Assembly: GCA_025362575.1 (NCBI GenBank)
Contig: JANYIQ010000128.1
Coordinates: 1 to 60,973, forward strand
Direction of reading: 5' to 3'
Origin: Bacteroidia bacterium
GTDB taxonomy: Bacteria; Bacteroidota; Bacteroidia; B-17B0; Aurantibacillaceae
Length of the DNA stretch: 60,973 nucleotides
Positions 1 through 60,973 of this stretch are shown here, one piece after another. Below the pieces are notes generated by a model. It worked only from the letters and a program-made list of their open reading frames with translations. It was not told where the DNA came from and made no database searches. How positions within the stretch are numbered: position 1 is the stretch's first letter; the number at the start of each line of letters is the position of its first letter. The position numbers were made by a program, and so were the translations under genes.

Positions 1-1025
1 ACGTACAGCCGCACTCGGGTGCACAAGCCAACGCCGCCGTAATGTTAGGAGTTTTAAAACCAGGTGATACCATTTTAGGATTCAACCTATCTCACGGTGG
101 ACACCTTACCCACGGATCGCCCGTGAATTTTTCAGGTAAATTATACCGCCCCACTTTTTATGGTGTTGAAGAAAGTACAGGAAGAATTAATTACGATACC
201 GTTGAAGCAACTGCAAAAACCGAAAAACCAAAACTCATCATTTGTGGTGCCTCTGCCAATTCACGCGATTGGGATTACGTGCGTTTACGTAAAATTGCTG
301 ATAGTGTTGGGGCTTTATTGATGGCCGACATTTCTCATCCATCCGGTTTAATCGCAAAAGGAATTTTAAATGATCCATTGCCACATTGCCACATTGTTAC
401 TACGACCACACATAAAACATTACGCGGTCCTCGCGGCGGTATGATCATGATGGGTAAAGATTTTGAAAATCCATGGGGAGATAAAACCCCGAAAGGAGAA
501 ATAAAAATGATGAGCGCCATTTTAGATGCTGCTGTTTTCCCGGGTACACAAGGCGGACCGTTAGAGCACGTTATTGCATCAAAGGCTATTGCTTTTGGCG
601 AAGCCTTAAGTGATGATTACATGATCTATTGCGTGCAGGTAATTAAAAATGCGCAAACCATGGCGAATGCGTTGATCGCAAAAGGTTACAAAATCATTTC
701 AGGTGGTACCGATAACCATTGCATGCTCATAGATCTTCGTAGTAAAAATATTACCGGGAAAGAAGCTGAGAAAGCTTTAGGCGAAGCGGATATTACTGTA
801 AATAAGAACATGGTACCTTTTGATGATAAATCGCCATTTGTTACTTCAGGTATTCGGATCGGATCGCCGGCAATAACTTCTCGTGGTTTAAAGGAAAAGG
901 ATTGTTTGAAGGTGGTTGAATTAATTGATGCCGCTTTGATGAACAGAAATAACCCAAAAGAGTTATTAAAGATCAGAAAAAAAGTAAATACCATGATGGA
1001 AAAACGCCCATTATTTATAGAATAA
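1..1025 (+). CDS. glyA: Serine hydroxymethyltransferase, 5'-truncated by the window edge
   Basis: PLP enzyme that interconverts serine and glycine and charges tetrahydrofolate with a one-carbon unit, in the cytoplasm. The reading frame is open from base 3 ([13 protein letters not shown]), which matches the conserved SHMT stretch before the first in-frame ATG at 42, so the gene begins outside the window. The PLP-lysine motif [14 protein letters not shown] is intact, as are the downstream [11 protein letters not shown] and SGIRIGSPA blocks. About 340 residues of a usual 420-430 are present. A strong terminator follows directly. The identification is secure; only the missing N-terminus is unknown. 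Confidence 0.96.
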
Positions 1026-1044
1026 TTAATTAATTATATGAATT

Positions 1045-1088
1045 AAACGCCCCTCATTCGTTACCACGATAAAGGGGCGTTTTAGTTT
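1045..1088 (+). terminator. Rho-independent terminator of glyA
   Basis: A perfect 10-bp stem (AAACGCCCCT at 1045-1054 with AGGGGCGTTT at 1073-1082) is followed by TAGTTTAA. It lies 20 bp after the glyA stop and ends just before the TTG start of the next gene, so that gene must rely on read-through or on a promoter hidden within the hairpin region. Confidence 0.8.
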
Positions 1089-1093
1089 AAGGC

Positions 1094-2176
1094 TTGAAAA
1101 AACTGATCCTCATATTTATTTGTTCCTCGCTGGCGTTATCCGCTCAGTTCAGGCAGGATACGTCCAAAAATCTAAACTACCTTATTATTCCCGCTCTTTT
1201 TAGAACACCTGAAACCGGATTCGCGTATGGTTTATCTGGCTCCTTGTCGTTCAAAACAACTCATAAAAACGATTCTCTAACAAGAACCTCGATAATACAA
1301 GGCCTTGCCATTTTTACGCAACGACAACAAAATGTTCAAGCTATTGATGCTTCTATTTTTTTTCCAAAGGAAAAATACATCCTTTATCTAATGATATCTC
1401 ACAGCTATTTTCCGGATAAATTTTGGGGTATTGGACCAAATACCAAAGACGAATATAAATGCAGATACTCGTTTAATCAACTTCATATCCTTCCGCATTT
1501 CAAAATTAAAGTTGCCAAAAATATTTTTGTAGGCTTGATCTTTGAGTATCAAAATTTATATTTTGTCAATAGCCGAGACCCCGGAAGCATTTTTGATACG
1601 AGCGATTTCGTTGGTAAAAAGCCTTACATTGTTTCAGGTGGAGGATTCAGTTTTAGCTATGATTCCAGAAACTCTTCCTTTTGGCCAACAAAAGGGTTCT
1701 TTTTTCAAACTATGTTGACGTCTTTTAATAAAGCGATAGGCTCCAATTTTGATGTTTATAAATCAGTAACCGACATTCGCTATTTCCGGAAATTTTTTCA
1801 AAACACAGTTCTGGCAATGCAGCTTTACAACTATTCTACCATTGGAGATTGCCCCATAAGAGAATTAGCCATGCTTGGCGGCTCAAATAATATGAGAGGT
1901 TTTTATCAAGGAAGATTTCGCGACAACAGCATGGTAACGTTCATTACCGAAATTCGGCAGCCAATATATGATAGAATAAGTGCCTGCGCTTTTGGCGGCA
2001 TTGGAAATGTTTACAAAAACATAAATGAATTTCAAAATACGCATTTAAAGTACAGTTATGGTCTCGGTATAAGGCTTGCTTTACTCAAAAAAGAAAGGTT
2101 AAACTTGAGAGTTGATTACGGCTATTCAGACAAATACAATCACGGATTTTATTTCACTGCCGGCGAATGTTTTTAA
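1094..2176 (+). CDS. Omp85/BamA-like outer-membrane beta-barrel protein (surface antigen D15 type)
   Basis: Predicted outer-membrane barrel of 360 residues. The start is TTG: the codon next to it upstream is a TAA stop, and the TTG gives a clean signal peptide (KKLILIFICSSLALSAQ). The protein is built of alternating amphipathic beta strands. Near residue 280 it has a segment (LGGSNNMRGFYQGRFRDN) that resembles the (L/V)RGF plus gryrD motif of Omp85-family barrels, and it ends in an aromatic strand. There is no room for POTRA domains, so it looks like the barrel-only family common in Bacteroidota rather than BamA itself. Substrate unknown. Its 3' end is 10 bp from the convergent transpeptidase gene. 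Confidence 0.75.
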   Translation: MKKLILIFICSSLALSAQFRQDTSKNLNYLIIPALFRTPETGFAYGLSGSLSFKTTHKNDSLTRTSIIQGLAIFTQRQQNVQAIDASIFFPKEKYILYLMISHSYFPDKFWGIGPNTKDEYKCRYSFNQLHILPHFKIKVAKNIFVGLIFEYQNLYFVNSRDPGSIFDTSDFVGKKPYIVSGGGFSFSYDSRNSSFWPTKGFFFQTMLTSFNKAIGSNFDVYKSVTDIRYFRKFFQNTVLAMQLYNYSTIGDCPIRELAMLGGSNNMRGFYQGRFRDNSMVTFITEIRQPIYDRISACAFGGIGNVYKNINEFQNTHLKYSYGLGIRLALLKKERLNLRVDYGYSDKYNHGFYFTAGECF

Positions 2177-2186
2177 TCAGGAAATC

Positions 2187-3872
2187 CTATTTATAAACCA
2201 TCTTCATCATCTTTTCATCTTTACGATAAATGTCGATATAAAAATGCAATCCCGTTGAATCATCAGCACGCACCGTATAATACTTTATAAAAATGGGTAC
2301 AGGTTTTTTTATGTTAATTTGTCGTTGTATAGGCGTTACAAAAGATTCCATTAAAGTATCATAAGGAATTTTCAGTGTGTCGTCACGTATCAAAAACCTG
2401 GCCGTTTCAATGAATTTTTCGAGGCGCACACAGCCATGGCTCTGCCAGCGGTAAAAAGTTTTAAAATAACGCTTGCTGTTTGTGTCGTGCATGTACACGC
2501 CGTATTTATTGTGGAAATTAAACTTACAGATGCCTAAGCTATTATCTCCTCCGATGCGCTGACGAAATTTAAAAGGCAAATAATCTTTAGTGTATTTTTT
2601 CCATTTCAGTTTTGAAATATCCAATACCCTTCCCTTTCCATCCACGCATTCAAAACCTTTTCTTCGTAAATAACTTGTATCGGCCTGTACCATTGGCAAG
2701 ATCTCTTTCCAGGCAATGCTGTATGGCACACTCCAGTATGGATAGACCAGCATGTAATTGATCTTGCTTTTTACCAATGGTGTTTGTGTTTCGGGTTTTC
2801 CAACCACAACATTCGATCTTAAAACCAAAGTGTCAATTTTTTTCTTTTTGTCGTACTCCCAGATGTGCAGATCGGCCGAGGGAATGTTGACCCAGAAATA
2901 TTTTTTAGGGAACTCCCTTGGCTCCCAACGCCAACGCTCTAAAGCCATTTCCATTTGGCGGATTATTTTTTCTTTATTATAGCCTAAAGCCTGTTTAGTG
3001 TATTTTCCCAATTTACCATCGGGCTCCAGGTTAATTTTTTTCTGGAATTTTTTAATGGCCTTTGCAAGTTTCACACTGTCGTTCCCTTTCGTCAGACTGT
3101 CATAATCACCGGTAATAAGCAATCGGTTCTTAATTTGACTGTACAATAAATTTGTATCCTGAACATTCACGAACGAGATCGAATCCCAATCGAGTTTCTC
3201 ATTATCCAGAATGTATTTATGAAGTTCGTGTTTCAGAAATTTGTAGCCTTCGTGCTGTGGCTCAAGTGAATCAAACGCTGTCCGTAATTTTTTATGTTCT
3301 ATTCCAAACTTTAAAATGCTCACCCAGTTCGTATCCAGTTTTTTCGGATTCCATTCCAGCAATAAACTGTCGGGATAAAATCTTCCCTTGTTCAAATGCG
3401 CTCCAAATTTAAAATAAGCATCGCTCAGCAAGATCTCACTTTCGGCCAGGGCAAAAGCATCGAACATACTATCCTTTACATTGAACCATTTTTGATTCAG
3501 CTCTGTTAAACGTTTGTAGTTATAATCGTTCAGGTACAAACCATAATACCTGGCATCTGCAATGAGTTTAATAAGAGAATCGCCAAGTTCTGTATATTTT
3601 CCTTTATTCGTAAAAAGTAAGGCTTTGTCTTTATAAAGATCTTTATAGTAAGCAATGGTGTTTACAGTATCGTTGACTAAAATAAGTTCGTGATCGTTTA
3701 CCTGTTTGGAAAACATGTCTGCAATTTCATCAGAAACCGATGCATTTACATCCTGGATCTTTCTTACAATAATTTTTTTCTCTTCTACTTTCTTTTCTTC
3801 TTCCTTACAGGAGTTCAAAAAAACGAAAGCAACAATAAAAAAATAAAGTATCGAAAATTGTTTAAACGGCAT
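2187..3872 (-). CDS. L,D-transpeptidase (YcbB/LdtD type), lipoprotein
   Basis: Cell-wall enzyme predicted to form 3-3 crosslinks or attach proteins to peptidoglycan, anchored in the periplasm as a lipoprotein. It has an N-terminal hydrophobic stretch with a lipobox-like end (FLNSC, Cys22). A scaffold region follows, then a peptidoglycan-binding domain (KKFQKKINLEPDGKLGKYTKQAL, near residues 272-296). The YkuD catalytic domain carries SHGCVR with nucleophile Cys481 and His479. The length of 561 residues fits the YcbB family. It is monocistronic here and convergent with the barrel gene. Family assignment is firm; the exact crosslink made is not shown. Confidence 0.88.
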   Translation of the reverse strand: MPFKQFSILYFFIVAFVFLNSCKEEEKKVEEKKIIVRKIQDVNASVSDEIADMFSKQVNDHELILVNDTVNTIAYYKDLYKDKALLFTNKGKYTELGDSLIKLIADARYYGLYLNDYNYKRLTELNQKWFNVKDSMFDAFALAESEILLSDAYFKFGAHLNKGRFYPDSLLLEWNPKKLDTNWVSILKFGIEHKKLRTAFDSLEPQHEGYKFLKHELHKYILDNEKLDWDSISFVNVQDTNLLYSQIKNRLLITGDYDSLTKGNDSVKLAKAIKKFQKKINLEPDGKLGKYTKQALGYNKEKIIRQMEMALERWRWEPREFPKKYFWVNIPSADLHIWEYDKKKKIDTLVLRSNVVVGKPETQTPLVKSKINYMLVYPYWSVPYSIAWKEILPMVQADTSYLRRKGFECVDGKGRVLDISKLKWKKYTKDYLPFKFRQRIGGDNSLGICKFNFHNKYGVYMHDTNSKRYFKTFYRWQSHGCVRLEKFIETARFLIRDDTLKIPYDTLMESFVTPIQRQINIKKPVPIFIKYYTVRADDSTGLHFYIDIYRKDEKMMKMVYK

Positions 3873-4014
3873 GAAAGGCTATTAAGGATTAAAATTAACA
3901 ATAATAGCGTTTGATAAAACAGGCGAAAGTGAAACTAAATGGATTTTTGCATTGAAATATGGCTTCAGGGAACAAAATGGAACGCGGATGACACTGAAAA
4001 ATCGGATAAAAGCG

Positions 4015-4051
4015 GCATACCTGTCAAAGTTTAAAATTTTGACAGGTATGC
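4015..4051 (-). terminator. Hairpin at the end of the efflux operon
   Basis: A perfect 14-bp inverted repeat, GCATACCTGTCAAA at 4015-4028 with TTTGACAGGTATGC at 4038-4051 (9-nt loop), starts 12 bp after the RND pump stop. Read on the minus strand it is followed by CGCTTTTATCC, a modest T run, so it probably ends the efflux operon. Confidence 0.6.
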
Positions 4052-4062
4052 TGACAGGCGCT

Positions 4063-7000
4063 TTAATAATCCAAATTTCCGTAATCCAGCTTTTTTCTTT
4101 GCAGCCAAAGAACCAAACGGCAGGCACCAATGAATAGAGGAACATACATCAACACTTTTGGAAGATCGTAGTGTGCCAGAATAATAACAGCTTTACGTTT
4201 TAAACGTTCAGCAATTAAATACATTGCCGGCACCAATAACAAAGTTAAGAATGTTGCGAAACTCAAACCAAAGATCATGGTCCAGCTTAAAGGCCCCCAA
4301 AACACAACGTTATCTCCACCAAAATGGATGTTCGGTGAAAAATGCGCCAACAATTCCTCAAAATCAATATTCAATCCAACTGCTAAAGGGATCAAGCCTA
4401 AAATAGCAGCAGTTGCAGTTAATATAACCGGGGTCATACGTGTACGGCCTGCATCAACAGTTGCATCCCATAAACTCACACCTTTGGCACGGGCCTCTTC
4501 GGCAAACTCCACGAGCAAAATTCCATTCCGCACCACAATTCCCGCTAAGGCCACAATACCAATACCGGTCATAACAATACTCATGTCCATTTTAAATATG
4601 GCTGTACCTAATAGTACACCGATCACACTTAAAATAATTTCTGACAAAATAATAATTGATTTACCGATAGAATTAAACTGAATTACAAGCACCAGCAAAA
4701 TAATTCCGATCGAGGTCATTAAAGCACCGCCCAAGAACGCGCCTGTTTCTGCTTGCTCTTCTTGTTGCCCTGTAAATTTAACTTCAACTGAACCTGTAGG
4801 TTTAAAATCTTTCGCTGCTTCCTGAACTTTAGCAACTACGTTATTCGCATTAAATCCTTCGAGTACATCCGACGCTAAAGTGATCACGCGTTTATTCTGT
4901 TTACGTTTTATTCCACCATAGGTGTTTTCGTAGCGAATATCACAAAATGCTGATAGAGGAACTGAACGCAACATGCCGCCCATGTTCATGTCACGGAACG
5001 TAATTTTCAAATTCTTAATTTGCTCAACATTGGTACGTTGTTCGTATTTATAACGCAACTGGATCGGATATTCATCATTAGCATCTCTGAATTTGCTTGG
5101 GTTATCAATACCGAAAACCGCTTTACGGATCTCCATGGCCAATTGCGCAGAAGAAATTCCTTCGCGGTTAGCGCGCTCACGATTGATATCGAAAATGATT
5201 TCAGGTTTGTTATCCACAAAGTCTGTTTTTAATTCTGCAACTCCTGGAACTTCTGCTGCTTCAATAAAGCGCTTTAACGCTTTTGCATTACTAACCAGCT
5301 CTTCAAATTTATCACCTTTGATTTCTATGTTGATGGGCTTGGAAACCGGTGGACCAGCTTGCTCCTTATTACAAGTAATGTCAGCGCCTGCAATGTTCCA
5401 TTTATAAGCCTGTAATTTCTTCAGATATTCCATTGTGCTCTTTCCGTGGCGTTCGCTGAACTGCACAAAGTTGATAGCGATCTTTCCGCGATTGGAATAA
5501 GAGCTCTGATCTTCATCCTGAGGATCGGTTACACCAATGGTTACGTTTGTGATCAAAGAAGAAACGATCTCATTATTCTCACCAATAATGCCATTCACTT
5601 TTTTCTCTACCTCTTTCATTACCTCATTGGTTTTAGAAGGATCTGTTCCTTCCGGCAATTTTACATACACGAAGATGTTATTTGGATCGCCTTGCGGGAA
5701 GAACACAACATTTGGCTTACGAACATTCATCAATACAATTGATAAAATAAATAAACCTAATGTCATGAATAATAATTTGCCCGGACGTTTTAATCCCCAT
5801 ATCAATAAATTGGTATAACCGCGCTGAAATGCCGGCCATGCTTTGGTCTGGAAATTTTCTATGACCTTGTATAAGAATAAACGGTGAATTACCATGAATA
5901 AAGCGAAGAACACCATGAGGTTACCAAAAGCCATGCTTCCTTTAACATAAAATAAAAATGCTGCAATTGCATAAACCAATAAACGCAGCCAGGCCTTACG
6001 GTTAATGCCTCCGTAATTTTTCTTTTCCTCGTCGTGAGACTTCATGAAATCAACCGCAAATACAGGGTTAATGATATAGGCAACAAATAAAGATGCAACT
6101 AATGTTATGATCAAAGTAACAGGTAAAAAGAACATGAATTTCCCGATAACACCGGTCCAGAACGCAAGCGGAATAAAGGGCGCCAAAGTTGTTATGGTGC
6201 CGCTTAACACAGGCAAAAACACTTCGCCGGCAGCCATTTTCGCGGCAGTTTTAATGTCCTTCTTACCATTATCAAATATACGATGTGTGTTCTCGATCAC
6301 CACAATGGCATCATCCACAACGATACCCAGAGCCAATAAAAATCCAAAGAGTACGATCATATTCATGGTAAAGCCAATACTTGGCATGAATAAAAACGCG
6401 ATGAACATAGACAAAGGAACTGAAAGAGCAACGAACAGAGCGTTAGTAACTCCCATGAAGAACATTAAGATCAAGGTTACCAGAATGAATCCGATGATAA
6501 TGGTGTTTATCAGGTCATGCAAAGTGATCTTAGTTTTATCCGATTGATCAGCCGTAATTTTAATATCGATATTACTTGGGAAAGAAGTTTTCTTAAGTTC
6601 TTCGATCGTCGCTTTAATTTTATCAGATGCTGAAATTAAGTTTTCGCCGGCACGTTTAATAACGTTCAAAGTGATCACATTTTTTCCGGCCAACCTTGCA
6701 AAACTTTCTGCTTCTCGCACTGTATCCACTACATCCGCAAAATCCTTTAAGTATAATCTTGCTCCTGATTGCGAACCGATCACGATGTTCTTTAATTCAT
6801 CTATAGTCTTAAATTCGTTCTTAACACTGATCGTACGTTTCGTTCCATCCATAGGGATCTGGCCACCGCTTATGGTGATATTTTCAGAACCTATCGCGCG
6901 CTCCAGATCCTGCATGCCTAACTGCGCTGCCTGCATCTTGAACATGTCTAAGTTTATCTGAATTTCTCGATCAGGCGCACCCACCATTTTAACCTCGGTA

Positions 7001-7524
7001 ATTTCTTTTAAGCTTTCTATTCTATCTTTCAGGTCATCTGCGTATTCTTTTAATTTATTCAGATCAATGTCTCCGGCAATATTGATGTACATGATGGGCA
7101 ATTCTGAAAATGCCAATTCTTTTATAAAAGGCTGACGTGATAATCCGGTTGGAAGATCGGATTTTGCCTCATCCACTTTATCTTTTACCGATTGGCGTGC
7201 TTTATCAATTTTAACATCGGTATTAAATTCTACGGTAATTAAAGAAACGTCCTGCATGGAGTTACTCGTTAATTTCTTAACTCCCGGGATTGATTTCAAC
7301 TTCTTTTCTAAAGGCTTGGTAACTGTATTTTCGATGTTACTTGGCGAGTTACCTGCGTAAACCGTACTCACGAAAAATTTCGGTACAACAATATCCGGAA
7401 AGCTTTCTTTCGGTAATTTATTGTAAGAGGAAATACCTGCAAAGGTTATGATGATAGTTAAGATATAGACCGCTGTTTTGTTGTCTATTGCCCAACTGCT
7501 TGGTTTAAATTGTTTGAAATCCAT
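4063..7524 (-). CDS. RND-family efflux transporter, inner-membrane permease (AcrB/MexB-like)
   Basis: Proton-driven pump of a tripartite efflux system in the inner membrane. The layout is the usual RND duplication: TM1 near residues 12-30, a large periplasmic loop, TM2-6, a second loop, then the C-terminal TM group. The proton-relay pair is present as Asp404-Asp405 in ALGIVVDDAIVVIENTHR. At 1153 residues it is about 100 longer than AcrB. The extra length includes two additional hydrophobic stretches (about residues 510-560) between the halves, in the TM6-TM7 linker, a point worth modelling. It is the last gene of the TetR-TolC-adaptor-RND operon. Substrate cannot be read from the sequence. 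Confidence 0.93.
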   Translation of the reverse strand: MDFKQFKPSSWAIDNKTAVYILTIIITFAGISSYNKLPKESFPDIVVPKFFVSTVYAGNSPSNIENTVTKPLEKKLKSIPGVKKLTSNSMQDVSLITVEFNTDVKIDKARQSVKDKVDEAKSDLPTGLSRQPFIKELAFSELPIMYINIAGDIDLNKLKEYADDLKDRIESLKEITEVKMVGAPDREIQINLDMFKMQAAQLGMQDLERAIGSENITISGGQIPMDGTKRTISVKNEFKTIDELKNIVIGSQSGARLYLKDFADVVDTVREAESFARLAGKNVITLNVIKRAGENLISASDKIKATIEELKKTSFPSNIDIKITADQSDKTKITLHDLINTIIIGFILVTLILMFFMGVTNALFVALSVPLSMFIAFLFMPSIGFTMNMIVLFGFLLALGIVVDDAIVVIENTHRIFDNGKKDIKTAAKMAAGEVFLPVLSGTITTLAPFIPLAFWTGVIGKFMFFLPVTLIITLVASLFVAYIINPVFAVDFMKSHDEEKKNYGGINRKAWLRLLVYAIAAFLFYVKGSMAFGNLMVFFALFMVIHRLFLYKVIENFQTKAWPAFQRGYTNLLIWGLKRPGKLLFMTLGLFILSIVLMNVRKPNVVFFPQGDPNNIFVYVKLPEGTDPSKTNEVMKEVEKKVNGIIGENNEIVSSLITNVTIGVTDPQDEDQSSYSNRGKIAINFVQFSERHGKSTMEYLKKLQAYKWNIAGADITCNKEQAGPPVSKPINIEIKGDKFEELVSNAKALKRFIEAAEVPGVAELKTDFVDNKPEIIFDINRERANREGISSAQLAMEIRKAVFGIDNPSKFRDANDEYPIQLRYKYEQRTNVEQIKNLKITFRDMNMGGMLRSVPLSAFCDIRYENTYGGIKRKQNKRVITLASDVLEGFNANNVVAKVQEAAKDFKPTGSVEVKFTGQQEEQAETGAFLGGALMTSIGIILLVLVIQFNSIGKSIIILSEIILSVIGVLLGTAIFKMDMSIVMTGIGIVALAGIVVRNGILLVEFAEEARAKGVSLWDATVDAGRTRMTPVILTATAAILGLIPLAVGLNIDFEELLAHFSPNIHFGGDNVVFWGPLSWTMIFGLSFATFLTLLLVPAMYLIAERLKRKAVIILAHYDLPKVLMYVPLFIGACRLVLWLQRKKLDYGNLDY

Positions 7525-7619
7525 TGTTTTCAGTATTGAGTTTGCAGTTTACAGTTTGCAGATCCCGATAATTATCCGGACTGCCCGCTGCCGCTGCCTA
7601 CTATTTTAATTTATAATTT

Positions 7620-8744
7620 CTAGTTCTTAACCTTGATAGCGTCTCCTTCATTAAGTCCATCATAGCCGGATGTTATCAATAGGTCAGTGTCACTCAACCC
7701 TTCTTTAATTTCAACAACTCCGTTGTATTCTCTTCCTAAAGTAATGTTACGTTTGGCTGCTTTTTTGCCATCTGCAATTAAAACAAAGGTCTGACCTTTA
7801 AGATCTTTTTGAATGTAATTTAATGGTACCGAAATAACCGGTTTCTCTGATCTATAATCGTTAATGTTCAAAATGGCGATCTGATTAGGATGAAATTCTT
7901 TTTTGTTATCCAATAAGATCTCAACTCCAAATGTTCTGTTCAAAGCACTGATGGCCCTTGCAGAATAATTTACAGATGATACCAACGTATCTTTTGAATC
8001 CGGAAAACGGATCAACACCTCATCACCTTTATGAACTTTAGAAGCATAGCTCTCTGCAAGATCAGCCTTCACTTTTAAGTTATTGAAATTAATAACGCGA
8101 ATAGCCGGCATGCCCGGTGCAGTGAGCTGCCCCAATTTAATATCGACTGCATCAACGGTCCCGTCGATAGGAGAAATGATCTTGGACATACGAACTTGTT
8201 CCTGTACGCTTCCCATTTTTTTCTCCATACTCTCTTTTTGGGTTTTAGCTTGCAAGAATTGTATCTCAGTTCCTATTTTCTGATCCCACAATGCTTTTTG
8301 TTTTTCATACAATTGATTTACCAGATCTAAATTGGTTTGCATGTCAGATAATGCCTGCTGCATGGCACGAGCATCTGTTTCGGCCAATACCTGTCCTTTA
8401 CTTACTTCATCGCCCACCTTCACATTTATTTTTGTGATGGTGCCCGGCATTTCTGCAGAGATAGCTACGTTCTCGTCCGCATCAACACGACCCTGAACAT
8501 TAATGTAGGTTTTAAAAACGGTTGGAATAATTGCATTGGCTTCTACCAATACAGACTTGCTCGCCGAATCACCTTCGAGTTTTGATATCTGTGTAGCGAG
8601 GCTGGCAAGCTCAGTTTTTAACTCGGCTTGTTTCTTTTTTAATGCTTCCAGATTGTTTGAGTCATCACCACCACCGCAAGATGAAAGAATAAGACCAAGT
8701 GCCAAGGCGGCAACAGAAAGATTTTTTAATTTTAATTGTGACAT
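7620..8744 (-). CDS. Periplasmic adaptor (membrane fusion protein) of the RND pump
   Basis: Lipoprotein adaptor linking the RND pump to the TolC channel. Its signal sequence ends in a lipobox (LILSSC, Cys23) and is followed by a short coiled coil. The lipoyl half-motifs are visible (PGTITKINVKVGDEVSKGQVLAE and ISPIDGTVDAVDIKLGQLTAPG), separated by an alpha hairpin, then a beta-barrel and a membrane-proximal domain. The 374-residue length is typical for the family. It sits 20 bp after the tolC-like gene. The 95-bp gap to the RND gene contains a simple TTTGCAG-TTTACAG-TTTGCAG repeat and no gene. Confidence 0.92.
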   Translation of the reverse strand: MSQLKLKNLSVAALALGLILSSCGGGDDSNNLEALKKKQAELKTELASLATQISKLEGDSASKSVLVEANAIIPTVFKTYINVQGRVDADENVAISAEMPGTITKINVKVGDEVSKGQVLAETDARAMQQALSDMQTNLDLVNQLYEKQKALWDQKIGTEIQFLQAKTQKESMEKKMGSVQEQVRMSKIISPIDGTVDAVDIKLGQLTAPGMPAIRVINFNNLKVKADLAESYASKVHKGDEVLIRFPDSKDTLVSSVNYSARAISALNRTFGVEILLDNKKEFHPNQIAILNINDYRSEKPVISVPLNYIQKDLKGQTFVLIADGKKAAKRNITLGREYNGVVEIKEGLSDTDLLITSGYDGLNEGDAIKVKN

Positions 8745-8764
8745 ATTTTTGTTTTTTAATATTG

Positions 8765-10102
8765 TTATTTTACAAGCGCCCCTGTTGCTTTAAGGTAATC
8801 CGTTTTTGCGATCAGTAAATCATATAAGGCTCCAAAATAATTTGTTTCCGCTTCTTTAATGGAGGTCTGGGCATTGATCAATTCAGTATTTGAACCAACT
8901 CCTGCCGTATATTTTTTTTGTGTTACCTCAAATATGCTTTGAGCCAGTTCAAGATTTCTCTTTTGAGTTTGAATACTTGATAAGGCATTATTATAGGTGA
9001 TAGAAGCCATAGAAGCTTCCAATTCAGCGGCCATTTTAAACTGAGTGATACTATTATTATTTTTAGTCAATGCAATTTTTGCCTGCTGAATTCTGCTGTA
9101 ACGCTGAAATCCATTAAACAAATTCAAATTAAGAGTGGCGCCGATCAAAGAAATATTATACCAGTCCTTTGAAGCATCAAACAGATCGAATTCGGTTCGT
9201 TGCGCATTATAGTTCAATGCTCCATATGCAGCTATGGTAGGTAAGGCGCCCCATTTTAAGCGCTTTACGTCAATATCAAGCATTACGCCCTGTGTTTCCA
9301 GCAATTTCAATTCTGAACGTGATGAGATATCAGGCTTCATACCAAGATTCTCGAATTTTCCTGAATCCATATTAAGTGAATCGCTCAAAATTAAATTATC
9401 TGAACCTTTATATCCCATTTGGAATTTCAATAACAATTCACTCATTTGGATCAATCGATCTACTTTCTCTTTTTCGGACATTAAATTATTTAGAGTTACC
9501 TCTATTCTGTCAACATCAATTTTCTCCACAAATCCCTGAGCGTTCAATGCCTTAGTGTCAGAAAATACTTTTTGGAGTTTAACAACATTTGCATCTAAAA
9601 GTTTTACCCTTTCCTTACTAACCAATACGCCATAGTATGCTTTGGTAACTTGCGCGGCAACTTCAGATTTGGTGCGAGTTATACTTATCGTGCTTAAATT
9701 AACCAATTGTTTTGCGGCCTTTGTCCCGAAAAAATAATCGGTACTGAATACCAGCTGCGAGGCACTTAGGCCCACCGTTGCGTTGTATTTTGTTCCGAAT
9801 TTTACAGGAATAAAACTACCCGCCGGACCGCCAAAAAACTGAGCCGGTAATAACGAAGTCGGAATATTAATGTAATCCTTAAAATCAACACTGCTGCTGA
9901 TCTGGGGATAACCTACCGAAAGAAGCTCCCGTTTTCTGTAAACACTGCTCGTTGCGTCCAATTCGGAGTTAAGTACACTGGGACTGTTCTTAAAAGCATA
10001 ATCCACAGCTTGCTGAAGGCTATAAGCACTTCCACCGCTGCCGGTTTGAGCCTTGCTGCCTATGCAAAAAACCAGTAGTAATGATGTAACAATTTTTTTC
10101 AT
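8765..10102 (-). CDS. TolC-family outer-membrane efflux channel
   Basis: Outer-membrane exit duct of the tripartite pump. Signal peptide MKKIVTSLLLVFCIGSKAQ is followed by two repeated outer-membrane-efflux-protein halves rich in helix (QLVNLSTISITRTKSEVAAQVTKAYYGVL, and the matching TYNNALSSIQTQKRNLELAQSIFEVTQKKY with TELINAQTSIKEAETNY). Length 445 residues, as expected. It lies between the TetR regulator (16 bp upstream) and the adaptor (20 bp downstream), so all four genes are probably one transcript. Confidence 0.92.
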   Translation of the reverse strand: MKKIVTSLLLVFCIGSKAQTGSGGSAYSLQQAVDYAFKNSPSVLNSELDATSSVYRKRELLSVGYPQISSSVDFKDYINIPTSLLPAQFFGGPAGSFIPVKFGTKYNATVGLSASQLVFSTDYFFGTKAAKQLVNLSTISITRTKSEVAAQVTKAYYGVLVSKERVKLLDANVVKLQKVFSDTKALNAQGFVEKIDVDRIEVTLNNLMSEKEKVDRLIQMSELLLKFQMGYKGSDNLILSDSLNMDSGKFENLGMKPDISSRSELKLLETQGVMLDIDVKRLKWGALPTIAAYGALNYNAQRTEFDLFDASKDWYNISLIGATLNLNLFNGFQRYSRIQQAKIALTKNNNSITQFKMAAELEASMASITYNNALSSIQTQKRNLELAQSIFEVTQKKYTAGVGSNTELINAQTSIKEAETNYFGALYDLLIAKTDYLKATGALVK

Positions 10103-10118
10103 TTCTTTATTTTAAATT

Positions 10119-10733
10119 CTATTCGTCTTCTGTAACTTCCTTATGCTTGTTTATTAATTTATGTCCTTTTAAAGTACATATGCCATAAAAAAAATGTTCT
10201 GTCATGGCTAATTGAACATCGAGAAGGTTAAACTTATCGGATGGAAATACATTTGAATTAAAGCCCAATTCTATTTCTTCCATTCTTAATCGTGATAGGA
10301 TGCCAGTATTAATGTCTTCACGAACATAACCTTGAGCCTGGCCTCTTTTTAAAGAGTCTTCCACCATTTTACGAATAACGTGCTCTTTAAAGTGCGTGAA
10401 TTTTGCCCAGGCTTCAGGATAAAATTTTTGTAATTCATAAAATAAAACAGGATTTATCTTCCCAATGTTATCTGTCATGCATTTCATCAAACCAAATAAT
10501 TCTTCAATGAAATTTTCGGCCTCTCTGTGCATTTTTGAAAACACTTCCTCATCTTCTTTTATTTTTTCGGCCATTAAACTCAAAACAATTTCATCTTTTT
10601 CTTTATAGTACTGATAAATTGTTTTTTTACTCATCGATAAATGTTTTGCAATATCATCCATGGTAATGGCTTTTATTCCATACTTAAAGAACAATTCCTG
10701 AGCGCCTAACATTATTTTTACTGCGGGTTCCAT
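10119..10733 (-). CDS. TetR/AcrR-family transcriptional regulator of the efflux operon
   Basis: Dimeric DNA-binding regulator, likely controlling the efflux genes that follow it. The N-terminal helix-turn-helix is clear (AITMDDIAKHLSMSKKTIYQYYKEKDEIV, about residues 22-50), followed by an all-helical ligand/dimer domain of low conservation. I start at the ATG at 10733. The longer frame needs a TTG at 10754 that lies inside the candidate -7 element TAGTTTTG, and it adds residues that do not look like TetR. The protein has 204 residues, a normal size. First gene of the operon; an inverted repeat overlapping its promoter is a possible autoregulatory operator. Confidence 0.88.
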   Translation of the reverse strand: MEPAVKIMLGAQELFFKYGIKAITMDDIAKHLSMSKKTIYQYYKEKDEIVLSLMAEKIKEDEEVFSKMHREAENFIEELFGLMKCMTDNIGKINPVLFYELQKFYPEAWAKFTHFKEHVIRKMVEDSLKRGQAQGYVREDINTGILSRLRMEEIELGFNSNVFPSDKFNLLDVQLAMTEHFFYGICTLKGHKLINKHKEVTEDE

Positions 10734-10751
10734 TTCAGTCGATTTCGGGCA

Positions 10752-10787
10752 CAAAACTATGGAAACTTTTATTGTCTTGCAAGTTTC
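10752..10787 (-). promoter_or_regulatory. Promoter of the efflux operon with overlapping inverted repeat (candidate TetR operator)
   Basis: On the minus strand the -7 element TAGTTTTG (10759-10752) matches the Bacteroidota TAnnTTTG consensus. A CTTG 20 bp upstream (10783-10780) can serve as the -33 element. The region between carries a 7-bp inverted repeat, GAAACTT at 10762-10768 and AAGTTTC at 10781-10787, which would block RNA polymerase if bound. The predicted transcript start is about 10-15 nt before the chosen ATG. The operator role is inferred. Confidence 0.5.
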
Positions 10788-10879
10788 TTGTTAAAAATAA
10801 GTAAAAATTGAGTCTAAATAGCCTAAAAGTGTCCTGAAAATCAGGCCATAAAGAAATTTTACGGATATTTAGGCCGCAA

Positions 10880-11752
10880 ATGGCAAAAGACAAAAATAGC
10901 CGCTGGAAAATATTTACCGACCAACTTAAAAATAAGTACAGGTTGGTTATTCTTAATGATGAAACCTTTGGCGAAACATTTTCATTCCGCTCATCGCCAT
11001 TAGGTTTACTGATCTTAATTGGAGCGGTTACCATTATCATGACCACTTTAGTGATCAGTTTGGTTGCATTTACTTCTTTGCGGGAATACATTCCGGGTTA
11101 TGGGAACATAGCTGAGCGTCGCGAGCTTTTAGAACTCAGCATAAAAGCCGATTCTTTACAACAAACACTTAGCTCGCGTGACTGGTACATGAATAATTTA
11201 GTGAATGTACTTTCGGATAGTTTAGAGCGCGCAACTAATAAACCACAAAAAGATACCAGCGGAAAATTTCAGAAAGTAAATACAAAACCAAGCGAAACAG
11301 ATATTCAATTCAGAAAAGATGTTGAAAATGAACCCAGCTCTTTGCAGTTTGCCGGAGCCAATATTAAAAAAAATCAATTAGCCAGTTATCTGTTCTTTAG
11401 TCCTGTTAAAGGCATTGTTACAACTTCGTTCAATTTAACTGATCAGCATTTTGGCGTGGATGTTGTAGCGAAAAAAGACGAATTCATTAAATCAACTTTA
11501 GATGGTACGGTGGTATATCAGGGCTTTACACCCAACGACGGTTACATTATTCAGATACAGCACGAAAATAATCTGATGAGTATTTATAAACATAATTCGA
11601 GCATTTTAAAAAAACCGGGCGACCGTGTTAAATCAGGCGAGCCGGTTGCTGTAATTGGCAACACCGGCGAAACCAGCAAAGGACCGCATTTGCATTTCGA
11701 ATTATGGCATAACGGTTTGCCAATTAACCCTGAGGAGTTCATCGTTTTCTAA
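10880..11752 (+). CDS. M23-family murein endopeptidase, membrane-anchored
   Basis: Zinc peptidase expected to cleave peptidoglycan crosslinks in the periplasm. An N-terminal cytoplasmic tail of about 35 residues precedes one transmembrane helix (LGLLILIGAVTIIMTTLVISLVAF, about residues 40-63). A short coiled-coil linker leads to a C-terminal LytM domain with the zinc ligands in HFGVD (His190, Asp194) and HLHFE (His270, His272). All catalytic residues are present, so it should be active and not a degenerate regulator. Divergent from the TetR gene. At 290 residues it matches the Bacteroidota MepM-like family. Confidence 0.9.
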   Translation: MAKDKNSRWKIFTDQLKNKYRLVILNDETFGETFSFRSSPLGLLILIGAVTIIMTTLVISLVAFTSLREYIPGYGNIAERRELLELSIKADSLQQTLSSRDWYMNNLVNVLSDSLERATNKPQKDTSGKFQKVNTKPSETDIQFRKDVENEPSSLQFAGANIKKNQLASYLFFSPVKGIVTTSFNLTDQHFGVDVVAKKDEFIKSTLDGTVVYQGFTPNDGYIIQIQHENNLMSIYKHNSSILKKPGDRVKSGEPVAVIGNTGETSKGPHLHFELWHNGLPINPEEFIVF

Positions 11753-11761
11753 AAAGTTCCT

Positions 11762-11809
11762 GTTTCACGCAGATGAGCGCAGATGTCTTATTTATCCGCG
11801 AAACATCTG
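11762..11809. repeat. Degenerate copy of the CGCAGAT intergenic repeat
   Basis: The sequence TTTCACGCAGATGAGCGCAG with a nearby ATCCGCGAAA carries the same word set as the fuller copies at 31348, 35549 and 51320. It forms a 7-bp stem (CAGATGT at 11780-11786, ACATCTG at 11803-11809) but lacks the central 16-bp palindrome of those copies. Confidence 0.55.
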
Positions 11810-11867
11810 TTCTAATTAGTTCAGATGCTTCGTTCCTAAGCATGACAAATCAATAATGAGAAACGTT

Positions 11868-12287
11868 CTATGGTAGTTTGTGTTTAGCCTTCCATGCCTC
11901 GAAAAATGGCGGATTGGTGATGTATAATTCCTTATTGATGGCATTCATGAATACCTGAATACTTTTACCGGTGCAGGCCAGATAATTATGCTTGGCGCTG
12001 TAAATTTTATATTCGAAAATTAATTTTGCGGCGGGTGAGTTAACAAATATCGTTTCTATAATGGCTGTATCGCCATATTCCAGAGGTCTTTTGTATTGAA
12101 CCGACACATCAACGATGGGCACTGCCAAACCATCGGCATTAAAAATATCAAGATATCCCAAACCAAACTCCTTACCGAAATGTTCTCGTCCATCTTCAAA
12201 AAATTTCAAATAATGTCCATGCCAGACTACACGCAAAGAATCTACTTCACTGAATCGAATGGGAACTTCTGATCTATGAGTTAGCAT
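11868..12287 (-). CDS. Acyl-CoA thioesterase, YbgC/FadM-like hotdog protein
   Basis: Hotdog-fold enzyme that hydrolyses acyl-CoA or acyl-ACP thioesters in the cytoplasm. The diagnostic N-terminal helix block is SEVDSLRVVWHGHYLKFFEDGREHFG, where the 4-hydroxybenzoyl-CoA thioesterase family usually has Asp in the D-x-x-G-H-V-N-N region. Strands IVDVSVQYKRPLEYGDTAIIET follow. The length of 139 residues is typical. Its ATG lies 5 bp after the stop codon of a gatC 3' remnant, which suggests it was once the third gene of a plsC-gatC-thioesterase operon, now cut off by the island. What drives its expression today is not clear. Confidence 0.85.
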   Translation of the reverse strand: MLTHRSEVPIRFSEVDSLRVVWHGHYLKFFEDGREHFGKEFGLGYLDIFNADGLAVPIVDVSVQYKRPLEYGDTAIIETIFVNSPAAKLIFEYKIYSAKHNYLACTGKSIQVFMNAINKELYITNPPFFEAWKAKHKLP

Positions 12288-12292
12288 TTAAA

Positions 12293-12331
12293 TTAGTTTT
12301 GGTCAATTACTTTAGGCACCTTAATATATTT
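12293..12331 (-). pseudogene. Remnant of the 3' end of gatC left by island insertion
   Basis: Read on the minus strand, these bases encode KYIKVPKVIDQN and a TAA stop; the intact gatC at 26813 ends YFKVPKVIDHN and a stop. The bases differ between the copies at third codon positions within the shared 22 nt. No other part of gatC is present: the frame upstream is unrelated AT-rich sequence. The remnant ends 5 bp before the thioesterase start, as expected of an old operon junction. Confidence 0.75.
12303..12324 (-). repeat. Left attachment site (attL core)
   Basis: TCAATTAC-t-TTAGG-c-ACCTTAA. It matches the right copy at 20 of 22 positions, and both mismatches are silent third-codon changes in gatC. 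The runs of identity (8, 5 and 7 bp) are long enough for the 6-8 bp overlap region of a tyrosine recombinase. The sequences diverge on both sides of the core. Confidence 0.7.
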
Positions 12332-12383
12332 ACAATATTTAACTATTTGAATTTCAATATTTTGCATATCTAATTCTTTTATA

Positions 12384-12401
12384 AGGTACAAATAAGGTAC
12401 A
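12384..12401 (+). repeat. Left arm-type recombinase repeat pair
   Basis: Two direct copies of AGGTACA at 12384-12390 and 12395-12401 (11-bp period, spacer AATA), 59 bp inside the left core. The same pair in the same orientation occurs beside the right core, as expected for integrase arm-binding sites of an attP split by integration. Confidence 0.6.
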
Positions 12402-12596
12402 GCATATTCTCTCTTCGTAAACTCTAACTTTTTTATTCATCAAATTAAATATAATTCTTAAAGTTAATTAATTTATTTTTTTAATCAACTTTTTAAACAG
12501 CAATTTTTGAAGTGTATTGGAAATCCTTTTTTTGCAGGGTTTGTGCGAAGAAAAAAAGATTGTAATGAAAAGCGCGACCCGCAGGGAACGGCCAAA
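12402..12596. other. Gene-free left end of the island
   Basis: AT-rich sequence with no convincing reading frame. Near 12571-12592 it turns GC-rich (GCGCGACCCGCAGGGAACGG), immediately downstream of the minus-strand gene that ends at 12597, and contains short complementary blocks (CCCGCAGGG). It may act as a 3' hairpin of that gene. I have an impression, unverified, that this phrase recurs between genes in other Bacteroidota. Confidence 0.35.
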
Positions 12597-13787
12597 TTAT
12601 TGCTTTACGATCTTCTTCACTGCAACAACTCTATCCTTTTGTTGTAGCTCTAAAAAATAAATGCCGTTCGGTAATTCTGAAAGATCAAATAATTGTTTCT
12701 TTGAATTCAATTTTTCTTTTTTCATTTCCTGACCTAAGATCGTTACGATTTTTATTTCCAAATTTTCAATCGCAAATTCGTTGTTTAAAATTTCGATTTG
12801 GACTAATCCATTATTCGGGTTCGGGCTCACAACAAACTCCGAATTCAAAACTTCCCACTCCTTAACTCCGGCACCTCCATTTACTGTAACGGTTAAAGTA
12901 TTGCTGTTTGCAACACCACAAATGGTATAGGTTACAATATAAGTTGTTGTTATAACAGGTTTCGAGTAAAAGCCAGGTGCATTTTTTACAAACGTTGGCC
13001 CGGGCAAAGTGTACCAGTTGCTGTTAAAACTACCACCCATTGTATTACCAATATAAACGCTATCGCCAGAGTTTATTGTAGCACTAGGATAAGACCAAGG
13101 AAATGGGCCACTCGGATTTAAGGAGTAAACCGATACGGCATCGAAATAATAGTATGCACCGGCGCCATTAGCAAAAGGGTTAATTTTGCTTGTATCAGTT
13201 AAAACATCATTTTTAAAATTACCAATCGTTAAATATTTTTCTCCCCCGCCAGCCACATAAATGCCAGAAACTTTAGTCCAATTCAAAGTGTCTTTAATGA
13301 TTGGATTATTATAATTTGTTATGTGCTGCGGTAAAGTCAAAACAAAGCCAGTCCCCGTATTTGACCATTGAAGTTTAGAAAAATTTGCAGCAATGTTGTT
13401 TGTGGCCCATCTTACATCATTATTTAGGTTAGTGTAGAATTCAACAAAGTAGCATTTGTAGGCAGTAAAAGTATCAATCATTGCCACTTGAATGTACTCT
13501 CGATAATCACTCCCTGGAGGGTCCATTGTCCAAATACCAGCAAATCCGTTACCATTTTTAGCATATTGAAAGCCGGATGCTGCATAAGGAACGTTTAATG
13601 CATTTGTTGAACAGGCATTAAAATAATCCGAGCTATTTGTGCTCTGACCAACCCACGGAACTGCGCTGTTAATTTGGCCACCGCTATTTGGACATAAAGT
13701 ATAGGTTTCAAAACTCCAATTAGGAACTAAGTTTTGAGACTTTAAAAAGCCTGACAGGAAAAAAAATATAATGATTGTTTTTTTCAT
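12597..13787 (-). CDS. T9SS-exported protein with N-terminal NxSFE module (tandem paralogue 1)
   Basis: Predicted secreted or cell-surface protein of 396 residues. I start at the ATG at 13787, which gives the signal peptide MKKTIIIFFFLSGFLKSQ; the longer frame has an implausible 19-residue lead. A beta-sandwich-like module opens with NLVPNWSFETYTLCP and contains DYFNAC and GFQYAKNGNGFAGI blocks. A short Ig-like or PKD-like segment follows (NAPGFYSKPVITTTYIVTYTICG), then a type A sorting domain (FVVSPNPNNGLVQIEI to the C-terminus KKIVKQ). Closely related to the next gene over its whole length, so a tandem duplication. Function unknown; adhesion or carbohydrate binding is a guess. Island cargo. 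Confidence 0.82.
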   Translation of the reverse strand: MKKTIIIFFFLSGFLKSQNLVPNWSFETYTLCPNSGGQINSAVPWVGQSTNSSDYFNACSTNALNVPYAASGFQYAKNGNGFAGIWTMDPPGSDYREYIQVAMIDTFTAYKCYFVEFYTNLNNDVRWATNNIAANFSKLQWSNTGTGFVLTLPQHITNYNNPIIKDTLNWTKVSGIYVAGGGEKYLTIGNFKNDVLTDTSKINPFANGAGAYYYFDAVSVYSLNPSGPFPWSYPSATINSGDSVYIGNTMGGSFNSNWYTLPGPTFVKNAPGFYSKPVITTTYIVTYTICGVANSNTLTVTVNGGAGVKEWEVLNSEFVVSPNPNNGLVQIEILNNEFAIENLEIKIVTILGQEMKKEKLNSKKQLFDLSELPNGIYFLELQQKDRVVAVKKIVKQ

Positions 13788-13796
13788 TAATAAAAA

Positions 13797-13818
13797 AAGG
13801 ATAGTATTTGCTACCCTT
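13797..13818 (-). terminator. Hairpin between the tandem T9SS paralogues
   Basis: On the minus strand AAGGGTAG pairs with CTATCCTT (one G-U) and is followed by a TTTTTTATTA run ending at the ATG of the downstream gene. It looks like an intrinsic terminator or attenuator. It shares the words TAGC and TAAATTTA with the hairpin at 15044, so the spacer was duplicated along with the genes. Confidence 0.55.
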
Positions 13819-13830
13819 AAATTTAAGGAT

Positions 13831-15033
13831 TTATTGTTTGACAATTTTCTTACTCACAATAACTCTATCCTTTTGTCGTAGCTCTAAAAAATAAATTCCG
13901 TTTGGCAATTCTGAAAGATCGAAAGATTGTTTTTTAGAATTCAGTCTTTCTTTTTTTAGTTCCTCTCCAATAACATTTACAATTTTTAAACTTGCATCTT
14001 CAAGCACAAATTCTTTATTTGTAATTTCAATGGAAATTAAACCGTTATTAGGATTAGGGCTTACTAAGAAATTTGAATTCTGAACCCCTAACTCATTAAT
14101 GTCTGCCCCGCCATTTACAGTTACTTTTAAAGTATCGGCATGTGGTACACCGCAAATTGTAAATTGAACAATGTAATTGCTTGTAATAGTTGGTTTAACG
14201 TAAATACCTGAGCCGTTTTTTATAAAACCACCGCTTTGTAAATACCAATTACTTGAAAAGCCGCCACCTAAATAATTGCCGATGTAAACGCTATCCCCGA
14301 AGTTTACAATAGTATCCCTATATGACCAAGGAAAAGGGCCTGAGGGGTTTAGAGAATAAACAGAAACAGCATCAATATAATAATAGCCAACATTAACAAA
14401 ACCAGTTGGGATGACAGACATTGTAGTGCTTGCATCATTTTTAAAGTTGCCAATCGTAATATAGTTTTCAGTGCCATTTGCAAGGTAGACCCCTGCTACT
14501 TTCACCCAATTTAACGTATCTGAAATAACAGGGTTGCCATAATTTGTTATATGAGGAGGAACCGCAAGTTCGCTAGCAGTACCGGTGATCGTATATGGCA
14601 AATTGGAAAAATGCGCTGAGGCATTATTAACTGCGGTTCCAGATTTATTAAACATATTAATAAAAAATTCACCATAATAGCAGGCATTAGCCACCAAAGT
14701 GTTTGTTAGTTGAACCTGAACATATTCGCGGTACGTTGCCCCCCCATTTTTAAGATATATTGCTGCAAAAGCATTACCAGCTTTAGCGTATTGAAATCCA
14801 GCACCACAATAAGGAACGCTGAAAACTGAAGAACAAATATTGAAATAATCCGAACTATTTGTTTGGGGACCAAACCATGGTACGGCGTAGTAAATTTCAC
14901 TTCCAACTGATGGACAAGATGAATATGTTTCAAAACTCCAATTTGGAACAAGATTTTGTGATACCCCTTTTGTATTCTCCCCAAAAGGGTGGAGGTTCAG
15001 CATTAAAAGAAATATTATTATGGTTTTTTTCAT
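13831..15033 (-). CDS. T9SS-exported protein with N-terminal NxSFE module (tandem paralogue 2)
   Basis: A 400-residue paralogue of its downstream neighbour. Signal peptide region MKKTIIIFLLMLNLHPFGENTKGVSQ is followed by NLVPNWSFETYSSCPSVG, DYFNIC and GFQYAKAGNAFAAI. A PKD/Ig-like linker follows (GSGIYVKPTITSNYIVQFTICG), then a type A sorting domain (FLVSPNPNNGLISIEI, ending KKIVKQ). The signal peptide is slightly unusual because HPFGENTKG interrupts the stretch before the cleavage site. The last 60 residues are nearly the same as in paralogue 1, while the module differs more, which suggests relaxed or diversifying change in the exposed part. Role unknown. Confidence 0.82.
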   Translation of the reverse strand: MKKTIIIFLLMLNLHPFGENTKGVSQNLVPNWSFETYSSCPSVGSEIYYAVPWFGPQTNSSDYFNICSSVFSVPYCGAGFQYAKAGNAFAAIYLKNGGATYREYVQVQLTNTLVANACYYGEFFINMFNKSGTAVNNASAHFSNLPYTITGTASELAVPPHITNYGNPVISDTLNWVKVAGVYLANGTENYITIGNFKNDASTTMSVIPTGFVNVGYYYIDAVSVYSLNPSGPFPWSYRDTIVNFGDSVYIGNYLGGGFSSNWYLQSGGFIKNGSGIYVKPTITSNYIVQFTICGVPHADTLKVTVNGGADINELGVQNSNFLVSPNPNNGLISIEITNKEFVLEDASLKIVNVIGEELKKERLNSKKQSFDLSELPNGIYFLELRQKDRVIVSKKIVKQ

Positions 15034-15043
15034 TAAAATTTAA

Positions 15044-15062
15044 GGGTAGCATTTTGCTACCC
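15044..15062 (-). terminator. Hairpin between the giant gene and paralogue 2
   Basis: A perfect 8-bp stem, GGGTAGCA at 15044-15051 with TGCTACCC at 15055-15062, lies in a 43-bp intergenic gap. On the minus strand it is followed by TTAAATTTTA and then the ATG at 15033. Likely an attenuator that lowers expression of the following gene. Confidence 0.55.
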
Positions 15063-15076
15063 CTAAATTTAGTGAT

Positions 15077-18000
15077 TTATTTTATAATAATCAACTTATC
15101 TGTTTTTAGTATTATATCGGCATTTTCGATTTTATAATAGTACATTCCTTCTTTGATTTCTTTCAAGTCAATTTCCATGCGAGTATAGTTAGCATTCAGT
15201 TCTTTTTTGAAGATCAACTTACCAGTAACATCATAAATACTTAATACAGCTTTCTGAACTGTCTTTAACTGGTACATTAGATTCATACTTCCGTTATTCG
15301 GGTTTGGATAAAGCACAAACGAATTTTCTTGCTCTAAGATTTTATTTTCTGGAACAGAAGGTTTCAATAAACGACCATTATTCGCTTCACTTGTACAACT
15401 ATCAACGAACTCGATATATGTGTTATGAATAATGCGTAATAATGCACGGCATTGATAAACTGCATTACCATCGGTAAACGGACATTTCTTAGCAATGCTC
15501 CACAACAAATTAATTTCAGAAACTGTGAAAGGATTTAAATTATTTGCCAATTGTTTCGCAAGCAAAGTATTTAGATTTTTTTGGTTTTGATCGATATTGC
15601 AGGTTGGTGTAATAGCGGCATTGGCCGATAAAGCGGCAGGTAATTGGAAATTTTCCAATAAGCTATCAACTTCTACAAGCTGCCCTGTTGTTGCTGTTTT
15701 ATGAGCGTTATAAAATGCTAAAAGATTGGCATCGCTCGTAGTTATATCACCACGTTTTATTGCACTGTAAGCGTGTTTGTTATGCAGGTTGTGTGTTTCG
15801 CTATTATAAACTGAATAAGTTGTAGATGTATTTATTAAGCCGTTATACTGTGCGTCCATTGCTGGTTGCATTTGGGCCGGAGGGATAAAGGGTGGGGTAA
15901 CTGTAAAAACTCTTGCTGCTGTTAGAGGGGTTGGACAAACGATCGATGCAAAACCTGTAATATTAAGTGCGCCACTTGCATTATAATCATGAAGACCAGC
16001 ACTACCACCAGTTTGATTATTTGTTGGGTTAGTAGTAACTCCGGTATTTACCCACAATGCGGTTAATGTAGCTGCGCTTCCCGGACCATCGGTAAAAGTT
16101 TGCGAATTTACATAAGTTGCTGTAATGGGCCATATATTACCACTAGCAGTGACTGACGAACCTTGCACTCCAACAATGCCGTTAAGTTCTAATACTAAAC
16201 CATCAAAGCAGGTTCCAAAAACGTTATTGTGAAAACCGGTGAGCGTGCTTGTGTTTGGACCGGAATAAACAAGATCTTGCTGAAGGGTGGTTAAAGTATT
16301 GCAGGCAACCTCGCAAAGCGGACTAAGTGCCATATTAATACCTCTTAAGTTGGATAAAGATGTGCTTGTACCGTTGATTTTATTATTATCAATTAGAGCA
16401 CCGGAAGTTCCGCTACAGAAAATGCCGGTAAACGAAGATGAGAGTGATCCGGCACCAACCGTCATTAAATTATTACTCGCTCTTGCACCACTTTTTATGT
16501 TCTCGATAAAAATTCCATTTGTTGAGTTGTTGATCTTGTTTGCAGCAATGGATATAGGATACCCAACCGAAGCTGTAAAATTATTACTTGCATCCATTAC
16601 TTCTATCGGGAGACTAGAAAACCCATTTGCATTGGCGGTAATTGTATTGTTTCCAATCCCTAAACTAAAACCAGGGGCGGCAGAAGTAGTAGAAAAATAA
16701 TTTGCAATACCGTTTGCAAAATTATTGATAGTATTAGTTGAAGTTTTTGCAACGAGTTTCGCGTCATTATAAAAAACAGCGAAGTTACCGATACAGCCAG
16801 ATGTGCAAAGGGGAGATGATGTTGTAGTTCCTGTAAAAGCGCTTTCGACAGTTTTGGTGTCGGTCATACCGTATGTTGCAACACCGCGCCAAACATTTTG
16901 AAATCCACCATTTCGAACAAATAACTTATGATTAGTATTTGTTGCAGTTGCTATGCTGCATAAAGCATAGATGGCTGCGCCAACATTTCTGTAAGGATTT
17001 GAGCCGTAAAAGCGGTTTACACCATCCATGTTTTTAAAGCGAGCGTTATAAACTTCAAATCCGCTTTGGTTCATATAGATACCATTGTCAAGATTTTCAA
17101 AAAAGTTGTCAAATGGAATAATTGCTGTGGTTGTGCCAATAGCTAAACCATATGCTACATTATCTAATTTCCACCCTACACTTCCTCTGCCAATAATAGT
17201 GGGAGAATAAAAGCTACTGCATTTCAAACTTGCGCCCGGAGAAGTATTACTTGGTTGTGTAATATAAGTGCAAATTTTCGTTGCCAGTAAATTTCCGGAA
17301 ACTATCGAGCTGACTTTTTCAAGATCAACACTTATGAAGTTTTTGTTGAAATAGCAATATTCAAGTTGAATGTTTGTGTTGTAGGCGCTATTATTAGCAT
17401 CCAGCTTAACGGCTTGATACGCATCCTCAAATTTGCTTTGAAGAGCATATATTGAGGCAGTACCGACTGCGGATTGCTGTAATACAATACCCTGCCACAT
17501 ATCTTGACATGAAAAGAATCTGCAATTATCCACATAAAAAAGCACACCGGGTAGTACGTCAATTCTACTGCCACTTAACATTCTTGCTGTAACCATTGAC
17601 CATTTGGTATTAACTGAGACCGTTAGAACACCACTGATCACAATTGTTCTAGGTATTGCAGTAAGTGAACTGTATGGAATACCTGTAATTGTATAGTTAG
17701 TTAAAGTCGTATTGCTCGAAGAGCAACATAAATTAGAAACTAAATCAACACATAAACTCGATACTAACGAGGAACCACAGCCAACATTATCGGTTACATT
17801 AACTGTGTATACTGTATTGTCAGTTGGGGTTACCACAATTGAAGGGGTGGTAAAGCCACCCGGCGACCAAAAGAAATTGTAAAGAGAAGGATTAGAGATA
17901 TTAGTTGAAAGTGTTACGGAAGTTGTACCAGTATTACATATATAAGTATTTGTACTAACGACAGCAATAGTAGAAGGCGTTGGAACCACAACGATCAAAA

Positions 18001-20749
18001 TTGTTTTTGTGCTCACGCACGATCCATTACTACCGGTAACAGTATAAATAGTATTTGATGTTGGTGAAACAACAATCGCCGCTGTATTAGGACCGGTGCT
18101 CCACGTATAACTTGTAGCTCCACTGGCGGTTAATGTAGCTGAGCTCACGCCGCCGCAAAGCGTAGTTGATGAAGCGGAAATACTTACTGTTGGTGTAGGA
18201 TTTACGATTACATTAATTGTTTTGGTATCGGTACAAGGCCCAATTTTACCAACAATTGTATAAGTTGTAGAAGTTGTGGGCGTAACCGTAATTACTGCAC
18301 CTGTTGAGCCAGGCGGCGACCATGTGTAATTAAATGCACCACTGGCGCTTAAAGTAACAACCTGCCCTGAACAAATGACGGACGGCGAAGCTATAGGAAT
18401 AACTGTTGGTGTTGGAATAACATTTACTGTAACTGTTCTGCTAATAGGGCAGCCTAAAAATGAGTAATTACCAAAAAGTGTATAAGTAGTTGTAACAGTA
18501 GGTGAAACAATATAAGGCCCCGGAGCACTACTGCCACCTGGTTGCCAAGTGAAAGAGCTAAAAGAACCTAAATTGGAATGCGTAAGAGTTGATGTGCCAG
18601 TAGAACAGATAATACTTGGACTCGCAGCAACAGTTATATTGATATTATAAACGAATACTAAAGCAGTTGTTGACGTAGTGCAACCGGATGCGTTAGTACC
18701 TGTAATTGTATAAATTGTAGATACGCTTGGCGTAACAATAATCGGATTAGTTGTTAAAGTACCCGGCTGAGTTACATAACTTAATGCGCCGTTATACGTT
18801 AAAGTTACCGGAGTAAAGGGGCAAACATTTCCGGTAGGAGATTTTGTTACGGTAATGGTTGGACCCGGAATAATTGTAATAGAAATAGTTTTTGTGCCAA
18901 TACAACCTGATGCACTTGTGCCGGTAACAGTATAAATGGTTGTGGTTATTGGTGAAACTACAATTGGATTAAGCGAAGAGCCCCCGGGTGACCATGTATA
19001 TGTTGATGCGCCGCTTGCGGTTAGTGTTGCTGATGTGCCTGAACATATAGTTTGTGAACTTGCTGTAATATTTATTACAGGGTTTGGATTAACTATAACC
19101 GCAACAGTTGCAGAAGATTTACAACTATTAGGGCCAGTACCTGTAACAGTATAAACTGTAGTAGCACCCGGAGTTACTGCTGTAACTGCCGATGTAGCAC
19201 TTGTGCTCCATGTATAAGTAACAGCGCCACTTGCGGTTAAAGTACTTGAACCACCCGGACAAATATTTACAGGTGAAGCAACTGCGGTTACTGTTGGACC
19301 CGAAATTACGGTAACGGTTTGTGTAAGCATAAATGGAACACCACAAATACTTACTGATGAAGCTGCATTAATTGTAACTGTTACAACATATGTGCCAGGT
19401 AAAGTATAAGGGTGGCTAACTGTTCCGCTAGCGGCTGCAAGTGTATTACCATCGCCAAAGTTCCAGTTAAAATATGTTGGAGAAGTAGTAAAATTACTAC
19501 AACCTGTTGTAACGCTAAAGTTTATCGGAGTATTTGGGCAAACGGGATTAGGACTAAAGGCAAGATTAAAAGAACCCATATCTTTAATGCTCACATCATC
19601 AATATAAAGGTAACCGCCTGCAAGGGATGCTAGTGTTATCCCTGCACATGTACTAGTTGGTGCTGTGATTGAAGCGCCCATTAAACCATCGTAGCTACCA
19701 ATTATTAAATCATCTTCACCACCATAGGTACAATAAATAAATTTTATTTGACGCCAATTTACGGCATCGTTTAAGACGGCTAAGTTAGTTTCAGTGTAAA
19801 CAGCTGTATTAGGAATTAATAAACCTGAAAAAGTAAGCGGTGTGGTGGTTGCTGAATTGCAGGTAGGTCCGGTTTGTAAAAAAACATCAAGAGAAACATT
19901 ATCGTTTGGCGCTTGCTCGGCTCTTGAAACGTAAAAGGAAACTTCATAAAAAGAAGGATTCGCCGTTAAGGGTAATGGTGTTGTAAGTTGATTCTGAATA
20001 TACTCTGCATATTGACCATTAGAATTAGAGCTCGTGTATATACCTGCATACGAATTAGCGGCACTACCAAAATTTAATGCATTCTGAAACCCCATGAAAT
20101 TACAGGGTACTTGAACGTCTGGTGATGCAGCGGTTGTGAAATGCAAATCAGGCGTTGAATTTAAACAAGTGGACCATCCGGCTGCTATTGGGATTAAACC
20201 CGCAAATGTAATTGTAGATGGAGCCGAAGACAAGTTCTCGAAACTCCCATTACATACATATTCACAAGCAGGGCCCGTGGTACAAGTTCCGGTTACTTGA
20301 CAAGGCCCATAAACAGGCACTGTTAATAAATGAAAAAGAGCGGTATCATTTGTACAACTTGGACAATCAATTGAAGTTTGGCGAAGAGTTGTAATATAAT
20401 AGATGTTACCACTTGATAGATTATAAATTTTTACTTGTAAAGTGGAATCCGTTGGTGAACTTAAACTATCAACTGCAATAGAAACAAGACCTGAACAGGT
20501 TCCGCTTTGAATATTTATTTTTCTGATCTTTTTGTTTGTTGCAGGCGCAATGTTTTTAATAGTAATACTTGTAGAACCCGAATTGGCAGAAAAAACAAAC
20601 CAGCCATCAGAAGCGTTTTGCATAATGTTAGGAAGATATACTGAAGACGCAACGCTATATGAGCTTGAGCAAGTTGCGCCCGGGCTTTGTGCTTTTAAAG
20701 AAAAAGCAGCAGCAAAAATACTTGCGATTAAAAGAATTTGTTTTTTCAT
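15077..20749 (-). CDS. Giant T9SS surface protein: NxSFE module, PKD domain, seven Ig-like repeats, beta-helix
   Basis: An 1890-residue predicted adhesin. Domains in order: signal peptide (1-20, ending SLKAQ); NGSFE module near 165-390, related to that of the two following genes; a PKD domain near 392-482 (FNWNFGDGNTL, GTYVVTVTI). Then come seven Ig-like repeats of about 75 residues (483-1060), each with a C-x-G start, TASGA.TYTW and TVYTVTGT.. C pattern. A region rich in Asn and Gly turns resembling a right-handed beta-helix covers about 1090-1560. A C-terminal region with paired cysteines follows, and a type A sorting domain closes it (FVLYPNPNNGSMNLMY to LIIIK). First gene of a three-gene minus-strand set on the island. 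Probably an adhesin; ligand unknown. Confidence 0.85.
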   Translation of the reverse strand: MKKQILLIASIFAAAFSLKAQSPGATCSSSYSVASSVYLPNIMQNASDGWFVFSANSGSTSITIKNIAPATNKKIRKINIQSGTCSGLVSIAVDSLSSPTDSTLQVKIYNLSSGNIYYITTLRQTSIDCPSCTNDTALFHLLTVPVYGPCQVTGTCTTGPACEYVCNGSFENLSSAPSTITFAGLIPIAAGWSTCLNSTPDLHFTTAASPDVQVPCNFMGFQNALNFGSAANSYAGIYTSSNSNGQYAEYIQNQLTTPLPLTANPSFYEVSFYVSRAEQAPNDNVSLDVFLQTGPTCNSATTTPLTFSGLLIPNTAVYTETNLAVLNDAVNWRQIKFIYCTYGGEDDLIIGSYDGLMGASITAPTSTCAGITLASLAGGYLYIDDVSIKDMGSFNLAFSPNPVCPNTPINFSVTTGCSNFTTSPTYFNWNFGDGNTLAAASGTVSHPYTLPGTYVVTVTINAASSVSICGVPFMLTQTVTVISGPTVTAVASPVNICPGGSSTLTASGAVTYTWSTSATSAVTAVTPGATTVYTVTGTGPNSCKSSATVAVIVNPNPVINITASSQTICSGTSATLTASGASTYTWSPGGSSLNPIVVSPITTTIYTVTGTSASGCIGTKTISITIIPGPTITVTKSPTGNVCPFTPVTLTYNGALSYVTQPGTLTTNPIIVTPSVSTIYTITGTNASGCTTSTTALVFVYNINITVAASPSIICSTGTSTLTHSNLGSFSSFTWQPGGSSAPGPYIVSPTVTTTYTLFGNYSFLGCPISRTVTVNVIPTPTVIPIASPSVICSGQVVTLSASGAFNYTWSPPGSTGAVITVTPTTSTTYTIVGKIGPCTDTKTINVIVNPTPTVSISASSTTLCGGVSSATLTASGATSYTWSTGPNTAAIVVSPTSNTIYTVTGSNGSCVSTKTILIVVVPTPSTIAVVSTNTYICNTGTTSVTLSTNISNPSLYNFFWSPGGFTTPSIVVTPTDNTVYTVNVTDNVGCGSSLVSSLCVDLVSNLCCSSSNTTLTNYTITGIPYSSLTAIPRTIVISGVLTVSVNTKWSMVTARMLSGSRIDVLPGVLFYVDNCRFFSCQDMWQGIVLQQSAVGTASIYALQSKFEDAYQAVKLDANNSAYNTNIQLEYCYFNKNFISVDLEKVSSIVSGNLLATKICTYITQPSNTSPGASLKCSSFYSPTIIGRGSVGWKLDNVAYGLAIGTTTAIIPFDNFFENLDNGIYMNQSGFEVYNARFKNMDGVNRFYGSNPYRNVGAAIYALCSIATATNTNHKLFVRNGGFQNVWRGVATYGMTDTKTVESAFTGTTTSSPLCTSGCIGNFAVFYNDAKLVAKTSTNTINNFANGIANYFSTTSAAPGFSLGIGNNTITANANGFSSLPIEVMDASNNFTASVGYPISIAANKINNSTNGIFIENIKSGARASNNLMTVGAGSLSSSFTGIFCSGTSGALIDNNKINGTSTSLSNLRGINMALSPLCEVACNTLTTLQQDLVYSGPNTSTLTGFHNNVFGTCFDGLVLELNGIVGVQGSSVTASGNIWPITATYVNSQTFTDGPGSAATLTALWVNTGVTTNPTNNQTGGSAGLHDYNASGALNITGFASIVCPTPLTAARVFTVTPPFIPPAQMQPAMDAQYNGLINTSTTYSVYNSETHNLHNKHAYSAIKRGDITTSDANLLAFYNAHKTATTGQLVEVDSLLENFQLPAALSANAAITPTCNIDQNQKNLNTLLAKQLANNLNPFTVSEINLLWSIAKKCPFTDGNAVYQCRALLRIIHNTYIEFVDSCTSEANNGRLLKPSVPENKILEQENSFVLYPNPNNGSMNLMYQLKTVQKAVLSIYDVTGKLIFKKELNANYTRMEIDLKEIKEGMYYYKIENADIILKTDKLIIIK

Positions 20750-21480
20750 GTGGGGAAAATTAAAAAAGTAATGTTTTATAAAGTTATCAGAACAAAAGTG
20801 TTGAAATAGAAAAAAGTCGGGTGTAATAAAAAGGAGCTTCTAAATAACACTTCAAGGGTAAAGAACTTTTTCACACAAAACAAGTACAAAAAGGAATAAT
20901 AACTTACATTTAATGTAAATGGGTGATTTGCGGATGCTCGTGTAGGTGTTTTAACCCATAACACAGGGTGTTTTCACCTAGCCTACGCTGCACTTTATAC
21001 TTGGGATATTTCAACCGCTAATTACCGGAATATTTACAGGTTCAATTAATCGACACACTTAGAAACAATATTTGCTATTATCTTGAGTTTTATGCGAATT
21101 TATACGATATAACAAAATGGGCAAAAAAGCTATTATTTTAAAAACAATTTACAAATTGGATACTTTTTGCTGTCTTTTTTACTCATAAATCTTACTCATT
21201 CCTATAAAAAACTTATATTTGGTATTAATTAATACATGAATAAATGAACTAGAAAGAAAGAAAAAACATATTAGCGTTAACTGTCTTGTAGCAGAAAATT
21301 CGGAAAATTTTAAATTATACAAAGACAAGTCTAAACGTTCACGTCAAGGCGTGGGCTTTAGCTTGTTTGTATAATTGGTATCCGAATACCTCTGCTGCGA
21401 CTTGTTAAATGTCCCACGCTGATTTTTTATATAAACATCTGATTAGGGATATTTCAGAAATAAAAAATCTAACAGACAAT
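20750..21480. other. Long intergenic region between divergent island genes
   Basis: About 730 bp with no credible gene. It should hold the promoters of the giant gene (minus) and of the PEGA-like pair (plus), but I find no full TTTG-N19-TAnnTTTG match. Two direct repeats, GGTGTTTTAACC (20945-20956) and GGTGTTTTCACC (20967-20978), have a 22-bp period, two helical turns, suggesting a regulator site. The stretch 21040-21300 is plain AT-rich sequence. A set of paired inverted repeats follows at 21325-21419. Confidence 0.5.
21325..21419. repeat. Interleaved inverted repeats upstream of the PEGA-like genes
   Basis: ACAAGTC (21325-21331) pairs with GACTTGT (21399-21405), and GCGTGGG (21349-21355) pairs with CCCACGC (21413-21419). 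The arms interleave like a pseudoknot. A small palindrome, GGTAT-CCGA-ATACC (21377-21390), sits inside. This could be a folded leader, a regulator site or a recombination site; an integron attC was considered but the required RYYYAAC/GTTRRRY ends are not convincing. Confidence 0.4.
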
Positions 21481-22158
21481 ATGAAAAAACTATTAATTCT
21501 TTTATTTATTTTATTTTCCAATATTACTTTCTGCGGGACTTGGCATATTGTTGTCACAGTTTCGGAATCCGATGCTGAAATTTATGTAAACGGCGAAAAA
21601 CTTGGGCCCGCTCCGCAAACAATAGAAATTCACCATGAAGAATGTAAGACAATCGAAGTGAGAAAAATTGGATTTCTAACAGAAACAAGAAAGTGGTGCA
21701 TTGGATTAAAAGACAAAGGAATTCAACAACCTAACAAAAAAGAACATATTATCCTTAGAAAAGATGATGCTTACGATGGTTCTGCCAAAACGGGTAATGC
21801 AAATACTGACTTCGCCGTTGAAATTAATAAAAAATTAACTGGTGATGATGCTTGGAAGATTGGCAACCTAATTATTAAAACCTACATAGATGATATCGTT
21901 CAGACTGATATAAACACAAGTTATTTAATGACGGCTTGGAAGGTTCAAACTTTTTCCGGCAAAACTATCAGGACTAGAATTATAATGAAACTTGGTAATT
22001 CAAAGCCTCTTACATATAAAGTTAAAATTGAAAGCCAATATTCCGATGATGAAAAAGCAAGTGCAAAAGACGATGAAAAGTTTAAAGACTGGGACAGAAT
22101 TCTGAAAAAATATGAAAATCTAATAAGCGAATTTCAATCTCGACTTGGCAACAAATAA
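21481..22158 (+). CDS. Secreted PEGA-like domain protein of unknown function
   Basis: A 225-residue exported protein. I start at the ATG at 21481 because it begins the signal peptide MKKLLILLFILFSNITFC; the frame is open further upstream but adds residues that do not fit. The mature N-terminus (WHIVVTVSESDAEIYVNGEKLGPAPQTIEI) follows the PEGA pattern of a small surface-exposed beta domain (A.IYVNGE..G..P). The rest is charged and mixed alpha/beta, ending in a helical tail. Not recognised beyond that domain. The next gene starts 36 bp downstream and has the same N-terminal domain, so the two form a pair. Confidence 0.7.
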   Translation: MKKLLILLFILFSNITFCGTWHIVVTVSESDAEIYVNGEKLGPAPQTIEIHHEECKTIEVRKIGFLTETRKWCIGLKDKGIQQPNKKEHIILRKDDAYDGSAKTGNANTDFAVEINKKLTGDDAWKIGNLIIKTYIDDIVQTDINTSYLMTAWKVQTFSGKTIRTRIIMKLGNSKPLTYKVKIESQYSDDEKASAKDDEKFKDWDRILKKYENLISEFQSRLGNK

Positions 22159-22194
22159 GACAATTTACATAACTTAACCTAAAACTAAAACAAA

Positions 22195-22653
22195 ATGAAA
22201 AACACAGAAACTTCAAACTCATCCGTTAAGACAAAACTTATCAAATCGCTTTGGTGCCTCCTTTTATTATTCTCTTTTACGACAGCTTTTTCAAACAATC
22301 AAAAAGTTGAAATTTCTTGTTCCGAGTTTGATGCACAAATCTATGCAAACGGAGAACTAATGGGTACATGGAAGGTTACTATTATTGTTAAAAAGAATGT
22401 AACAACTGTTATTACAATTAAAAAAGCAGGGTTTGTTACTGACGTTTTTAGTATCCTATATGGTGATGGGGTTTCTCCAGAAAAAAAATATTATCGAATT
22501 TTAGTTAAAGAAGGTCAAACATCCAACAATCAAAATAGCTCTGCTCCAAAATCGAAAGAGGACAAACTAACAGAACTTAAACAGCTCTATGACAAAAAAT
22601 TAATCACTCAAGTGGAATACGAAGAAAGTAAAAAGAAAATCATCAATGAATGA
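22195..22653 (+). CDS. Exported protein with PEGA-like domain and C-terminal SHOCT domain
   Basis: 152 residues. A basic lead (MKNTETSNSSVKTKLIKSL) is followed by a hydrophobic segment (WCLLLLFSFTTAFS), so it is exported or membrane-anchored. The PEGA-like domain (VEISCSEFDAQIYANGELMGTWKVTIIV) is related to the preceding gene. The last 35 residues form a SHOCT motif (DKLTELKQLYDKKLITQVEYEESKKKI), a short helical pair often found at the C-terminus of oligomerising or membrane-associated proteins. PEGA plus SHOCT is a plausible but uncommon pairing. Function unknown. A strong terminator follows. Confidence 0.7.
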   Translation: MKNTETSNSSVKTKLIKSLWCLLLLFSFTTAFSNNQKVEISCSEFDAQIYANGELMGTWKVTIIVKKNVTTVITIKKAGFVTDVFSILYGDGVSPEKKYYRILVKEGQTSNNQNSSAPKSKEDKLTELKQLYDKKLITQVEYEESKKKIINE

Positions 22654-22697
22654 TTAACCAACTGTATGTCGCCACCATACCAGTCATGGATAGAAAA

Positions 22698-22731
22698 AAT
22701 AAAAGCCGTTGAAGTTTCAACGGCTTTTATT
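22698..22731. terminator. Bidirectional terminator between convergent island modules
   Basis: A 16-bp perfect inverted repeat around AAAAGCCGTTGAA / TTCAACGGCTTTT, with A runs on one side and T runs on the other, can stop transcription from both sides. It separates the plus-strand PEGA-like pair from the minus-strand mobile-element module. Confidence 0.85.
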
Positions 22732-22748
22732 TGATCTGTCTAGTAAGG

Positions 22749-22874
22749 TTAATTAGCTTGATCTTTATTCCAGAAATAAAATACAGCAACAACGATTATA
22801 ATTGCTACAATAATAATTATAGCTGTTGTACTGATGCCTCCCATTGGAATTTTAGGTGTTTGAATTGTTATCAT
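22749..22874 (-). CDS. 41-residue single-pass membrane peptide
   Basis: The frame starts ATG ATA ACA ATT and encodes MITIQTPKIPMGG, then a hydrophobic helix (STTAIIIIVAIIIVVAVFYFW), then NKDQAN and a TAA stop. The start is 2 bp after the stop of the 64-residue basic gene, which fits a co-transcribed small gene. The helix is long enough to span the membrane once. Not recognised. It could be a holin-like or regulatory peptide, but nothing in the sequence proves that. It could also be chance, though the frame is well formed and correctly placed. Confidence 0.5.
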   Translation of the reverse strand: MITIQTPKIPMGGISTTAIIIIVAIIIVVAVFYFWNKDQAN

Positions 22875-22876
22875 GG

Positions 22877-23071
22877 TTATAGATTTTTAGATGGGTTAAT
22901 ATCACTTCTGTTAGCTCTTGTTTCTTTATAAATATTGCCGGTTTTGGAAATACGCACTCCCGGCTTCATTGCCTTACGTTTAGCGTCTATTTTTTTTACA
23001 ACCTTCTTTTTAGCGGTTTGTTTTCTAACGGCCAGCGTCCTTGCTTTTCTGAATTTTAGTTTATGTGCCAT
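22877..23071 (-). CDS. Small highly basic protein
   Basis: 64 residues, about a third Lys or Arg (KLKFRKARTLAVRKQTAKKK), with a less charged C-terminal half (GVRISKTGNIYKETRANRSD). It probably binds nucleic acid. The RISKTGNIYKETRANRSD part looks like a conserved motif of small proteins on Bacteroidota mobile elements, but I cannot name a family. It starts 3 bp after the stop of the coiled-coil gene, so the module is tightly packed. Confidence 0.65.
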   Translation of the reverse strand: MAHKLKFRKARTLAVRKQTAKKKVVKKIDAKRKAMKPGVRISKTGNIYKETRANRSDINPSKNL

Positions 23072-23074
23072 AAT

Positions 23075-23683
23075 TTACTTTGCTGATAATTGGAATTTAT
23101 TTTCGCCTGCCTTTTTGACCAATTTAAAATTACTGGTTTCAATTCCTGACGGCTCAGAGTTTACTGTTCTCAACAAGGCCATAGGAAATTGCTTTTCCCT
23201 TAGATCTCTCATTGTGAGTTCTTCCTTTTCTTCATACAATTGGGCCAATATAATGTCGGCCTTGCAACCATGATAAAAAATCATTTCTTCCTCATCCAAC
23301 ATTTTTCCTCTCAGCTCTTCTAATTCCTCACGCAAATCGCTATTTTGAGCTTTTAAGTCAATATTTTGAGCTTTCACATTATCGTTCTGACCTTCTATAT
23401 TATCAACGTGTAGTTGACACTCCTCTGTGGTCTCAAGAAGATCAGCTTTCAGCTTTTCGTTTTCCTTTTTCAATTCCTCGTACTCAGATTTTAAGGCAGT
23501 TAATTCTTCTGAGGAAGCTTTGTTTGAAGAATGCAGTGTTGCCAATTCATTTGTCATTTGCTCATTCAAGGTTTTTTCCCTTTTTAGAGCCTCCTCTTGC
23601 TTTGCGATTAGCTCATCGGCTTTTTCGATTGTCCTGATGTAATTATATTCCGTTTTACTTAGTGGTGATTCCGTGTTTTCCAT
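23075..23683 (-). CDS. Coiled-coil protein of the mobile module
   Basis: 202 residues. Residues 15-130 are almost entirely heptad-patterned coiled coil rich in Glu, Lys and Leu, including a near-repeat (ATTECQLHVDNIEGQNDN-like, then VKAQNIDLKAQNSDLREE). The C-terminal 60 residues are mixed (EMIFYHGCKADIILAQLYEEKEELTMRDLREKQFP). No signal peptide, so cytoplasmic. Not recognised. It lies between the zinc-ribbon and the basic gene in one minus-strand array, 10 bp after the former. Confidence 0.7.
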   Translation of the reverse strand: MENTESPLSKTEYNYIRTIEKADELIAKQEEALKREKTLNEQMTNELATLHSSNKASSEELTALKSEYEELKKENEKLKADLLETTEECQLHVDNIEGQNDNVKAQNIDLKAQNSDLREELEELRGKMLDEEEMIFYHGCKADIILAQLYEEKEELTMRDLREKQFPMALLRTVNSEPSGIETSNFKLVKKAGENKFQLSAK

Positions 23684-23693
23684 TGTTATTAAT

Positions 23694-23993
23694 TTATTGG
23701 TTAATAGATTCTATTTTATTTTCGTATTTTTTCATTTTCTCTTTTAATTCAAAGTCTATTTTAGAATTGGAAGTTGATTCCTTATCTAAAACATTTTCTG
23801 ATGGCTTGTCTTTTGGTTCTATATCATTTCTTTGCAATCGAATACGATATGCGTTTTGTTTACATGCATTACAACAGTATTTACATTGACGAATACTGTA
23901 AAATTCAGCTCTGCATTGTTCACATTCGTATTTTTTAAAATTAGAATTGGAGAAATAAAGTAGGCTTTTTATCTGATCGAGGTTTATTGGCAT
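23694..23993 (-). CDS. Small cysteine-rich zinc-binding protein
   Basis: 99 residues with two zinc-binding pairs in YECEQCRAEFYSIRQCKYCCNACKQNAYRIR (CxxC, CxxCCxxC), resembling the short zinc ribbon followed by the ACKQxAYRxR helix seen in DNA-binding proteins of mobile elements. The C-terminal half is charged and helical. It overlaps the excisionase-like gene by 10 bp, which implies translational coupling. Likely DNA-associated; role otherwise unknown. Confidence 0.7.
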   Translation of the reverse strand: MPINLDQIKSLLYFSNSNFKKYECEQCRAEFYSIRQCKYCCNACKQNAYRIRLQRNDIEPKDKPSENVLDKESTSNSKIDFELKEKMKKYENKIESINQ

Positions 23994-24328
23994 TTCTTTG
24001 ATTTTTTAGAGGTTAAGTAATCGGTGGCCTGTTGTTCAATTTCCTCATTGGTTTTTCTTCTGCCTTGTTGCAACCATTTGATCAAATCGGCTTTTGAAAA
24101 ATACAAGCGTCTTGTTTTTTTCATTACCGGCAGTTCACGCCTTGATACTTTTGTGTAACAAGTTGCAACGGTTAAATGCAAAAAGTCTGCTGCTTCCTTA
24201 ATTGTAAGGAGATCACTAATTTCAGGCAGCGAAATAACAGGTTTTTTATTCTGAGTTAAATCAAATAAAAGATTTTCAATGGAACTTAATCTTTTATCAA
24301 TTGCTTCAAAGGGGTTTTGTGTTTGCAT
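23984..24328 (-). CDS. Excisionase-like helix-turn-helix DNA-binding protein
   Basis: 114 residues. The core (LLTIKEAADFLHLTVATCYTKVSRRELPVMKKTRRLYFSKADLIKWLQQGR, about 40-92) is the MerR-like HTH plus wing found in excisionases and recombination directionality factors of Bacteroidota elements. On this island its likely job is to steer the recombinase towards excision. It precedes the zinc-ribbon gene (10-bp overlap). A 13-nt inverted repeat 50 bp upstream (24378-24418) is a possible binding site. Confidence 0.82.
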   Translation of the reverse strand: MQTQNPFEAIDKRLSSIENLLFDLTQNKKPVISLPEISDLLTIKEAADFLHLTVATCYTKVSRRELPVMKKTRRLYFSKADLIKWLQQGRRKTNEEIEQQATDYLTSKKSKKCQ

Positions 24329-24377
24329 GACAGATAATTTTCTGCCATAAAATTAGGGATATTTAAAAAGGAATAAA

Positions 24378-24418
24378 TGACCGAAATGACCAGTTTAAAA
24401 AAATAGTCATTTCAGTCA
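24378..24418. repeat. Inverted repeat between island genes (hairpin or operator)
   Basis: TGACCGAAATGAC (24378-24390) and GTCATTTCAGTCA (24406-24418) are complementary at 12 of 13 positions with a 15-nt spacer. It sits just after the stop of the 256-residue gene and before the excisionase-like gene. The T run is weak for a terminator, so binding by a dimeric regulator is equally possible. Confidence 0.55.
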
Positions 24419-24424
24419 GTTTGT

Positions 24425-25195
24425 TTAACTATTGGATGGCAAGTCTTTAAACGGCATTAAATACATTTCTTTTGGGGGATTTGCATAAAGCTGTTTAAAT
24501 GGTGTCTGTGAAAATTTGACATCAAATGTATTCTTGAGAATTTCTTTGTATTTAGGGGCTGAGTATTTATCTATTATCCATTTTTTATTCAAGCAAGTCC
24601 AAATAAATCCCTTTAAATATTGAATTGCTCCTTTCCCTCCGTACCAATGCAATTTGCCACTAATCTCAGTCAACAAAGGTTTACCAATTTCACAACAATG
24701 GAGTTTCAAGAATTCAATTATTTTATGATACTCATCCTTCGTTCCTGCAATATTGGCTTCCCAAATATCAATAAGTAAGTTGGGTTTTGTATTTATAGGT
24801 TTTAAATTGATTTTTTTCAACGTCGAACTTGATGAATCAAAATGTCTAATTTCCATCTCGATAAATTCGATATACCTTTTTAAATTTTCTCTCTTTCGCT
24901 CGTCTGTATACGAAAATAATAGCGCATCATATTTGTCCAAAGCACTTTTCAGCACTTTAATAAATTCCTTTTCTCCATCTTTAAAGATTGAAGCAAATTT
25001 AAAGAGCTTTTCGTGTTCGCTCCGCTTTCTATTGAACTCATTTCCAAAACCTTTATCCTTTATTTCATTCTCTTCAACATGACTAAGGATTTTAGACATT
25101 TCACTAAAAAAATTCTTGCTTGCGTCTTTTGTTTGAGTTTTATTTCGTTCCAAGTAAGCTTTCACTGCTTCTTCGTTATTAAAATCTATTTGCAT
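24425..25195 (-). CDS. Unknown island protein with a WxGxK-type C-terminal domain
   Basis: 256 residues, cytoplasmic, no signal peptide. The N-terminal two thirds are helical and charged. The last 85 residues (LHWYGGKGAIQYLKGFIWTCLNKKWI) have the spacing of the W-x-G-x-K...L..LI..L pattern in the C-terminal domains of RteC-like and similar Bacteroidota element proteins. That comparison is from memory and weak. The gene faces the recombinase across the iteron-like array, a place where a replication or excision regulator might sit. I do not assign a function. Confidence 0.6.
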   Translation of the reverse strand: MQIDFNNEEAVKAYLERNKTQTKDASKNFFSEMSKILSHVEENEIKDKGFGNEFNRKRSEHEKLFKFASIFKDGEKEFIKVLKSALDKYDALLFSYTDERKRENLKRYIEFIEMEIRHFDSSSSTLKKINLKPINTKPNLLIDIWEANIAGTKDEYHKIIEFLKLHCCEIGKPLLTEISGKLHWYGGKGAIQYLKGFIWTCLNKKWIIDKYSAPKYKEILKNTFDVKFSQTPFKQLYANPPKEMYLMPFKDLPSNS

Positions 25196-25220
25196 AGGTA
25201 AAGGATTTTATTATTTGTTA

Positions 25221-25353
25221 CCGTAACAGTTACGGCAAACTATCTATAAGTGTTATGCTACTTTATATTAGGCCTGTTACCCCTATTGTTACTCCAACCA
25301 TTACGGTAACTGTTACGGTAACTGTTACGGCAACTGTTACGGCAACTGTTACC
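25221..25353. repeat. Iteron-like array of 12-bp tandem repeats
   Basis: Four tandem copies of TTACGG(T/C)AACTG run from 25301 to 25348, with a partial fifth to 25353. Each contains the near-palindrome GTAAC-T-GTTAC (or GCAAC), so the array is a ladder of dyads one helical turn apart. A separate palindrome, CCGTAACAGTTACGG, lies at 25221-25235, and looser TGTTAC copies sit between. This is the layout of iterons or a multi-site operator. It lies between the recombinase and the 256-residue gene. Confidence 0.75.
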
Positions 25354-25432
25354 ATAAATTTACGAAAATTTTTTGAGTGTATCTTTCTTTCAGTTTGAAA
25401 TTAAGAAAGGACTTGTATGATTCACTGATTTT

Positions 25433-26671
25433 CTATAACTCCAGTACTATTTTGTTAGCCGCTTCACGCTTGGTTTGATCCATAACTTTAGCATAAATTT
25501 GAGTTGTATTTAGCTTTTTATGTCCTAACATTTTTGATACTGTGTAAATATCAGTTCCATAACGCAATTGTAGTGTAGCAAAAGTATGTCTAAAGCAATG
25601 AAAGGTTATTTTCTTTGTTATTCCAGCCTTCTCAACCCACTTAACTAACTGTTTGTTCACCCAAGCCGAGTAATGAAGGTTCTCGAAGACCTTTGCTTTG
25701 AGGTCCCTTGGTTTGCCCAACAATTTATAAGCTTGTTCTGAAATTGGAAGAACTTCGATACTCTTAGTTTTTTGCTGTTTGAAGTTCAAAAAATAACCCT
25801 CCCCTTTAATTATCTCAATATCTTTCCATACTAAATTCTCAATATCTGAATATCTCATACCAGTAAGTGCTGAAAATAAAGCCGCTTGCTTTAAAATCGG
25901 TAACCTACATTCGGTCTTATGCAAGCTATTAAGTTCTTCAATTGTCAAATAATTCCTTTGGATTTCAGGTATTTTAATTGGTTCGACTTTTGAACTTAGG
26001 TCTGAAAACATATACTCATCCTTATAGGCTTGCTTTAAAGCCGCTTTAAAAATGCTGAAATAAGATGACGCCGAATTTTGCGTAAGGTTTCTTGTTTTAC
26101 TTTTATTTGATTTAGTTTTTAAAAGATAATCCTTAAAATCATTGCACAATTTTATATTAAGTTCTGATAGTCTTATTTCTTTTTTTGCGAAACTCTTTAC
26201 ATACCTTAAAGTTGCAAGCCAATTTTCCCTACTTGACCCACTTCGTTTATTTGCCAACTGCGCGAAGTATTCAATAAATGATAATTCGCCGTACTCCTTT
26301 ATCTTTAATTGCTCCTTTTCATATCCAGTATATATTTCCGGCTTATTTAACTGATTGTCTTTTTTTTGTCTTATTTGTTCGGCAAGGACTTGAGTTTGCT
26401 GATTATGAAGTTTATTGATCGGATTAAGCTTTACTTTCTTAGATTCTCCCTTTTTATTTAATACAGGAACAATTCTAAGTTGGGGTTTGCCGTTTTTATC
26501 TAAGTATTTTTCTTCTACGAATTCTGTTTCATTAAAAAGAAATAACCCCAAAAACTCTCTTCTTGTTTTCTCACCTGTTTCTGGGCGTTCAACTGGAGGA
26601 TAGAAATCCAAATAAAGCGTTTGTCTATTGCCTGAAATTGCTTTTGTTCTTAGCTTAACTTTTGTTGTCAT
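25433..26671 (-). CDS. Tyrosine recombinase (integrase) of the island
   Basis: 412 residues from the ATG at 26671; the frame stays open for 18 codons upstream but runs into the arm repeats. The N-terminal region has a beta-hairpin and helix arm-binding domain typical of Bacteroidota integrases. The catalytic domain is complete: Arg273 (TGMRYSD), Lys301 (QQKTK), His358 and Arg361 (HCFRHTF), His384 (LGHKK) and Tyr393 (TQIYAKV). It should be active. It is adjacent to the right attachment core, as is usual for site-specific elements. Paired AGGTACA sites lie in its own promoter region, so it may repress itself. Confidence 0.93.
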   Translation of the reverse strand: MTTKVKLRTKAISGNRQTLYLDFYPPVERPETGEKTRREFLGLFLFNETEFVEEKYLDKNGKPQLRIVPVLNKKGESKKVKLNPINKLHNQQTQVLAEQIRQKKDNQLNKPEIYTGYEKEQLKIKEYGELSFIEYFAQLANKRSGSSRENWLATLRYVKSFAKKEIRLSELNIKLCNDFKDYLLKTKSNKSKTRNLTQNSASSYFSIFKAALKQAYKDEYMFSDLSSKVEPIKIPEIQRNYLTIEELNSLHKTECRLPILKQAALFSALTGMRYSDIENLVWKDIEIIKGEGYFLNFKQQKTKSIEVLPISEQAYKLLGKPRDLKAKVFENLHYSAWVNKQLVKWVEKAGITKKITFHCFRHTFATLQLRYGTDIYTVSKMLGHKKLNTTQIYAKVMDQTKREAANKIVLEL

Positions 26672-26687
26672 AATAGTTGTATTGCTT

Positions 26688-26705
26688 AGGTACAACCAAG
26701 GTACA
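26688..26705 (+). repeat. Right arm-type recombinase repeat pair
   Basis: Two direct AGGTACA copies at 26688-26694 and 26699-26705 (11-bp period, spacer ACCA), 117 bp from the right core and immediately upstream of the integrase start. Same period and orientation as the pair at the left end, and both are followed within 10 bp by GCAT. Confidence 0.6.
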
Positions 26706-26812
26706 AATAAAGCATAAATAAACAAATATTAGGGTTAATCATCAACGAAGTAAAAATATCAAAAAATCCCTATTTATAGGGCTTATCAGTGTTTAATATG
26801 ATTTGTTAGCTG

Positions 26813-27112
26813 TTAATTATGATCAATTACCTTAGGAACCTTAAAGTAATCGGAATCTTTTTTAGGAGCATTCTTTAAAGCCTCTGCCTGAGTTACCGTT
26901 TTTACCGGCTCATCTTCGCGTAAGATATTCGTTTCGTTGCTCATGTAAATTAATGGCTCAACAGCATCTGTATTTAGTTCGTTCAGTTTATCGACAAAAA
27001 CCAGCATGCGGTTCATGTCGTTTAATATCTCGCCTTTGGCTTCATCATTAAATTCCAAGCGCGCCAGGTGCGCAATTTCATCTACAGTTTTAATATCAAT
27101 TTTTTGTGCCAT
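26813..27112 (-). CDS. gatC: Aspartyl/glutamyl-tRNA amidotransferase subunit C
   Basis: Small subunit of the GatCAB complex, which amidates misacylated Glu-tRNA(Gln) and Asp-tRNA(Asn) in the cytoplasm. 99 residues, with the family blocks IAHLARLEFNDEA, LNDMNRMLVFVDKLNEL and EPVKTVTQAEALKNAPKKDSDYFKVPKVI. It overlaps plsC by 17 bp. Its final codons form the right attachment core, so the last few residues and the stop (DHN) probably come from the island, whereas the displaced original end reads DQN. Confidence 0.95.
   Translation of the reverse strand: MAQKIDIKTVDEIAHLARLEFNDEAKGEILNDMNRMLVFVDKLNELNTDAVEPLIYMSNETNILREDEPVKTVTQAEALKNAPKKDSDYFKVPKVIDHN
26823..26844 (-). repeat. Right attachment site (attR core), inside gatC
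   Basis: TCAATTAC-c-TTAGG-a-ACCTTAA, encoding the KVPKVID end of gatC. It is offset from the left core by exactly 14,520 bp. The gene stays intact because the element carries a matching 3' end, as is usual for elements that target the end of a conserved gene. Confidence 0.7.
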
Positions 27113-27851
27113 AAAATTTATCTAATTCATGTTTTATAATTGCATGCACTTTGTCACGCAAATCTACTAAATTTTCTTCGGTTAAGCCTTTTGTTGGAAT
27201 GGCCTGGCAAACTACAATATGAGAAATACCCGGCCTTCCGAAACTTTTAAAGAAGCCTCCGTTCTGCAGCAATTGCCAGTTATTAAGATTAACAACAGGA
27301 ATGATAGGCACCTGTTTATCAATAGCTAATTTAAATGGGCCATTTTTAAAACGCATTAAAACACCTTCATTGGCAATGGTGCCTTCAGGATAAATGATCA
27401 TGCTTCGACCTTTGTCAATTTGATCTCCTGCTTTTACAAGTGCACGATGTGGGTCAATCCTACTTTTTCTGTTCACAGGTATATCCATGTACTTAAAAAA
27501 ACTTTTAAAAAGAGGGGCTTTCAATAACTCAGCCTTGCCCATATATAAAGCAGTATGCCTAATATAAAAAACGCTCAATACAATATCAAGATAAGAAGTA
27601 TGATTAGCCACAATAACACAACGTTTTGGTAAAACATATTTTTTTCCGACATAGTTTATTTTAGGATAAATGCCCGAGAATAAACAAATGCAAAATGCCC
27701 ATACTTTTTTCAAGAAGAATGCAAAATCAAGTTGTTTACTGATAAAAGCGATCACAAAAAAAGGATATAAGATCAAAAAAGGTACGGCAAAACACAGCAT
27801 AAACCATGCTTTCCAAATGGGACTGAGTATGAGTCGTATAAGCTCTTTCAT
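27096..27851 (-). CDS. plsC: 1-acyl-sn-glycerol-3-phosphate acyltransferase
   Basis: Inner-membrane enzyme that acylates lysophosphatidic acid to phosphatidic acid in phospholipid synthesis. Two N-terminal hydrophobic segments (about 15-45) are followed by the acyltransferase motifs: HTSYLD (His84, Asp89), the FKYMDIPVNRKSRIDP substrate block, and YPEGT. Length 251 residues, typical. Overlaps gatC and probably shares its transcript; the thioesterase now at 11868 would have been the next gene before the island inserted. Could be a related lipid acyltransferase of the same family. Confidence 0.85.
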   Translation of the reverse strand: MKELIRLILSPIWKAWFMLCFAVPFLILYPFFVIAFISKQLDFAFFLKKVWAFCICLFSGIYPKINYVGKKYVLPKRCVIVANHTSYLDIVLSVFYIRHTALYMGKAELLKAPLFKSFFKYMDIPVNRKSRIDPHRALVKAGDQIDKGRSMIIYPEGTIANEGVLMRFKNGPFKLAIDKQVPIIPVVNLNNWQLLQNGGFFKSFGRPGISHIVVCQAIPTKGLTEENLVDLRDKVHAIIKHELDKFYGTKN

Positions 27852-27941
27852 TGCTATGACAGCGAACCAACTAAATTACTAATAAATTGCCAATACTGAA
27901 GCCAAACATTGCTATTAAATCGTATTTTTATGCTTTTAATT

Positions 27942-28913
27942 ATGGCAAGAATTTTAACCGGCATACAAAGTACAAATGTGCCCCATCTGGGTAATATTTT
28001 AGGGGCAATTATTCCTGCCATTGAGCTCAGCAAAAAACCGGAGAACGAATCCCTGTTTTTTATCGCTGATCTGCACACCCTTACTACAAAAAAAGATGCG
28101 GCCTTTATCATTGAAAGCACACGTGCAGTTGCCGCAACCTGGCTAGCTTTTGGATTTGACACTCAAAAAAATATTTTCTACAGACAAAGTCGTGTTGCCG
28201 AAGTTTGCGAACTTACCTGGTATTTGAATTGCTTTACGCCTTTTCCGATGCTGGCCAATGCCCACTCGTTCAAAGATAAAAGTGAACGTTTAAGTGATGT
28301 GAATGCCGGTTTATTTACATACCCCGTTTTAATGGCTGCCGATATTTTATTGTACGATGCCAATTTTGTTCCGGTTGGAAAAGATCAGGTGCAGCATTTG
28401 GAAATGACACGTGACATTGCTTCATCTATAAATAATAAATTAGGAAAAGAATTATTCGTGTTGCCGGATGTATTGACTGACGAAAGAGTAATGTTAGTGC
28501 CGGGCATCGACGGACAAAAAATGAGTAAATCTCATAATAATTTCATCAATATATTTTTACCTGAAAAAGATCTTAAAAAAGTAGTGCTGAGCATTGTTAC
28601 TGATAGCAAGGGTTTGGAAGAACCTAAAGATCCTGAGACCTGCAACGTATTTAAACTTTACCGTTTATTAGGAAATAATGAACAGGTAGAAAGCATGCGC
28701 CAGAATTACATTAAAGGTGGTTTTGGATACGGTCACGCAAAAACTGCTTTGTACGAATTGATCTTAGATAAATATTCTGCTCAACGCAAAATCTATGCTG
28801 AATTAATGAATGATCCGAAAAAATTGGAAAGCGAATTATCTGTTGGCGAAATTAAAGCCAAAAAAATTGCTCAGGAAAAATTGAAGGTGGTTAGAGAAGC
28901 CTTGGGGTATTAG
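27942..28913 (+). CDS. trpS: Tryptophanyl-tRNA synthetase
   Basis: Class I synthetase that charges tRNA-Trp. I start at the ATG at 27942 (MARILTGIQSTNVPHLGN); the frame opens 11 codons earlier but those residues do not fit the family. The HIGH-like signature is PHLGN (about residues 14-18), and KMSKS is at 193-197 (GQKMSKSHNN). VGKDQVQHLEMTRDIA carries the family's tryptophan and dimer block. 323 residues, normal length. Convergent with the ABC transporter gene. Confidence 0.95.
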   Translation: MARILTGIQSTNVPHLGNILGAIIPAIELSKKPENESLFFIADLHTLTTKKDAAFIIESTRAVAATWLAFGFDTQKNIFYRQSRVAEVCELTWYLNCFTPFPMLANAHSFKDKSERLSDVNAGLFTYPVLMAADILLYDANFVPVGKDQVQHLEMTRDIASSINNKLGKELFVLPDVLTDERVMLVPGIDGQKMSKSHNNFINIFLPEKDLKKVVLSIVTDSKGLEEPKDPETCNVFKLYRLLGNNEQVESMRQNYIKGGFGYGHAKTALYELILDKYSAQRKIYAELMNDPKKLESELSVGEIKAKKIAQEKLKVVREALGY

Positions 28914-28929
28914 TTTAAAGAGAAGAGTT

Positions 28930-29037
28930 ATGAGTTATAAGAGATGAGTCAAAATTTCTCATTATAAATTAACCCCATATCATTTATAACTTATCATTCA
29001 ATTCCAGTGCACTTATCTCTTATCGTTTATAACTCAT
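28930..29037. repeat. Long inverted repeat between trpS and the ABC transporter
   Basis: ATGAGTTATAA (28930-28940) pairs perfectly with TTATAACTCAT (29027-29037), and GAGAT next to it pairs with ATCTC near 29015. Other copies of the word TTATAA(C/G)T lie inside. This is a low-complexity hairpin-forming spacer between convergent genes that may terminate both. Confidence 0.55.
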
Positions 29038-29041
29038 CCCT

Positions 29042-30901
29042 TTAACTCCACTCAAACTGTATCTTACTCAGCTTATGGTATAAACCATTTTCGTTGGCAA
29101 TTAATTCCTGGTGGGAACCCATTTCTTTTATTTCGCCTTTTTGCAACACAACAATTTTATCTGCTTTTTTAATGGTAGATAAACGGTGAGCGATAACAAT
29201 GGAAGTTCTTCCAACCATTAATTTATCCAAAGCTTCCTGTACTAAATGTTCACTTTCACTGTCTAAACTGCTCGTTGCTTCATCTAATATCAATATCGCC
29301 GGATTTTTTAGTACCGCCCGTGCAATGGCCACCCGTTGGCGCTGTCCACCCGATAACTGAATTCCTCTATCACCAACCAATGTGTCGAACTTATCAGGGA
29401 AACTCATGATGAATTCGTAAGCATTCGCATTTTTCGATGCTTCAATAACCTCTTCCATTGTGGCATCCGGTTTGCCGTACAAAATATTTTCCTTGATGCT
29501 GCCGCCGAATAATAAAACATCTTGCGGCACAATTGCCATTTGATTTCTTAATTCAGTCAATGAATAATCTGTCGATCTTTTTCCGTCGATCAAATATTCA
29601 CCGGAACCAATATCATAAAAGCGCAACGCTAATGCTGCTAAGGTAGATTTTCCGCTGCCGCTGCTGCCAACCAGTGCTATGGTTTGTCCGGCTTTGGCAC
29701 TGAAGGAAACATCCTTCAATACTTCAAAATCCGGTCGTGATGGATAAGTGAACTGAACATGTTTAAAATCGAGGTCGCCTTTTAATTTCAATGAACTGTT
29801 TGTTTTCACAAATGACAAGTCAATTTTTTCGGGTTGATCATCAATAATGTCGAACACACGCTCAGTAGCGCCTATTGCTTTTTGTATGGATGCCAGTTGC
29901 TCGGCAATGCCGCCAATGGAGGCCGCCACAAAGATGGTATAGAACATGAACGATAAGATCTGTTTTGGTTCAACATTGTTCTCTAACATGATATGAATTC
30001 CCTGCCAAACAATAAAAATAATTACACCGAACAAACAAAAAATAATGAATGAGAAAAATCCACCACGCGCAACTCCTCCTCTAATGGCAAGTTTCAAGAT
30101 TTCCTGCACCTTATTATTGTATCGGTTGATCTCAAATTTTTCGTTGGTAAATGTTTTTACATTTGAAATACCTTGCAATGATTCGCCAATGATAACATTG
30201 GAATCTGCAATTTTATCCTGCAGATCTTTTGACAACTTACGGATGTAACGCGCAAACACTAAAGTAAAAATAGCTACTACAGGAACAGTTGCCAGCATGA
30301 TCAAACTCAGCTTCCAACTTAAGTAGCAAATCAAAATAATGCCTCCTACTATGATAATGAACTGACGAATGAACTCTGCAATGTTTGTAGAAAATGTATC
30401 GGAGATCTGACCAATATCAGAAGCCATACGACTGTTCAATTCGGCAACCTGACGCTGCGAATAAAAAGACATCGGCATTTGAATTAATTTTCCGAAAGCT
30501 TCTTTCCGTAAAGCGGCTAACATGTTTTCAGTAAAGCTTGTGAAAGTTACTACACGTCCGAAAGAAAAAATTGCCTGAATAGAAAATAAGATCAATAATT
30601 TAACACCTGCATTATCGGCAAAATTCAACAGATCTTGTGTACTTACACTTTTGGAAGAATCACCCATTTGGCCAACACCGCCAATTACACCCATTAAGTC
30701 GCCCATTAACCACGGAAAAACCAGCGCTGTTGCAGAGGTACCTAATAAGAAGAACATTCCTAAAAATAATTTCCACTTATGGGCGCCAACGTATTTAAAT
30801 ACTCTTAGCGACTTTTTTAAGTTGCTTAAACTCAGACTTGCCTTAGGCATGTCGTCATCGGCTCTGTGTTTCCAGCGAGTGGATTGTTGCGGTTTTGCCA
30901 T
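29042..30901 (-). CDS. ABC exporter, fused transmembrane and ATPase domains (MsbA/LmrA-like)
   Basis: Homodimeric inner-membrane exporter half-transporter, 619 residues from the ATG at 30901 (a GTG at 30910 is in frame but overlaps the -7-like TAAATTTG). An N-terminal six-helix TMD (about 35-330) is followed by an ATPase domain with Walker A GSSGSGKST, signature LSGGQRQR, Walker B ILILDEATSSLD and an H-loop His (IAHRLST). Substrate (lipid, peptide or drug) cannot be told. The -7-like element ends only 8 bp before the ATG, so the transcript may be leaderless or nearly so. Confidence 0.93.
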   Translation of the reverse strand: MAKPQQSTRWKHRADDDMPKASLSLSNLKKSLRVFKYVGAHKWKLFLGMFFLLGTSATALVFPWLMGDLMGVIGGVGQMGDSSKSVSTQDLLNFADNAGVKLLILFSIQAIFSFGRVVTFTSFTENMLAALRKEAFGKLIQMPMSFYSQRQVAELNSRMASDIGQISDTFSTNIAEFIRQFIIIVGGIILICYLSWKLSLIMLATVPVVAIFTLVFARYIRKLSKDLQDKIADSNVIIGESLQGISNVKTFTNEKFEINRYNNKVQEILKLAIRGGVARGGFFSFIIFCLFGVIIFIVWQGIHIMLENNVEPKQILSFMFYTIFVAASIGGIAEQLASIQKAIGATERVFDIIDDQPEKIDLSFVKTNSSLKLKGDLDFKHVQFTYPSRPDFEVLKDVSFSAKAGQTIALVGSSGSGKSTLAALALRFYDIGSGEYLIDGKRSTDYSLTELRNQMAIVPQDVLLFGGSIKENILYGKPDATMEEVIEASKNANAYEFIMSFPDKFDTLVGDRGIQLSGGQRQRVAIARAVLKNPAILILDEATSSLDSESEHLVQEALDKLMVGRTSIVIAHRLSTIKKADKIVVLQKGEIKEMGSHQELIANENGLYHKLSKIQFEWS

Positions 30902-31033
30902 AAAGAGCACAAATTTAGGTTTTAAAGGCCAATGTTAGGATTAGAGGGGGATTCGCTGAGCTTTTTTCTTCTTAAAAAATCATAAAAGCCTGTTTTTCAG
31001 CTGTTTTAAAAAGTAATTATTGCACACATTTAA

Positions 31034-31064
31034 TTTGCCGATTCCCAAAATTTACATAAATTTG
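31034..31064 (+). promoter_or_regulatory. Bacteroidota-type promoter of rpmH
   Basis: TTTG (31034-31037), exactly 19 bp, then TAAATTTG (31057-31064), a full match to the -33/-7 consensus of the Bacteroidota primary sigma factor. The expected start lies about 35 nt before the rpmH ATG. It is the clearest promoter in the window. Confidence 0.8.
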
Positions 31065-31105
31065 CAGTCCATTTTAAAAACGAACAATATTAAATACTAT
31101 ATACC

Positions 31106-31264
31106 ATGAAACGTACCTTCCAACCATCGCAGCGAAAAAGAAGAAATAAACACGGATTTCGTGAGCGCATGTCAACTGCTAACGGTAGAAGAGTAGTTGC
31201 TGCTCGTCGTAAAAGAGGTCGTAAAAAACTGACTGTGTCTAGCGACAAATTACACAAAAGATAA
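31106..31264 (+). CDS. rpmH: 50S ribosomal protein L34
   Basis: 52-residue basic ribosomal protein that binds 23S rRNA. It reads [20 protein letters not shown], then [25 protein letters not shown] and a short tail, the full L34 signature. Its own consensus promoter lies upstream and a strong terminator downstream, so it is a single-gene transcript. In many bacteria rpmH sits beside rnpA and dnaA; here it does not. Confidence 0.97.
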
Positions 31265-31295
31265 TTTCAATTTTTGTTTTATAAGGTTTGCAATG

Positions 31296-31333
31296 ACCCG
31301 ATGCGTGAAAACGTGTCGGGTTTTTTGTTTTTT
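31296..31333 (+). terminator. Rho-independent terminator of rpmH
   Basis: Stem ACCCGA (31296-31301) with TCGGGT (31316-31321), and an inner CGT-GAAA-ACG tetraloop hairpin, followed by TTTTTTGTTTTTT. A textbook intrinsic terminator 32 bp after the stop. Confidence 0.9.
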
Positions 31334-31347
31334 GATGGCGCAAATGG

Positions 31348-31506
31348 TTCACGCAGTCACGACGCGTCGTGATTGCTGATTAAAACGCAAATTTTTCGCA
31401 GATGTTTTTTTGTTAATTGTTGTAACCCACACCACCAAGTAGGCGCAGGCTAAAAAGGAAAATAATTCAAAACCATTTAAAATACCTCTGCGCAAATCTG
31501 CGTGAA
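31348..31506. repeat. Intergenic palindromic repeat, copy B
   Basis: It starts TTCACGCAG, runs into the perfect 16-bp palindrome TCACGACGCGTCGTGA (31357-31372), then GCTGAT and CGCAAATTTTTCGCAGAT. The closing CTGCGTGAA (31498-31506) is the exact reverse complement of the opening 9 bp. It fills the gap between rpmH and the convergent decarboxylase gene. Part of a dispersed family (see 35549 and 51320). Confidence 0.75.
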
Positions 31507-31518
31507 ATAAAAATCTCC

Positions 31519-32916
31519 TTAGTATCCGAGAATTTTCAGCATCGACTTATAACTTTGCTGCTTCGCAAATAATCGAGTGGTAATTTCTCCGTCGCTATCT
31601 CTGTCTATCAAAACATGTTTTGGCGCAGGGATCAAACAATGTTGCGTGCCTCCGTAACCGCTCAATGCTTCCTGATATGCTCCAGTGTGGAAGAAGCCAA
31701 TATATAATGGTTGCTTATACGTTTTATCAATTTCCGGTAAAAAAACCTGATTAGTATGTGCTTCACTATTATAGTAATCCATACTATCGCAAGTTAAGCC
31801 TCCAAGGTTAACCGGTGCATATGCTTTATCCCAATGGTTGATGGCCAATAAAATAAACCGCTGATTAATTCCCCAGGTATCGGGCAAAGTAGTAATAAAG
31901 GAACTGTCGATCATGTACCATTTTTCACGGTCGTTTTGCTTTTTTTGATCTACAATAGAATACAAAGTTGCACCACTTTCGCCCACTGTAAATGAGCCAA
32001 ATTCGGTGAATATATTAGGTTCATCTATCTCATGTTGGGTGCAAAATGCCTTAATTTGTTCAACAATTTCCTCAATCATGTACTCATAATCGTATTCGAA
32101 ACCCAGTGAGGTTCTGATAGGTAGCCCTCCTCCAATATTTAAAGAATCGAGTGTTGGGCACATCTTCTTCAGTTCCAAATATATACTAAGACACTTATTT
32201 AGCTCAGTCCAATAGTAAATGGTGTCTTTTACTCCGGTATTAATAAAGAAATGTAAGAGCTTTAGTTCGAACTTTGGATTGTTTTGTATCTTCTCTTTAT
32301 AGAGGTTAATGATATCGATGTAACGAATGCCGAGTCGAGAAGAATAGAAGGCAAAAGACGGCTCTTCTTCGGTGCTGATGCGTATTCCGACCTGACATTT
32401 ATCTACTTTTACGTGCTTCTTATAGTACTCAAACTCATCAAGATGGTCGAGAACCGGAAGAACATTGAAACCATCGTTGATTAGCTCTGTAACGTACTGT
32501 TTATAGAGGGTTCGCTTATAGCCGTTACAAATAATATATGTATCTTTACTCAGTTCTTTCTTTTTGTAAAGCTCTTTGATGATCTGGATATCGTAGGCTG
32601 ACGAGGTTTCTAAATGAACATCGTTTTTTAATACCTCGTCAAGCACAAATGAAAAGTGCGAACTTTTGGTACAATAACAATAAATGTACTTGCCTTTATA
32701 GTTAACTTTTGCCATGGCAACGTTAAATAAACGCTTGGCTTTTTGAATTTGTGACCCAATTTTAGGTAAATATGTGATTCTCAATGGAGTACCGTATTGT
32801 TTAATGATCTCCATTAAAGGAATATCGTTAAAATACAGTTCATCATCCGTCACAGAAAAGCCTTCTTGAGGGAAATTAAAGGTTTGATTTATCAAATCTG
32901 AGTATCGATTCTCCAT
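31519..32916 (-). CDS. Arginine decarboxylase, PLP type III fold (Bacteroidota short form)
   Basis: Predicted to make agmatine from arginine, the first step of polyamine synthesis. I use the ATG at 32916; a TTG four codons upstream is less likely. PLP-binding Lys84 is in YCYCTKSSHFSFVLDEVL, glycine-rich phosphate-binding block LDSLNIGGGLPI, C-terminal FTEFGSFTVGESG and the dimer cysteine region GLTCDSMDY are present. At 465 residues it is much shorter than the ~650-residue SpeA but matches the short form I know from Bacteroidota. Specificity for arginine rather than another amino acid is inferred. Divergent from an arginase-family gene 101 bp away. Confidence 0.78.
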   Translation of the reverse strand: MENRYSDLINQTFNFPQEGFSVTDDELYFNDIPLMEIIKQYGTPLRITYLPKIGSQIQKAKRLFNVAMAKVNYKGKYIYCYCTKSSHFSFVLDEVLKNDVHLETSSAYDIQIIKELYKKKELSKDTYIICNGYKRTLYKQYVTELINDGFNVLPVLDHLDEFEYYKKHVKVDKCQVGIRISTEEEPSFAFYSSRLGIRYIDIINLYKEKIQNNPKFELKLLHFFINTGVKDTIYYWTELNKCLSIYLELKKMCPTLDSLNIGGGLPIRTSLGFEYDYEYMIEEIVEQIKAFCTQHEIDEPNIFTEFGSFTVGESGATLYSIVDQKKQNDREKWYMIDSSFITTLPDTWGINQRFILLAINHWDKAYAPVNLGGLTCDSMDYYNSEAHTNQVFLPEIDKTYKQPLYIGFFHTGAYQEALSGYGGTQHCLIPAPKHVLIDRDSDGEITTRLFAKQQSYKSMLKILGY

Positions 32917-33017
32917 TTTTTTGAGCAAGTAAGTAAGTTACTTAGGCAAATTTAAGTCAATTTAAGTAATTTACTTCATCTTAAAGTAAAGAAAATGATA
33001 ATTAAAACATAAAGTAT

Positions 33018-33971
33018 ATGATAAAACCCATTAAAATAGTAGAAGTTAAGAGTGAGATCGGGGCTGGAACCCGCGGTTCGAGCATGGGAGTTGATGCCAT
33101 TAAGATAGCAGCCCTTGATTTTGGATCGCCATTTTTTAAAAAATTCAAATCCATTGAAATTCCAAACGAAAATTCTTCGTTGCTTGAACCTGTTATTAAC
33201 GACTACGCAAAACGTATTAAAGGTATTTTTAATTTGAATGAACGTCTTGCCAAAGAAATTCAGAAAATTTTAGGTAAAGAAGAAGTTCCAATTGTTTTGG
33301 CCGGCGACCATAGTTCTGCGCTCGGAACAATTTCAGGAATTAAAATGGCTCACCCTCAAAAAACGTTGGGAGTAATTTGGATCGATGCGCACGCAGATCT
33401 TCACAGCCCATATACTACACCAAGCGGAAACATGCACGGCATGCCTATTGCTTGCGTATTGGGTGAAGACAATAAAGACCGCCAGCAAAATAAACCTGAT
33501 GATGAAACGGTTGAATACTGGGAAAAATTAAAGAACCTTGGCGGGATAACTCCAAAAATAAGATACGAAGATCTGGTTTATATTGCCTTGCGCGACGTTG
33601 AACCACAGGAAGATTATTTATTGAAGAAAAATAAAGTACGCGTTTTCAATTTACAGGAGATCCGTAAAAAAGCCGTTGAGCGTGTTGCTATTGATTCTTT
33701 GAATTATTTAGATCATTGCGATATCATTTACGTAAGTTTTGATGTGGATAGCATGGATTCGCGCATCAGCAGCGGAACCGGAACACCCGTACCAAATGGT
33801 ATCACCGAAAAAGAAGCGGGCAATTTAATTTACTACATCATGCGAAGCAAAAAGATCTGTTGTTTTGAAATGGTAGAGATCAATCCAACTTTAGATAAAG
33901 AGAATTTAATGGCCGAAAATGCTTTCGAAATTTTACAGAAGGCAACTAACCAGTTAAGCAACGATTTTTAG
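33018..33971 (+). CDS. Arginase-family ureohydrolase (arginase more likely than agmatinase)
   Basis: Binuclear manganese hydrolase that releases urea. Metal ligands are complete: His98 (GDHSS), Asp123, His125 and Asp127 (WIDAHADLHS), Asp242 and Asp244 (SFDVDSMD). The segment TPSGNMHGMPIA and the closing EINPTLD match arginases, which bind the alpha-amino group of arginine. Agmatinases lack that loop. Placement opposite an arginine decarboxylase would instead favour agmatinase. I lean to arginase on residues; if so, the two genes compete for one substrate. 317 residues, normal. Confidence 0.78.
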   Translation: MIKPIKIVEVKSEIGAGTRGSSMGVDAIKIAALDFGSPFFKKFKSIEIPNENSSLLEPVINDYAKRIKGIFNLNERLAKEIQKILGKEEVPIVLAGDHSSALGTISGIKMAHPQKTLGVIWIDAHADLHSPYTTPSGNMHGMPIACVLGEDNKDRQQNKPDDETVEYWEKLKNLGGITPKIRYEDLVYIALRDVEPQEDYLLKKNKVRVFNLQEIRKKAVERVAIDSLNYLDHCDIIYVSFDVDSMDSRISSGTGTPVPNGITEKEAGNLIYYIMRSKKICCFEMVEINPTLDKENLMAENAFEILQKATNQLSNDF

Positions 33972-34036
33972 CTATTATTTATTTCGAGTTTGAGGTTTCG
34001 GGTTAAATGTCTTCTTCTAACTATTGAAATATATTC

Positions 34037-34732
34037 ATGAAAAAAATAATTCAAATATTATTTTCATTACTTGTTATAGTTAGTTTTTCCGACTGCAAGA
34101 AAACATTCTTTAAATCTGAAGTAAAGGGTAAGGTTATTGATGAGGCAACCGGAAACCCAATATCGGGAATTCAGGTTTATTTATTGGGCACAACAACCAG
34201 TCTTTCTTCATCAGGCCCTTCGGTTGCTGACCAGAATAACTCCGTTTATACAGATTCTGAAGGTAATTTTAAGTTCGAATTTCAAAGAAATAAATATGGC
34301 AACAACGGATATGCTTTATATGCGAAATGCGATCCTAATAAATACTTTGCCTACCTGAGTAGCAATGATATGATACCTCTTAAATTTGAAAAAAGCTTTA
34401 TGAAAGAGAAGATCACAAAGGATATTTATTTAAAACCAGTTGGTTATTTAAAGTTACATGCAAAGCATGTAAGTAGTGATACTGCTATTAGTGTCGGTGT
34501 TTATTTAAATGGTGGTGATATTAGGCTTTTGAATGGCAATTTGTTTGGGGTACTTTACCCAAAATATATTAGCGATACATCATTTGTGTTTATTTGCAAT
34601 GGCAATGAAAATGCAGCATTTATTTTCAGTGCAACTTTGAGAAACACTTCTAATGCATATTATGTTTATAGTGAGAATCAAAATCTTTTCATCAAAGCGC
34701 ATGATACTATTTATTACCAATTTAACTATTAA
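34037..34732 (+). CDS. Lipoprotein with carboxypeptidase-regulatory-like domain
   Basis: 231 residues. Signal MKKIIQILFSLLVIVSFSDC ends in a lipobox (FSDC, Cys20). Residues 29-90 (VKGKVIDEATGNPISGIQVYLLGTT) form the CarboxypepD_reg-like beta-sandwich common in Bacteroidota surface proteins. The rest is beta-rich with no recognised motif. Stands alone between the arginase gene and the PaaG-like gene (29 bp downstream). Function unknown. Confidence 0.75.
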   Translation: MKKIIQILFSLLVIVSFSDCKKTFFKSEVKGKVIDEATGNPISGIQVYLLGTTTSLSSSGPSVADQNNSVYTDSEGNFKFEFQRNKYGNNGYALYAKCDPNKYFAYLSSNDMIPLKFEKSFMKEKITKDIYLKPVGYLKLHAKHVSSDTAISVGVYLNGGDIRLLNGNLFGVLYPKYISDTSFVFICNGNENAAFIFSATLRNTSNAYYVYSENQNLFIKAHDTIYYQFNY

Positions 34733-34761
34733 CTGCTAGAACAAATTAATTCAATTACATT

Positions 34762-35538
34762 ATGAGTTTCATCCTATCCGAAAAAAAAGAAAAAGTAACG
34801 GTAATTACTTTAAACCGTGCCGATAAGTTTAACAGCTTTAACCGCGAAATGTCTTTGCAATTGCATAAAGCACTCGACGAAGCGGAAGCCGATAAAAATT
34901 GCAGAGCAATTGTTTTAACCGGAAGCGGTAAAGCATTTTGTGCCGGACAAGATCTTGCAGAAGCCATTGATCCTAATGGTCCTGGAATTGCGCGAATTGT
35001 TGAAGAGCATTATAACCCTATCATTTTACGTTTACGGAAAATTGAAAAGCCGATCATTGCAGCTGTGAATGGTGTTGCCGCCGGCGCGGGTGCCAACATT
35101 GCGCTTGCTTGCGACATTGTGTTTGCGGGTAAGTCGGCCAGTTTTATTCAAGCCTTCAGTAAGATCGGTTTGATACCTGATAGCGGCGGAACATTTTTTT
35201 TACCACGATTAACGGGCTTCAATTTGGCAAGCGCCTTAATGTTTACAGGCGATAAGATCACCTCCGACGAAGCATTACAACACGGAATGGTTTATAAGAT
35301 ATTTGACGATAATGCTTTGTTAGCACAAGCTGTTGTTAATGCCCAACATGTTGCCGGCATGCCAACCAAAGCAATTGGCTTAACTAAACGTTTGCTTAAC
35401 CAAACATACAACAACACCTTAGAGCAACAATTAAACATGGAACGCGATCTTCAAATCGAGTCTGCAAACAGTTACGATTATAACGAAGGCGTTAAAGCAT
35501 TCTTAGAAAAAAGAAAACCGGAGTTTAAAGGTGAGTAA
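34762..35538 (+). CDS. Enoyl-CoA hydratase/isomerase, PaaG-like
   Basis: Crotonase-fold enzyme acting on a CoA-linked substrate. Oxyanion-hole blocks FCAGQDL (about 59-65) and NGVAAGAGANIALACDIV (103-120) are intact. The catalytic Asp140 lies in LIPDSGGTFFLPRL, where hydratases of the ECH type carry Glu. That Asp, the AGQDL block and the C-terminal EGVKAFLEKRKPEFKG closely match PaaG, the ring-opening isomerase of phenylacetate breakdown. No other paa gene is in the window, so the pathway is uncertain. 258 residues, typical. Confidence 0.82.
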   Translation: MSFILSEKKEKVTVITLNRADKFNSFNREMSLQLHKALDEAEADKNCRAIVLTGSGKAFCAGQDLAEAIDPNGPGIARIVEEHYNPIILRLRKIEKPIIAAVNGVAAGAGANIALACDIVFAGKSASFIQAFSKIGLIPDSGGTFFLPRLTGFNLASALMFTGDKITSDEALQHGMVYKIFDDNALLAQAVVNAQHVAGMPTKAIGLTKRLLNQTYNNTLEQQLNMERDLQIESANSYDYNEGVKAFLEKRKPEFKGE

Positions 35539-35548
35539 CATTCGTGAG

Positions 35549-35668
35549 TTTCACGCAGATGTACGCAGATGAAGGCGCAGATGTTACGCAGATAAAATTC
35601 TATTAAAAACTATCTGCGAAAAATCCGCGAAACCATCAGCGCTCACGACGCGTCGTGACTGCGTGAAA
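35549..35668. repeat. Intergenic palindromic repeat, copy C (most complete)
   Basis: It opens TTTCACGCAG (35549-35558) and closes with its reverse complement CTGCGTGAAA (35659-35668), giving 10-bp terminal arms over 120 bp. Between are several GCAGAT and ATCTGCG words, ATCAGC and the 16-bp palindrome TCACGACGCGTCGTGA (35643-35658). Orientation is inverted relative to copies B and D. The terminal arms give it the look of a small non-coding element. Confidence 0.8.
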
Positions 35669-35672
35669 TAAT

Positions 35673-36359
35673 TCACCCACAAAATCCAGTAATAACTTTT
35701 CCTAAAACATTCACATCCACCGTCTCAATCGGATGCTTTGTATTTTGTAAAGTAAGGCGTTCGGCATTTTTAATCTGAGAAGCAACATTATCTGTTTCCG
35801 AAACCGTTACCATATTATCAGAATCTGCCAATCCCATCAAAACCCTATTTTTTATTTTCGAGAACGCTTCCGCGTTAAGCAAATTACTATTTCCAAGATC
35901 GATCATCATATCGGCTGTTCTTTTCAATAACAATTCCCAATTGTAGCCGTGCCGTTGTTTCAAGGCCTCTGCAAATTTTGGCACTTTCTCTGAAATGATT
36001 TTAGCGTCCAGCATCTTTAGTTCTTTTTGTGCTCCTTCAGGGGTCCAGTCCAGCTTGGTGCCGAGTGTAATAATATTCCCTATCAAATTCCTATTCTGAG
36101 CTGCCAAATACAAGGCCACATAACCTCCCATACTGTAAGCGAAAATCGGAACACCTTGCAAATTATTTTTTTTAATGAAACTTTTCAATTCACCGGCAAA
36201 TTGCTCGATGCCGAATTGCTTTTGAAAAGGCGCTTGTCCGTGCCCTGAAAAATCGAGAGTGTAGCCTTTGAAATTATTACCGGTTAATTTTTGTGCCAAT
36301 GGTTTTAATTGATCTGAAGCGCCAATAGCACCATGAAGAAGTATAATGGATCTTTGCAT
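35673..36359 (-). CDS. Alpha/beta-hydrolase family protein
   Basis: 228-residue cytoplasmic hydrolase. Motifs: HGAIGASDQLKPLA (oxyanion loop), DFSGHGQAP, and the nucleophile elbow AYSMGG with Ser76, followed by GLADSDNMV (acid region) and the catalytic His near the end (NTKHPIETVD). The first Gly of the usual GxSxG elbow is Ala here, a variation seen in active members. Substrate unknown. It follows the three propeller genes by 19 bp and may be the last gene of their operon. Confidence 0.82.
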   Translation of the reverse strand: MQRSIILLHGAIGASDQLKPLAQKLTGNNFKGYTLDFSGHGQAPFQKQFGIEQFAGELKSFIKKNNLQGVPIFAYSMGGYVALYLAAQNRNLIGNIITLGTKLDWTPEGAQKELKMLDAKIISEKVPKFAEALKQRHGYNWELLLKRTADMMIDLGNSNLLNAEAFSKIKNRVLMGLADSDNMVTVSETDNVASQIKNAERLTLQNTKHPIETVDVNVLGKVITGFCG

Positions 36360-36378
36360 AAATGAAATTATCGTAGGG

Positions 36379-37815
36379 CTATTTTCTTACCGCAACACTG
36401 TATGGGTCCACTGAAACTTCTGTACGTTTGGTTAAAACCTGCAAGGTGTTTAAGTCGATATAATTCACAAATCCATTCCTGCCATTACAAACCGAAGTAT
36501 GGTGTGGTGCAGGGCCATTCGAATAAATATTACGGCTCGCCACATAGATCAGTTTTTTACTTTCGTCAACTCCAATGCCATGAGGCATGTATCCCACTTT
36601 AATTTTTTGAATGTTGTACGGAAAATTAACATCCATCATTACCACGCAACCATGCTGACCAACAAAACTGGTTGTATCATCCATGCACGTAATGAATAAT
36701 TTATTTTTACTTGTGCTTAAAGCCATTTCTTTGGCATTATAAATGTTCGGAATAGTTGTTACTGCATAACTGGCGATATTCAAAACTCTTATCTCATTAC
36801 TTTTTTCGCAGGTCAAATAAAATTGCGTTTTATCGGGCGACAACATAATTTCGTGCGGATCTAACGAAGAACTATATGTCAACGGAGCACCATTTAAAAC
36901 GATCTGATTTTTCATACTTAAGGCTGTATCCAAAGCGTAAATAAAATTTCCTGACTGCCCTGTTACATAAATACTATCGTTGGCAGCATTTAATGCAACT
37001 CCATGCGGATACGTAAGACCCGGCAAATTGGTTATCAATTTCATATTAACCAGATCAACAGAAGCCACGTGCCCATTGGATGTCCACGCCACACAAAATG
37101 CTTTTTTTCCATCATCAGTTATTGTAAAAGTATTCCAATCTAGATTTGCGCCTAACACAGCTTCGCCAACTAAAGCATCATCACTGCAACGGAATTTCTG
37201 CATGATATTGTTATTCACAAAAACAACGTACCAGAATTGCCCATCAGGAGAAACTTTCACAACATGCGGTATTTCTATTCCGGCATTATTTCCAACAGTG
37301 ATGTAGCGAATCGGCAATTGCGTTTCGCTGTCAAAAACCGTAACCACATCACAACCTTGATTTACCACATAAATTTTTTTCCGAAGAGGATTATCAGCCC
37401 ACTTAATATTACCATTCACATCGGGAGCACCATCATTGATCCAATTCCTTATGCACTCAACCTCCTGACGTGATAATGCCGAGCCATTAAATGGCATGGT
37501 AGGAGAATTAATGATGCCAAGATCCGTATAAGTATTAACGAAGTAACAAAGCGAAGAAAAATCGGCGCGAAACGGAATGACAGAAGAACCTGAATTAGTT
37601 CCCTTGAACATATCATTCCAGGTTGTTAGATTCAGTCCGCCGGAAGCAAGATAACTTAAATTATTATGACAACCCGAAGTGGCACATTTGTAAACCATGA
37701 TCTTTCCAACATCACTTGGATAATTTCCGAAACCGACCTTGCCTTTATCTTTCCGGCAAAGCGAAAAGACAAAAATGATAAGCATCGAAACTGTTATGTA
37801 AAGAGTTCTGCGCAT
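36379..37815 (-). CDS. Surface protein: cytochrome-like CX4CH domain plus YVTN beta-propeller
   Basis: 478 residues. After a hydrophobic N-terminus (a lipobox-like FSLC gives Cys20, weak), residues 38-115 resemble a planctomycete-type cytochrome domain, but the heme-like site is Cys44-ATSG-Cys49-His50, i.e. CX4CH instead of CXXCH. The remainder is a YVTN-type seven-bladed propeller (KIYVVNQGCDVVTVFDSETQLPIRYITVG, then HVVKVSPDGQFWYV, and so on). No T9SS domain. Its ATG overlaps the stop of the upstream gene by one base (TAATG), which implies coupled translation. Possibly an extracellular redox or binding protein. Confidence 0.72.
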   Translation of the reverse strand: MRRTLYITVSMLIIFVFSLCRKDKGKVGFGNYPSDVGKIMVYKCATSGCHNNLSYLASGGLNLTTWNDMFKGTNSGSSVIPFRADFSSLCYFVNTYTDLGIINSPTMPFNGSALSRQEVECIRNWINDGAPDVNGNIKWADNPLRKKIYVVNQGCDVVTVFDSETQLPIRYITVGNNAGIEIPHVVKVSPDGQFWYVVFVNNNIMQKFRCSDDALVGEAVLGANLDWNTFTITDDGKKAFCVAWTSNGHVASVDLVNMKLITNLPGLTYPHGVALNAANDSIYVTGQSGNFIYALDTALSMKNQIVLNGAPLTYSSSLDPHEIMLSPDKTQFYLTCEKSNEIRVLNIASYAVTTIPNIYNAKEMALSTSKNKLFITCMDDTTSFVGQHGCVVMMDVNFPYNIQKIKVGYMPHGIGVDESKKLIYVASRNIYSNGPAPHHTSVCNGRNGFVNYIDLNTLQVLTKRTEVSVDPYSVAVRK

Positions 37816-40061
37816 TATTGTAAGATGATCTTTTTGTAAGAAGTGCGTTGCTGCTTATTTAAGTATGAGTTAACACGAAGCAAATAAACTCCGCGATCAA
37901 GATCCTCGCAATTCAACGAAGTTGCATTTGAGTTTGAAGACTGAGTTAAAACTATTTTGCCAAGCACATCCATTAAGATCACTTCGGTTCTTTCGGTAAA
38001 ATTATTAAGATCTTTTATTTCCAGGTAAGTGTTCGCCGGATTAGGATACGCCAAAATAGTTTCGTCGTTTGCATTTTCAAATTCTTTAATACCTATGAAC
38101 CAATTCTTCGATGAATAATAACTCAATCCGCCCGCGTAATTCCCAACAATAAGATCACGCTTCAGATCACCGTTAATATCTACATACTGCAACGCGCTTC
38201 TTGGACCATCATTAATGTAATTTACGTTGGTATCGATGCGATTAAAGCTTCCGCTTAAATTACCATCAATGTTATCGTAATAAAAAATTCTTCCGCTGAT
38301 GGAGCCGCATAATAATTTGTAAGAACCTGCCACATCAAACATAAATGGTGCGCAATTACCTTCGGTGCCATATAAATTTACAGCGCCTTTTACATTCACA
38401 TTCCCGAAAGAGTTTGTTATCAAAGTAAAACTAGGAGCAGTTGTGGTTCCGTTATTCTGATAATAGGCAAGCTTCCCGTTTCTCAATCCAATGATAAGGT
38501 CAAGGCGACCATCACGATCCACATCTATTAACTGAGGATAAGGTGCTCCTTGCGAAGTAGTGATCCCAAAAAAATTATTTTTGAAAATGCTGAAGTTGCA
38601 CGGATTACCTGAGCCTGCTGTATTCTCTGACCAATGGATCTTTCCATAAAAATCGGCAACGATCATGTCTTTATCACCATCACCATCAATATCGCCAAAT
38701 GTTGGAACCAGACTTGTTAAAGTAGAGGAAGTCACGCCAACAGATAATCCCGCCAGGTCACGCGTTATTAAAGAGTAAGAGGGTTGAGTTAAAGTTCCTG
38801 TATTTTTATAGTAAGCTAATTTAGTAACATTAGTATTTGAAATGTAGTAGCCGGTATTTCCAACAACCATGTCAAGTAAACCATCTGCATCCACATCAAA
38901 TAAAACAGGATAAGCACCTTCACCAAGATCGATCATTTCATCTTGTAAAAAATTATTTTTTGTGAATTGAAAATCAGAAACGGCTGTTGCCGAAACGTTT
39001 TTATACAGCCAGCAACTTTGAAAATTTTCGCTGTTAATAGTATTCGGACTCACCACCAGATCTTTTTTTCCATCGTTATCAATATCTAGATTATAAGAGC
39101 CCGGAAAATTATTCATTTTAATGATCGTGGTATTTGCTTTGGCAGGATAATTAGGATAAAGTTTTGTAGTATCCGTAATATGAGAGTTAGCAACAGTTCC
39201 TCCATTCTCGCAATAATTTACAGCATTGCAGGAAATATCGCCCATCAACAGATCCTTATCGCCATCGCCATCTCTGTCAAAGGCCATTAAGGCTGAACCG
39301 GAGTGCATTACTTTGTTTGGATCATTGTTACCACCATTAGGGTTTTCTTTATACTGATTTAAAGTTACCCCACAACCACTTTCAATAATGTCGCCCCAAG
39401 TCCAATCTACCATATCGTAAACCAAACTATCAGCAGGATATCCTTTCTCAATACGCATGTTCTTATGATGTTCGATCTGAAAACCGGACGAACTGAACGT
39501 CAGGATATCAAGATCACCGTCATTATCAAGATCGGAAAAAGCAGGAACCGAAACCGAACTCGAATAAATATTAACATAGGTTGCTGTTGTAGTAGGAGAA
39601 TAATTTGACCACAGCATTGGCTTAGCAAGTTGAAACGAAATATTACCTGCCGTTGATGTGTTCTTGAAAACTTTAATCCCACCAGGCACATAAGTGAATA
39701 GATCCATTTTCGAATCGTTGTTATAATCATAAAAGAGAGCCCATTGCTCTACTGCCGGAAATTTAGCACTGTACCAGGCGTCATAAACATAATCAATCTG
39801 TCCTGTTCCGCCTTTATTTATGAAACATCTGAAAATTCCATAACCAAAATTATTCACCTTATCAAAAACCACAAGATCCAACTTGCCATCAAAATTCAAT
39901 TCTATCTGAGAGAACATGCAGGAATTCAATCCGCCCGCCCAGGCATTTTTCAAAACCTTACCACCCTCTTGAACCGTAATAGTATCGCGACCCACAGGCA
40001 ATTGAGCTTTAAGGCCTGCGGCAAAAAATAGAACAGCAATTATGATCTTTAAGTTTCTCAT
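37815..40061 (-). CDS. T9SS-exported FG-GAP/VCBS-repeat beta-propeller protein
   Basis: 748 residues: signal peptide MRNLKIIIAVLFFAAGLKAQ, then many FG-GAP/VCBS repeats with the calcium-like D-x-D-x-D-G-D-x-D pattern (DLDNDGDLDIL, FDRDGDGDKDLL, IDNDGKKDLV, DVDADGLLDM, DIDGDGDKDM, DVDRDGRLDL), predicted to fold as an integrin-alpha-like propeller. A type A sorting domain ends it (AYPNPANTYLEI to KKIILQ). It starts with no gap after the preceding gene's stop and overlaps the next by one base. Likely secreted or surface attached; ligand unknown. Confidence 0.85.
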   Translation of the reverse strand: MRNLKIIIAVLFFAAGLKAQLPVGRDTITVQEGGKVLKNAWAGGLNSCMFSQIELNFDGKLDLVVFDKVNNFGYGIFRCFINKGGTGQIDYVYDAWYSAKFPAVEQWALFYDYNNDSKMDLFTYVPGGIKVFKNTSTAGNISFQLAKPMLWSNYSPTTTATYVNIYSSSVSVPAFSDLDNDGDLDILTFSSSGFQIEHHKNMRIEKGYPADSLVYDMVDWTWGDIIESGCGVTLNQYKENPNGGNNDPNKVMHSGSALMAFDRDGDGDKDLLMGDISCNAVNYCENGGTVANSHITDTTKLYPNYPAKANTTIIKMNNFPGSYNLDIDNDGKKDLVVSPNTINSENFQSCWLYKNVSATAVSDFQFTKNNFLQDEMIDLGEGAYPVLFDVDADGLLDMVVGNTGYYISNTNVTKLAYYKNTGTLTQPSYSLITRDLAGLSVGVTSSTLTSLVPTFGDIDGDGDKDMIVADFYGKIHWSENTAGSGNPCNFSIFKNNFFGITTSQGAPYPQLIDVDRDGRLDLIIGLRNGKLAYYQNNGTTTAPSFTLITNSFGNVNVKGAVNLYGTEGNCAPFMFDVAGSYKLLCGSISGRIFYYDNIDGNLSGSFNRIDTNVNYINDGPRSALQYVDINGDLKRDLIVGNYAGGLSYYSSKNWFIGIKEFENANDETILAYPNPANTYLEIKDLNNFTERTEVILMDVLGKIVLTQSSNSNATSLNCEDLDRGVYLLRVNSYLNKQQRTSYKKIILQ

Positions 40062-42713
40062 TTAATTTTGGACAATAAATTTTTTGGTGAGACCATTCTC
40101 TCCAACTTCTGCTTTTAAAAAATAGATGCCGGAAGAAAGCTTTCCGGTATTGTAAATGAATTTCTGTTCCCTGCTCTCTGTTTTGAAGATCAGTTTTCCA
40201 TCGCCTGAAAAAATTTCGATCCGGATCATTTTACCTTTCTCTACATCCTTAAATTCCAGATTCAGATCATCACCGGTCGGAACAGGATACAAATTAACTG
40301 AAAGATCATTCTCCAATTCAGCAACTTGCAAACACAGATCTACCACTATTTTTAAAGAGTCGGATGTTCCACTGCAGCCAAAGGCATCATTTTGCGTTAC
40401 GGTAAAATAATAGGTTCCGGCAGTTGCCGTTGAAATACTTGTTGTGTTGGTCACCGAGCCGTTGTTCCATAAATAAGCTACGGCTCCACTTTGCGTAGAA
40501 AGTGTATACGTATACCCTGTGCAAATCGTTGCTGTAACAGCAGGTGTTATCAAAGGCTCTGGTGCCACACAGAATTTGGCAAGAAAAGCATCATCCACTC
40601 CTCCCGCCAAGGGCATGTGCGAACCTATGCTTGCAATGGAGTTTGTACTTGTGGTTGTTCCTGCGATATAAATTTTTCCGGTATTATCTCTTGCAATTCC
40701 TTTTGCAAAATCATTATCGCTGCCACCAAAATAAGTTCCGAGTTTTCTACTTCCGCCATAAGAGAACTCAGCAAAATAAGCATCGTAAAAATTAATACTT
40801 CCAATACCAGGCTGGTAAGCATTTGCAGAGTTCATTGTGTTTGTACTTTCGGTGCTGCCGCAAAAGAAAATATTACTGTTGGCAGGATCCAATATCAGAT
40901 CATAAATATAATCCACATCATTTCCTCCATAATAGGTTGCCCATTGCCTTGCGCCTGAAAAATTAAAACGAGCCACAAATCCATCATCAGCGCTTCCCAA
41001 AGCTATTTGCCAGGCACCGGTTGAAGAAATATTATTCGGACTTGTTGTAGAGCCAGCTACAAAAACATTTCCGGCATTGTCGATCTTTATTGAATTACCT
41101 TGCTCAGTTCCTGTTCCTCCGTAATAAGTTCCCCAAATCAAATTTGTTCCTGTTGGATCAAATTTCGAAATGAAAGCATCTTGTCCGCCACCGCCATTTA
41201 TAGTTTGATGTGCTGTGCCTGTTGAGACACCAAATAAACTGGAAGTGAATCCTGTGACGTAAATATTGTTAGAGGCATCGCAAGCCGCACCCCAGGTTTC
41301 TTCAAATCCAGTATCGCCATAATAAGTACCCCATTGGCGGACACCTAAACTATCGAACTTTGCAATGAAAGCATCAGAGCCAAATGTAAACGCATTATTA
41401 TATGCGCTCGCCGTTGCAATGCCGTTGCTGCTTTCGGTATGGCCTGATAAAATAACATTCTTAGATCCATCCACCGTTACCGCCGGGGCAAAATCGTGCT
41501 GCAAACCGCCATAGTAGGTTGCCCATAGCAGTTGACCGTTAGTACTGAACTTTGCAAGAACCGCATCATCAATACCCCCGCCATAAATAGTTTGGTGTGC
41601 ACCAACGCTTGCAATGTTTGCAGGACTGTTCGTGTCACCACAAATATACACTACACCGTATGTTGTTACGTAAATCCCATAACCGATATCGTAGCTGCTC
41701 CCTCCAAAATAAGTACCCCACTGACGCACGCCGTTCGAATTGAATTTAGCGAGATAAATATCCAGGCCGGCATTTATACTGGACTGATACGTACCACTCG
41801 TAGCAATATTACTGGTACTTGCAGAATAGCCGGTTATGTAAACATTGTTAGCTGCATCCACTCCGGTGGCATTGCAATAATCGGAAGCGGCATCGCCGTA
41901 ATAAGTTCCCCAGACACGATTGGTGGAAGGATCAATTACGAATGTTCTAGTGTTATCGTAATTTGCCTCGAATGAAATACTATTTTTCTCGATCTTGAAA
42001 TTCACTTCCTTATTTTGATCGGGCTTATCCAAATAATAGCTGAACGGGATCATTTCTTTAATATCACCTAAAGCTGTTTTTAAATTTACAGCTCCCTCTT
42101 TTGTCCGAATAACCGAAGAAGCCCCTTTGCAAAGGAATTTCACATTACTGATATTAGCACCGGGATGAAGAATGATGTTGTATTTAAAAGGGGTTTTCGA
42201 ATTAGCGCTGATCACAAATTCAATATCCGTTCTGTCAAAAATATTTTTATAGGTAACTTTATTGTAAGAATAAATGCTTGAGATCTCCCGTCCTCCAACA
42301 ATATAATTTAAATAGTCGCTGCTTTTCTGTTCCGTAATAATTTGCGGAGAATCATTCATTCCTGAAAAATCAATATCTACGCGACTTATGTTCGTTCGTG
42401 TTTTTGAAAACTCAGATGAAGGATCAAATTTATTTCCCCCTGTAATTTTTGGGAGGTTTTCCAAATTCACCAATTCGTAAGAATATCCTGTTTTTCGCAA
42501 TTGCACTTTTATTCCATTTGCATTGTACAAAAAAAGCACATCGTTATTGGGCATGTTATTCTGATCAAGGATCTGACCCTTGTTCTCAATAAAAGCATTC
42601 GAAACCTTCTTATTCTCATTAGCAAAAGCGTTAAAACTCATGCATAATGCAAGAAAAAAACAGACCATTCGTAATGAAGATATTGTTTTTTTTATGAAGC
42701 ATTTCTTTATCAT
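40062..42713 (-). CDS. T9SS-exported SBBP-repeat beta-propeller protein
   Basis: 883 residues. Signal peptide (MVCFFLALCMSFNAFA after a longer lead) is followed by an N-terminal domain with FIENKGQILDQNNMPNNDVLFL, the block that precedes SBBP-repeat propellers in Bacteroidota. Repeats of about 50-60 residues follow, each with VAGST or ITGYSAS, then a W-T-Y-Y-G-G strand (WATYYGGLQHDFAPAVTVDGSKNVILSGHT). A short Ig-like stretch (ATICTGYTYTLSTQSGAVAYLWNN) and a type A sorting domain (VNLYPVPTGDDLNLEF to KKFIVQN) finish it. First gene of the propeller operon. Confidence 0.86.
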   Translation of the reverse strand: MIKKCFIKKTISSLRMVCFFLALCMSFNAFANENKKVSNAFIENKGQILDQNNMPNNDVLFLYNANGIKVQLRKTGYSYELVNLENLPKITGGNKFDPSSEFSKTRTNISRVDIDFSGMNDSPQIITEQKSSDYLNYIVGGREISSIYSYNKVTYKNIFDRTDIEFVISANSKTPFKYNIILHPGANISNVKFLCKGASSVIRTKEGAVNLKTALGDIKEMIPFSYYLDKPDQNKEVNFKIEKNSISFEANYDNTRTFVIDPSTNRVWGTYYGDAASDYCNATGVDAANNVYITGYSASTSNIATSGTYQSSINAGLDIYLAKFNSNGVRQWGTYFGGSSYDIGYGIYVTTYGVVYICGDTNSPANIASVGAHQTIYGGGIDDAVLAKFSTNGQLLWATYYGGLQHDFAPAVTVDGSKNVILSGHTESSNGIATASAYNNAFTFGSDAFIAKFDSLGVRQWGTYYGDTGFEETWGAACDASNNIYVTGFTSSLFGVSTGTAHQTINGGGGQDAFISKFDPTGTNLIWGTYYGGTGTEQGNSIKIDNAGNVFVAGSTTSPNNISSTGAWQIALGSADDGFVARFNFSGARQWATYYGGNDVDYIYDLILDPANSNIFFCGSTESTNTMNSANAYQPGIGSINFYDAYFAEFSYGGSRKLGTYFGGSDNDFAKGIARDNTGKIYIAGTTTSTNSIASIGSHMPLAGGVDDAFLAKFCVAPEPLITPAVTATICTGYTYTLSTQSGAVAYLWNNGSVTNTTSISTATAGTYYFTVTQNDAFGCSGTSDSLKIVVDLCLQVAELENDLSVNLYPVPTGDDLNLEFKDVEKGKMIRIEIFSGDGKLIFKTESREQKFIYNTGKLSSGIYFLKAEVGENGLTKKFIVQN

Positions 42714-42839
42714 TAATTTTCGGGATCGCTTATCTCAAAGATACTCAAAATCGAGTCAAAATGAAAGGTCTTGTTTTTTGCACCAATGAATTTACCTCCA
42801 ATTCCAGGAGACTTTCTATAGCTAAAATCCGCTTTTTTT

Positions 42840-42898
42840 CACTCAGTAAGAATGGGGATTCACCCATCCGGCAGGTGAATTAGTAAGCAAAATGAGTG
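42840..42898. promoter_or_regulatory. Nested inverted repeats between divergent T9SS genes
   Basis: Outer arms CACTCA (42840-42845) and TGAGTG (42893-42898), inner arms ATTCACC (42858-42864) and GGTGAAT (42874-42880). The whole could form one long hairpin, or two dimer sites. On the plus strand TAACTTTG (42949-42956) follows as a possible -7 element for the gene at 42981, without a clear -33 match. A regulatory region shared by the divergent genes is plausible. Confidence 0.4.
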
Positions 42899-42980
42899 GG
42901 CTAGCCCTTTTAATGTATGAAAAATCGGGCCAAACCTTTCAATTGGTCTAACTTTGTAATGTCACAAAAACTATGAAATA

Positions 42981-45900
42981 ATGACGCTTATGAAATTAAC
43001 TATGAAAAACAACAATCCCACGAACTTCAAGAAGAAAGTATTCTCTTTTTTACTTGCTTTTTCCTTCATTTTAGGATTAAACTACAGTTCAAAAGCCTGT
43101 TCACCTTTGAATGTTCCTGTTTTGGTAAGCCAAAGTATTGTTGGAAGTAATTTGATATTGAACTGGAGTTCAAATACCCCATACCACTGCCCTGATGTTA
43201 TTGATGTGGAAATCGCATGTAATACAGCTACCTTTTCGGGCTTAGCCGCCTATACCTATACTTCAGGTGTTGTAACAGGCGCTGTAACAACTTACACTTA
43301 TCCTCCAATGAGTATTCCAATTGGATCTCTGTGTCCTGGTACAGTTTATAAATTCAGAGCAAGAGAAAGAAATAACTCAAGCATGACCTCAAGCGCATGG
43401 TCTGCTAACTTTACCTTTACTACTCCGGGAGTTTTTATTCCTCCAACAGGAAACTTAACTGCAACTCCTCCGGTAATTACACTTTGTCCTCAAGGACAAT
43501 CAACACTTGGAATGGTTTGTACAAACTGTTGCGGTAACCCTCCTTATACTTACACATGGACACCGGCTGCCAGTTTAAGTTGCTCAACCTGTGCCAATCC
43601 GGTTGCCACACCAAGTGCTACAACTATATACACATTAAATGCAAAGGGCGGTCAGCTCGGTTGCTGGGGTATTACAAATACAGTTCAGGTTACAGTAATA
43701 ACTACACCTGCATCCATTGGTGTTGCAAGTTCAACTCCAACTTTATGTTCAGGTCAAACCGGAACTGTTGGCATAACAACATATAGTGGTGCCATTCAGT
43801 GGCAATCAGCTCCGTCTGCAACCGGTCCTTGGACCAACGTTACCGGTGCAACTACAGGTTCTTTTACAACCGTTCCATTAAACACAACAACATTTTATCA
43901 AGCTGTTGTTATTGGTTGCGGACCAACACTTACTTCAAACGTTACGCCAATTAACGTAACTCCAACTCCAACCATTACAACTTTAGGTTCTACAGTTTGT
44001 ATGGGTACTGCAGGAAGTTTATCGGCAAGCGGTGCAACCAGTTATGTATGGTCTGCCGGCGCTATGCCAACAGGCGTAAATACGGCGAGTGCATTACCGG
44101 TATCAACTACTGTTTATACAGTTACGGGTAATACATCAGGTTGTACAGGTACAGCTGTTGCTACAGTTTCTGTAAATCCAATGCCGGTTCCAACTGCAAC
44201 TAATAACGGTCCTGTTTGTACAGGAGGTTCTTTAGTGCTTGGTTCAACAGGTGGCGGTACTTATTCTTGGTCAGGACCAAACGGTTTTGTATCAGCACTT
44301 CAAAATCCAACTATCGTTCCAACAACAACTTTAAATCAGGGTGTGTATACAGTATTAGTTACTTTGAACGGTTGCTCTGCAACTGCAACTACAAACGTTG
44401 TAATTACAATACCAACAACATCGGCTTCTAACACCGGACCATATTGCGCTACTTTCCCGGTTATGTTAAGTGCCGCAACAGGTGGTATTGGTTATATGTG
44501 GAGCGGCCCGGGTGGCTGGAGTTCTGCAGTTCAGAATCCTACAATTCCTGCATCAGTTGCAGCTATGTCCGGTATCTATACAGTAACCGTAAACTTAGGA
44601 AGCTGTACTGCAATGGCAACTACATCGGTAACGGTTAACGCCTTACCTACACCAATGATCGGCAGTAACTCTCCGGTTTGTGTTGGTAAACCAATTAACT
44701 TTACAGGAAGTGGCGGAACATCTTATTCATGGTTTGGTCCGGGTTTAGTGAGTTCAACTCAAAATCCTACCATTAACTCTTCTCAAACAACAAACACAGG
44801 AACTTATACTTTAACGGTGACTGATGCAAATGGTTGTATAAATAAAACGACTACGAACGTTCTTGTAAATGCATTACCTGTTGTTGCAGCAAGCGGCCAG
44901 GTGGTTTGTCAGAATTCAACTGCTAACTTAACATCAAGCGGTGGTGTAACTTATAGCTGGACCGGTCCGAACGGATTTACTTCTTCAAGTCAGAATGCTA
45001 ACATTCCAAATGCACAACCGATCAGCACAGGTCAGTATCAGGTATTCATTACCGATGCCAATACGTGTACGAATATTGCTGTTGCAAACGTTATTGTAAA
45101 TCCTCAGCCTACTCCAAACATTCAAACTAATAGCCCAATTTGTATTCAGAATGTTTTATCGCTTGCAGGTTCAGGTGGTGTTTCTTATGCATGGACAGGT
45201 CCTAACGGTTTCTTCAGTACGGCACAAAGTCCTACTGTTTTAGTAAACACAACTGCTTACACCGGAAATTACAATCTAACCATTACTGATGCTAATGGCT
45301 GTACAGCTTCAACACAAGCAAGTGCAACTGTTAATCCGGTACCGAACGTAACTATTGTATCGAGTAAAAATACAGGTTGCCCTCCTTTATGCGTAACTTA
45401 TACTGCGGTAGCTTCTACTTCATCGCCAATACAAAATTACAGTTGGAATTTAGGAAATGGTGCAGGAAGCAATACACCTAACGAACAGGCTTGTTATCCT
45501 TCGGCAGGTATTTACACAGTAGGTTCAACAGTAACAGATGCTAATGGGTGCAGCAACTCTACAACTTACACAGTTCAAACTTACCCTAAACCTGTGGCTG
45601 ATTTTAATTACGCGCCAATTAAACCGATCGAAGCAGTTGACGAAGTAACATTCACAGATGCATCTTTCAGCGCGAACGTTGCAACCTGGAACTGGTATTT
45701 CATGAATACTGCACAAGCTACCTCGAACTTACAGAACCCACACTACACCTACGCTGAAGCCGGGCAGTACGCCATTGCTTTAGTTGTGAAAAGTGACCAT
45801 GGCTGTATTGACACAATCATTAAATCGATATTAGTTGGAGAAGATTACGGCATCTATGTTCCTACTGCATTCTCGCCGAACGGTGACGGTTTAAATGATG

Positions 45901-46127
45901 TATTCCATGCAAAAGGATTTGGTATCTCTAAATACGAAATGCAGATCTTTGACCGCTGGGGAGAGAAAGTATTTACAAGTACTGACATTAACGAAGCCTG
46001 GGATGGTACCAGCATTAAAGGCGGTAACAAAACAATTGCCGAAGGTGTATTTACCTGGAGAGTTAAATTAACCAACGTGTTTGGTAAATCTAAAGAGCTG
46101 ACCGGGCACGTGACTTTGATCAAATAA
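42981..46127 (+). CDS. Large T9SS type B surface protein with Ig-like and PKD repeats
   Basis: 1048 residues. The first ATG or one of two nearby (42990, 43002) gives the signal region KKKVFSFLLAFSFILGLNYSSKA. Residues 45-150 resemble fibronectin type III (KFRARERNNSSMTSSAWSANFTFTT). About eight Ig-like repeats follow (PVCVGKPINFTGSGGTSYSWFGPG, then TGTYTLTVTDANGC), and then two PKD-type domains near 835-955 (YSWNLGNGAGS, ATWNWYFMN). The C-terminal 85 residues are the gliding-type (type B) sorting domain: PTAFSPNGDGLNDVFHAKG, then IFDRWGEKVFTS. Probably an adhesin; type B cargo often differs in anchoring from type A. Alone, with its own terminator. Confidence 0.87.
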   Translation: MTLMKLTMKNNNPTNFKKKVFSFLLAFSFILGLNYSSKACSPLNVPVLVSQSIVGSNLILNWSSNTPYHCPDVIDVEIACNTATFSGLAAYTYTSGVVTGAVTTYTYPPMSIPIGSLCPGTVYKFRARERNNSSMTSSAWSANFTFTTPGVFIPPTGNLTATPPVITLCPQGQSTLGMVCTNCCGNPPYTYTWTPAASLSCSTCANPVATPSATTIYTLNAKGGQLGCWGITNTVQVTVITTPASIGVASSTPTLCSGQTGTVGITTYSGAIQWQSAPSATGPWTNVTGATTGSFTTVPLNTTTFYQAVVIGCGPTLTSNVTPINVTPTPTITTLGSTVCMGTAGSLSASGATSYVWSAGAMPTGVNTASALPVSTTVYTVTGNTSGCTGTAVATVSVNPMPVPTATNNGPVCTGGSLVLGSTGGGTYSWSGPNGFVSALQNPTIVPTTTLNQGVYTVLVTLNGCSATATTNVVITIPTTSASNTGPYCATFPVMLSAATGGIGYMWSGPGGWSSAVQNPTIPASVAAMSGIYTVTVNLGSCTAMATTSVTVNALPTPMIGSNSPVCVGKPINFTGSGGTSYSWFGPGLVSSTQNPTINSSQTTNTGTYTLTVTDANGCINKTTTNVLVNALPVVAASGQVVCQNSTANLTSSGGVTYSWTGPNGFTSSSQNANIPNAQPISTGQYQVFITDANTCTNIAVANVIVNPQPTPNIQTNSPICIQNVLSLAGSGGVSYAWTGPNGFFSTAQSPTVLVNTTAYTGNYNLTITDANGCTASTQASATVNPVPNVTIVSSKNTGCPPLCVTYTAVASTSSPIQNYSWNLGNGAGSNTPNEQACYPSAGIYTVGSTVTDANGCSNSTTYTVQTYPKPVADFNYAPIKPIEAVDEVTFTDASFSANVATWNWYFMNTAQATSNLQNPHYTYAEAGQYAIALVVKSDHGCIDTIIKSILVGEDYGIYVPTAFSPNGDGLNDVFHAKGFGISKYEMQIFDRWGEKVFTSTDINEAWDGTSIKGGNKTIAEGVFTWRVKLTNVFGKSKELTGHVTLIK

Positions 46128-46147
46128 ATAAAGTTAATTATATTGGA

Positions 46148-46178
46148 AAGCCCCCTTACTTTCGTAAGAGGCTTTTTT
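46148..46178 (+). terminator. Terminator of the type B surface gene
   Basis: AAGCC and GGCTT, with an inner CTTAC-TTTC-GTAAG hairpin, followed by TTTTTTATTT. It lies 20 bp after the stop at 46127. Confidence 0.8.
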
Positions 46179-46218
46179 ATTTGAAATTTTAGTGCTTTCG
46201 TTCTTTGAAAAAAAATAA

Positions 46219-46374
46219 TTTACTTTGAGCAGACAATTACAAGATCATCGAAGAAAAAATAAAGATATCGCAGACAGCATTCATTACGCCAAACGTATTC
46301 AAAACTCATTGCTTCCAACAGAAAAATACATTGAACGGATCTTAAATGATCAGAATAAAGACAAGAGTTCTTGA
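46219..46374 (+). pseudogene. Fragment of a SpoIIE/PP2C phosphatase gene
   Basis: A stop-to-stop frame with no ATG start. It encodes about 50 residues including KNKDIADSIHYAKRIQNSLLPTEKYIERIL, the linker and start of the SpoIIE-type phosphatase domain in Bacteroidota signalling proteins (the block DSI.YAKRIQ..LLP is diagnostic). The rest of the phosphatase is missing: the frame ends DQNKDKSS then TGA. Nothing upstream matches the sensor domains that normally precede it. A relic of a lost gene. Confidence 0.65.
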
Positions 46375-46388
46375 GGTTTCAGAAGCTT

Positions 46389-46757
46389 TTACTTCGGCAT
46401 TATAAGGATATGCCTCAGATCCAGTTCATCGCCTCTACGTGCAATTAACTGTATAAAATGAAAACCATATTGAGTTTCAAAGATCTCTGAAACATCGCCC
46501 GGCTTTAAACTGAAAGCCACTTTTTCAAATTCTTTTACCATGGTGCCCGGAACGATGCCTTTGTATATCCCGCCATTGCTTGCCGAACCCGGATCGTCGC
46601 TGTAAAGCCCTGCTAAAGTACCAAAAGACTCGCCCCTGATCACGCGCTGGCGACAACTCTCCAATTGATCGTGCGCTTTCTTTTTTTGTTCGTCGGTGCC
46701 AGGGCTTTGGGCATTGATGATGAACGGAAATAAAAGAAGTAGAATTAGTTTTTTCAT
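46389..46757 (-). CDS. Small secreted parvulin-type peptidyl-prolyl isomerase, unusual domain order
   Basis: 122 residues from the ATG at 46757, giving signal MKKLILLLLFPFIINA; an in-frame lead upstream is not a signal peptide. The parvulin core is clear: FGTLAGLYSDDPGSASNGGIYKGIVPGTMVKEFEKVAFSLKPGDVSEIFETQYGFHFIQL. The usual first strand (xxHILI) is absent from the N-terminus, and a matching LDLRHILIMPK is found at the C-terminus. Either this is a circular permutation of the fold or a slice of a two-domain SurA-like protein. Probably periplasmic; activity unproven. Confidence 0.75.
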   Translation of the reverse strand: MKKLILLLLFPFIINAQSPGTDEQKKKAHDQLESCRQRVIRGESFGTLAGLYSDDPGSASNGGIYKGIVPGTMVKEFEKVAFSLKPGDVSEIFETQYGFHFIQLIARRGDELDLRHILIMPK

Positions 46758-46863
46758 AGGTGAATTTTTTTGGTTCGTTTTTAGATCATTCAAATATATA
46801 AAACCGATCCATCGAAAAATAATAATTAACATTAATTACCTGATTTGAAATGCCGAAAAATAA

Positions 46864-46891
46864 AAAAGGCCCTCAGTTATGAGAGCCTTTT
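46864..46891 (-). terminator. Terminator of the BNR-repeat gene
   Basis: Stem AAAAGGC / GCCTTTT, with CTCA and TGAG inside, 20 bp past the stop of the minus-strand gene and followed by TTTTTTATTTTT on that strand. Confidence 0.8.
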
Positions 46892-46910
46892 CAATTCTAT
46901 ATTGAAATAT

Positions 46911-48158
46911 TTATTCAATGATCAGTTTTCCATTGCTTACCGGAATATTCTCATTAAACACTTGGTAAGAATAAAGCCCTTGAGCAAAGTTCTGCAAATT
47001 AATGCCTGCTTTTCCTTCATTCATTTTATAAACCCCTACTTGGTTACCTAAAACATCGGCAATTCTTACTTCACAATTGCTTTCGTAAATCAATTCACCG
47101 GCCTCTATGGTTACATTGCCATTGGCAGGATTTGGATAAGCCTTACTTTGAACTGCTTCAATGTAATTTTCCTTTATGCCTGAAAAGATCTCAGTAATGG
47201 CGCGTCGCATAATTCTTGGATTTGGACCAGCCGTATTTACAGATGCAACAATGTGAGTTCCCACTACAGTAATATGTTTCATTAAGAATTCATAATTACT
47301 ATACGTTAAACCTGAATTGTTTTTTGCCCAAGTTGATCCACCATCCTGACTGTAAACAAAACCAGAATCTGTTGCAATCAATACATGATTGGTATTACTT
47401 GGTCTCACATAGATATCGTTTATAAAAATATTATTTGCACCGTTTCCTGCATTATAAGCAGGTGTCCAATTAGCACCGGCATTTACTGACTTAAATATTT
47501 TACCGAATTCAGAACCTGTAAATAATGTTGTTGGTGTTGAACCTAAGGCGCTAATGTATTTATCAAATGCAGTAGCACTAGGTAATCCAGTTGATGAATT
47601 AGAAAAAGTTACACCATTATCTGTAGATTTTATAACCATAGTTCCTGTAGTTCCGGCAAAAAGGGTTCCGTTCAGATCACGAATAACGGTTACCAATGTA
47701 CCGGTAATAACAGCTGATTGAGCAACCCAAGATGTTCCGCTCAATTTCCATATTCTGAATGAACTGCCACTCACAGGGCAAGTAGCTGCAACAACTATTC
47801 CATTAATTACAGCCATTGATTTTATAACATCTGATGCGCCAATAGCACTGGTCATAAGTGTCCAGTTATTTCCAGTGGTAGATTGATAAATAGTGTTCGT
47901 ATTATTTCCAAAAGCATATACTGTGCCCGCATTCATCGTACCGAAACGCAAACCACCTGCAGGAACACCTGTATTTGAAGATGACCAGGTTGCCCCATTA
48001 TCGGAAGAAGAATAAAGTCCACTTGTCGATGGATCACTAGCTAGCACCACACCGAATGCAGAAAATACATCACCACTTGTATTATTACCTGTGGTAACCC
48101 ATTGCGAGAAACCCGATAAAGAACTCAAAGTTAAAATTGAAAGTAAAAGTTTTTTCAT
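46911..48158 (-). CDS. T9SS-exported BNR/Asp-box repeat protein
   Basis: 415 residues with signal peptide MKKLLLSILTLSSLSGFSQ. It has repeated Asp-box-like strands (YSSSDNGATWSSS, SVNAGANWTPAY, YSQDGGSTWAKNN), the beta-propeller motif of sialidase-like and plant photosystem-like proteins, here probably a binding protein. No sialidase catalytic residues can be pointed to. A type A sorting domain ends it (AYPNPANGNVTIEAG to LIIE). Its 5' region holds a strong hairpin (48182-48216). Confidence 0.8.
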   Translation of the reverse strand: MKKLLLSILTLSSLSGFSQWVTTGNNTSGDVFSAFGVVLASDPSTSGLYSSSDNGATWSSSNTGVPAGGLRFGTMNAGTVYAFGNNTNTIYQSTTGNNWTLMTSAIGASDVIKSMAVINGIVVAATCPVSGSSFRIWKLSGTSWVAQSAVITGTLVTVIRDLNGTLFAGTTGTMVIKSTDNGVTFSNSSTGLPSATAFDKYISALGSTPTTLFTGSEFGKIFKSVNAGANWTPAYNAGNGANNIFINDIYVRPSNTNHVLIATDSGFVYSQDGGSTWAKNNSGLTYSNYEFLMKHITVVGTHIVASVNTAGPNPRIMRRAITEIFSGIKENYIEAVQSKAYPNPANGNVTIEAGELIYESNCEVRIADVLGNQVGVYKMNEGKAGINLQNFAQGLYSYQVFNENIPVSNGKLIIE

Positions 48159-48181
48159 GTTTAAAAATTTTAAGGTTTAGT

Positions 48182-48224
48182 TTTAGTCCGTAGGATTTTC
48201 GATCCAACGGACTAAACAAATTTA
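48182..48224 (-). promoter_or_regulatory. Promoter-like -7 element and 5' leader hairpin of the BNR-repeat gene
   Basis: On the minus strand TAAATTTG (48224-48217) matches the -7 consensus, although no good -33 lies 19-20 bp upstream. It is followed at once by a hairpin with TTTAGTCCGT / ACGGACTAAA outer and GGAT / ATCC inner stems (48182-48216). The hairpin would form at the very 5' end of the transcript and could protect it or bind a regulator. Confidence 0.5.
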
Positions 48225-48293
48225 ATAAAAAAATTGATAAAAACCACATTTTTGGCGTTCGCCTTTCTCTCTTTTAGTTACTGTGGTCAAAGC

Positions 48294-50972
48294 CTACTTT
48301 AAAGACTTATACATTTCCGCCAACTTAGTTTTTGTTTCACTGATCGTTTTCAATTCAGCGTTTAGACTTGTAACATCCTTGCTTTCTTTTTTAGCAGCTT
48401 CTATCAATTTATTCTGTTTATCTTCTCTGTCCTGCCAAACATCCACTAAATTACTTTTAAATAACTTCTGCGCCGTATATTTCACAAACTGATTGTCTGA
48501 CTTAGACATCTTTGTTAATTCAGCCGCGCCGGCCATTGCGGTTTCAGGCTTCACGCAGCGCTTCAAAAATTTACCGTAAAGATTTCCAAAACCTAATAGT
48601 TCAAATCCGCTGAAATTATTTTTAGCCTTATTAAAGAATTCAATATTTTCATCGCTCCCATTATTAGCATATAAATTAGCAACGGCATAGATCACTTTTT
48701 TACCGCTTTCGTTCTCAAGCGCCTTTGCTTTTTGTGTTGCTAAAACAGGATTCACTTTTGCAAGTGCATTCAATCCTTCGGCAACTATCGCATACGATTG
48801 CTCGTTCAGTGCTTTTTCATATAATGCATTCAGATCGGCACCGCTATAATTATTAGATAAGGCTTCCAATGCAGCCGCACGCACCTTTGTATTAGCATCA
48901 TTATTATAAATGCCAACAAGTATTGGTTTTATTTCCGATTCTTTGTCTTTGGCAAGATCATTTAAAATATCAATGGCATCTATTCTGAAGTTTTTCCACT
49001 TATCGTTTTGTGCGATCCACTTCGCTAATTCATAAACATCTTTATCGCTTTTATTGATTCGGCAATAATCGATTGCTTCATTTCTATCGCCCCATAAACC
49101 GGCGTTCTTATATTGAAACAGTAATTCTTCTTTTGATTTTTCAAACCGGATATTTCCAAGCAATTGTCGTTCCCCATCAAAATTCACAAGATCCGGTTTT
49201 GCACTTACGTTAAACGTAAAAGTTTGATTGGCGTCTTCGATCCAGATGCGTTTGCGTTCCTTTTTTCCGCCTGCATAAATATCAATGTATACCGGTAATT
49301 TGTAAAGCGGGCACTCCGTAAAATCCTGTTTTTGTTGTACGTTCAGTGTTACTGTTTTTGCAGTTTCATTATAACCTTTTGTGATCTCCAAACGTGGATG
49401 TCCTTTAGCCAGGAACCATTCGTTAAAGAACCAGTTCATGTCTTCTCCGGTAGTTGCTTCAAAAGCCAAACGCAGATCGTGAATTTCTGCACTTTTAAAA
49501 CGACGAGTATCCAGATATAATTTCAGAGAAGCAAAAAAAGCTTCGTCGCCAACATATTTACGTAACATGTGCAACACTTGTCCACCCTTATTATAACTGA
49601 AACCATCAAACATATCTTCGCGGTTATCATAATTGAATCGCACAAGATCCACTTGCTTTTCACCTGACTGCGCCATGTAGCCGCCGCGTGAACCCGCATG
49701 ATGTTCATCTGCCGCATCGCGACCGTATTTATGTTCGTTCCATAAATATTCTCCGTAAGTAGCAAAAGATTCATTCAAGGGCAAATTACTCCAACTTTCT
49801 GCGGTAGCAAGATCTCCGAACCATTGATGAAATAATTCGTGGCAGATCACATCATCACCTTTAACGCCATCAATGGTCTCACGGGTAGTTTGATAAACCA
49901 TAAAATCTCCGTGCAAAGTAGCGCTTGTATTTTCCATGGCACCGCTCACATAATCGCGGGCAACAACCTGTGCGTATTTTGGCCATGCATAATCCACACC
50001 TAAAGTTTTAGAGTAGAATTCGATCATCTCTTTTGTATGTCCGAAAATTGCTTTGGCATGTTGTTCATATTCCTTTTCAACATAATAACTTATTTCTTTT
50101 CCGTTCCAGGGTTCATCAACCACTTTTTTAAATTCGCCGATCGCCATCATTAATAAATAGGTTGAATGTGGCAGATCCATTTTCCAATGATCTGTTCTTG
50201 TACCATCTGCATTCTTCTTAGAATCCGTTAACAAACCATTCGATAGAGTGATGTATTTATCATCAACGGTAATGTAAATTTCATCCGTCATTTTTTCATT
50301 AGGAGAATCTACAGTAGGGAACCAAACTGAGTTACTTTGAGTTTCACCCTGAGTCCATATTTGCGGCATTTTGTTAGGGTCTTCACCTTTTGGATTAATG
50401 AAGTATAAACCCTTATCGCTGCTGATGGCCGCACTTCCGCCTTTTTTAGTTTCGTTCGGTTTGGAGATGTATTCGATGGCAATATAATAATCTTCTTTTG
50501 CTGTATATTCTCTTCCCAAATTAATTTTCAAGGAGTCGTTTTCGTAAACATAAGTAAGTGGTTTATTTGAATAAGTAGATTCTTTTGTTTCTGTTTTCTT
50601 TCCTTTTACCGTTTCAGTTTTTGTTGTGACTTTTTCTTCTGCCAGACTGATGCTTTTGATTTCCATGCTTCTTGCATTTAAATAAAGCATGGAGGTTGGG
50701 TAGAAATATGGCTTAATGTGAAGAAGCGCTTTTCCATTCATCTGAGCATTTTGCCAGTCGAAATTTACTTCAAGTTTGGTATGAAGTATATCATTGGTAA
50801 GTGTATTACTGGCTCTGTAGATCTCCTTTTTAGGAGCTTCGTTAGCAACCACGCGAATAGTGTCTAAATTAATGGAAGGTTCGGAAACCGTTGATTGCGT
50901 TTTTTTTGTGGATGTACAAGCTGCAACGATAATTGCAAACGTAATTCCTGAAACAAATTTGAAATGGCTCAT
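48294..50972 (-). CDS. M1-family zinc aminopeptidase, lipoprotein
   Basis: 892 residues. Lipobox VAAC (Cys19) ends the signal. The substrate-binding GAMENTSAT block and zinc site HELFH (His378, Glu379, His382) with Glu401 (LNESFATYGE) are present, followed by a C-terminal helical repeat region (AALEALSNNYSGADLNALYEKAL). It removes N-terminal residues from peptides at the cell surface or in the periplasm. All catalytic residues are intact. Monocistronic. Confidence 0.93.
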   Translation of the reverse strand: MSHFKFVSGITFAIIVAACTSTKKTQSTVSEPSINLDTIRVVANEAPKKEIYRASNTLTNDILHTKLEVNFDWQNAQMNGKALLHIKPYFYPTSMLYLNARSMEIKSISLAEEKVTTKTETVKGKKTETKESTYSNKPLTYVYENDSLKINLGREYTAKEDYYIAIEYISKPNETKKGGSAAISSDKGLYFINPKGEDPNKMPQIWTQGETQSNSVWFPTVDSPNEKMTDEIYITVDDKYITLSNGLLTDSKKNADGTRTDHWKMDLPHSTYLLMMAIGEFKKVVDEPWNGKEISYYVEKEYEQHAKAIFGHTKEMIEFYSKTLGVDYAWPKYAQVVARDYVSGAMENTSATLHGDFMVYQTTRETIDGVKGDDVICHELFHQWFGDLATAESWSNLPLNESFATYGEYLWNEHKYGRDAADEHHAGSRGGYMAQSGEKQVDLVRFNYDNREDMFDGFSYNKGGQVLHMLRKYVGDEAFFASLKLYLDTRRFKSAEIHDLRLAFEATTGEDMNWFFNEWFLAKGHPRLEITKGYNETAKTVTLNVQQKQDFTECPLYKLPVYIDIYAGGKKERKRIWIEDANQTFTFNVSAKPDLVNFDGERQLLGNIRFEKSKEELLFQYKNAGLWGDRNEAIDYCRINKSDKDVYELAKWIAQNDKWKNFRIDAIDILNDLAKDKESEIKPILVGIYNNDANTKVRAAALEALSNNYSGADLNALYEKALNEQSYAIVAEGLNALAKVNPVLATQKAKALENESGKKVIYAVANLYANNGSDENIEFFNKAKNNFSGFELLGFGNLYGKFLKRCVKPETAMAGAAELTKMSKSDNQFVKYTAQKLFKSNLVDVWQDREDKQNKLIEAAKKESKDVTSLNAELKTISETKTKLAEMYKSLK

Positions 50973-51479
50973 TCTAAAAATTTTAATTTCTAAATTTCAC
51001 ATAAATTGCTTTAACATCAAAACAATTAAGATACGATGAAGATAAAGGAATTTAGCGCATTTACCATACCCCAATTTGGGTGATTGCCAATGCAAAATCA
51101 TTAAAAAGCACGATAATTTAAGCCTCTGCCAAGGGCTGGCACCCTTTATTAGCAAACCAAACAGGCACTTGTTTTTTTATTGCGTGAATTTACCGCACTA
51201 TGGGTGAATCGTGGCAGACTTAAATGCTCTAATTTTGTACAGATTCATTTATTTTTTTGATTGAACAGAAAACCCTCTTTGGTCGGGTAGCTAAAGGGGG
51301 TTTTTGGTTTTAGGGAAGGTTTCACGTAGTCACGACGCGTCGTGATCGCTGATGAAAACGCAGATTTTTCGCAGATTGCCTGCGTTAAAAAGCAGTTCGC
51401 ATTGCCATTAACAGATATGAATTCGTGGGTTTTTCGCAACCGGAAAACTGCCACCTGCTAATGCCTACTCTTTACTATA
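50973..51479. other. Long intergenic region with an orphan promoter-terminator pair
   Basis: About 500 bp without a credible gene. A short hairpin TGCCA-AGGGC-TGGCA lies near 51129. On the plus strand TAATTTTG (51230-51237) resembles a -7 element without a -33, and a terminator-like stem (AAAACCCTCTTT with AAAGGGGGTTTT) follows at 51269-51305, so a transcript of about 60-70 nt is possible. Repeat copy D (51320-51378) lies beyond. TGGGTGAWT words occur at 51076 and 51200. Confidence 0.4.
51320..51378. repeat. Intergenic palindromic repeat, copy D
   Basis: TTTCACGTAG followed directly by the same perfect 16-bp palindrome TCACGACGCGTCGTGA (51330-51345), then TCGCTGATGAAAACGCAGA and TTTTTCGCAGAT. 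It aligns with copy B base for base over most of this length. No closing arm was found here, so this copy is partial. Confidence 0.75.
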
Positions 51480-52541
51480 TCAGTCCTTAACCCGATTAAA
51501 TCTCATGGTTTTCATCATCCAGGCCGGAACCGGTTTTTCGGGAGCGCGTTTTCTAAGATCAAGATACCATCCCCATTTTTTCATGATCGGGATTTTTTTT
51601 GTCTCAACAAATTCTATTAAAGTTCCATCCGGATCTTCAACATATGTAAAGTGCCCTGCTGCTTCACCCATTTCAAAACCTGAGCCGCCATCAATTGTAA
51701 AAGGATGCCCTGCTTTTTCGCAAGCTTCTTTCAAGGCCTGCATGTTTCTTACATCAAAACACAAATGAATGAAACCAAGATCGCCCCACAAACGGTTCTC
51801 GAAAATTTTTCGTGGTGAATAGTTTTTAGATTGTATCAATTCAATGCAGCTACTGCCGAACATTTCGGCAAAACTAGCAGTTCGTTTTTTACTGTGTGTT
51901 AATAATATTCTTCTTGCTTTTACTGCACCACCGGGTAAGTTTTTCAGATCATCGAACTCGCCTTCTTTGTCATATATAATTTTATCATAGCCTAAAACAG
52001 TTGCGTAAAATTGTTTCGACTTTTCTATATCTGTAACACCTATCATCATTCCAACAGGACCTCCCGTGGTTTTCATTCCTTTAGCGAACCACTCATCACC
52101 CTTCACCACTTCAAAAATATTTTCAAAAGGATCTTTCAAAAAAAAGTGTTCATTGCCATTCGGGTCTTTTACAATTTCAGAAAGTATTTCAACGTTCTTC
52201 GACTTCAAAAAATCGTAAGTTGCTTTTACGTTCTCGCTTTTCATTTTTGCGCAAAACAAACCTATGTCACCCAACTTTGGCTGAAAAGAACAAGGCTCCG
52301 GTTTACGGCTTGTATATTGCCAGATCTCGAAACCGCCACCACCTTTAAGGTTTATAGCTAATATGGCGTGGCGCATGTGAGGTTTTCCGCCGGTGTATGG
52401 CAGCATCAAATTCGCTTCTGCAGCCTCTTCAAAAACAGGTATATCCATACCAAAATGCTGGCGATACCATTTAAAACCCTCGTGTACATTGGGAACTCCA
52501 ATGCCTACCTGCTGAATACCTGCTATGTGATACTGACTCAT
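51480..52541 (-). CDS. VOC-superfamily protein with two glyoxalase-type domains
   Basis: 353 residues, two beta-alpha-beta-beta-beta repeats, each opening with a typical VOC strand: IQQVGIGVPNVHEGFKWYRQHFGMD and MMIGVTDIEKSKQFYATVLGYD. The second ends HFTYVEDPDGTLIEFVETK, a canonical metal-ligand Glu. Candidate ligands include His residues near each N-terminal strand. It could be a dioxygenase or isomerase; it is not 4-hydroxyphenylpyruvate dioxygenase because the conserved C-terminal block of that enzyme is absent. Substrate unknown. Confidence 0.78.
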   Translation of the reverse strand: MSQYHIAGIQQVGIGVPNVHEGFKWYRQHFGMDIPVFEEAAEANLMLPYTGGKPHMRHAILAINLKGGGGFEIWQYTSRKPEPCSFQPKLGDIGLFCAKMKSENVKATYDFLKSKNVEILSEIVKDPNGNEHFFLKDPFENIFEVVKGDEWFAKGMKTTGGPVGMMIGVTDIEKSKQFYATVLGYDKIIYDKEGEFDDLKNLPGGAVKARRILLTHSKKRTASFAEMFGSSCIELIQSKNYSPRKIFENRLWGDLGFIHLCFDVRNMQALKEACEKAGHPFTIDGGSGFEMGEAAGHFTYVEDPDGTLIEFVETKKIPIMKKWGWYLDLRKRAPEKPVPAWMMKTMRFNRVKD

Positions 52542-52640
52542 AATGGCGACAAATATAAGCGAATTTTACCGTTTGAAATAGCATAAAAAATAGCCAAAAT
52601 TCCTGTGCTTTTCTTAAATTTAAGCCAAATTAAAACGATC

Positions 52641-53828
52641 ATGTACGGAGACTTTAAACAGCATTTGCAAAGCCAGTTAAACGAAATTGAAAGTAACGGC
52701 TTATTTAAAAAAGAACGTGTTATCACATCGCCTCAGGGAGCAGTTGTAAAAGTAGGCGGTAAAGATGTTGTCATTTTTTGCGCCAACAATTATTTAGGGT
52801 TGTCATCTCATCCTGCTGTGATAGAGGGTTCCAAAAAAGCATTGGATTCTCACGGATATGGAATGAGCAGTGTTCGTTTTATTTGCGGCACCCAGGATAT
52901 TCATAAAACCTTAGAAGCAAAGATCGCTTCGTTCTTAGGACAAGAAGACACAATTTTATACGCCGCTGCATTTGATGCTAATGGCGGAGTTTTTGAACCC
53001 TTATTTGGCGAAGAAGATGCGATCATCTCTGATGAATTAAATCATGCATCCATTATCGACGGTGTTCGCTTATGCAAAGCGCAGCGCTACCGTTATAAGA
53101 ACAGCGACATGGCCGACCTCGAAGAACAATTAAAAAAGGCACAAGCTCAGCGTTACCGCATCATTGTTACCGATGGAGTTTTTAGCATGGATGGTTACGT
53201 TGCGCCCTTAGATAAAATTTGTGACTTGGCTGATAAATATAAAGCGCTTGTAATGGTAGATGAAAGCCACGCTACAGGCTTCATTGGCAAAACCGGCCGC
53301 GGCACCGTTGAACTTAAAAATGTAATGAACCGTGTAGACATTATTACCGGCACCTTGGGCAAAGCTTTGGGCGGTGCAATGGGTGGGTTTACAACAGGTA
53401 AAAAAGAAGTGATCGAATTATTAAGACAACGGTCTCGTCCTTACCTTTTTTCTAACTCATTAGCTCCAGGAATAGTTGGTGCGTCTATCGCTGTTTTTGA
53501 TCTGTTAAGTAAAACAACCGAACTTCGCGATAAATTAGAATGGAACATCAATTACTTTAAAAAAGGAATAAAGGAAGTAGGTTTAGAGATTAAGGAAGGC
53601 GATTCGGCCATTGTACCCGTAATGCTTTACGATGCCAAATTATCACAGGTGTTTGCCGACAAATTATTGCAGGAAGGAATTTATGTAATTGGGTTTTTCT
53701 TTCCGGTGGTTGCAAAAGGTCAGGCACGCATACGTGTTCAATTATCGGCAGCACATACAAAAGAGCATTTGGATAAAGCCATTGCTGCTTTTGCAAAAGT
53801 TGGAAAAGAATTAGGAGTGATCAAATAA
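52641..53828 (+). CDS. kbl: Glycine C-acetyltransferase (2-amino-3-ketobutyrate CoA ligase)
   Basis: PLP enzyme of the alpha-oxoamine synthase family, 395 residues from the ATG at 52641 (MYGDFKQHLQ); an ATG 12 codons upstream is out of character for the family. The PLP Lys241 lies in TGTLGKALGGAMGG. NNYLGLSSHP, DELNHASIIDG and RPYLFSNSLAP match Kbl well. It converts 2-amino-3-ketobutyrate and CoA to glycine and acetyl-CoA in threonine breakdown. No threonine dehydrogenase is beside it. The next gene, kdsA, begins 19 bp downstream. A related serine palmitoyltransferase-like role is less likely. Confidence 0.88.
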   Translation: MYGDFKQHLQSQLNEIESNGLFKKERVITSPQGAVVKVGGKDVVIFCANNYLGLSSHPAVIEGSKKALDSHGYGMSSVRFICGTQDIHKTLEAKIASFLGQEDTILYAAAFDANGGVFEPLFGEEDAIISDELNHASIIDGVRLCKAQRYRYKNSDMADLEEQLKKAQAQRYRIIVTDGVFSMDGYVAPLDKICDLADKYKALVMVDESHATGFIGKTGRGTVELKNVMNRVDIITGTLGKALGGAMGGFTTGKKEVIELLRQRSRPYLFSNSLAPGIVGASIAVFDLLSKTTELRDKLEWNINYFKKGIKEVGLEIKEGDSAIVPVMLYDAKLSQVFADKLLQEGIYVIGFFFPVVAKGQARIRVQLSAAHTKEHLDKAIAAFAKVGKELGVIK

Positions 53829-53846
53829 ATCTTTAAAAAAAATTGT

Positions 53847-54671
53847 ATGAATAAAATTGTAAAAGTTGGAAATATCGAATGTGGCGCAAAAGATCTATTC
53901 TTAATATCGGGCCCTTGTGTAATTGAGGAAGAATCAATTATGATGAAAACAGCCGAAAAGCTGAAAGAGGTTTCTGAACGTTTAAAAATAAAAGTGATCT
54001 ACAAATCATCTTTCCAGAAAGATAATCGGAGCAGTTTAAAATATTATGACGGTCCGGGTTTAGCAAAAGGTGTTGCTTTACTTGCCAAAGTAAAAGAACA
54101 GTTCGGATTTCCGGTATTAACCGATATTCATTATCCTGATCAGGCTGCAGCTGCAGGAGAAGTTTGTGATGTATTGCAAATTCCTGCATACCTTTGCATG
54201 CAATCTACACTTTTAGTAGCGGCAGCAAAAACAGGCAAAGTGGTGAACATAAAACACGGTCAGTTTTTAGCACCGGATAATATGAAGCATCCTGTTCAAA
54301 AAGTTTTAGAGAGCGGAAATGACAAAATTATTTTAACTGAACGCGGTTATACCTTCGGATACAATGATCTTATTGTTGATCCAAGAAGTTTCTACCATTT
54401 AAATAATATTGGTTACCCGGTTGTGTTTGATGTAACACATTGCGTTCGAAAATACGGAATACCAAGTTCTGATGCCAAAGGAGGTGCCCGCGAATTTTTA
54501 CCGGTGCTTTCAAGAGCAGGCGTTGCAAGCGGTGTAGATGGCGTATTCATTGAAACACATCCTGAGCCTGCTAACGCATTGTGTGATGCGGCTTCTCAAT
54601 TATGCGTTTACGATCTTGAGGAATTTTTGAAGCCTTTGATCGAAATACATAATTTGGTTAGGAAGTATTAG
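53847..54671 (+). CDS. kdsA: 3-deoxy-8-phosphooctulonate synthase (Kdo-8-phosphate synthase)
   Basis: Condenses arabinose 5-phosphate with phosphoenolpyruvate to start Kdo synthesis for lipopolysaccharide. 274 residues, with LISGPCVIEEESI, YKSSFQKDNRSSLKYYDGPGL, LTERGYTFGYNDLIVDPRSF and FIETHPEPANALCDA, the family signatures. An Asn residue where metal-dependent enzymes carry Cys in the N-terminal motif was not seen clearly enough to classify it. Overlaps the convergent minus-strand gene by 4 bp. With the hldA-like gene nearby it supports an LPS core. Confidence 0.95.
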   Translation: MNKIVKVGNIECGAKDLFLISGPCVIEEESIMMKTAEKLKEVSERLKIKVIYKSSFQKDNRSSLKYYDGPGLAKGVALLAKVKEQFGFPVLTDIHYPDQAAAAGEVCDVLQIPAYLCMQSTLLVAAAKTGKVVNIKHGQFLAPDNMKHPVQKVLESGNDKIILTERGYTFGYNDLIVDPRSFYHLNNIGYPVVFDVTHCVRKYGIPSSDAKGGAREFLPVLSRAGVASGVDGVFIETHPEPANALCDAASQLCVYDLEEFLKPLIEIHNLVRKY

Positions 54672-56107
54672 AATTTCATTTTCTTAACAAACACTTTGCC
54701 ACTTTCAGTCTCCGCTTTTATAATGTAAATACCCGTTGGGTATGAAGAAATATCGATGGCAGTGCCTTGACCAATTCTTTCATTTGCATAGATCTTTCTT
54801 CCGCCAATATCATAAATTTCCATCCGCACAATTTGTTCGATTGAAGAAATAGTTAAAATATTATATGCAAGTGATACATTTATATCTGCATACTCAACAG
54901 AAATACTTTCAATACCTGTAGCAGGAATAAATTCGTAAGCTCCAATATCAATGATACCCACATTGGTTCTATTAGAATAATTCGAAGGGTGTTGATATTC
55001 ATAAATTGAATTCAAAACAAAGCCATTACTGGCAATGCCGCATGTTGTACCCGAATTGATCGCCGATGAGGGTGCAGTTAAGCGATAATTGTACGAAGCA
55101 CTGCTTACGAAGCTCGCCGTTGTTATAGAAGGATAAAATTTATTTCTTATCGTATCTAAAATGGTTGTGGTTCCTGAAAGTAAAGTGCCCGGACCGGCAA
55201 AAATATTATTGTAGCCTTTATACAAGTTTGTTCCTGCGCCTAAGCTCACAAATACAGCCGTACTTCTTTCGCTCACTATTGTATTATTGATGAGATAAAA
55301 ATTATGCGGCGTTGGATTAACCGGCGCCTCTAATTTATAACCGATCACGTTTGAATTTTGCGCATTTACACCATGCTGAATCACATTTCCCATTACCACT
55401 GCAATTCCACCTTGAGGGATGTCAATATCGCGACTTGCAGTACCCGTGGCCTCATCACTAAATCGATTATATAAAATGTAATTCACCCAAGCTCTGCTTT
55501 TCAGATCGTGACCAATAATGGCATGATGCGAATAATTGTAACGAAATACCAAAGTGTCTATAGAATTAATATATAGGTTATGTGAGAAACCATCGCCCCA
55601 ACCACAATATCCAAACTCTGTATATTCAATTAATATTTTACTTGGATTTACAGAATTTGCTAAAATGCCATCATCATTATCGTGAAAATAACAATGTTGA
55701 ACCGTTAAGTTCTTTCCCTCCTGTCTTATTCCTGCCCAGTTCTTGCTGGCTCCAACAACATCATGACAATTTGAAAACTCAATGTATTGAACAGTTGTAT
55801 TCATTCCACCGATAACCCAGATCGCTTTTTGTCCGTAAGAAGTATTGTTGGCATTTAAATGCGCGTAACCACTACCTGCTGCGCGTAATAGCAAATTGTT
55901 CGCCGACCAATAGCAAACGTCAGCCGTATATACTGCAACATCAATGTCTACAGTGTCTCCATTTGCAACTAAGGTCGAAACTTGACTTGGTTTTGTGTAT
56001 GTTTTTAATGGTCCTACTTTCCAAACCACCGCGTTTGCTAGTGTTGCGAACAATATACAGGCTAAAAATAAAATTGCTTTTTGAAATTTTTGTAATGATT
56101 TTGACAT
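54668..56107 (-). CDS. T9SS-exported right-handed parallel beta-helix protein
   Basis: 479 residues from the ATG at 56107; a TTG two codons upstream is less likely. Signal MSKSLQKFQKAILFLACILFATLANA is followed by short repeats of Asn, Gly and His-rich turns (NTTVQYIEFSNCHDVVGASKNWAGIRQEGKNLTVQHCYFHDNDDGI), the pattern of a beta-helix of the pectate-lyase or Nos-like type. A type A sorting domain closes it (NVSLAYNILTISSIEQIVRMEIYDIGGRKIYANERIGQG to KKMKF). Possible polysaccharide lyase or adhesin; no catalytic residues can be named. Convergent with kdsA (4-bp overlap). Confidence 0.8.
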   Translation of the reverse strand: MSKSLQKFQKAILFLACILFATLANAVVWKVGPLKTYTKPSQVSTLVANGDTVDIDVAVYTADVCYWSANNLLLRAAGSGYAHLNANNTSYGQKAIWVIGGMNTTVQYIEFSNCHDVVGASKNWAGIRQEGKNLTVQHCYFHDNDDGILANSVNPSKILIEYTEFGYCGWGDGFSHNLYINSIDTLVFRYNYSHHAIIGHDLKSRAWVNYILYNRFSDEATGTASRDIDIPQGGIAVVMGNVIQHGVNAQNSNVIGYKLEAPVNPTPHNFYLINNTIVSERSTAVFVSLGAGTNLYKGYNNIFAGPGTLLSGTTTILDTIRNKFYPSITTASFVSSASYNYRLTAPSSAINSGTTCGIASNGFVLNSIYEYQHPSNYSNRTNVGIIDIGAYEFIPATGIESISVEYADINVSLAYNILTISSIEQIVRMEIYDIGGRKIYANERIGQGTAIDISSYPTGIYIIKAETESGKVFVKKMKF

Positions 56108-56182
56108 ACGCAATTGTTTTTAAGTTAAGCCGCAAGAATAATTCCAGCGGTCATTAGTTTCAAATATAACAATAAATCTTAA

Positions 56183-56905
56183 TTATTTTTTTGCTTCGTA
56201 AATGGCGGCAATGCCAAAAGACAGCGACTTAAAAGAGGCTTCTTTGAATCCGCAATTTTTAAGAATGGCTACAAGTCTTTCGTTATCAGGAAAAGCCTTT
56301 ACGCTTTCAGGCAAATAGGCATAAGCTCTATTATCTTTTGAAAAGAATTTGCCAATGGTTGGAGTAATATAAGAAAAATAGAAGGTATAAAATTGTTTTA
56401 TCGGGAATTTACGCGGATAAGAAAATTCAAGGATGATCAAACTGCCTCCTGGTTTTAAAATGCGACTTAAGTTCTTCAAGCCCTTTTCCAAATTCTCGAA
56501 ATTACGAACACCAAAGCCAACGGTAATCGCATCAAAAGTGTTATCAGCAAAATCCAATGTTTCGGCATCACCAAGGTTCAGTTCTATTTTTGAATCGAGA
56601 TTCAGTTTTTTCAATTTCTCTCTTCCAAATTTCATCATCCCTTCGGAAATATCTATGCCAATAATTTTTGTTGGGTTCAATTTCATGCAGGCGATCGCAA
56701 AGTCACCGGTGCCGGTAGCAACATCCAGGATCAGTTTAGGTTGAAGAGGAATCAATCGCTTTACGCATTTTTTCCTCCAGCCTTTATGAATACCCATTGA
56801 TAAAAGACTGTTCAGAAAATCGTAACGAAAAGCGATATTATCGAACATTTGAGCAACTTGCTCTTTTTTAGAATCGCTATTGTTATATGGAGTTACCTGA
56901 GACAT
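56183..56905 (-). CDS. ubiE: Demethylmenaquinone methyltransferase
   Basis: SAM-dependent methyltransferase of the last menaquinone step (often called MenG). 240 residues, with MFDNIAFRYDFLNSLLSMGIHKGWRK, DVATGTGDFAIA (SAM site), GDAETLDFADNTFDAITVGFGVRNFENLEKGL and LILEFSYPRKFPIKQFYTFYF matching UbiE/MenG throughout. Menaquinone rather than ubiquinone is expected in this phylum. It faces the hldA-like gene across a 47-bp gap. Confidence 0.95.
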   Translation of the reverse strand: MSQVTPYNNSDSKKEQVAQMFDNIAFRYDFLNSLLSMGIHKGWRKKCVKRLIPLQPKLILDVATGTGDFAIACMKLNPTKIIGIDISEGMMKFGREKLKKLNLDSKIELNLGDAETLDFADNTFDAITVGFGVRNFENLEKGLKNLSRILKPGGSLIILEFSYPRKFPIKQFYTFYFSYITPTIGKFFSKDNRAYAYLPESVKAFPDNERLVAILKNCGFKEASFKSLSFGIAAIYEAKK

Positions 56906-56952
56906 TTTTTATTTAAACCCTATGCTGCGGAGGTGTAAATTTTGAAAAATAT

Positions 56953-57969
56953 TTATCTTACAAAATCCAGCTCAAAAGCCTCGTGTAAAAGTTTTTCCTT
57001 ACTAATTGGTACAACACCAACTTCTTCACAAACAATTCCGCCTGCTAAGTTTGCAAGAGCTGCGGTTAAAACAGGATTGCATTCCAATGCTCTGCACAAA
57101 GCTGCAACACTTATCACTGTATCGCCGGCTCCTGAAACATCTGCAATGTTGCGAACATGCGCTTCCACATGTTCTTTCACACTTCTTGAATTGGTAATGA
57201 TACCTTTATCTGCTAAAGTCACTAATGCAGTTTCGAATTTTTGTTTTACTCTGAAACTGCTTACAGCACGCTGTAACTCATCAATATAATTACCGTCAAC
57301 ATCGATCTTTAAACCTTCACGAAGTTCTTTTAAATTCGGTTTAAATAAAGTTACTCCTTTGTAAGCGTTAAAGTTTTTGCTTTTCGGATCAACACAGGTT
57401 GGTATGCCTTTATTCTTTGCCAGCTCAACTACTTTACTGATGAGTTTAGGGGTGATCAATCCTTTATTATAATCTTCAAAAATGATCACATCAATTTTTT
57501 CGTGTGTGATGATATGAGAAATTAGTGTCAGCAAATCCTGTGTTTCATCACTGCTGATATCTTCTTCTGTTTCTTCATCTACCCTTACCACCTGATAATT
57601 ATTTCCGATCACACGGGTTTTAACCGTCGTTAAACGTTCACGTGATTTTAAAATTCCTTTCTGACTTAATTTCTGCTGTTTCAATAATTCCATGAACGCT
57701 TGTCCTTCGTGATCGATGCCAATTACTGAACACAGAACCGGATTAGCACCTAAGGCCTGAATGTTCAGGGCCACGTTGGCAGCACCACCCAGGCGGCGTT
57801 CTTTTTTGTTTACACTGACAATTGGAACCGGTGCTTCTGGTGAAATGCGATTTACCTTTCCCCACATGTAACTGTCAACCATTACATCACCAATAATAAG
57901 CACATTTAGATTATTGAAAGAGCGAAAAATTTCGCGTAAGTGCTCTTTTTTAATAGAAAATCTCCTCAT
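56953..57969 (-). CDS. D-glycero-beta-D-manno-heptose-7-phosphate kinase (RfaE domain I)
   Basis: PfkB-family sugar kinase, 338 residues, with GDVMVDSYMWGKVNRISPEAPVPIVSV, GGAANVALNIQALGA, PNLKELREGL and the C-terminal anion-hole GAGDTVIS. These match HldE domain I, which phosphorylates heptose-7-phosphate for LPS core. The nucleotidyltransferase domain of bifunctional HldE is absent, so a separate partner must exist outside the window. It starts 3 bp after the aminotransferase stop, so these two are co-transcribed. Confidence 0.88.
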   Translation of the reverse strand: MRRFSIKKEHLREIFRSFNNLNVLIIGDVMVDSYMWGKVNRISPEAPVPIVSVNKKERRLGGAANVALNIQALGANPVLCSVIGIDHEGQAFMELLKQQKLSQKGILKSRERLTTVKTRVIGNNYQVVRVDEETEEDISSDETQDLLTLISHIITHEKIDVIIFEDYNKGLITPKLISKVVELAKNKGIPTCVDPKSKNFNAYKGVTLFKPNLKELREGLKIDVDGNYIDELQRAVSSFRVKQKFETALVTLADKGIITNSRSVKEHVEAHVRNIADVSGAGDTVISVAALCRALECNPVLTAALANLAGGIVCEEVGVVPISKEKLLHEAFELDFVR

Positions 57970-57972
57970 TGT

Positions 57973-59166
57973 TTATTTCAATTTTGAAAGTGATTCTTTC
58001 ATACGCTTTAAAGCTTCGCGTAAATTATCTTCTGTTGTAGCGTAAGAAAAACGAATGTAATTATCGTCACCAAATGCAGCACCCGGCACAAGTGCCACAT
58101 GCGCTTCATCTAAAAGATACATCGACAGATCCGTTCCGTTCTTAATGGTAAATGCGCCATGCGATCTTCCAAAATAATAACTTATTTCAGGAAAAAAATA
58201 AAATGCCCCTGCCGGTAAGTTTGCTTTGAAACCGGGAATTTCCTTTATCAATTCAAACACTAGGTCGCGGCGCTTTTTGAAAGCGTCACGCATGTAAAAG
58301 GTATCTTCTTTTGGAATCTCCATTGCAGCGTGCATTGCCTTTTGAGTAATACTGGAAGTAGCTGAAGTGAACTGTCCCTGCATTTTATCACAGGCCTGTG
58401 CTATCCATTTTGGAGCTGCCAGAATTCCACCTCTCCATCCAGTCATTGCAAATCCTTTTGAAACTCCACTAATGGTTATCACTCTGTCTTTAATGAAATC
58501 GAACTGAGCCATGCTTTCATGCCCGCCAATGTAATTTATGTGTTCGTAGATCTCATCACTGATGATATAAAGTTCATCGTGTTTTATAACAACATCTGCA
58601 ATTGCTTTCAATTCATTTTTACTGTAAACCGAACCGGTTGGATTACAAGGTGTGCTGAAAATAATGGCGCGTGTTTTTTTAGTGATGTGTTTTTCCAGTT
58701 GCGCACCGGTAATTTTAAAATCAGATTCAAGTGTGGTAGGAATGATTATCGGAACGCCACCTGCCAGTTTCAGGATCTCGATGTAACTAACCCAGTATGG
58801 TGAAGGCACTATGACCTCATCACCTGGATTGATCAAACAAAGAACCGCGTTTGCAATACTTTGTTTGGCACCCGTAGAAACAACAATATCATCAGGAGAA
58901 TAATCCAGGTTGTTATCGCGCTTAAATTTTTTACAAACGGCCTGGCGTAATTCTAAATATCCTGAAACATGTGTATAGTAGCTGAAATTATTATCGATGG
59001 CTTCGTGTGCGGCTTTTTTTACAACATCTGGTGTGGCAAAATCGGGTTCACCCAGACTCAAACTTATAATATCTACACCCTGAGCTTTTAGTTCGCGGCT
59101 TTTTCGCGCCATCGCAATGGTTTGCGATTCGGATATGAGATTTATTCTATCTGCTAAATGTGTCAT
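57973..59166 (-). CDS. Aspartate aminotransferase family, class I PLP
   Basis: Amino-acid transaminase, 397 residues: LSLGEPDFATP, NNFSYYTHVSGYLELRQA, NPTGSVYS, SDEIYEHI, PLP Lys237 in SGVSKGFAMTGWRGG and FRFSYAT-like end RFSYATTEDNLREAL. The N-terminal SETIA-like lead and length fit the I-gamma aspartate aminotransferases. Substrate could also include other amino acids such as prephenate or tyrosine. In one transcript with the heptose kinase (3-bp gap). Confidence 0.85.
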   Translation of the reverse strand: MTHLADRINLISESQTIAMARKSRELKAQGVDIISLSLGEPDFATPDVVKKAAHEAIDNNFSYYTHVSGYLELRQAVCKKFKRDNNLDYSPDDIVVSTGAKQSIANAVLCLINPGDEVIVPSPYWVSYIEILKLAGGVPIIIPTTLESDFKITGAQLEKHITKKTRAIIFSTPCNPTGSVYSKNELKAIADVVIKHDELYIISDEIYEHINYIGGHESMAQFDFIKDRVITISGVSKGFAMTGWRGGILAAPKWIAQACDKMQGQFTSATSSITQKAMHAAMEIPKEDTFYMRDAFKKRRDLVFELIKEIPGFKANLPAGAFYFFPEISYYFGRSHGAFTIKNGTDLSMYLLDEAHVALVPGAAFGDDNYIRFSYATTEDNLREALKRMKESLSKLK

Positions 59167-59238
59167 TAGTTCACAGTATTAATAGATAACAAATCTAAAA
59201 AATTGTTTGGTAGTAACTACGGTTTATTCAAAAAAATA

Positions 59239-59261
59239 AACCCCGGTTATGAGGCGGGGTT
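59239..59261 (-). terminator. Terminator of the choice-of-anchor T9SS gene
   Basis: Stem AACCCCG / CGGGGTT on the minus strand, followed by TATTTTTTTG, 25 bp after the stop of the gene that ends at 59286. Confidence 0.85.
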
Positions 59262-59285
59262 CAAAGAATTTTTAGTATAAAACGT

Positions 59286-60116
59286 TTATTGTTTAACCAG
59301 CATTCGCTGCGCGTATGGCATGCTGTTAACTGATAGTTTTACCATGTAAATGCCAGCCTGCAGATCAGAAGGTAAAACAGCGCTTACAGAATGCACCCCT
59401 ACCGTTTGGTTTTCACTTAATAATACATTTACTTCCTGTCCGTGCAGGTTATACAAAGTGGCTTTAACATTGCCATCATGAATCAGTGTATACTGCATTC
59501 TGAAATCGCTGATCACAGGATTTGGATAAAGGTTAAAATTTGCTGACGAAATAACAGGGTCATTAATACCACTTACAGAGGTGTTTGCTGTAAGAGCGAA
59601 TACATTGTTTCCGGGTACATCTCCTGAAGTAGAGCCATTACCGTTCACCGCATTTCCGGCTACATATATTTTAGCAGTTCCGCTTAAAGGAGCCACCCAA
59701 ACAAATGAAAATATTACTGAACCACTGCCCGTCTTGGGAGTAGTTTGCGTCGCGTTCTTTCTGGTACCGGAATTTGCAAACTGAACCCCCGCAAATGCAG
59801 TTGTCATGGTTCCCGCATTGGCGTTGGCCAATGTAAGGATCTCGCAATCGAAACCAAATTTGGTAAATGAAGTATTGGTAATTGTAATATCAAGGGTATA
59901 AGTTTGACCCGGAACATACTGATTAGCAACGAAAGCAGGTGTAGCATTTATTCCCACTATAGTAAGACCAGTGCTGGCACCATGGCAGGCGGAACAATTT
60001 GATTCCCCGGGAGCTCCGGAAACACCGATAATGCCGCCACTGCTGATTTTAACAAAAGCAGATACACTAACAAGAACAGTCGCAAGGATCGAAATGGAAA
60101 AAAGTCTCTTCTTCAT
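59286..60116 (-). CDS. T9SS-exported protein with CxxCH motif (choice-of-anchor V-like)
   Basis: 276 residues from the ATG at 60116, which begins MKKRLFSISILATVLVSVSAF. Near the N-terminus GAPGESNCSACHGASTGL contains Cys41-x-x-Cys44-His45, a heme c-like CxxCH site. The middle is an all-beta domain of a type seen with reelin or anchor domains (TYTLDITITNTSFTKFGFDCEILTL). A type A sorting domain ends it (FNLYPNPVISDFRMQY to MLVKQ). Whether the site binds heme or is only a structural disulfide is not known. Strong terminator behind it. Confidence 0.78.
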   Translation of the reverse strand: MKKRLFSISILATVLVSVSAFVKISSGGIIGVSGAPGESNCSACHGASTGLTIVGINATPAFVANQYVPGQTYTLDITITNTSFTKFGFDCEILTLANANAGTMTTAFAGVQFANSGTRKNATQTTPKTGSGSVIFSFVWVAPLSGTAKIYVAGNAVNGNGSTSGDVPGNNVFALTANTSVSGINDPVISSANFNLYPNPVISDFRMQYTLIHDGNVKATLYNLHGQEVNVLLSENQTVGVHSVSAVLPSDLQAGIYMVKLSVNSMPYAQRMLVKQ

Positions 60117-60190
60117 TATATTAAATGTTATAACATGCAATTTACAGCATTTTATCCGTTCTTTTCAAAAAAAGTACGTCTCAAAAACAT

Positions 60191-60198
60191 TAAATTTG
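60191..60198 (+). promoter_or_regulatory. -7-like promoter element of the barrel gene
   Basis: TAAATTTG, a full consensus -7 match, ends 7 bp before the ATG at 60206, implying a leaderless or very short-leader transcript. No clear TTTG lies 19-20 bp upstream, so support is partial. Confidence 0.4.
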
Positions 60199-60205
60199 TA
60201 CTCCT

Positions 60206-60907
60206 ATGCGCAAATGCCTTATTTCCACGCTCATTTTTTTATCTGGGTATTATACCTTAAAAGCGCAGCAACCCGGCAATTACAAAGGCAAATCGGAGTT
60301 TGATCTTAAAAACTATAAAGCCGATCCACGCGATCGATTAATATTTGAATTCAATCATACGGGCTGGCTTGGTCAGCCAAAAAATATTAAAGCTGACTGG
60401 AAAAGCATTGGTTTTAATTTTGCATTGATGTTCGATAAACCTTTTGGGACTTCTAATTTCAGTTTAGGTTTTGGCGCGGGAATTTATTGCCACAATTACA
60501 GTTCCAACGCAGATTTTATTTACAAACTTGATAGTACAAATAAAAATCCAAGCACTGTTTTGATCCCGAAAACAGATGATTATGTCGCCAATCGCTATAA
60601 CGAACGTATTTTTGAAATTCCGGTAGAAGTTCGTTTCCGAACCAAAACAGCAACCATGTTCAAGGTTATGGTTGGAGGAAAGATCGGCTATGTTGCTTCT
60701 GATTTTAAAAAGACAGATGATGCCGACGGAAGAGTAAGAGTTTACGACATCAAAAACATAAACCATTTGCGTTACGGAATAAATTTCAGGATCGGTGTTG
60801 AGCAATTTTGTCTAACCGCTTCTTATTACTTCAGCGAAGTATTCACCAATAAAGGCCCTAAGGGCGTAATCCCCTATTCTATTGGCATTGCCATCATTCC
60901 TTATTAA
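60206..60907 (+). CDS. Small outer-membrane beta-barrel protein, PorT-like
   Basis: 233 residues. Signal peptide MRKCLISTLIFLSGYYTLKAQ is followed by alternating amphipathic strands (LIFEFNHTGWLG, FNFALMFDKPFG, FSLGFGAGIYCH, EIPVEVRFRT, MFKVMVGGKIGYVAS, LRYGINFRIGVEQFCLTASYYF) ending in an aromatic tail (IIPY). It fits the outer-membrane beta-barrel family that includes PorT-type proteins. Role unknown. The last 66 bases of the window hold no further gene. Confidence 0.72.
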   Translation: MRKCLISTLIFLSGYYTLKAQQPGNYKGKSEFDLKNYKADPRDRLIFEFNHTGWLGQPKNIKADWKSIGFNFALMFDKPFGTSNFSLGFGAGIYCHNYSSNADFIYKLDSTNKNPSTVLIPKTDDYVANRYNERIFEIPVEVRFRTKTATMFKVMVGGKIGYVASDFKKTDDADGRVRVYDIKNINHLRYGINFRIGVEQFCLTASYYFSEVFTNKGPKGVIPYSIGIAIIPY

Positions 60908-60973
60908 TGTTTAAGAACATTAACATACAAAGCGAATTAATTAAAAAAAGAAAAAAGTCTTTAAAGAAAAGCG

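Follow-up and report, generated by a model that had tools for sequence, protein, structure and literature searches.

In this study, we found that a perfect 16-bp palindrome, TCACGACGCGTCGTGA, is not the core of any one repeat but a separate insert, present in five or more kinds of host repeat that do not resemble each other. It occurs several times in the window, that is, the whole 60,973-nt stretch of Bacteroidia DNA analyzed here. Its insertion into many hosts, the replacement of 4 bp at the majority of sites that could be compared, avoidance of A at the first outside base, the nesting of related palindromes and a patchy distribution among genomes were all observed. The palindrome resembles a mobile DNA sequence and would be among the smallest known. 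We consider it probable that it is an ultrashort selfish insert of a TCNCGA-N4/6-TCGN'GA superfamily which spreads by 4-bp target replacement.

First, the three copies in the window (Table 1) were exactly where the initial annotation had placed them, and they were the only matches at up to three mismatches (0.10 expected from shuffles). The sequences described around them were also recovered, with TTTCACG(C/T)AG on one side (TTCACGCAG at copy 1) and GCTGAT/GCAGAT words on the opposite side, as were inverted arms of 9 bp over 159 bp at the copy at 31357 and of 10 bp over 120 bp at the copy at 35643. A relative lacking the palindrome starts at 11763, one base from the position first given (11762). 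In the window's genome (4.32 Mb), we found 32 exact copies of TCACGACGCGTCGTGA and 66 copies of TCNCGACNNGTCGNGA, and the reversed controls of both were absent there. Another 13 copies of the 16-mer were present in a genome from a second genus (G026), both genomes being drafts with many contigs. The refuting condition stated earlier, that only these few copies exist and other genomes show no shared structure, was not borne out, given these 32 and 13 copies.

Table 1. Palindrome copies and host repeat units in the window.
Feature	Position	Strand	Description
Palindrome copy 1	31357..31372		TCACGACGCGTCGTGA, in place of 4 bp in a CGCAGAT-type host unit
Host unit of copy 1	31348..31506	+	CGCAGAT heptamer family; 9-bp inverted ends TTCACGCAG/CTGCGTGAA
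Palindrome copy 2	35643..35658		Exact 16-mer, opposite orientation
Host unit of copy 2	35549..35668	-	10-bp inverted ends TTTCACGCAG/CTGCGTGAAA over 120 bp
Palindrome copy 3	51330..51345		Exact 16-mer
Host unit of copy 3	51320..51378	+	TTTCACGTAG ... CGCAGAT words
Palindrome-free host unit of the copies' family (start)	11763..11786	+	TTTCACGCAGATGAGCGCAGATGT

Sorting by eye assigned the 32 exact genomic copies to five host families, namely (a) CGCAGAT (13 copies), (b) CTCTGTG (9), (c) GCGAA/GGGTCG (6), (d) CATCCTG (1) and (e) a GGTCGG REP (2), with one copy left unassigned. CGCAGAT units hosted a minority of the copies (13/32), the majority being elsewhere. The first description of a dispersed, small, non-autonomous and REP-like element holds in spirit, but the palindrome and its flanks do not form a single element, as its flanking sequences are host repeats which are found palindrome-free as well, and the palindrome lies in at least five host families. 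The pattern CTC[CT]GTGGTT had no match in the first 457-kb sample, and empty copies of family (b) came exclusively from other loci (L027, L032, L036, L156 and L163). A search of Rfam gave 18 matches spread over 6 sources; all were tRNA in L201, and the window had none.

Second, comparison of filled sites with empty host copies revealed a 4-bp replacement. Among the 45 sites tested, 12 had no empty partner; the best gap was 4 bp at 24 of the remaining 33 sites and had another length at 9. A gap of 4 bp was seen in only 1 of 47 matches at random positions (120 positions tested), and in 7 of 36 matches of a mixed-flank control (133 pairs), the latter because host families were shared. Before counting, we dropped TCNCGA palindromes that had been picked up as matches at gaps of 16 or 18, and in the random-position control we dropped gap 16. 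In families (a) and (b) the insert was nearly always at one phase, so that many of these copies may share one filled ancestor, and the 33 sites do not count as independent observations. The empty partners of the three window copies were GTTTCGCGCAG[ATTT]TCGCTGATTAA in L163 (3 mismatches in 22), ACCATCAGCGT[GCAT]TTGCGTGAAAT in L032 (2 in 22) and GTTTCACGCAG[ATTT]CCGCTGATGAA in L162 (2 in 22), respectively. One partner, CGAGTGGCGAA[AGCG]CGACCCGAGGC, had no mismatch, and others included CCTG[AGCC]TGCCGAAGG and CTCTG[TGCC]TCCGTGG. At the gap-4 sites 4 bp were lost and no target site was duplicated; a direct target duplication of CGCAG or TCCG was ruled out by the empty sites. The spacers that hold copies 1 and 2 were compared with their orthologs in 7 congeners; the flanking genes aligned, and the matches listed covered neither palindrome (query 458-473 and 4744-4759), so that they provide no cross-species empty site. 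The base immediately outside the 16-mer was never A (0/90 junctions in the window's genome and 0/28 in G026) and rarely A outside an 18-mer sister (9/194). The neighboring bases of the 16-mer differed by host, with no constant tag.

Third, the insert was not confined to repeats. The 16-mer replaced AGCT in the D-loop of a tRNA-Arg gene of G026, which has one intact and one filled copy of tRNA-Arg(TCT); a search of 20 genomes recovered 16 orthologs, and in every one of them the corresponding slot, GTAGCTC[AGCT]GGATAGAGC, was intact. Related palindromes of 16-19 bp were also found in-frame inside protein genes, where a peptide such as PDSYRE is encoded by the palindrome alone, and these copies were missing from most or all orthologs (the methyltransferase alignment includes 21 of 22 loci found, partial L316 being left out).

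The 16-mer, which as a hairpin has a 6-bp stem and a 4-nt loop, is one type in a wider group of palindromes 16-19 bp long, most of which follow TCNCGA-N4/6-TCGN'GA. In a de novo search of 812 kb, three hexamers stood out as hairpin arms, TCACGA (19 vs 0.24 expected), TCCCGA (10 vs 0.17) and CCTGCC (8 vs 0.25), the next best ratio being 4.8. In 300 kb of G026, TCNCGA arms were not enriched, perhaps because copies are sparse there. Arm position 3 was complementary in 31 of 31 matches in the own sample, and an A-C pair (G-U on the other strand) occupied it in 5 of 24 G026 copies and in at least one listed own copy. Related palindromes also nest, as in TCCCG[TCGCGAAGCCTCGCGA]GCTATCGGGA, and the 18-mer sister replaces 3-5 bp, not always 4. 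With regard to distribution, the 16-mer was present in 2 of 100 genomes, including the window's own, and in 1 of 395 genomes of a phylum sample, and was missing from the other 394 and from all 7 same-genus genomes; the 18-mer sister was present in 35 of 100. A scan of named genomes, among which that of the window may be missing, gave 1 match; it could see only part of the copies because the query required CWG plus the palindrome. In viral contigs the 16-mer had no match; the 18-mer was found there in 37 stretches at 40 places, 6 of them within open frames of at least 120 codons.

Several other explanations were considered. Replication template switching at hairpins, in which the polymerase switches strands or gene conversion copies the palindrome and no dedicated enzyme is involved, is unlikely, although some features agree with it. 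Flanks are mirrored at some copies (CCCGA[pal]TCGGGG, CCCTC[pal]GAGGGG and TTTCACGCAG[pal]CTGCGTGAAA), such switching could produce the symmetrical flanks at L002, L008 and L034, at 10 of 14 sites in G026 the flanking bases lengthen the palindrome by 1 bp or more, and some hosts fold strongly (z -5.0 for REP (e)). However, flank symmetry was not in excess at the sites of the window's own genome (7/45), and a 57-nt stretch at copy 3, including heptamer host and palindrome, folded no better than shuffles (z 0.16). Moreover, a fixed sequence in unlike contexts, with a 4-bp loss and a common bias at the adjacent base, requires a donor and a precise cut.

Mobilization by a RAYT (Y1 HUH) transposase, with the palindrome as an element of REP/REPIN type, appears improbable. 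A REP-associated transposase had been proposed as a check, and RAYT genes were indeed present: the genome has eight Y1_Tnp matches, the RAYT locus L021 (= L228) carries a palindrome variant, TCACGACGTGTCGTGA, inside one flanking REP, a RAYT lies 4.2 kb from one copy in G026, and a looser form, TCCCGA-N8-TCGGGA, lies downstream of the RAYT of L257. Yet none of the 29 other RAYT loci listed had a 16-18 bp TCNCGA palindrome within 220 bp, so that a 16-bp TCNCGA palindrome occurred at 1 of 30 listed loci and on one flank, and the other listed flanks mostly carried different hairpins, e.g. GCACGGATTGCAAATCCGCGCGAACGG. The RAYT REP was also found empty, as GGTCGGTG[AGCT]GTGCTCCC. A REP measures 20-40 bp and has GT[AG]G or CGTC unpaired at one end; the perfect 16-bp palindrome is not accompanied by any such GT[AG]G foot that stays constant between copies. 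Nor did presence follow the transposase across 99 genomes, where the 18-mer was compared with L021-type RAYTs (13/34 vs 25/65; odds ratio 0.99, p = 1.0). A RAYT as the driver is supported neither by flanks nor by co-occurrence.

A MITE, or what is left of a longer transposon whose 8-bp inverted ends were TCACGACG...CGTCGTGA, would account for perfect, abutting inverted repeats and for dispersed, mostly intergenic copies, but is very improbable: 4 bp are lost where a MITE should duplicate its target, and unpaired half-sites TCACGACG were not enriched (5 vs 11.5 expected in 0.8 of 4.3 Mb), and no longer parent element was found in that sample. Scarcely credible is a site bound by a chromosomal or regulatory protein and maintained by selection, since the palindrome, perfect and with conserved arms as it is, is absent from the same-genus genomes and almost all of the phylum sample, is found in a tRNA gene and in a protein gene as well as within repeats, and has relatives that nest. 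An assembly or adapter artefact was ruled out by the 4-bp slots in specific hosts, the two separate drafts and the related palindromes in many genomes.

For the preferred reading, a selfish insert spreading by target replacement, each event would exchange 4 bp of target for 16 bp, lengthening the site by 12 bp and duplicating none of the target. Its targets would mostly be other repeats (heptamer arrays and REP-like hairpins, among them a REP that belongs to a RAYT), but would also include the D-loop of a tRNA, a loop resembling a terminator and, where the frame permits, protein genes. The copies may have arisen by active movement, most likely cut-and-replace or a single-strand hairpin swap, and a candidate enzyme would act in trans and recognize the hairpin or palindrome. 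A bolder proposal, which we put forward only tentatively, is that the whole superfamily (16-19 bp, Bacteroidia) is actively mobile by a new reaction swapping a 4-bp duplex slot for a hairpin; it might then be the smallest mobile element known, and a hyperparasite of REP-like repeats that also enters tRNA and protein genes.

Some known systems share part of these features. The small dispersed repeats (SDR) of the cyanobacterium Nostoc, reportedly described by Elhai and colleagues in 2008, are said to be hairpin-forming, 21-27 nt long, lineage-restricted, nested and embedded in heptamer tandem repeats and mini-transposons. The palindrome here likewise nests in heptamer arrays; unlike SDRs, it belongs to perfect 16-19 bp palindromes of Bacteroidota, with 4-bp replacement and copies in tRNA and protein genes. 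Rickettsia palindromic elements (RPE) are described as inserts of about 150 bp with an ORF (PMC10969869), both intergenic and in-frame within protein genes (PMC10969869, PMC3733652), RPE-4 and RPE-6 being given as CGTC-type REPs (PMC3733652). The inserts here are also found in both locations, but have 16-19 bp, no ORF of their own and a host in another phylum. REPs are described as 20-40 bp long with an unpaired tag at one end, the CGTC type likewise having no known transposase in that account (PMC3733652), and tagged REPs/REPINs with RAYTs are reported for GTAG and CGTC families, TnpA_REP subclass 2.6 occurring in Bacteroidetes (PMC6006769). Like REPs, the palindromes are small and dispersed, and some of their hosts are REPs beside RAYTs; unlike REPs, the palindrome has no constant tag and itself invades REPs. 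Finally, the short palindromic repeats of Volvox organelles are described as hairpins of 14-79 nt with 3-5 nt loops, often mutually inserted (PMC2670323). They differ in being organellar, mainly in noncoding DNA and variable in length, with no 4-bp rule in the sections of that source used here.

Searches of the open-access literature with three palindrome cores gave no match, and with six host strings only TTTCACGCAGAT matched, in one unrelated virus paper; no description of the palindrome element was apparent among the papers listed. If the preferred reading is true, as little as 16 bp of DNA can act as a mobile element through a precise exchange (4 bp out, 16 bp in) and can be stacked on other repeats as well as on tRNA genes and proteins. 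With the slot rule, the movement of very small palindromic repeats would become directly testable on a plasmid target, and the rule also supplies a motif that can be searched for across an entire bacterial class.

The 16-bp palindrome TCACGACGCGTCGTGA was present 32 times in the source genome (327 contigs totalling 4,324,882 bases; completeness 98.11%, contamination 3.68%) versus none for reversed controls, and a looser form, TCNCGACNNGTCGNGA, had 66 copies versus none for the controls there. In the window, only three matches were found with at most three mismatches (0.10 expected), at the positions noted by the initial annotation, and the inverted ends described there were also recovered: those of the first copy are 9 bp long and span 159 bp, those of the second are 10 bp long and span 120 bp. 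On the other hand, its proposal that palindrome and flanks form one REP-like element did not hold, as the flanks of the 32 copies fall into at least five unlike host families (see table). The flanks are separate from the palindrome and not part of the same element; a single element had been perceived because the window contains type (a) copies only.

Host families around the palindrome (pal) in the source genome, sorted by eye from the flanks of all copies
Family	Flanks	Further feature	Copies	Position in window
(a)	TTTCACGCAG-pal-TCGCTGATG	CGCAGAT heptamer units	13	31357, 35643, 51330
(b)	CTCCGTGAAACTCTGTG..CTCTG-pal-TCCGTGGTTAA		9	
(c)	GAGTGGCGAA-pal-CGACCCGAG	second slot nearby	6	
(d)	GTCATCCTG-pal-TGCCGAAGGAT		1	
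(e)	GGTCGGTG-pal-GCGCTCCCGACC		2	
Unassigned			1	

Empty copies of families (a)-(e) carried 4 bp in place of the 16 bp of the filled copy (AGCT, AGCG, AGCC, GGCT, TGCC, TGTC, GGCA, ATTT, ATGA, AGTT, AAAT, GCAT or AACT), and no target duplication was seen between filled and empty host copies. The searched part of the genome was screened for the same flanks lacking the palindrome, and any TCNCGA palindrome that had come up as a partner at gap 16 or 18 was excluded from the count. Of 45 distinct filled 16-mer sites, 33 had a partner, with a best gap of 4 in 24 of them (the other nine: 5, 8, 10, 12, 13, 14, 16 twice, and 24). Random positions gave matches in 47 of 120 cases, scattered over gaps, with one at gap 4. 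Left and right flanks taken from different sites gave 36 matches in 133 pairs; gap 4 accounted for 7 of these and gap 16 for 11, as copies of the same host family would lead one to expect.

Among 100 genomes including the source genome, the palindrome occurred elsewhere only in G026, a member of a second genus of the same family, with 13 copies; a scan of named genomes for the palindrome plus CWG matched only Bacteroidetes bacterium UBA4416 (contig DGQK01000014.1), which is not counted apart from G026. In one tRNA-Arg(TCT) gene of G026 the D-loop holds a copy, GTAGCTC-pal-GGATAGAGC, and ARAGORN called no tRNA there. The orthologous gene, recovered from 16 others among 20 genomes of that genus, read GTAGCTC-AGCT-GGATAGAGC in all 16, as did an intact copy within G026, and beside that intact copy is another tRNA start, which a variant palindrome fills. 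Another copy occupies the loop of a hairpin resembling a terminator (AAAAAAGGCA-pal-TGCCTTTTTT), and yet another has the empty partner CACCCTG-AGCG-GAGTCG in the same genome. Within the searched part of G026, partners were found for 4 of the 13 sites (two at gap 4, two without it) and none for the other 9. At L086 244-251 (G026:C33), a stretch of N abuts a tRNA start that stops within the opening bases of a palindrome copy; assemblers may break there, so drafts may under-count copies.

Palindromes were also found within protein genes. An RsmB/F-type rRNA methyltransferase of the source genome reads TCGACA-TCACGACCTGTCGTGA-CAG in frame. In 21 aligned sequences, a clearly related insert at this site was seen only in a congener, G004, whose TCGACA-AGCT-CGG looks like the orthologous empty slot, and at this place the distant G010 carries some additional residues that are its own. 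In an EamA transporter of G022, two palindromes (19 and 18 bp) add 4 and 5 residues absent from 10 aligned orthologs. A Thg1-like protein of G019 contains the longer 18-mer sister palindrome, read as DPDSYRD; two homologs were found, of which the close one is without it and the second is too remote to be informative.

A motif-free search for over-represented hairpin arms in 812 kb of the source genome yielded three types that stood out: TCACGA (19 versus 0.24 expected), TCCCGA (10 versus 0.17) and CCTGCC (8 versus 0.25). The same slots are used by TCCCGACGCGTCGGGA and TCCCGATAGCTATCGGGA, such as CATCCTG-AGCT-TGTCGAAGGAT; the 18-mer replaces 3, 4 or 5 bp; and in G019 TCGCGAAGCCTCGCGA is nested inside TCCCG..GCTATCGGGA. 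The form common to this superfamily is TCNCGA-N4/6-TCGN'GA. Among matches to TCNCGA-N4/6-TCGNGA, N was complementary in 31/31 of the source sample and, in samples of other genomes, in 18/19 (G022), 9/9 (G049 and G053), 20/26 (G019) and 1/2 (G026), and non-complementary TCNCGACNNGTCGNGA copies numbered 5 of 24 in G026 and at least one among the source copies listed. The pair in these TCNCGACNNGTCGNGA copies is A-C, which becomes G-U when the opposite strand is read. Loop centres are CGCG in 34 of 45, the rest being mixed. Both the 16-mer and the 18-mer folded as single strands into hairpins whose stem measures 6 or 7 bp and whose loop has 4 nt, and arm complementarity on the whole fits a conserved hairpin. 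The one clear case of the CCTGCC type was a plain insertion, at gap 0. CCTGCC...GGCAGG palindromes lie at L053 and L165 of the source genome, one being a 20-bp insertion without loss. Separately, a dense tRNA cluster in G019 (L201, G019:C1:280001-300000, 8000-15000) has several degenerate-looking tRNAs, TCCCGATAGCTATCGGGA-type palindromes beside or inside some of them, and an Rfam tRNA with a long internal insert (9599-9741); at L206 14267-15167, also in G019, a 183-aa ORF is flanked on both sides by a unit containing TCGCGAGGCTTCGCGA, the pair being separated by 885 bp. On viral contigs L261 (4780-4930) and L278, the 18-mer sits by eye in a tRNA-fMet-like D-loop, and ARAGORN calls no tRNA.

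With regard to mechanism, A was never found directly outside the 16-mer, either at 90 junctions of the source genome, which are not independent because they belong to few host families, or at 28 in G026, where CCG-pal-CGG is preferred; outside the 18-mer it occurred at 9 of 194 junctions (A makes up about 31% of source and G022 DNA). This bias and the 4-bp loss point to an enzyme that would make a staggered or paired cut and then accept the hairpin. Template switching at the hairpin is the main rival, and mirrored flanks at a few copies (L002, L008, L034) suggest that it also happens. A REP-associated Y1 transposase (RAYT), one of eight Y1 transposase matches in the source genome, is not supported as the driver: the source locus, L021, is flanked by GGTCGG REPs, one itself invaded by a variant of the palindrome; most of 30 RAYT loci inspected by eye are flanked by other hairpins, the 29 besides L021 having no 16-18 bp TCNCGA palindrome within 220 bp; and RAYT and 18-mer presence are unrelated across genomes, so REPs are hosts of the palindrome. 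L021 has homologs in 39 of 100 genomes, its own included, and by its YIHNNP motif looks like TnpA_REP subclass 2.6, although it has SHIH where the table, as excerpted from PMC6006769, gives NH[LIV]H. Among these 29 loci, L257 carries TCCCGA-N8-TCGGGA. No enrichment of palindrome half-sites was observed in 0.8 of the 4.3 Mb of the source genome. Five further Y1 transposase genes (L016-L020; 147-177 codons, Y...Q..HH motif) have by eye their own small hairpins near most of them, unlike the palindrome. A coding stretch of the window (34084-34437) is 91% identical, inverted, to G000:C57:12560-12912 in the source genome, near L021.

The palindrome failed the REP features and the MITE features tested. 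In behaviour it resembles the small dispersed repeats of Nostoc but misses their definition by size. Similarly, it works like Rickettsia palindromic elements, its size lying outside their definition as excerpted from PMC10969869 and PMC3733652. We filed it among very small palindromic elements. The 16-mer was found in 1 of 395 genomes of a phylum sample (the source genome) and 2 of the 100, whereas the 18-mer occurred in 35 of the 100 including the source genome, among them all seven congeners, with up to 79 copies; TCNCGACNNGTCGNGA had no match in the seven congeners and 1-4 matches each in 7 of 53 other relatives searched (G026 apart). Therefore, the 16-mer probably reflects a recent outbreak, at the species level, of an old superfamily, and its identical presence in another genus suggests horizontal transfer.
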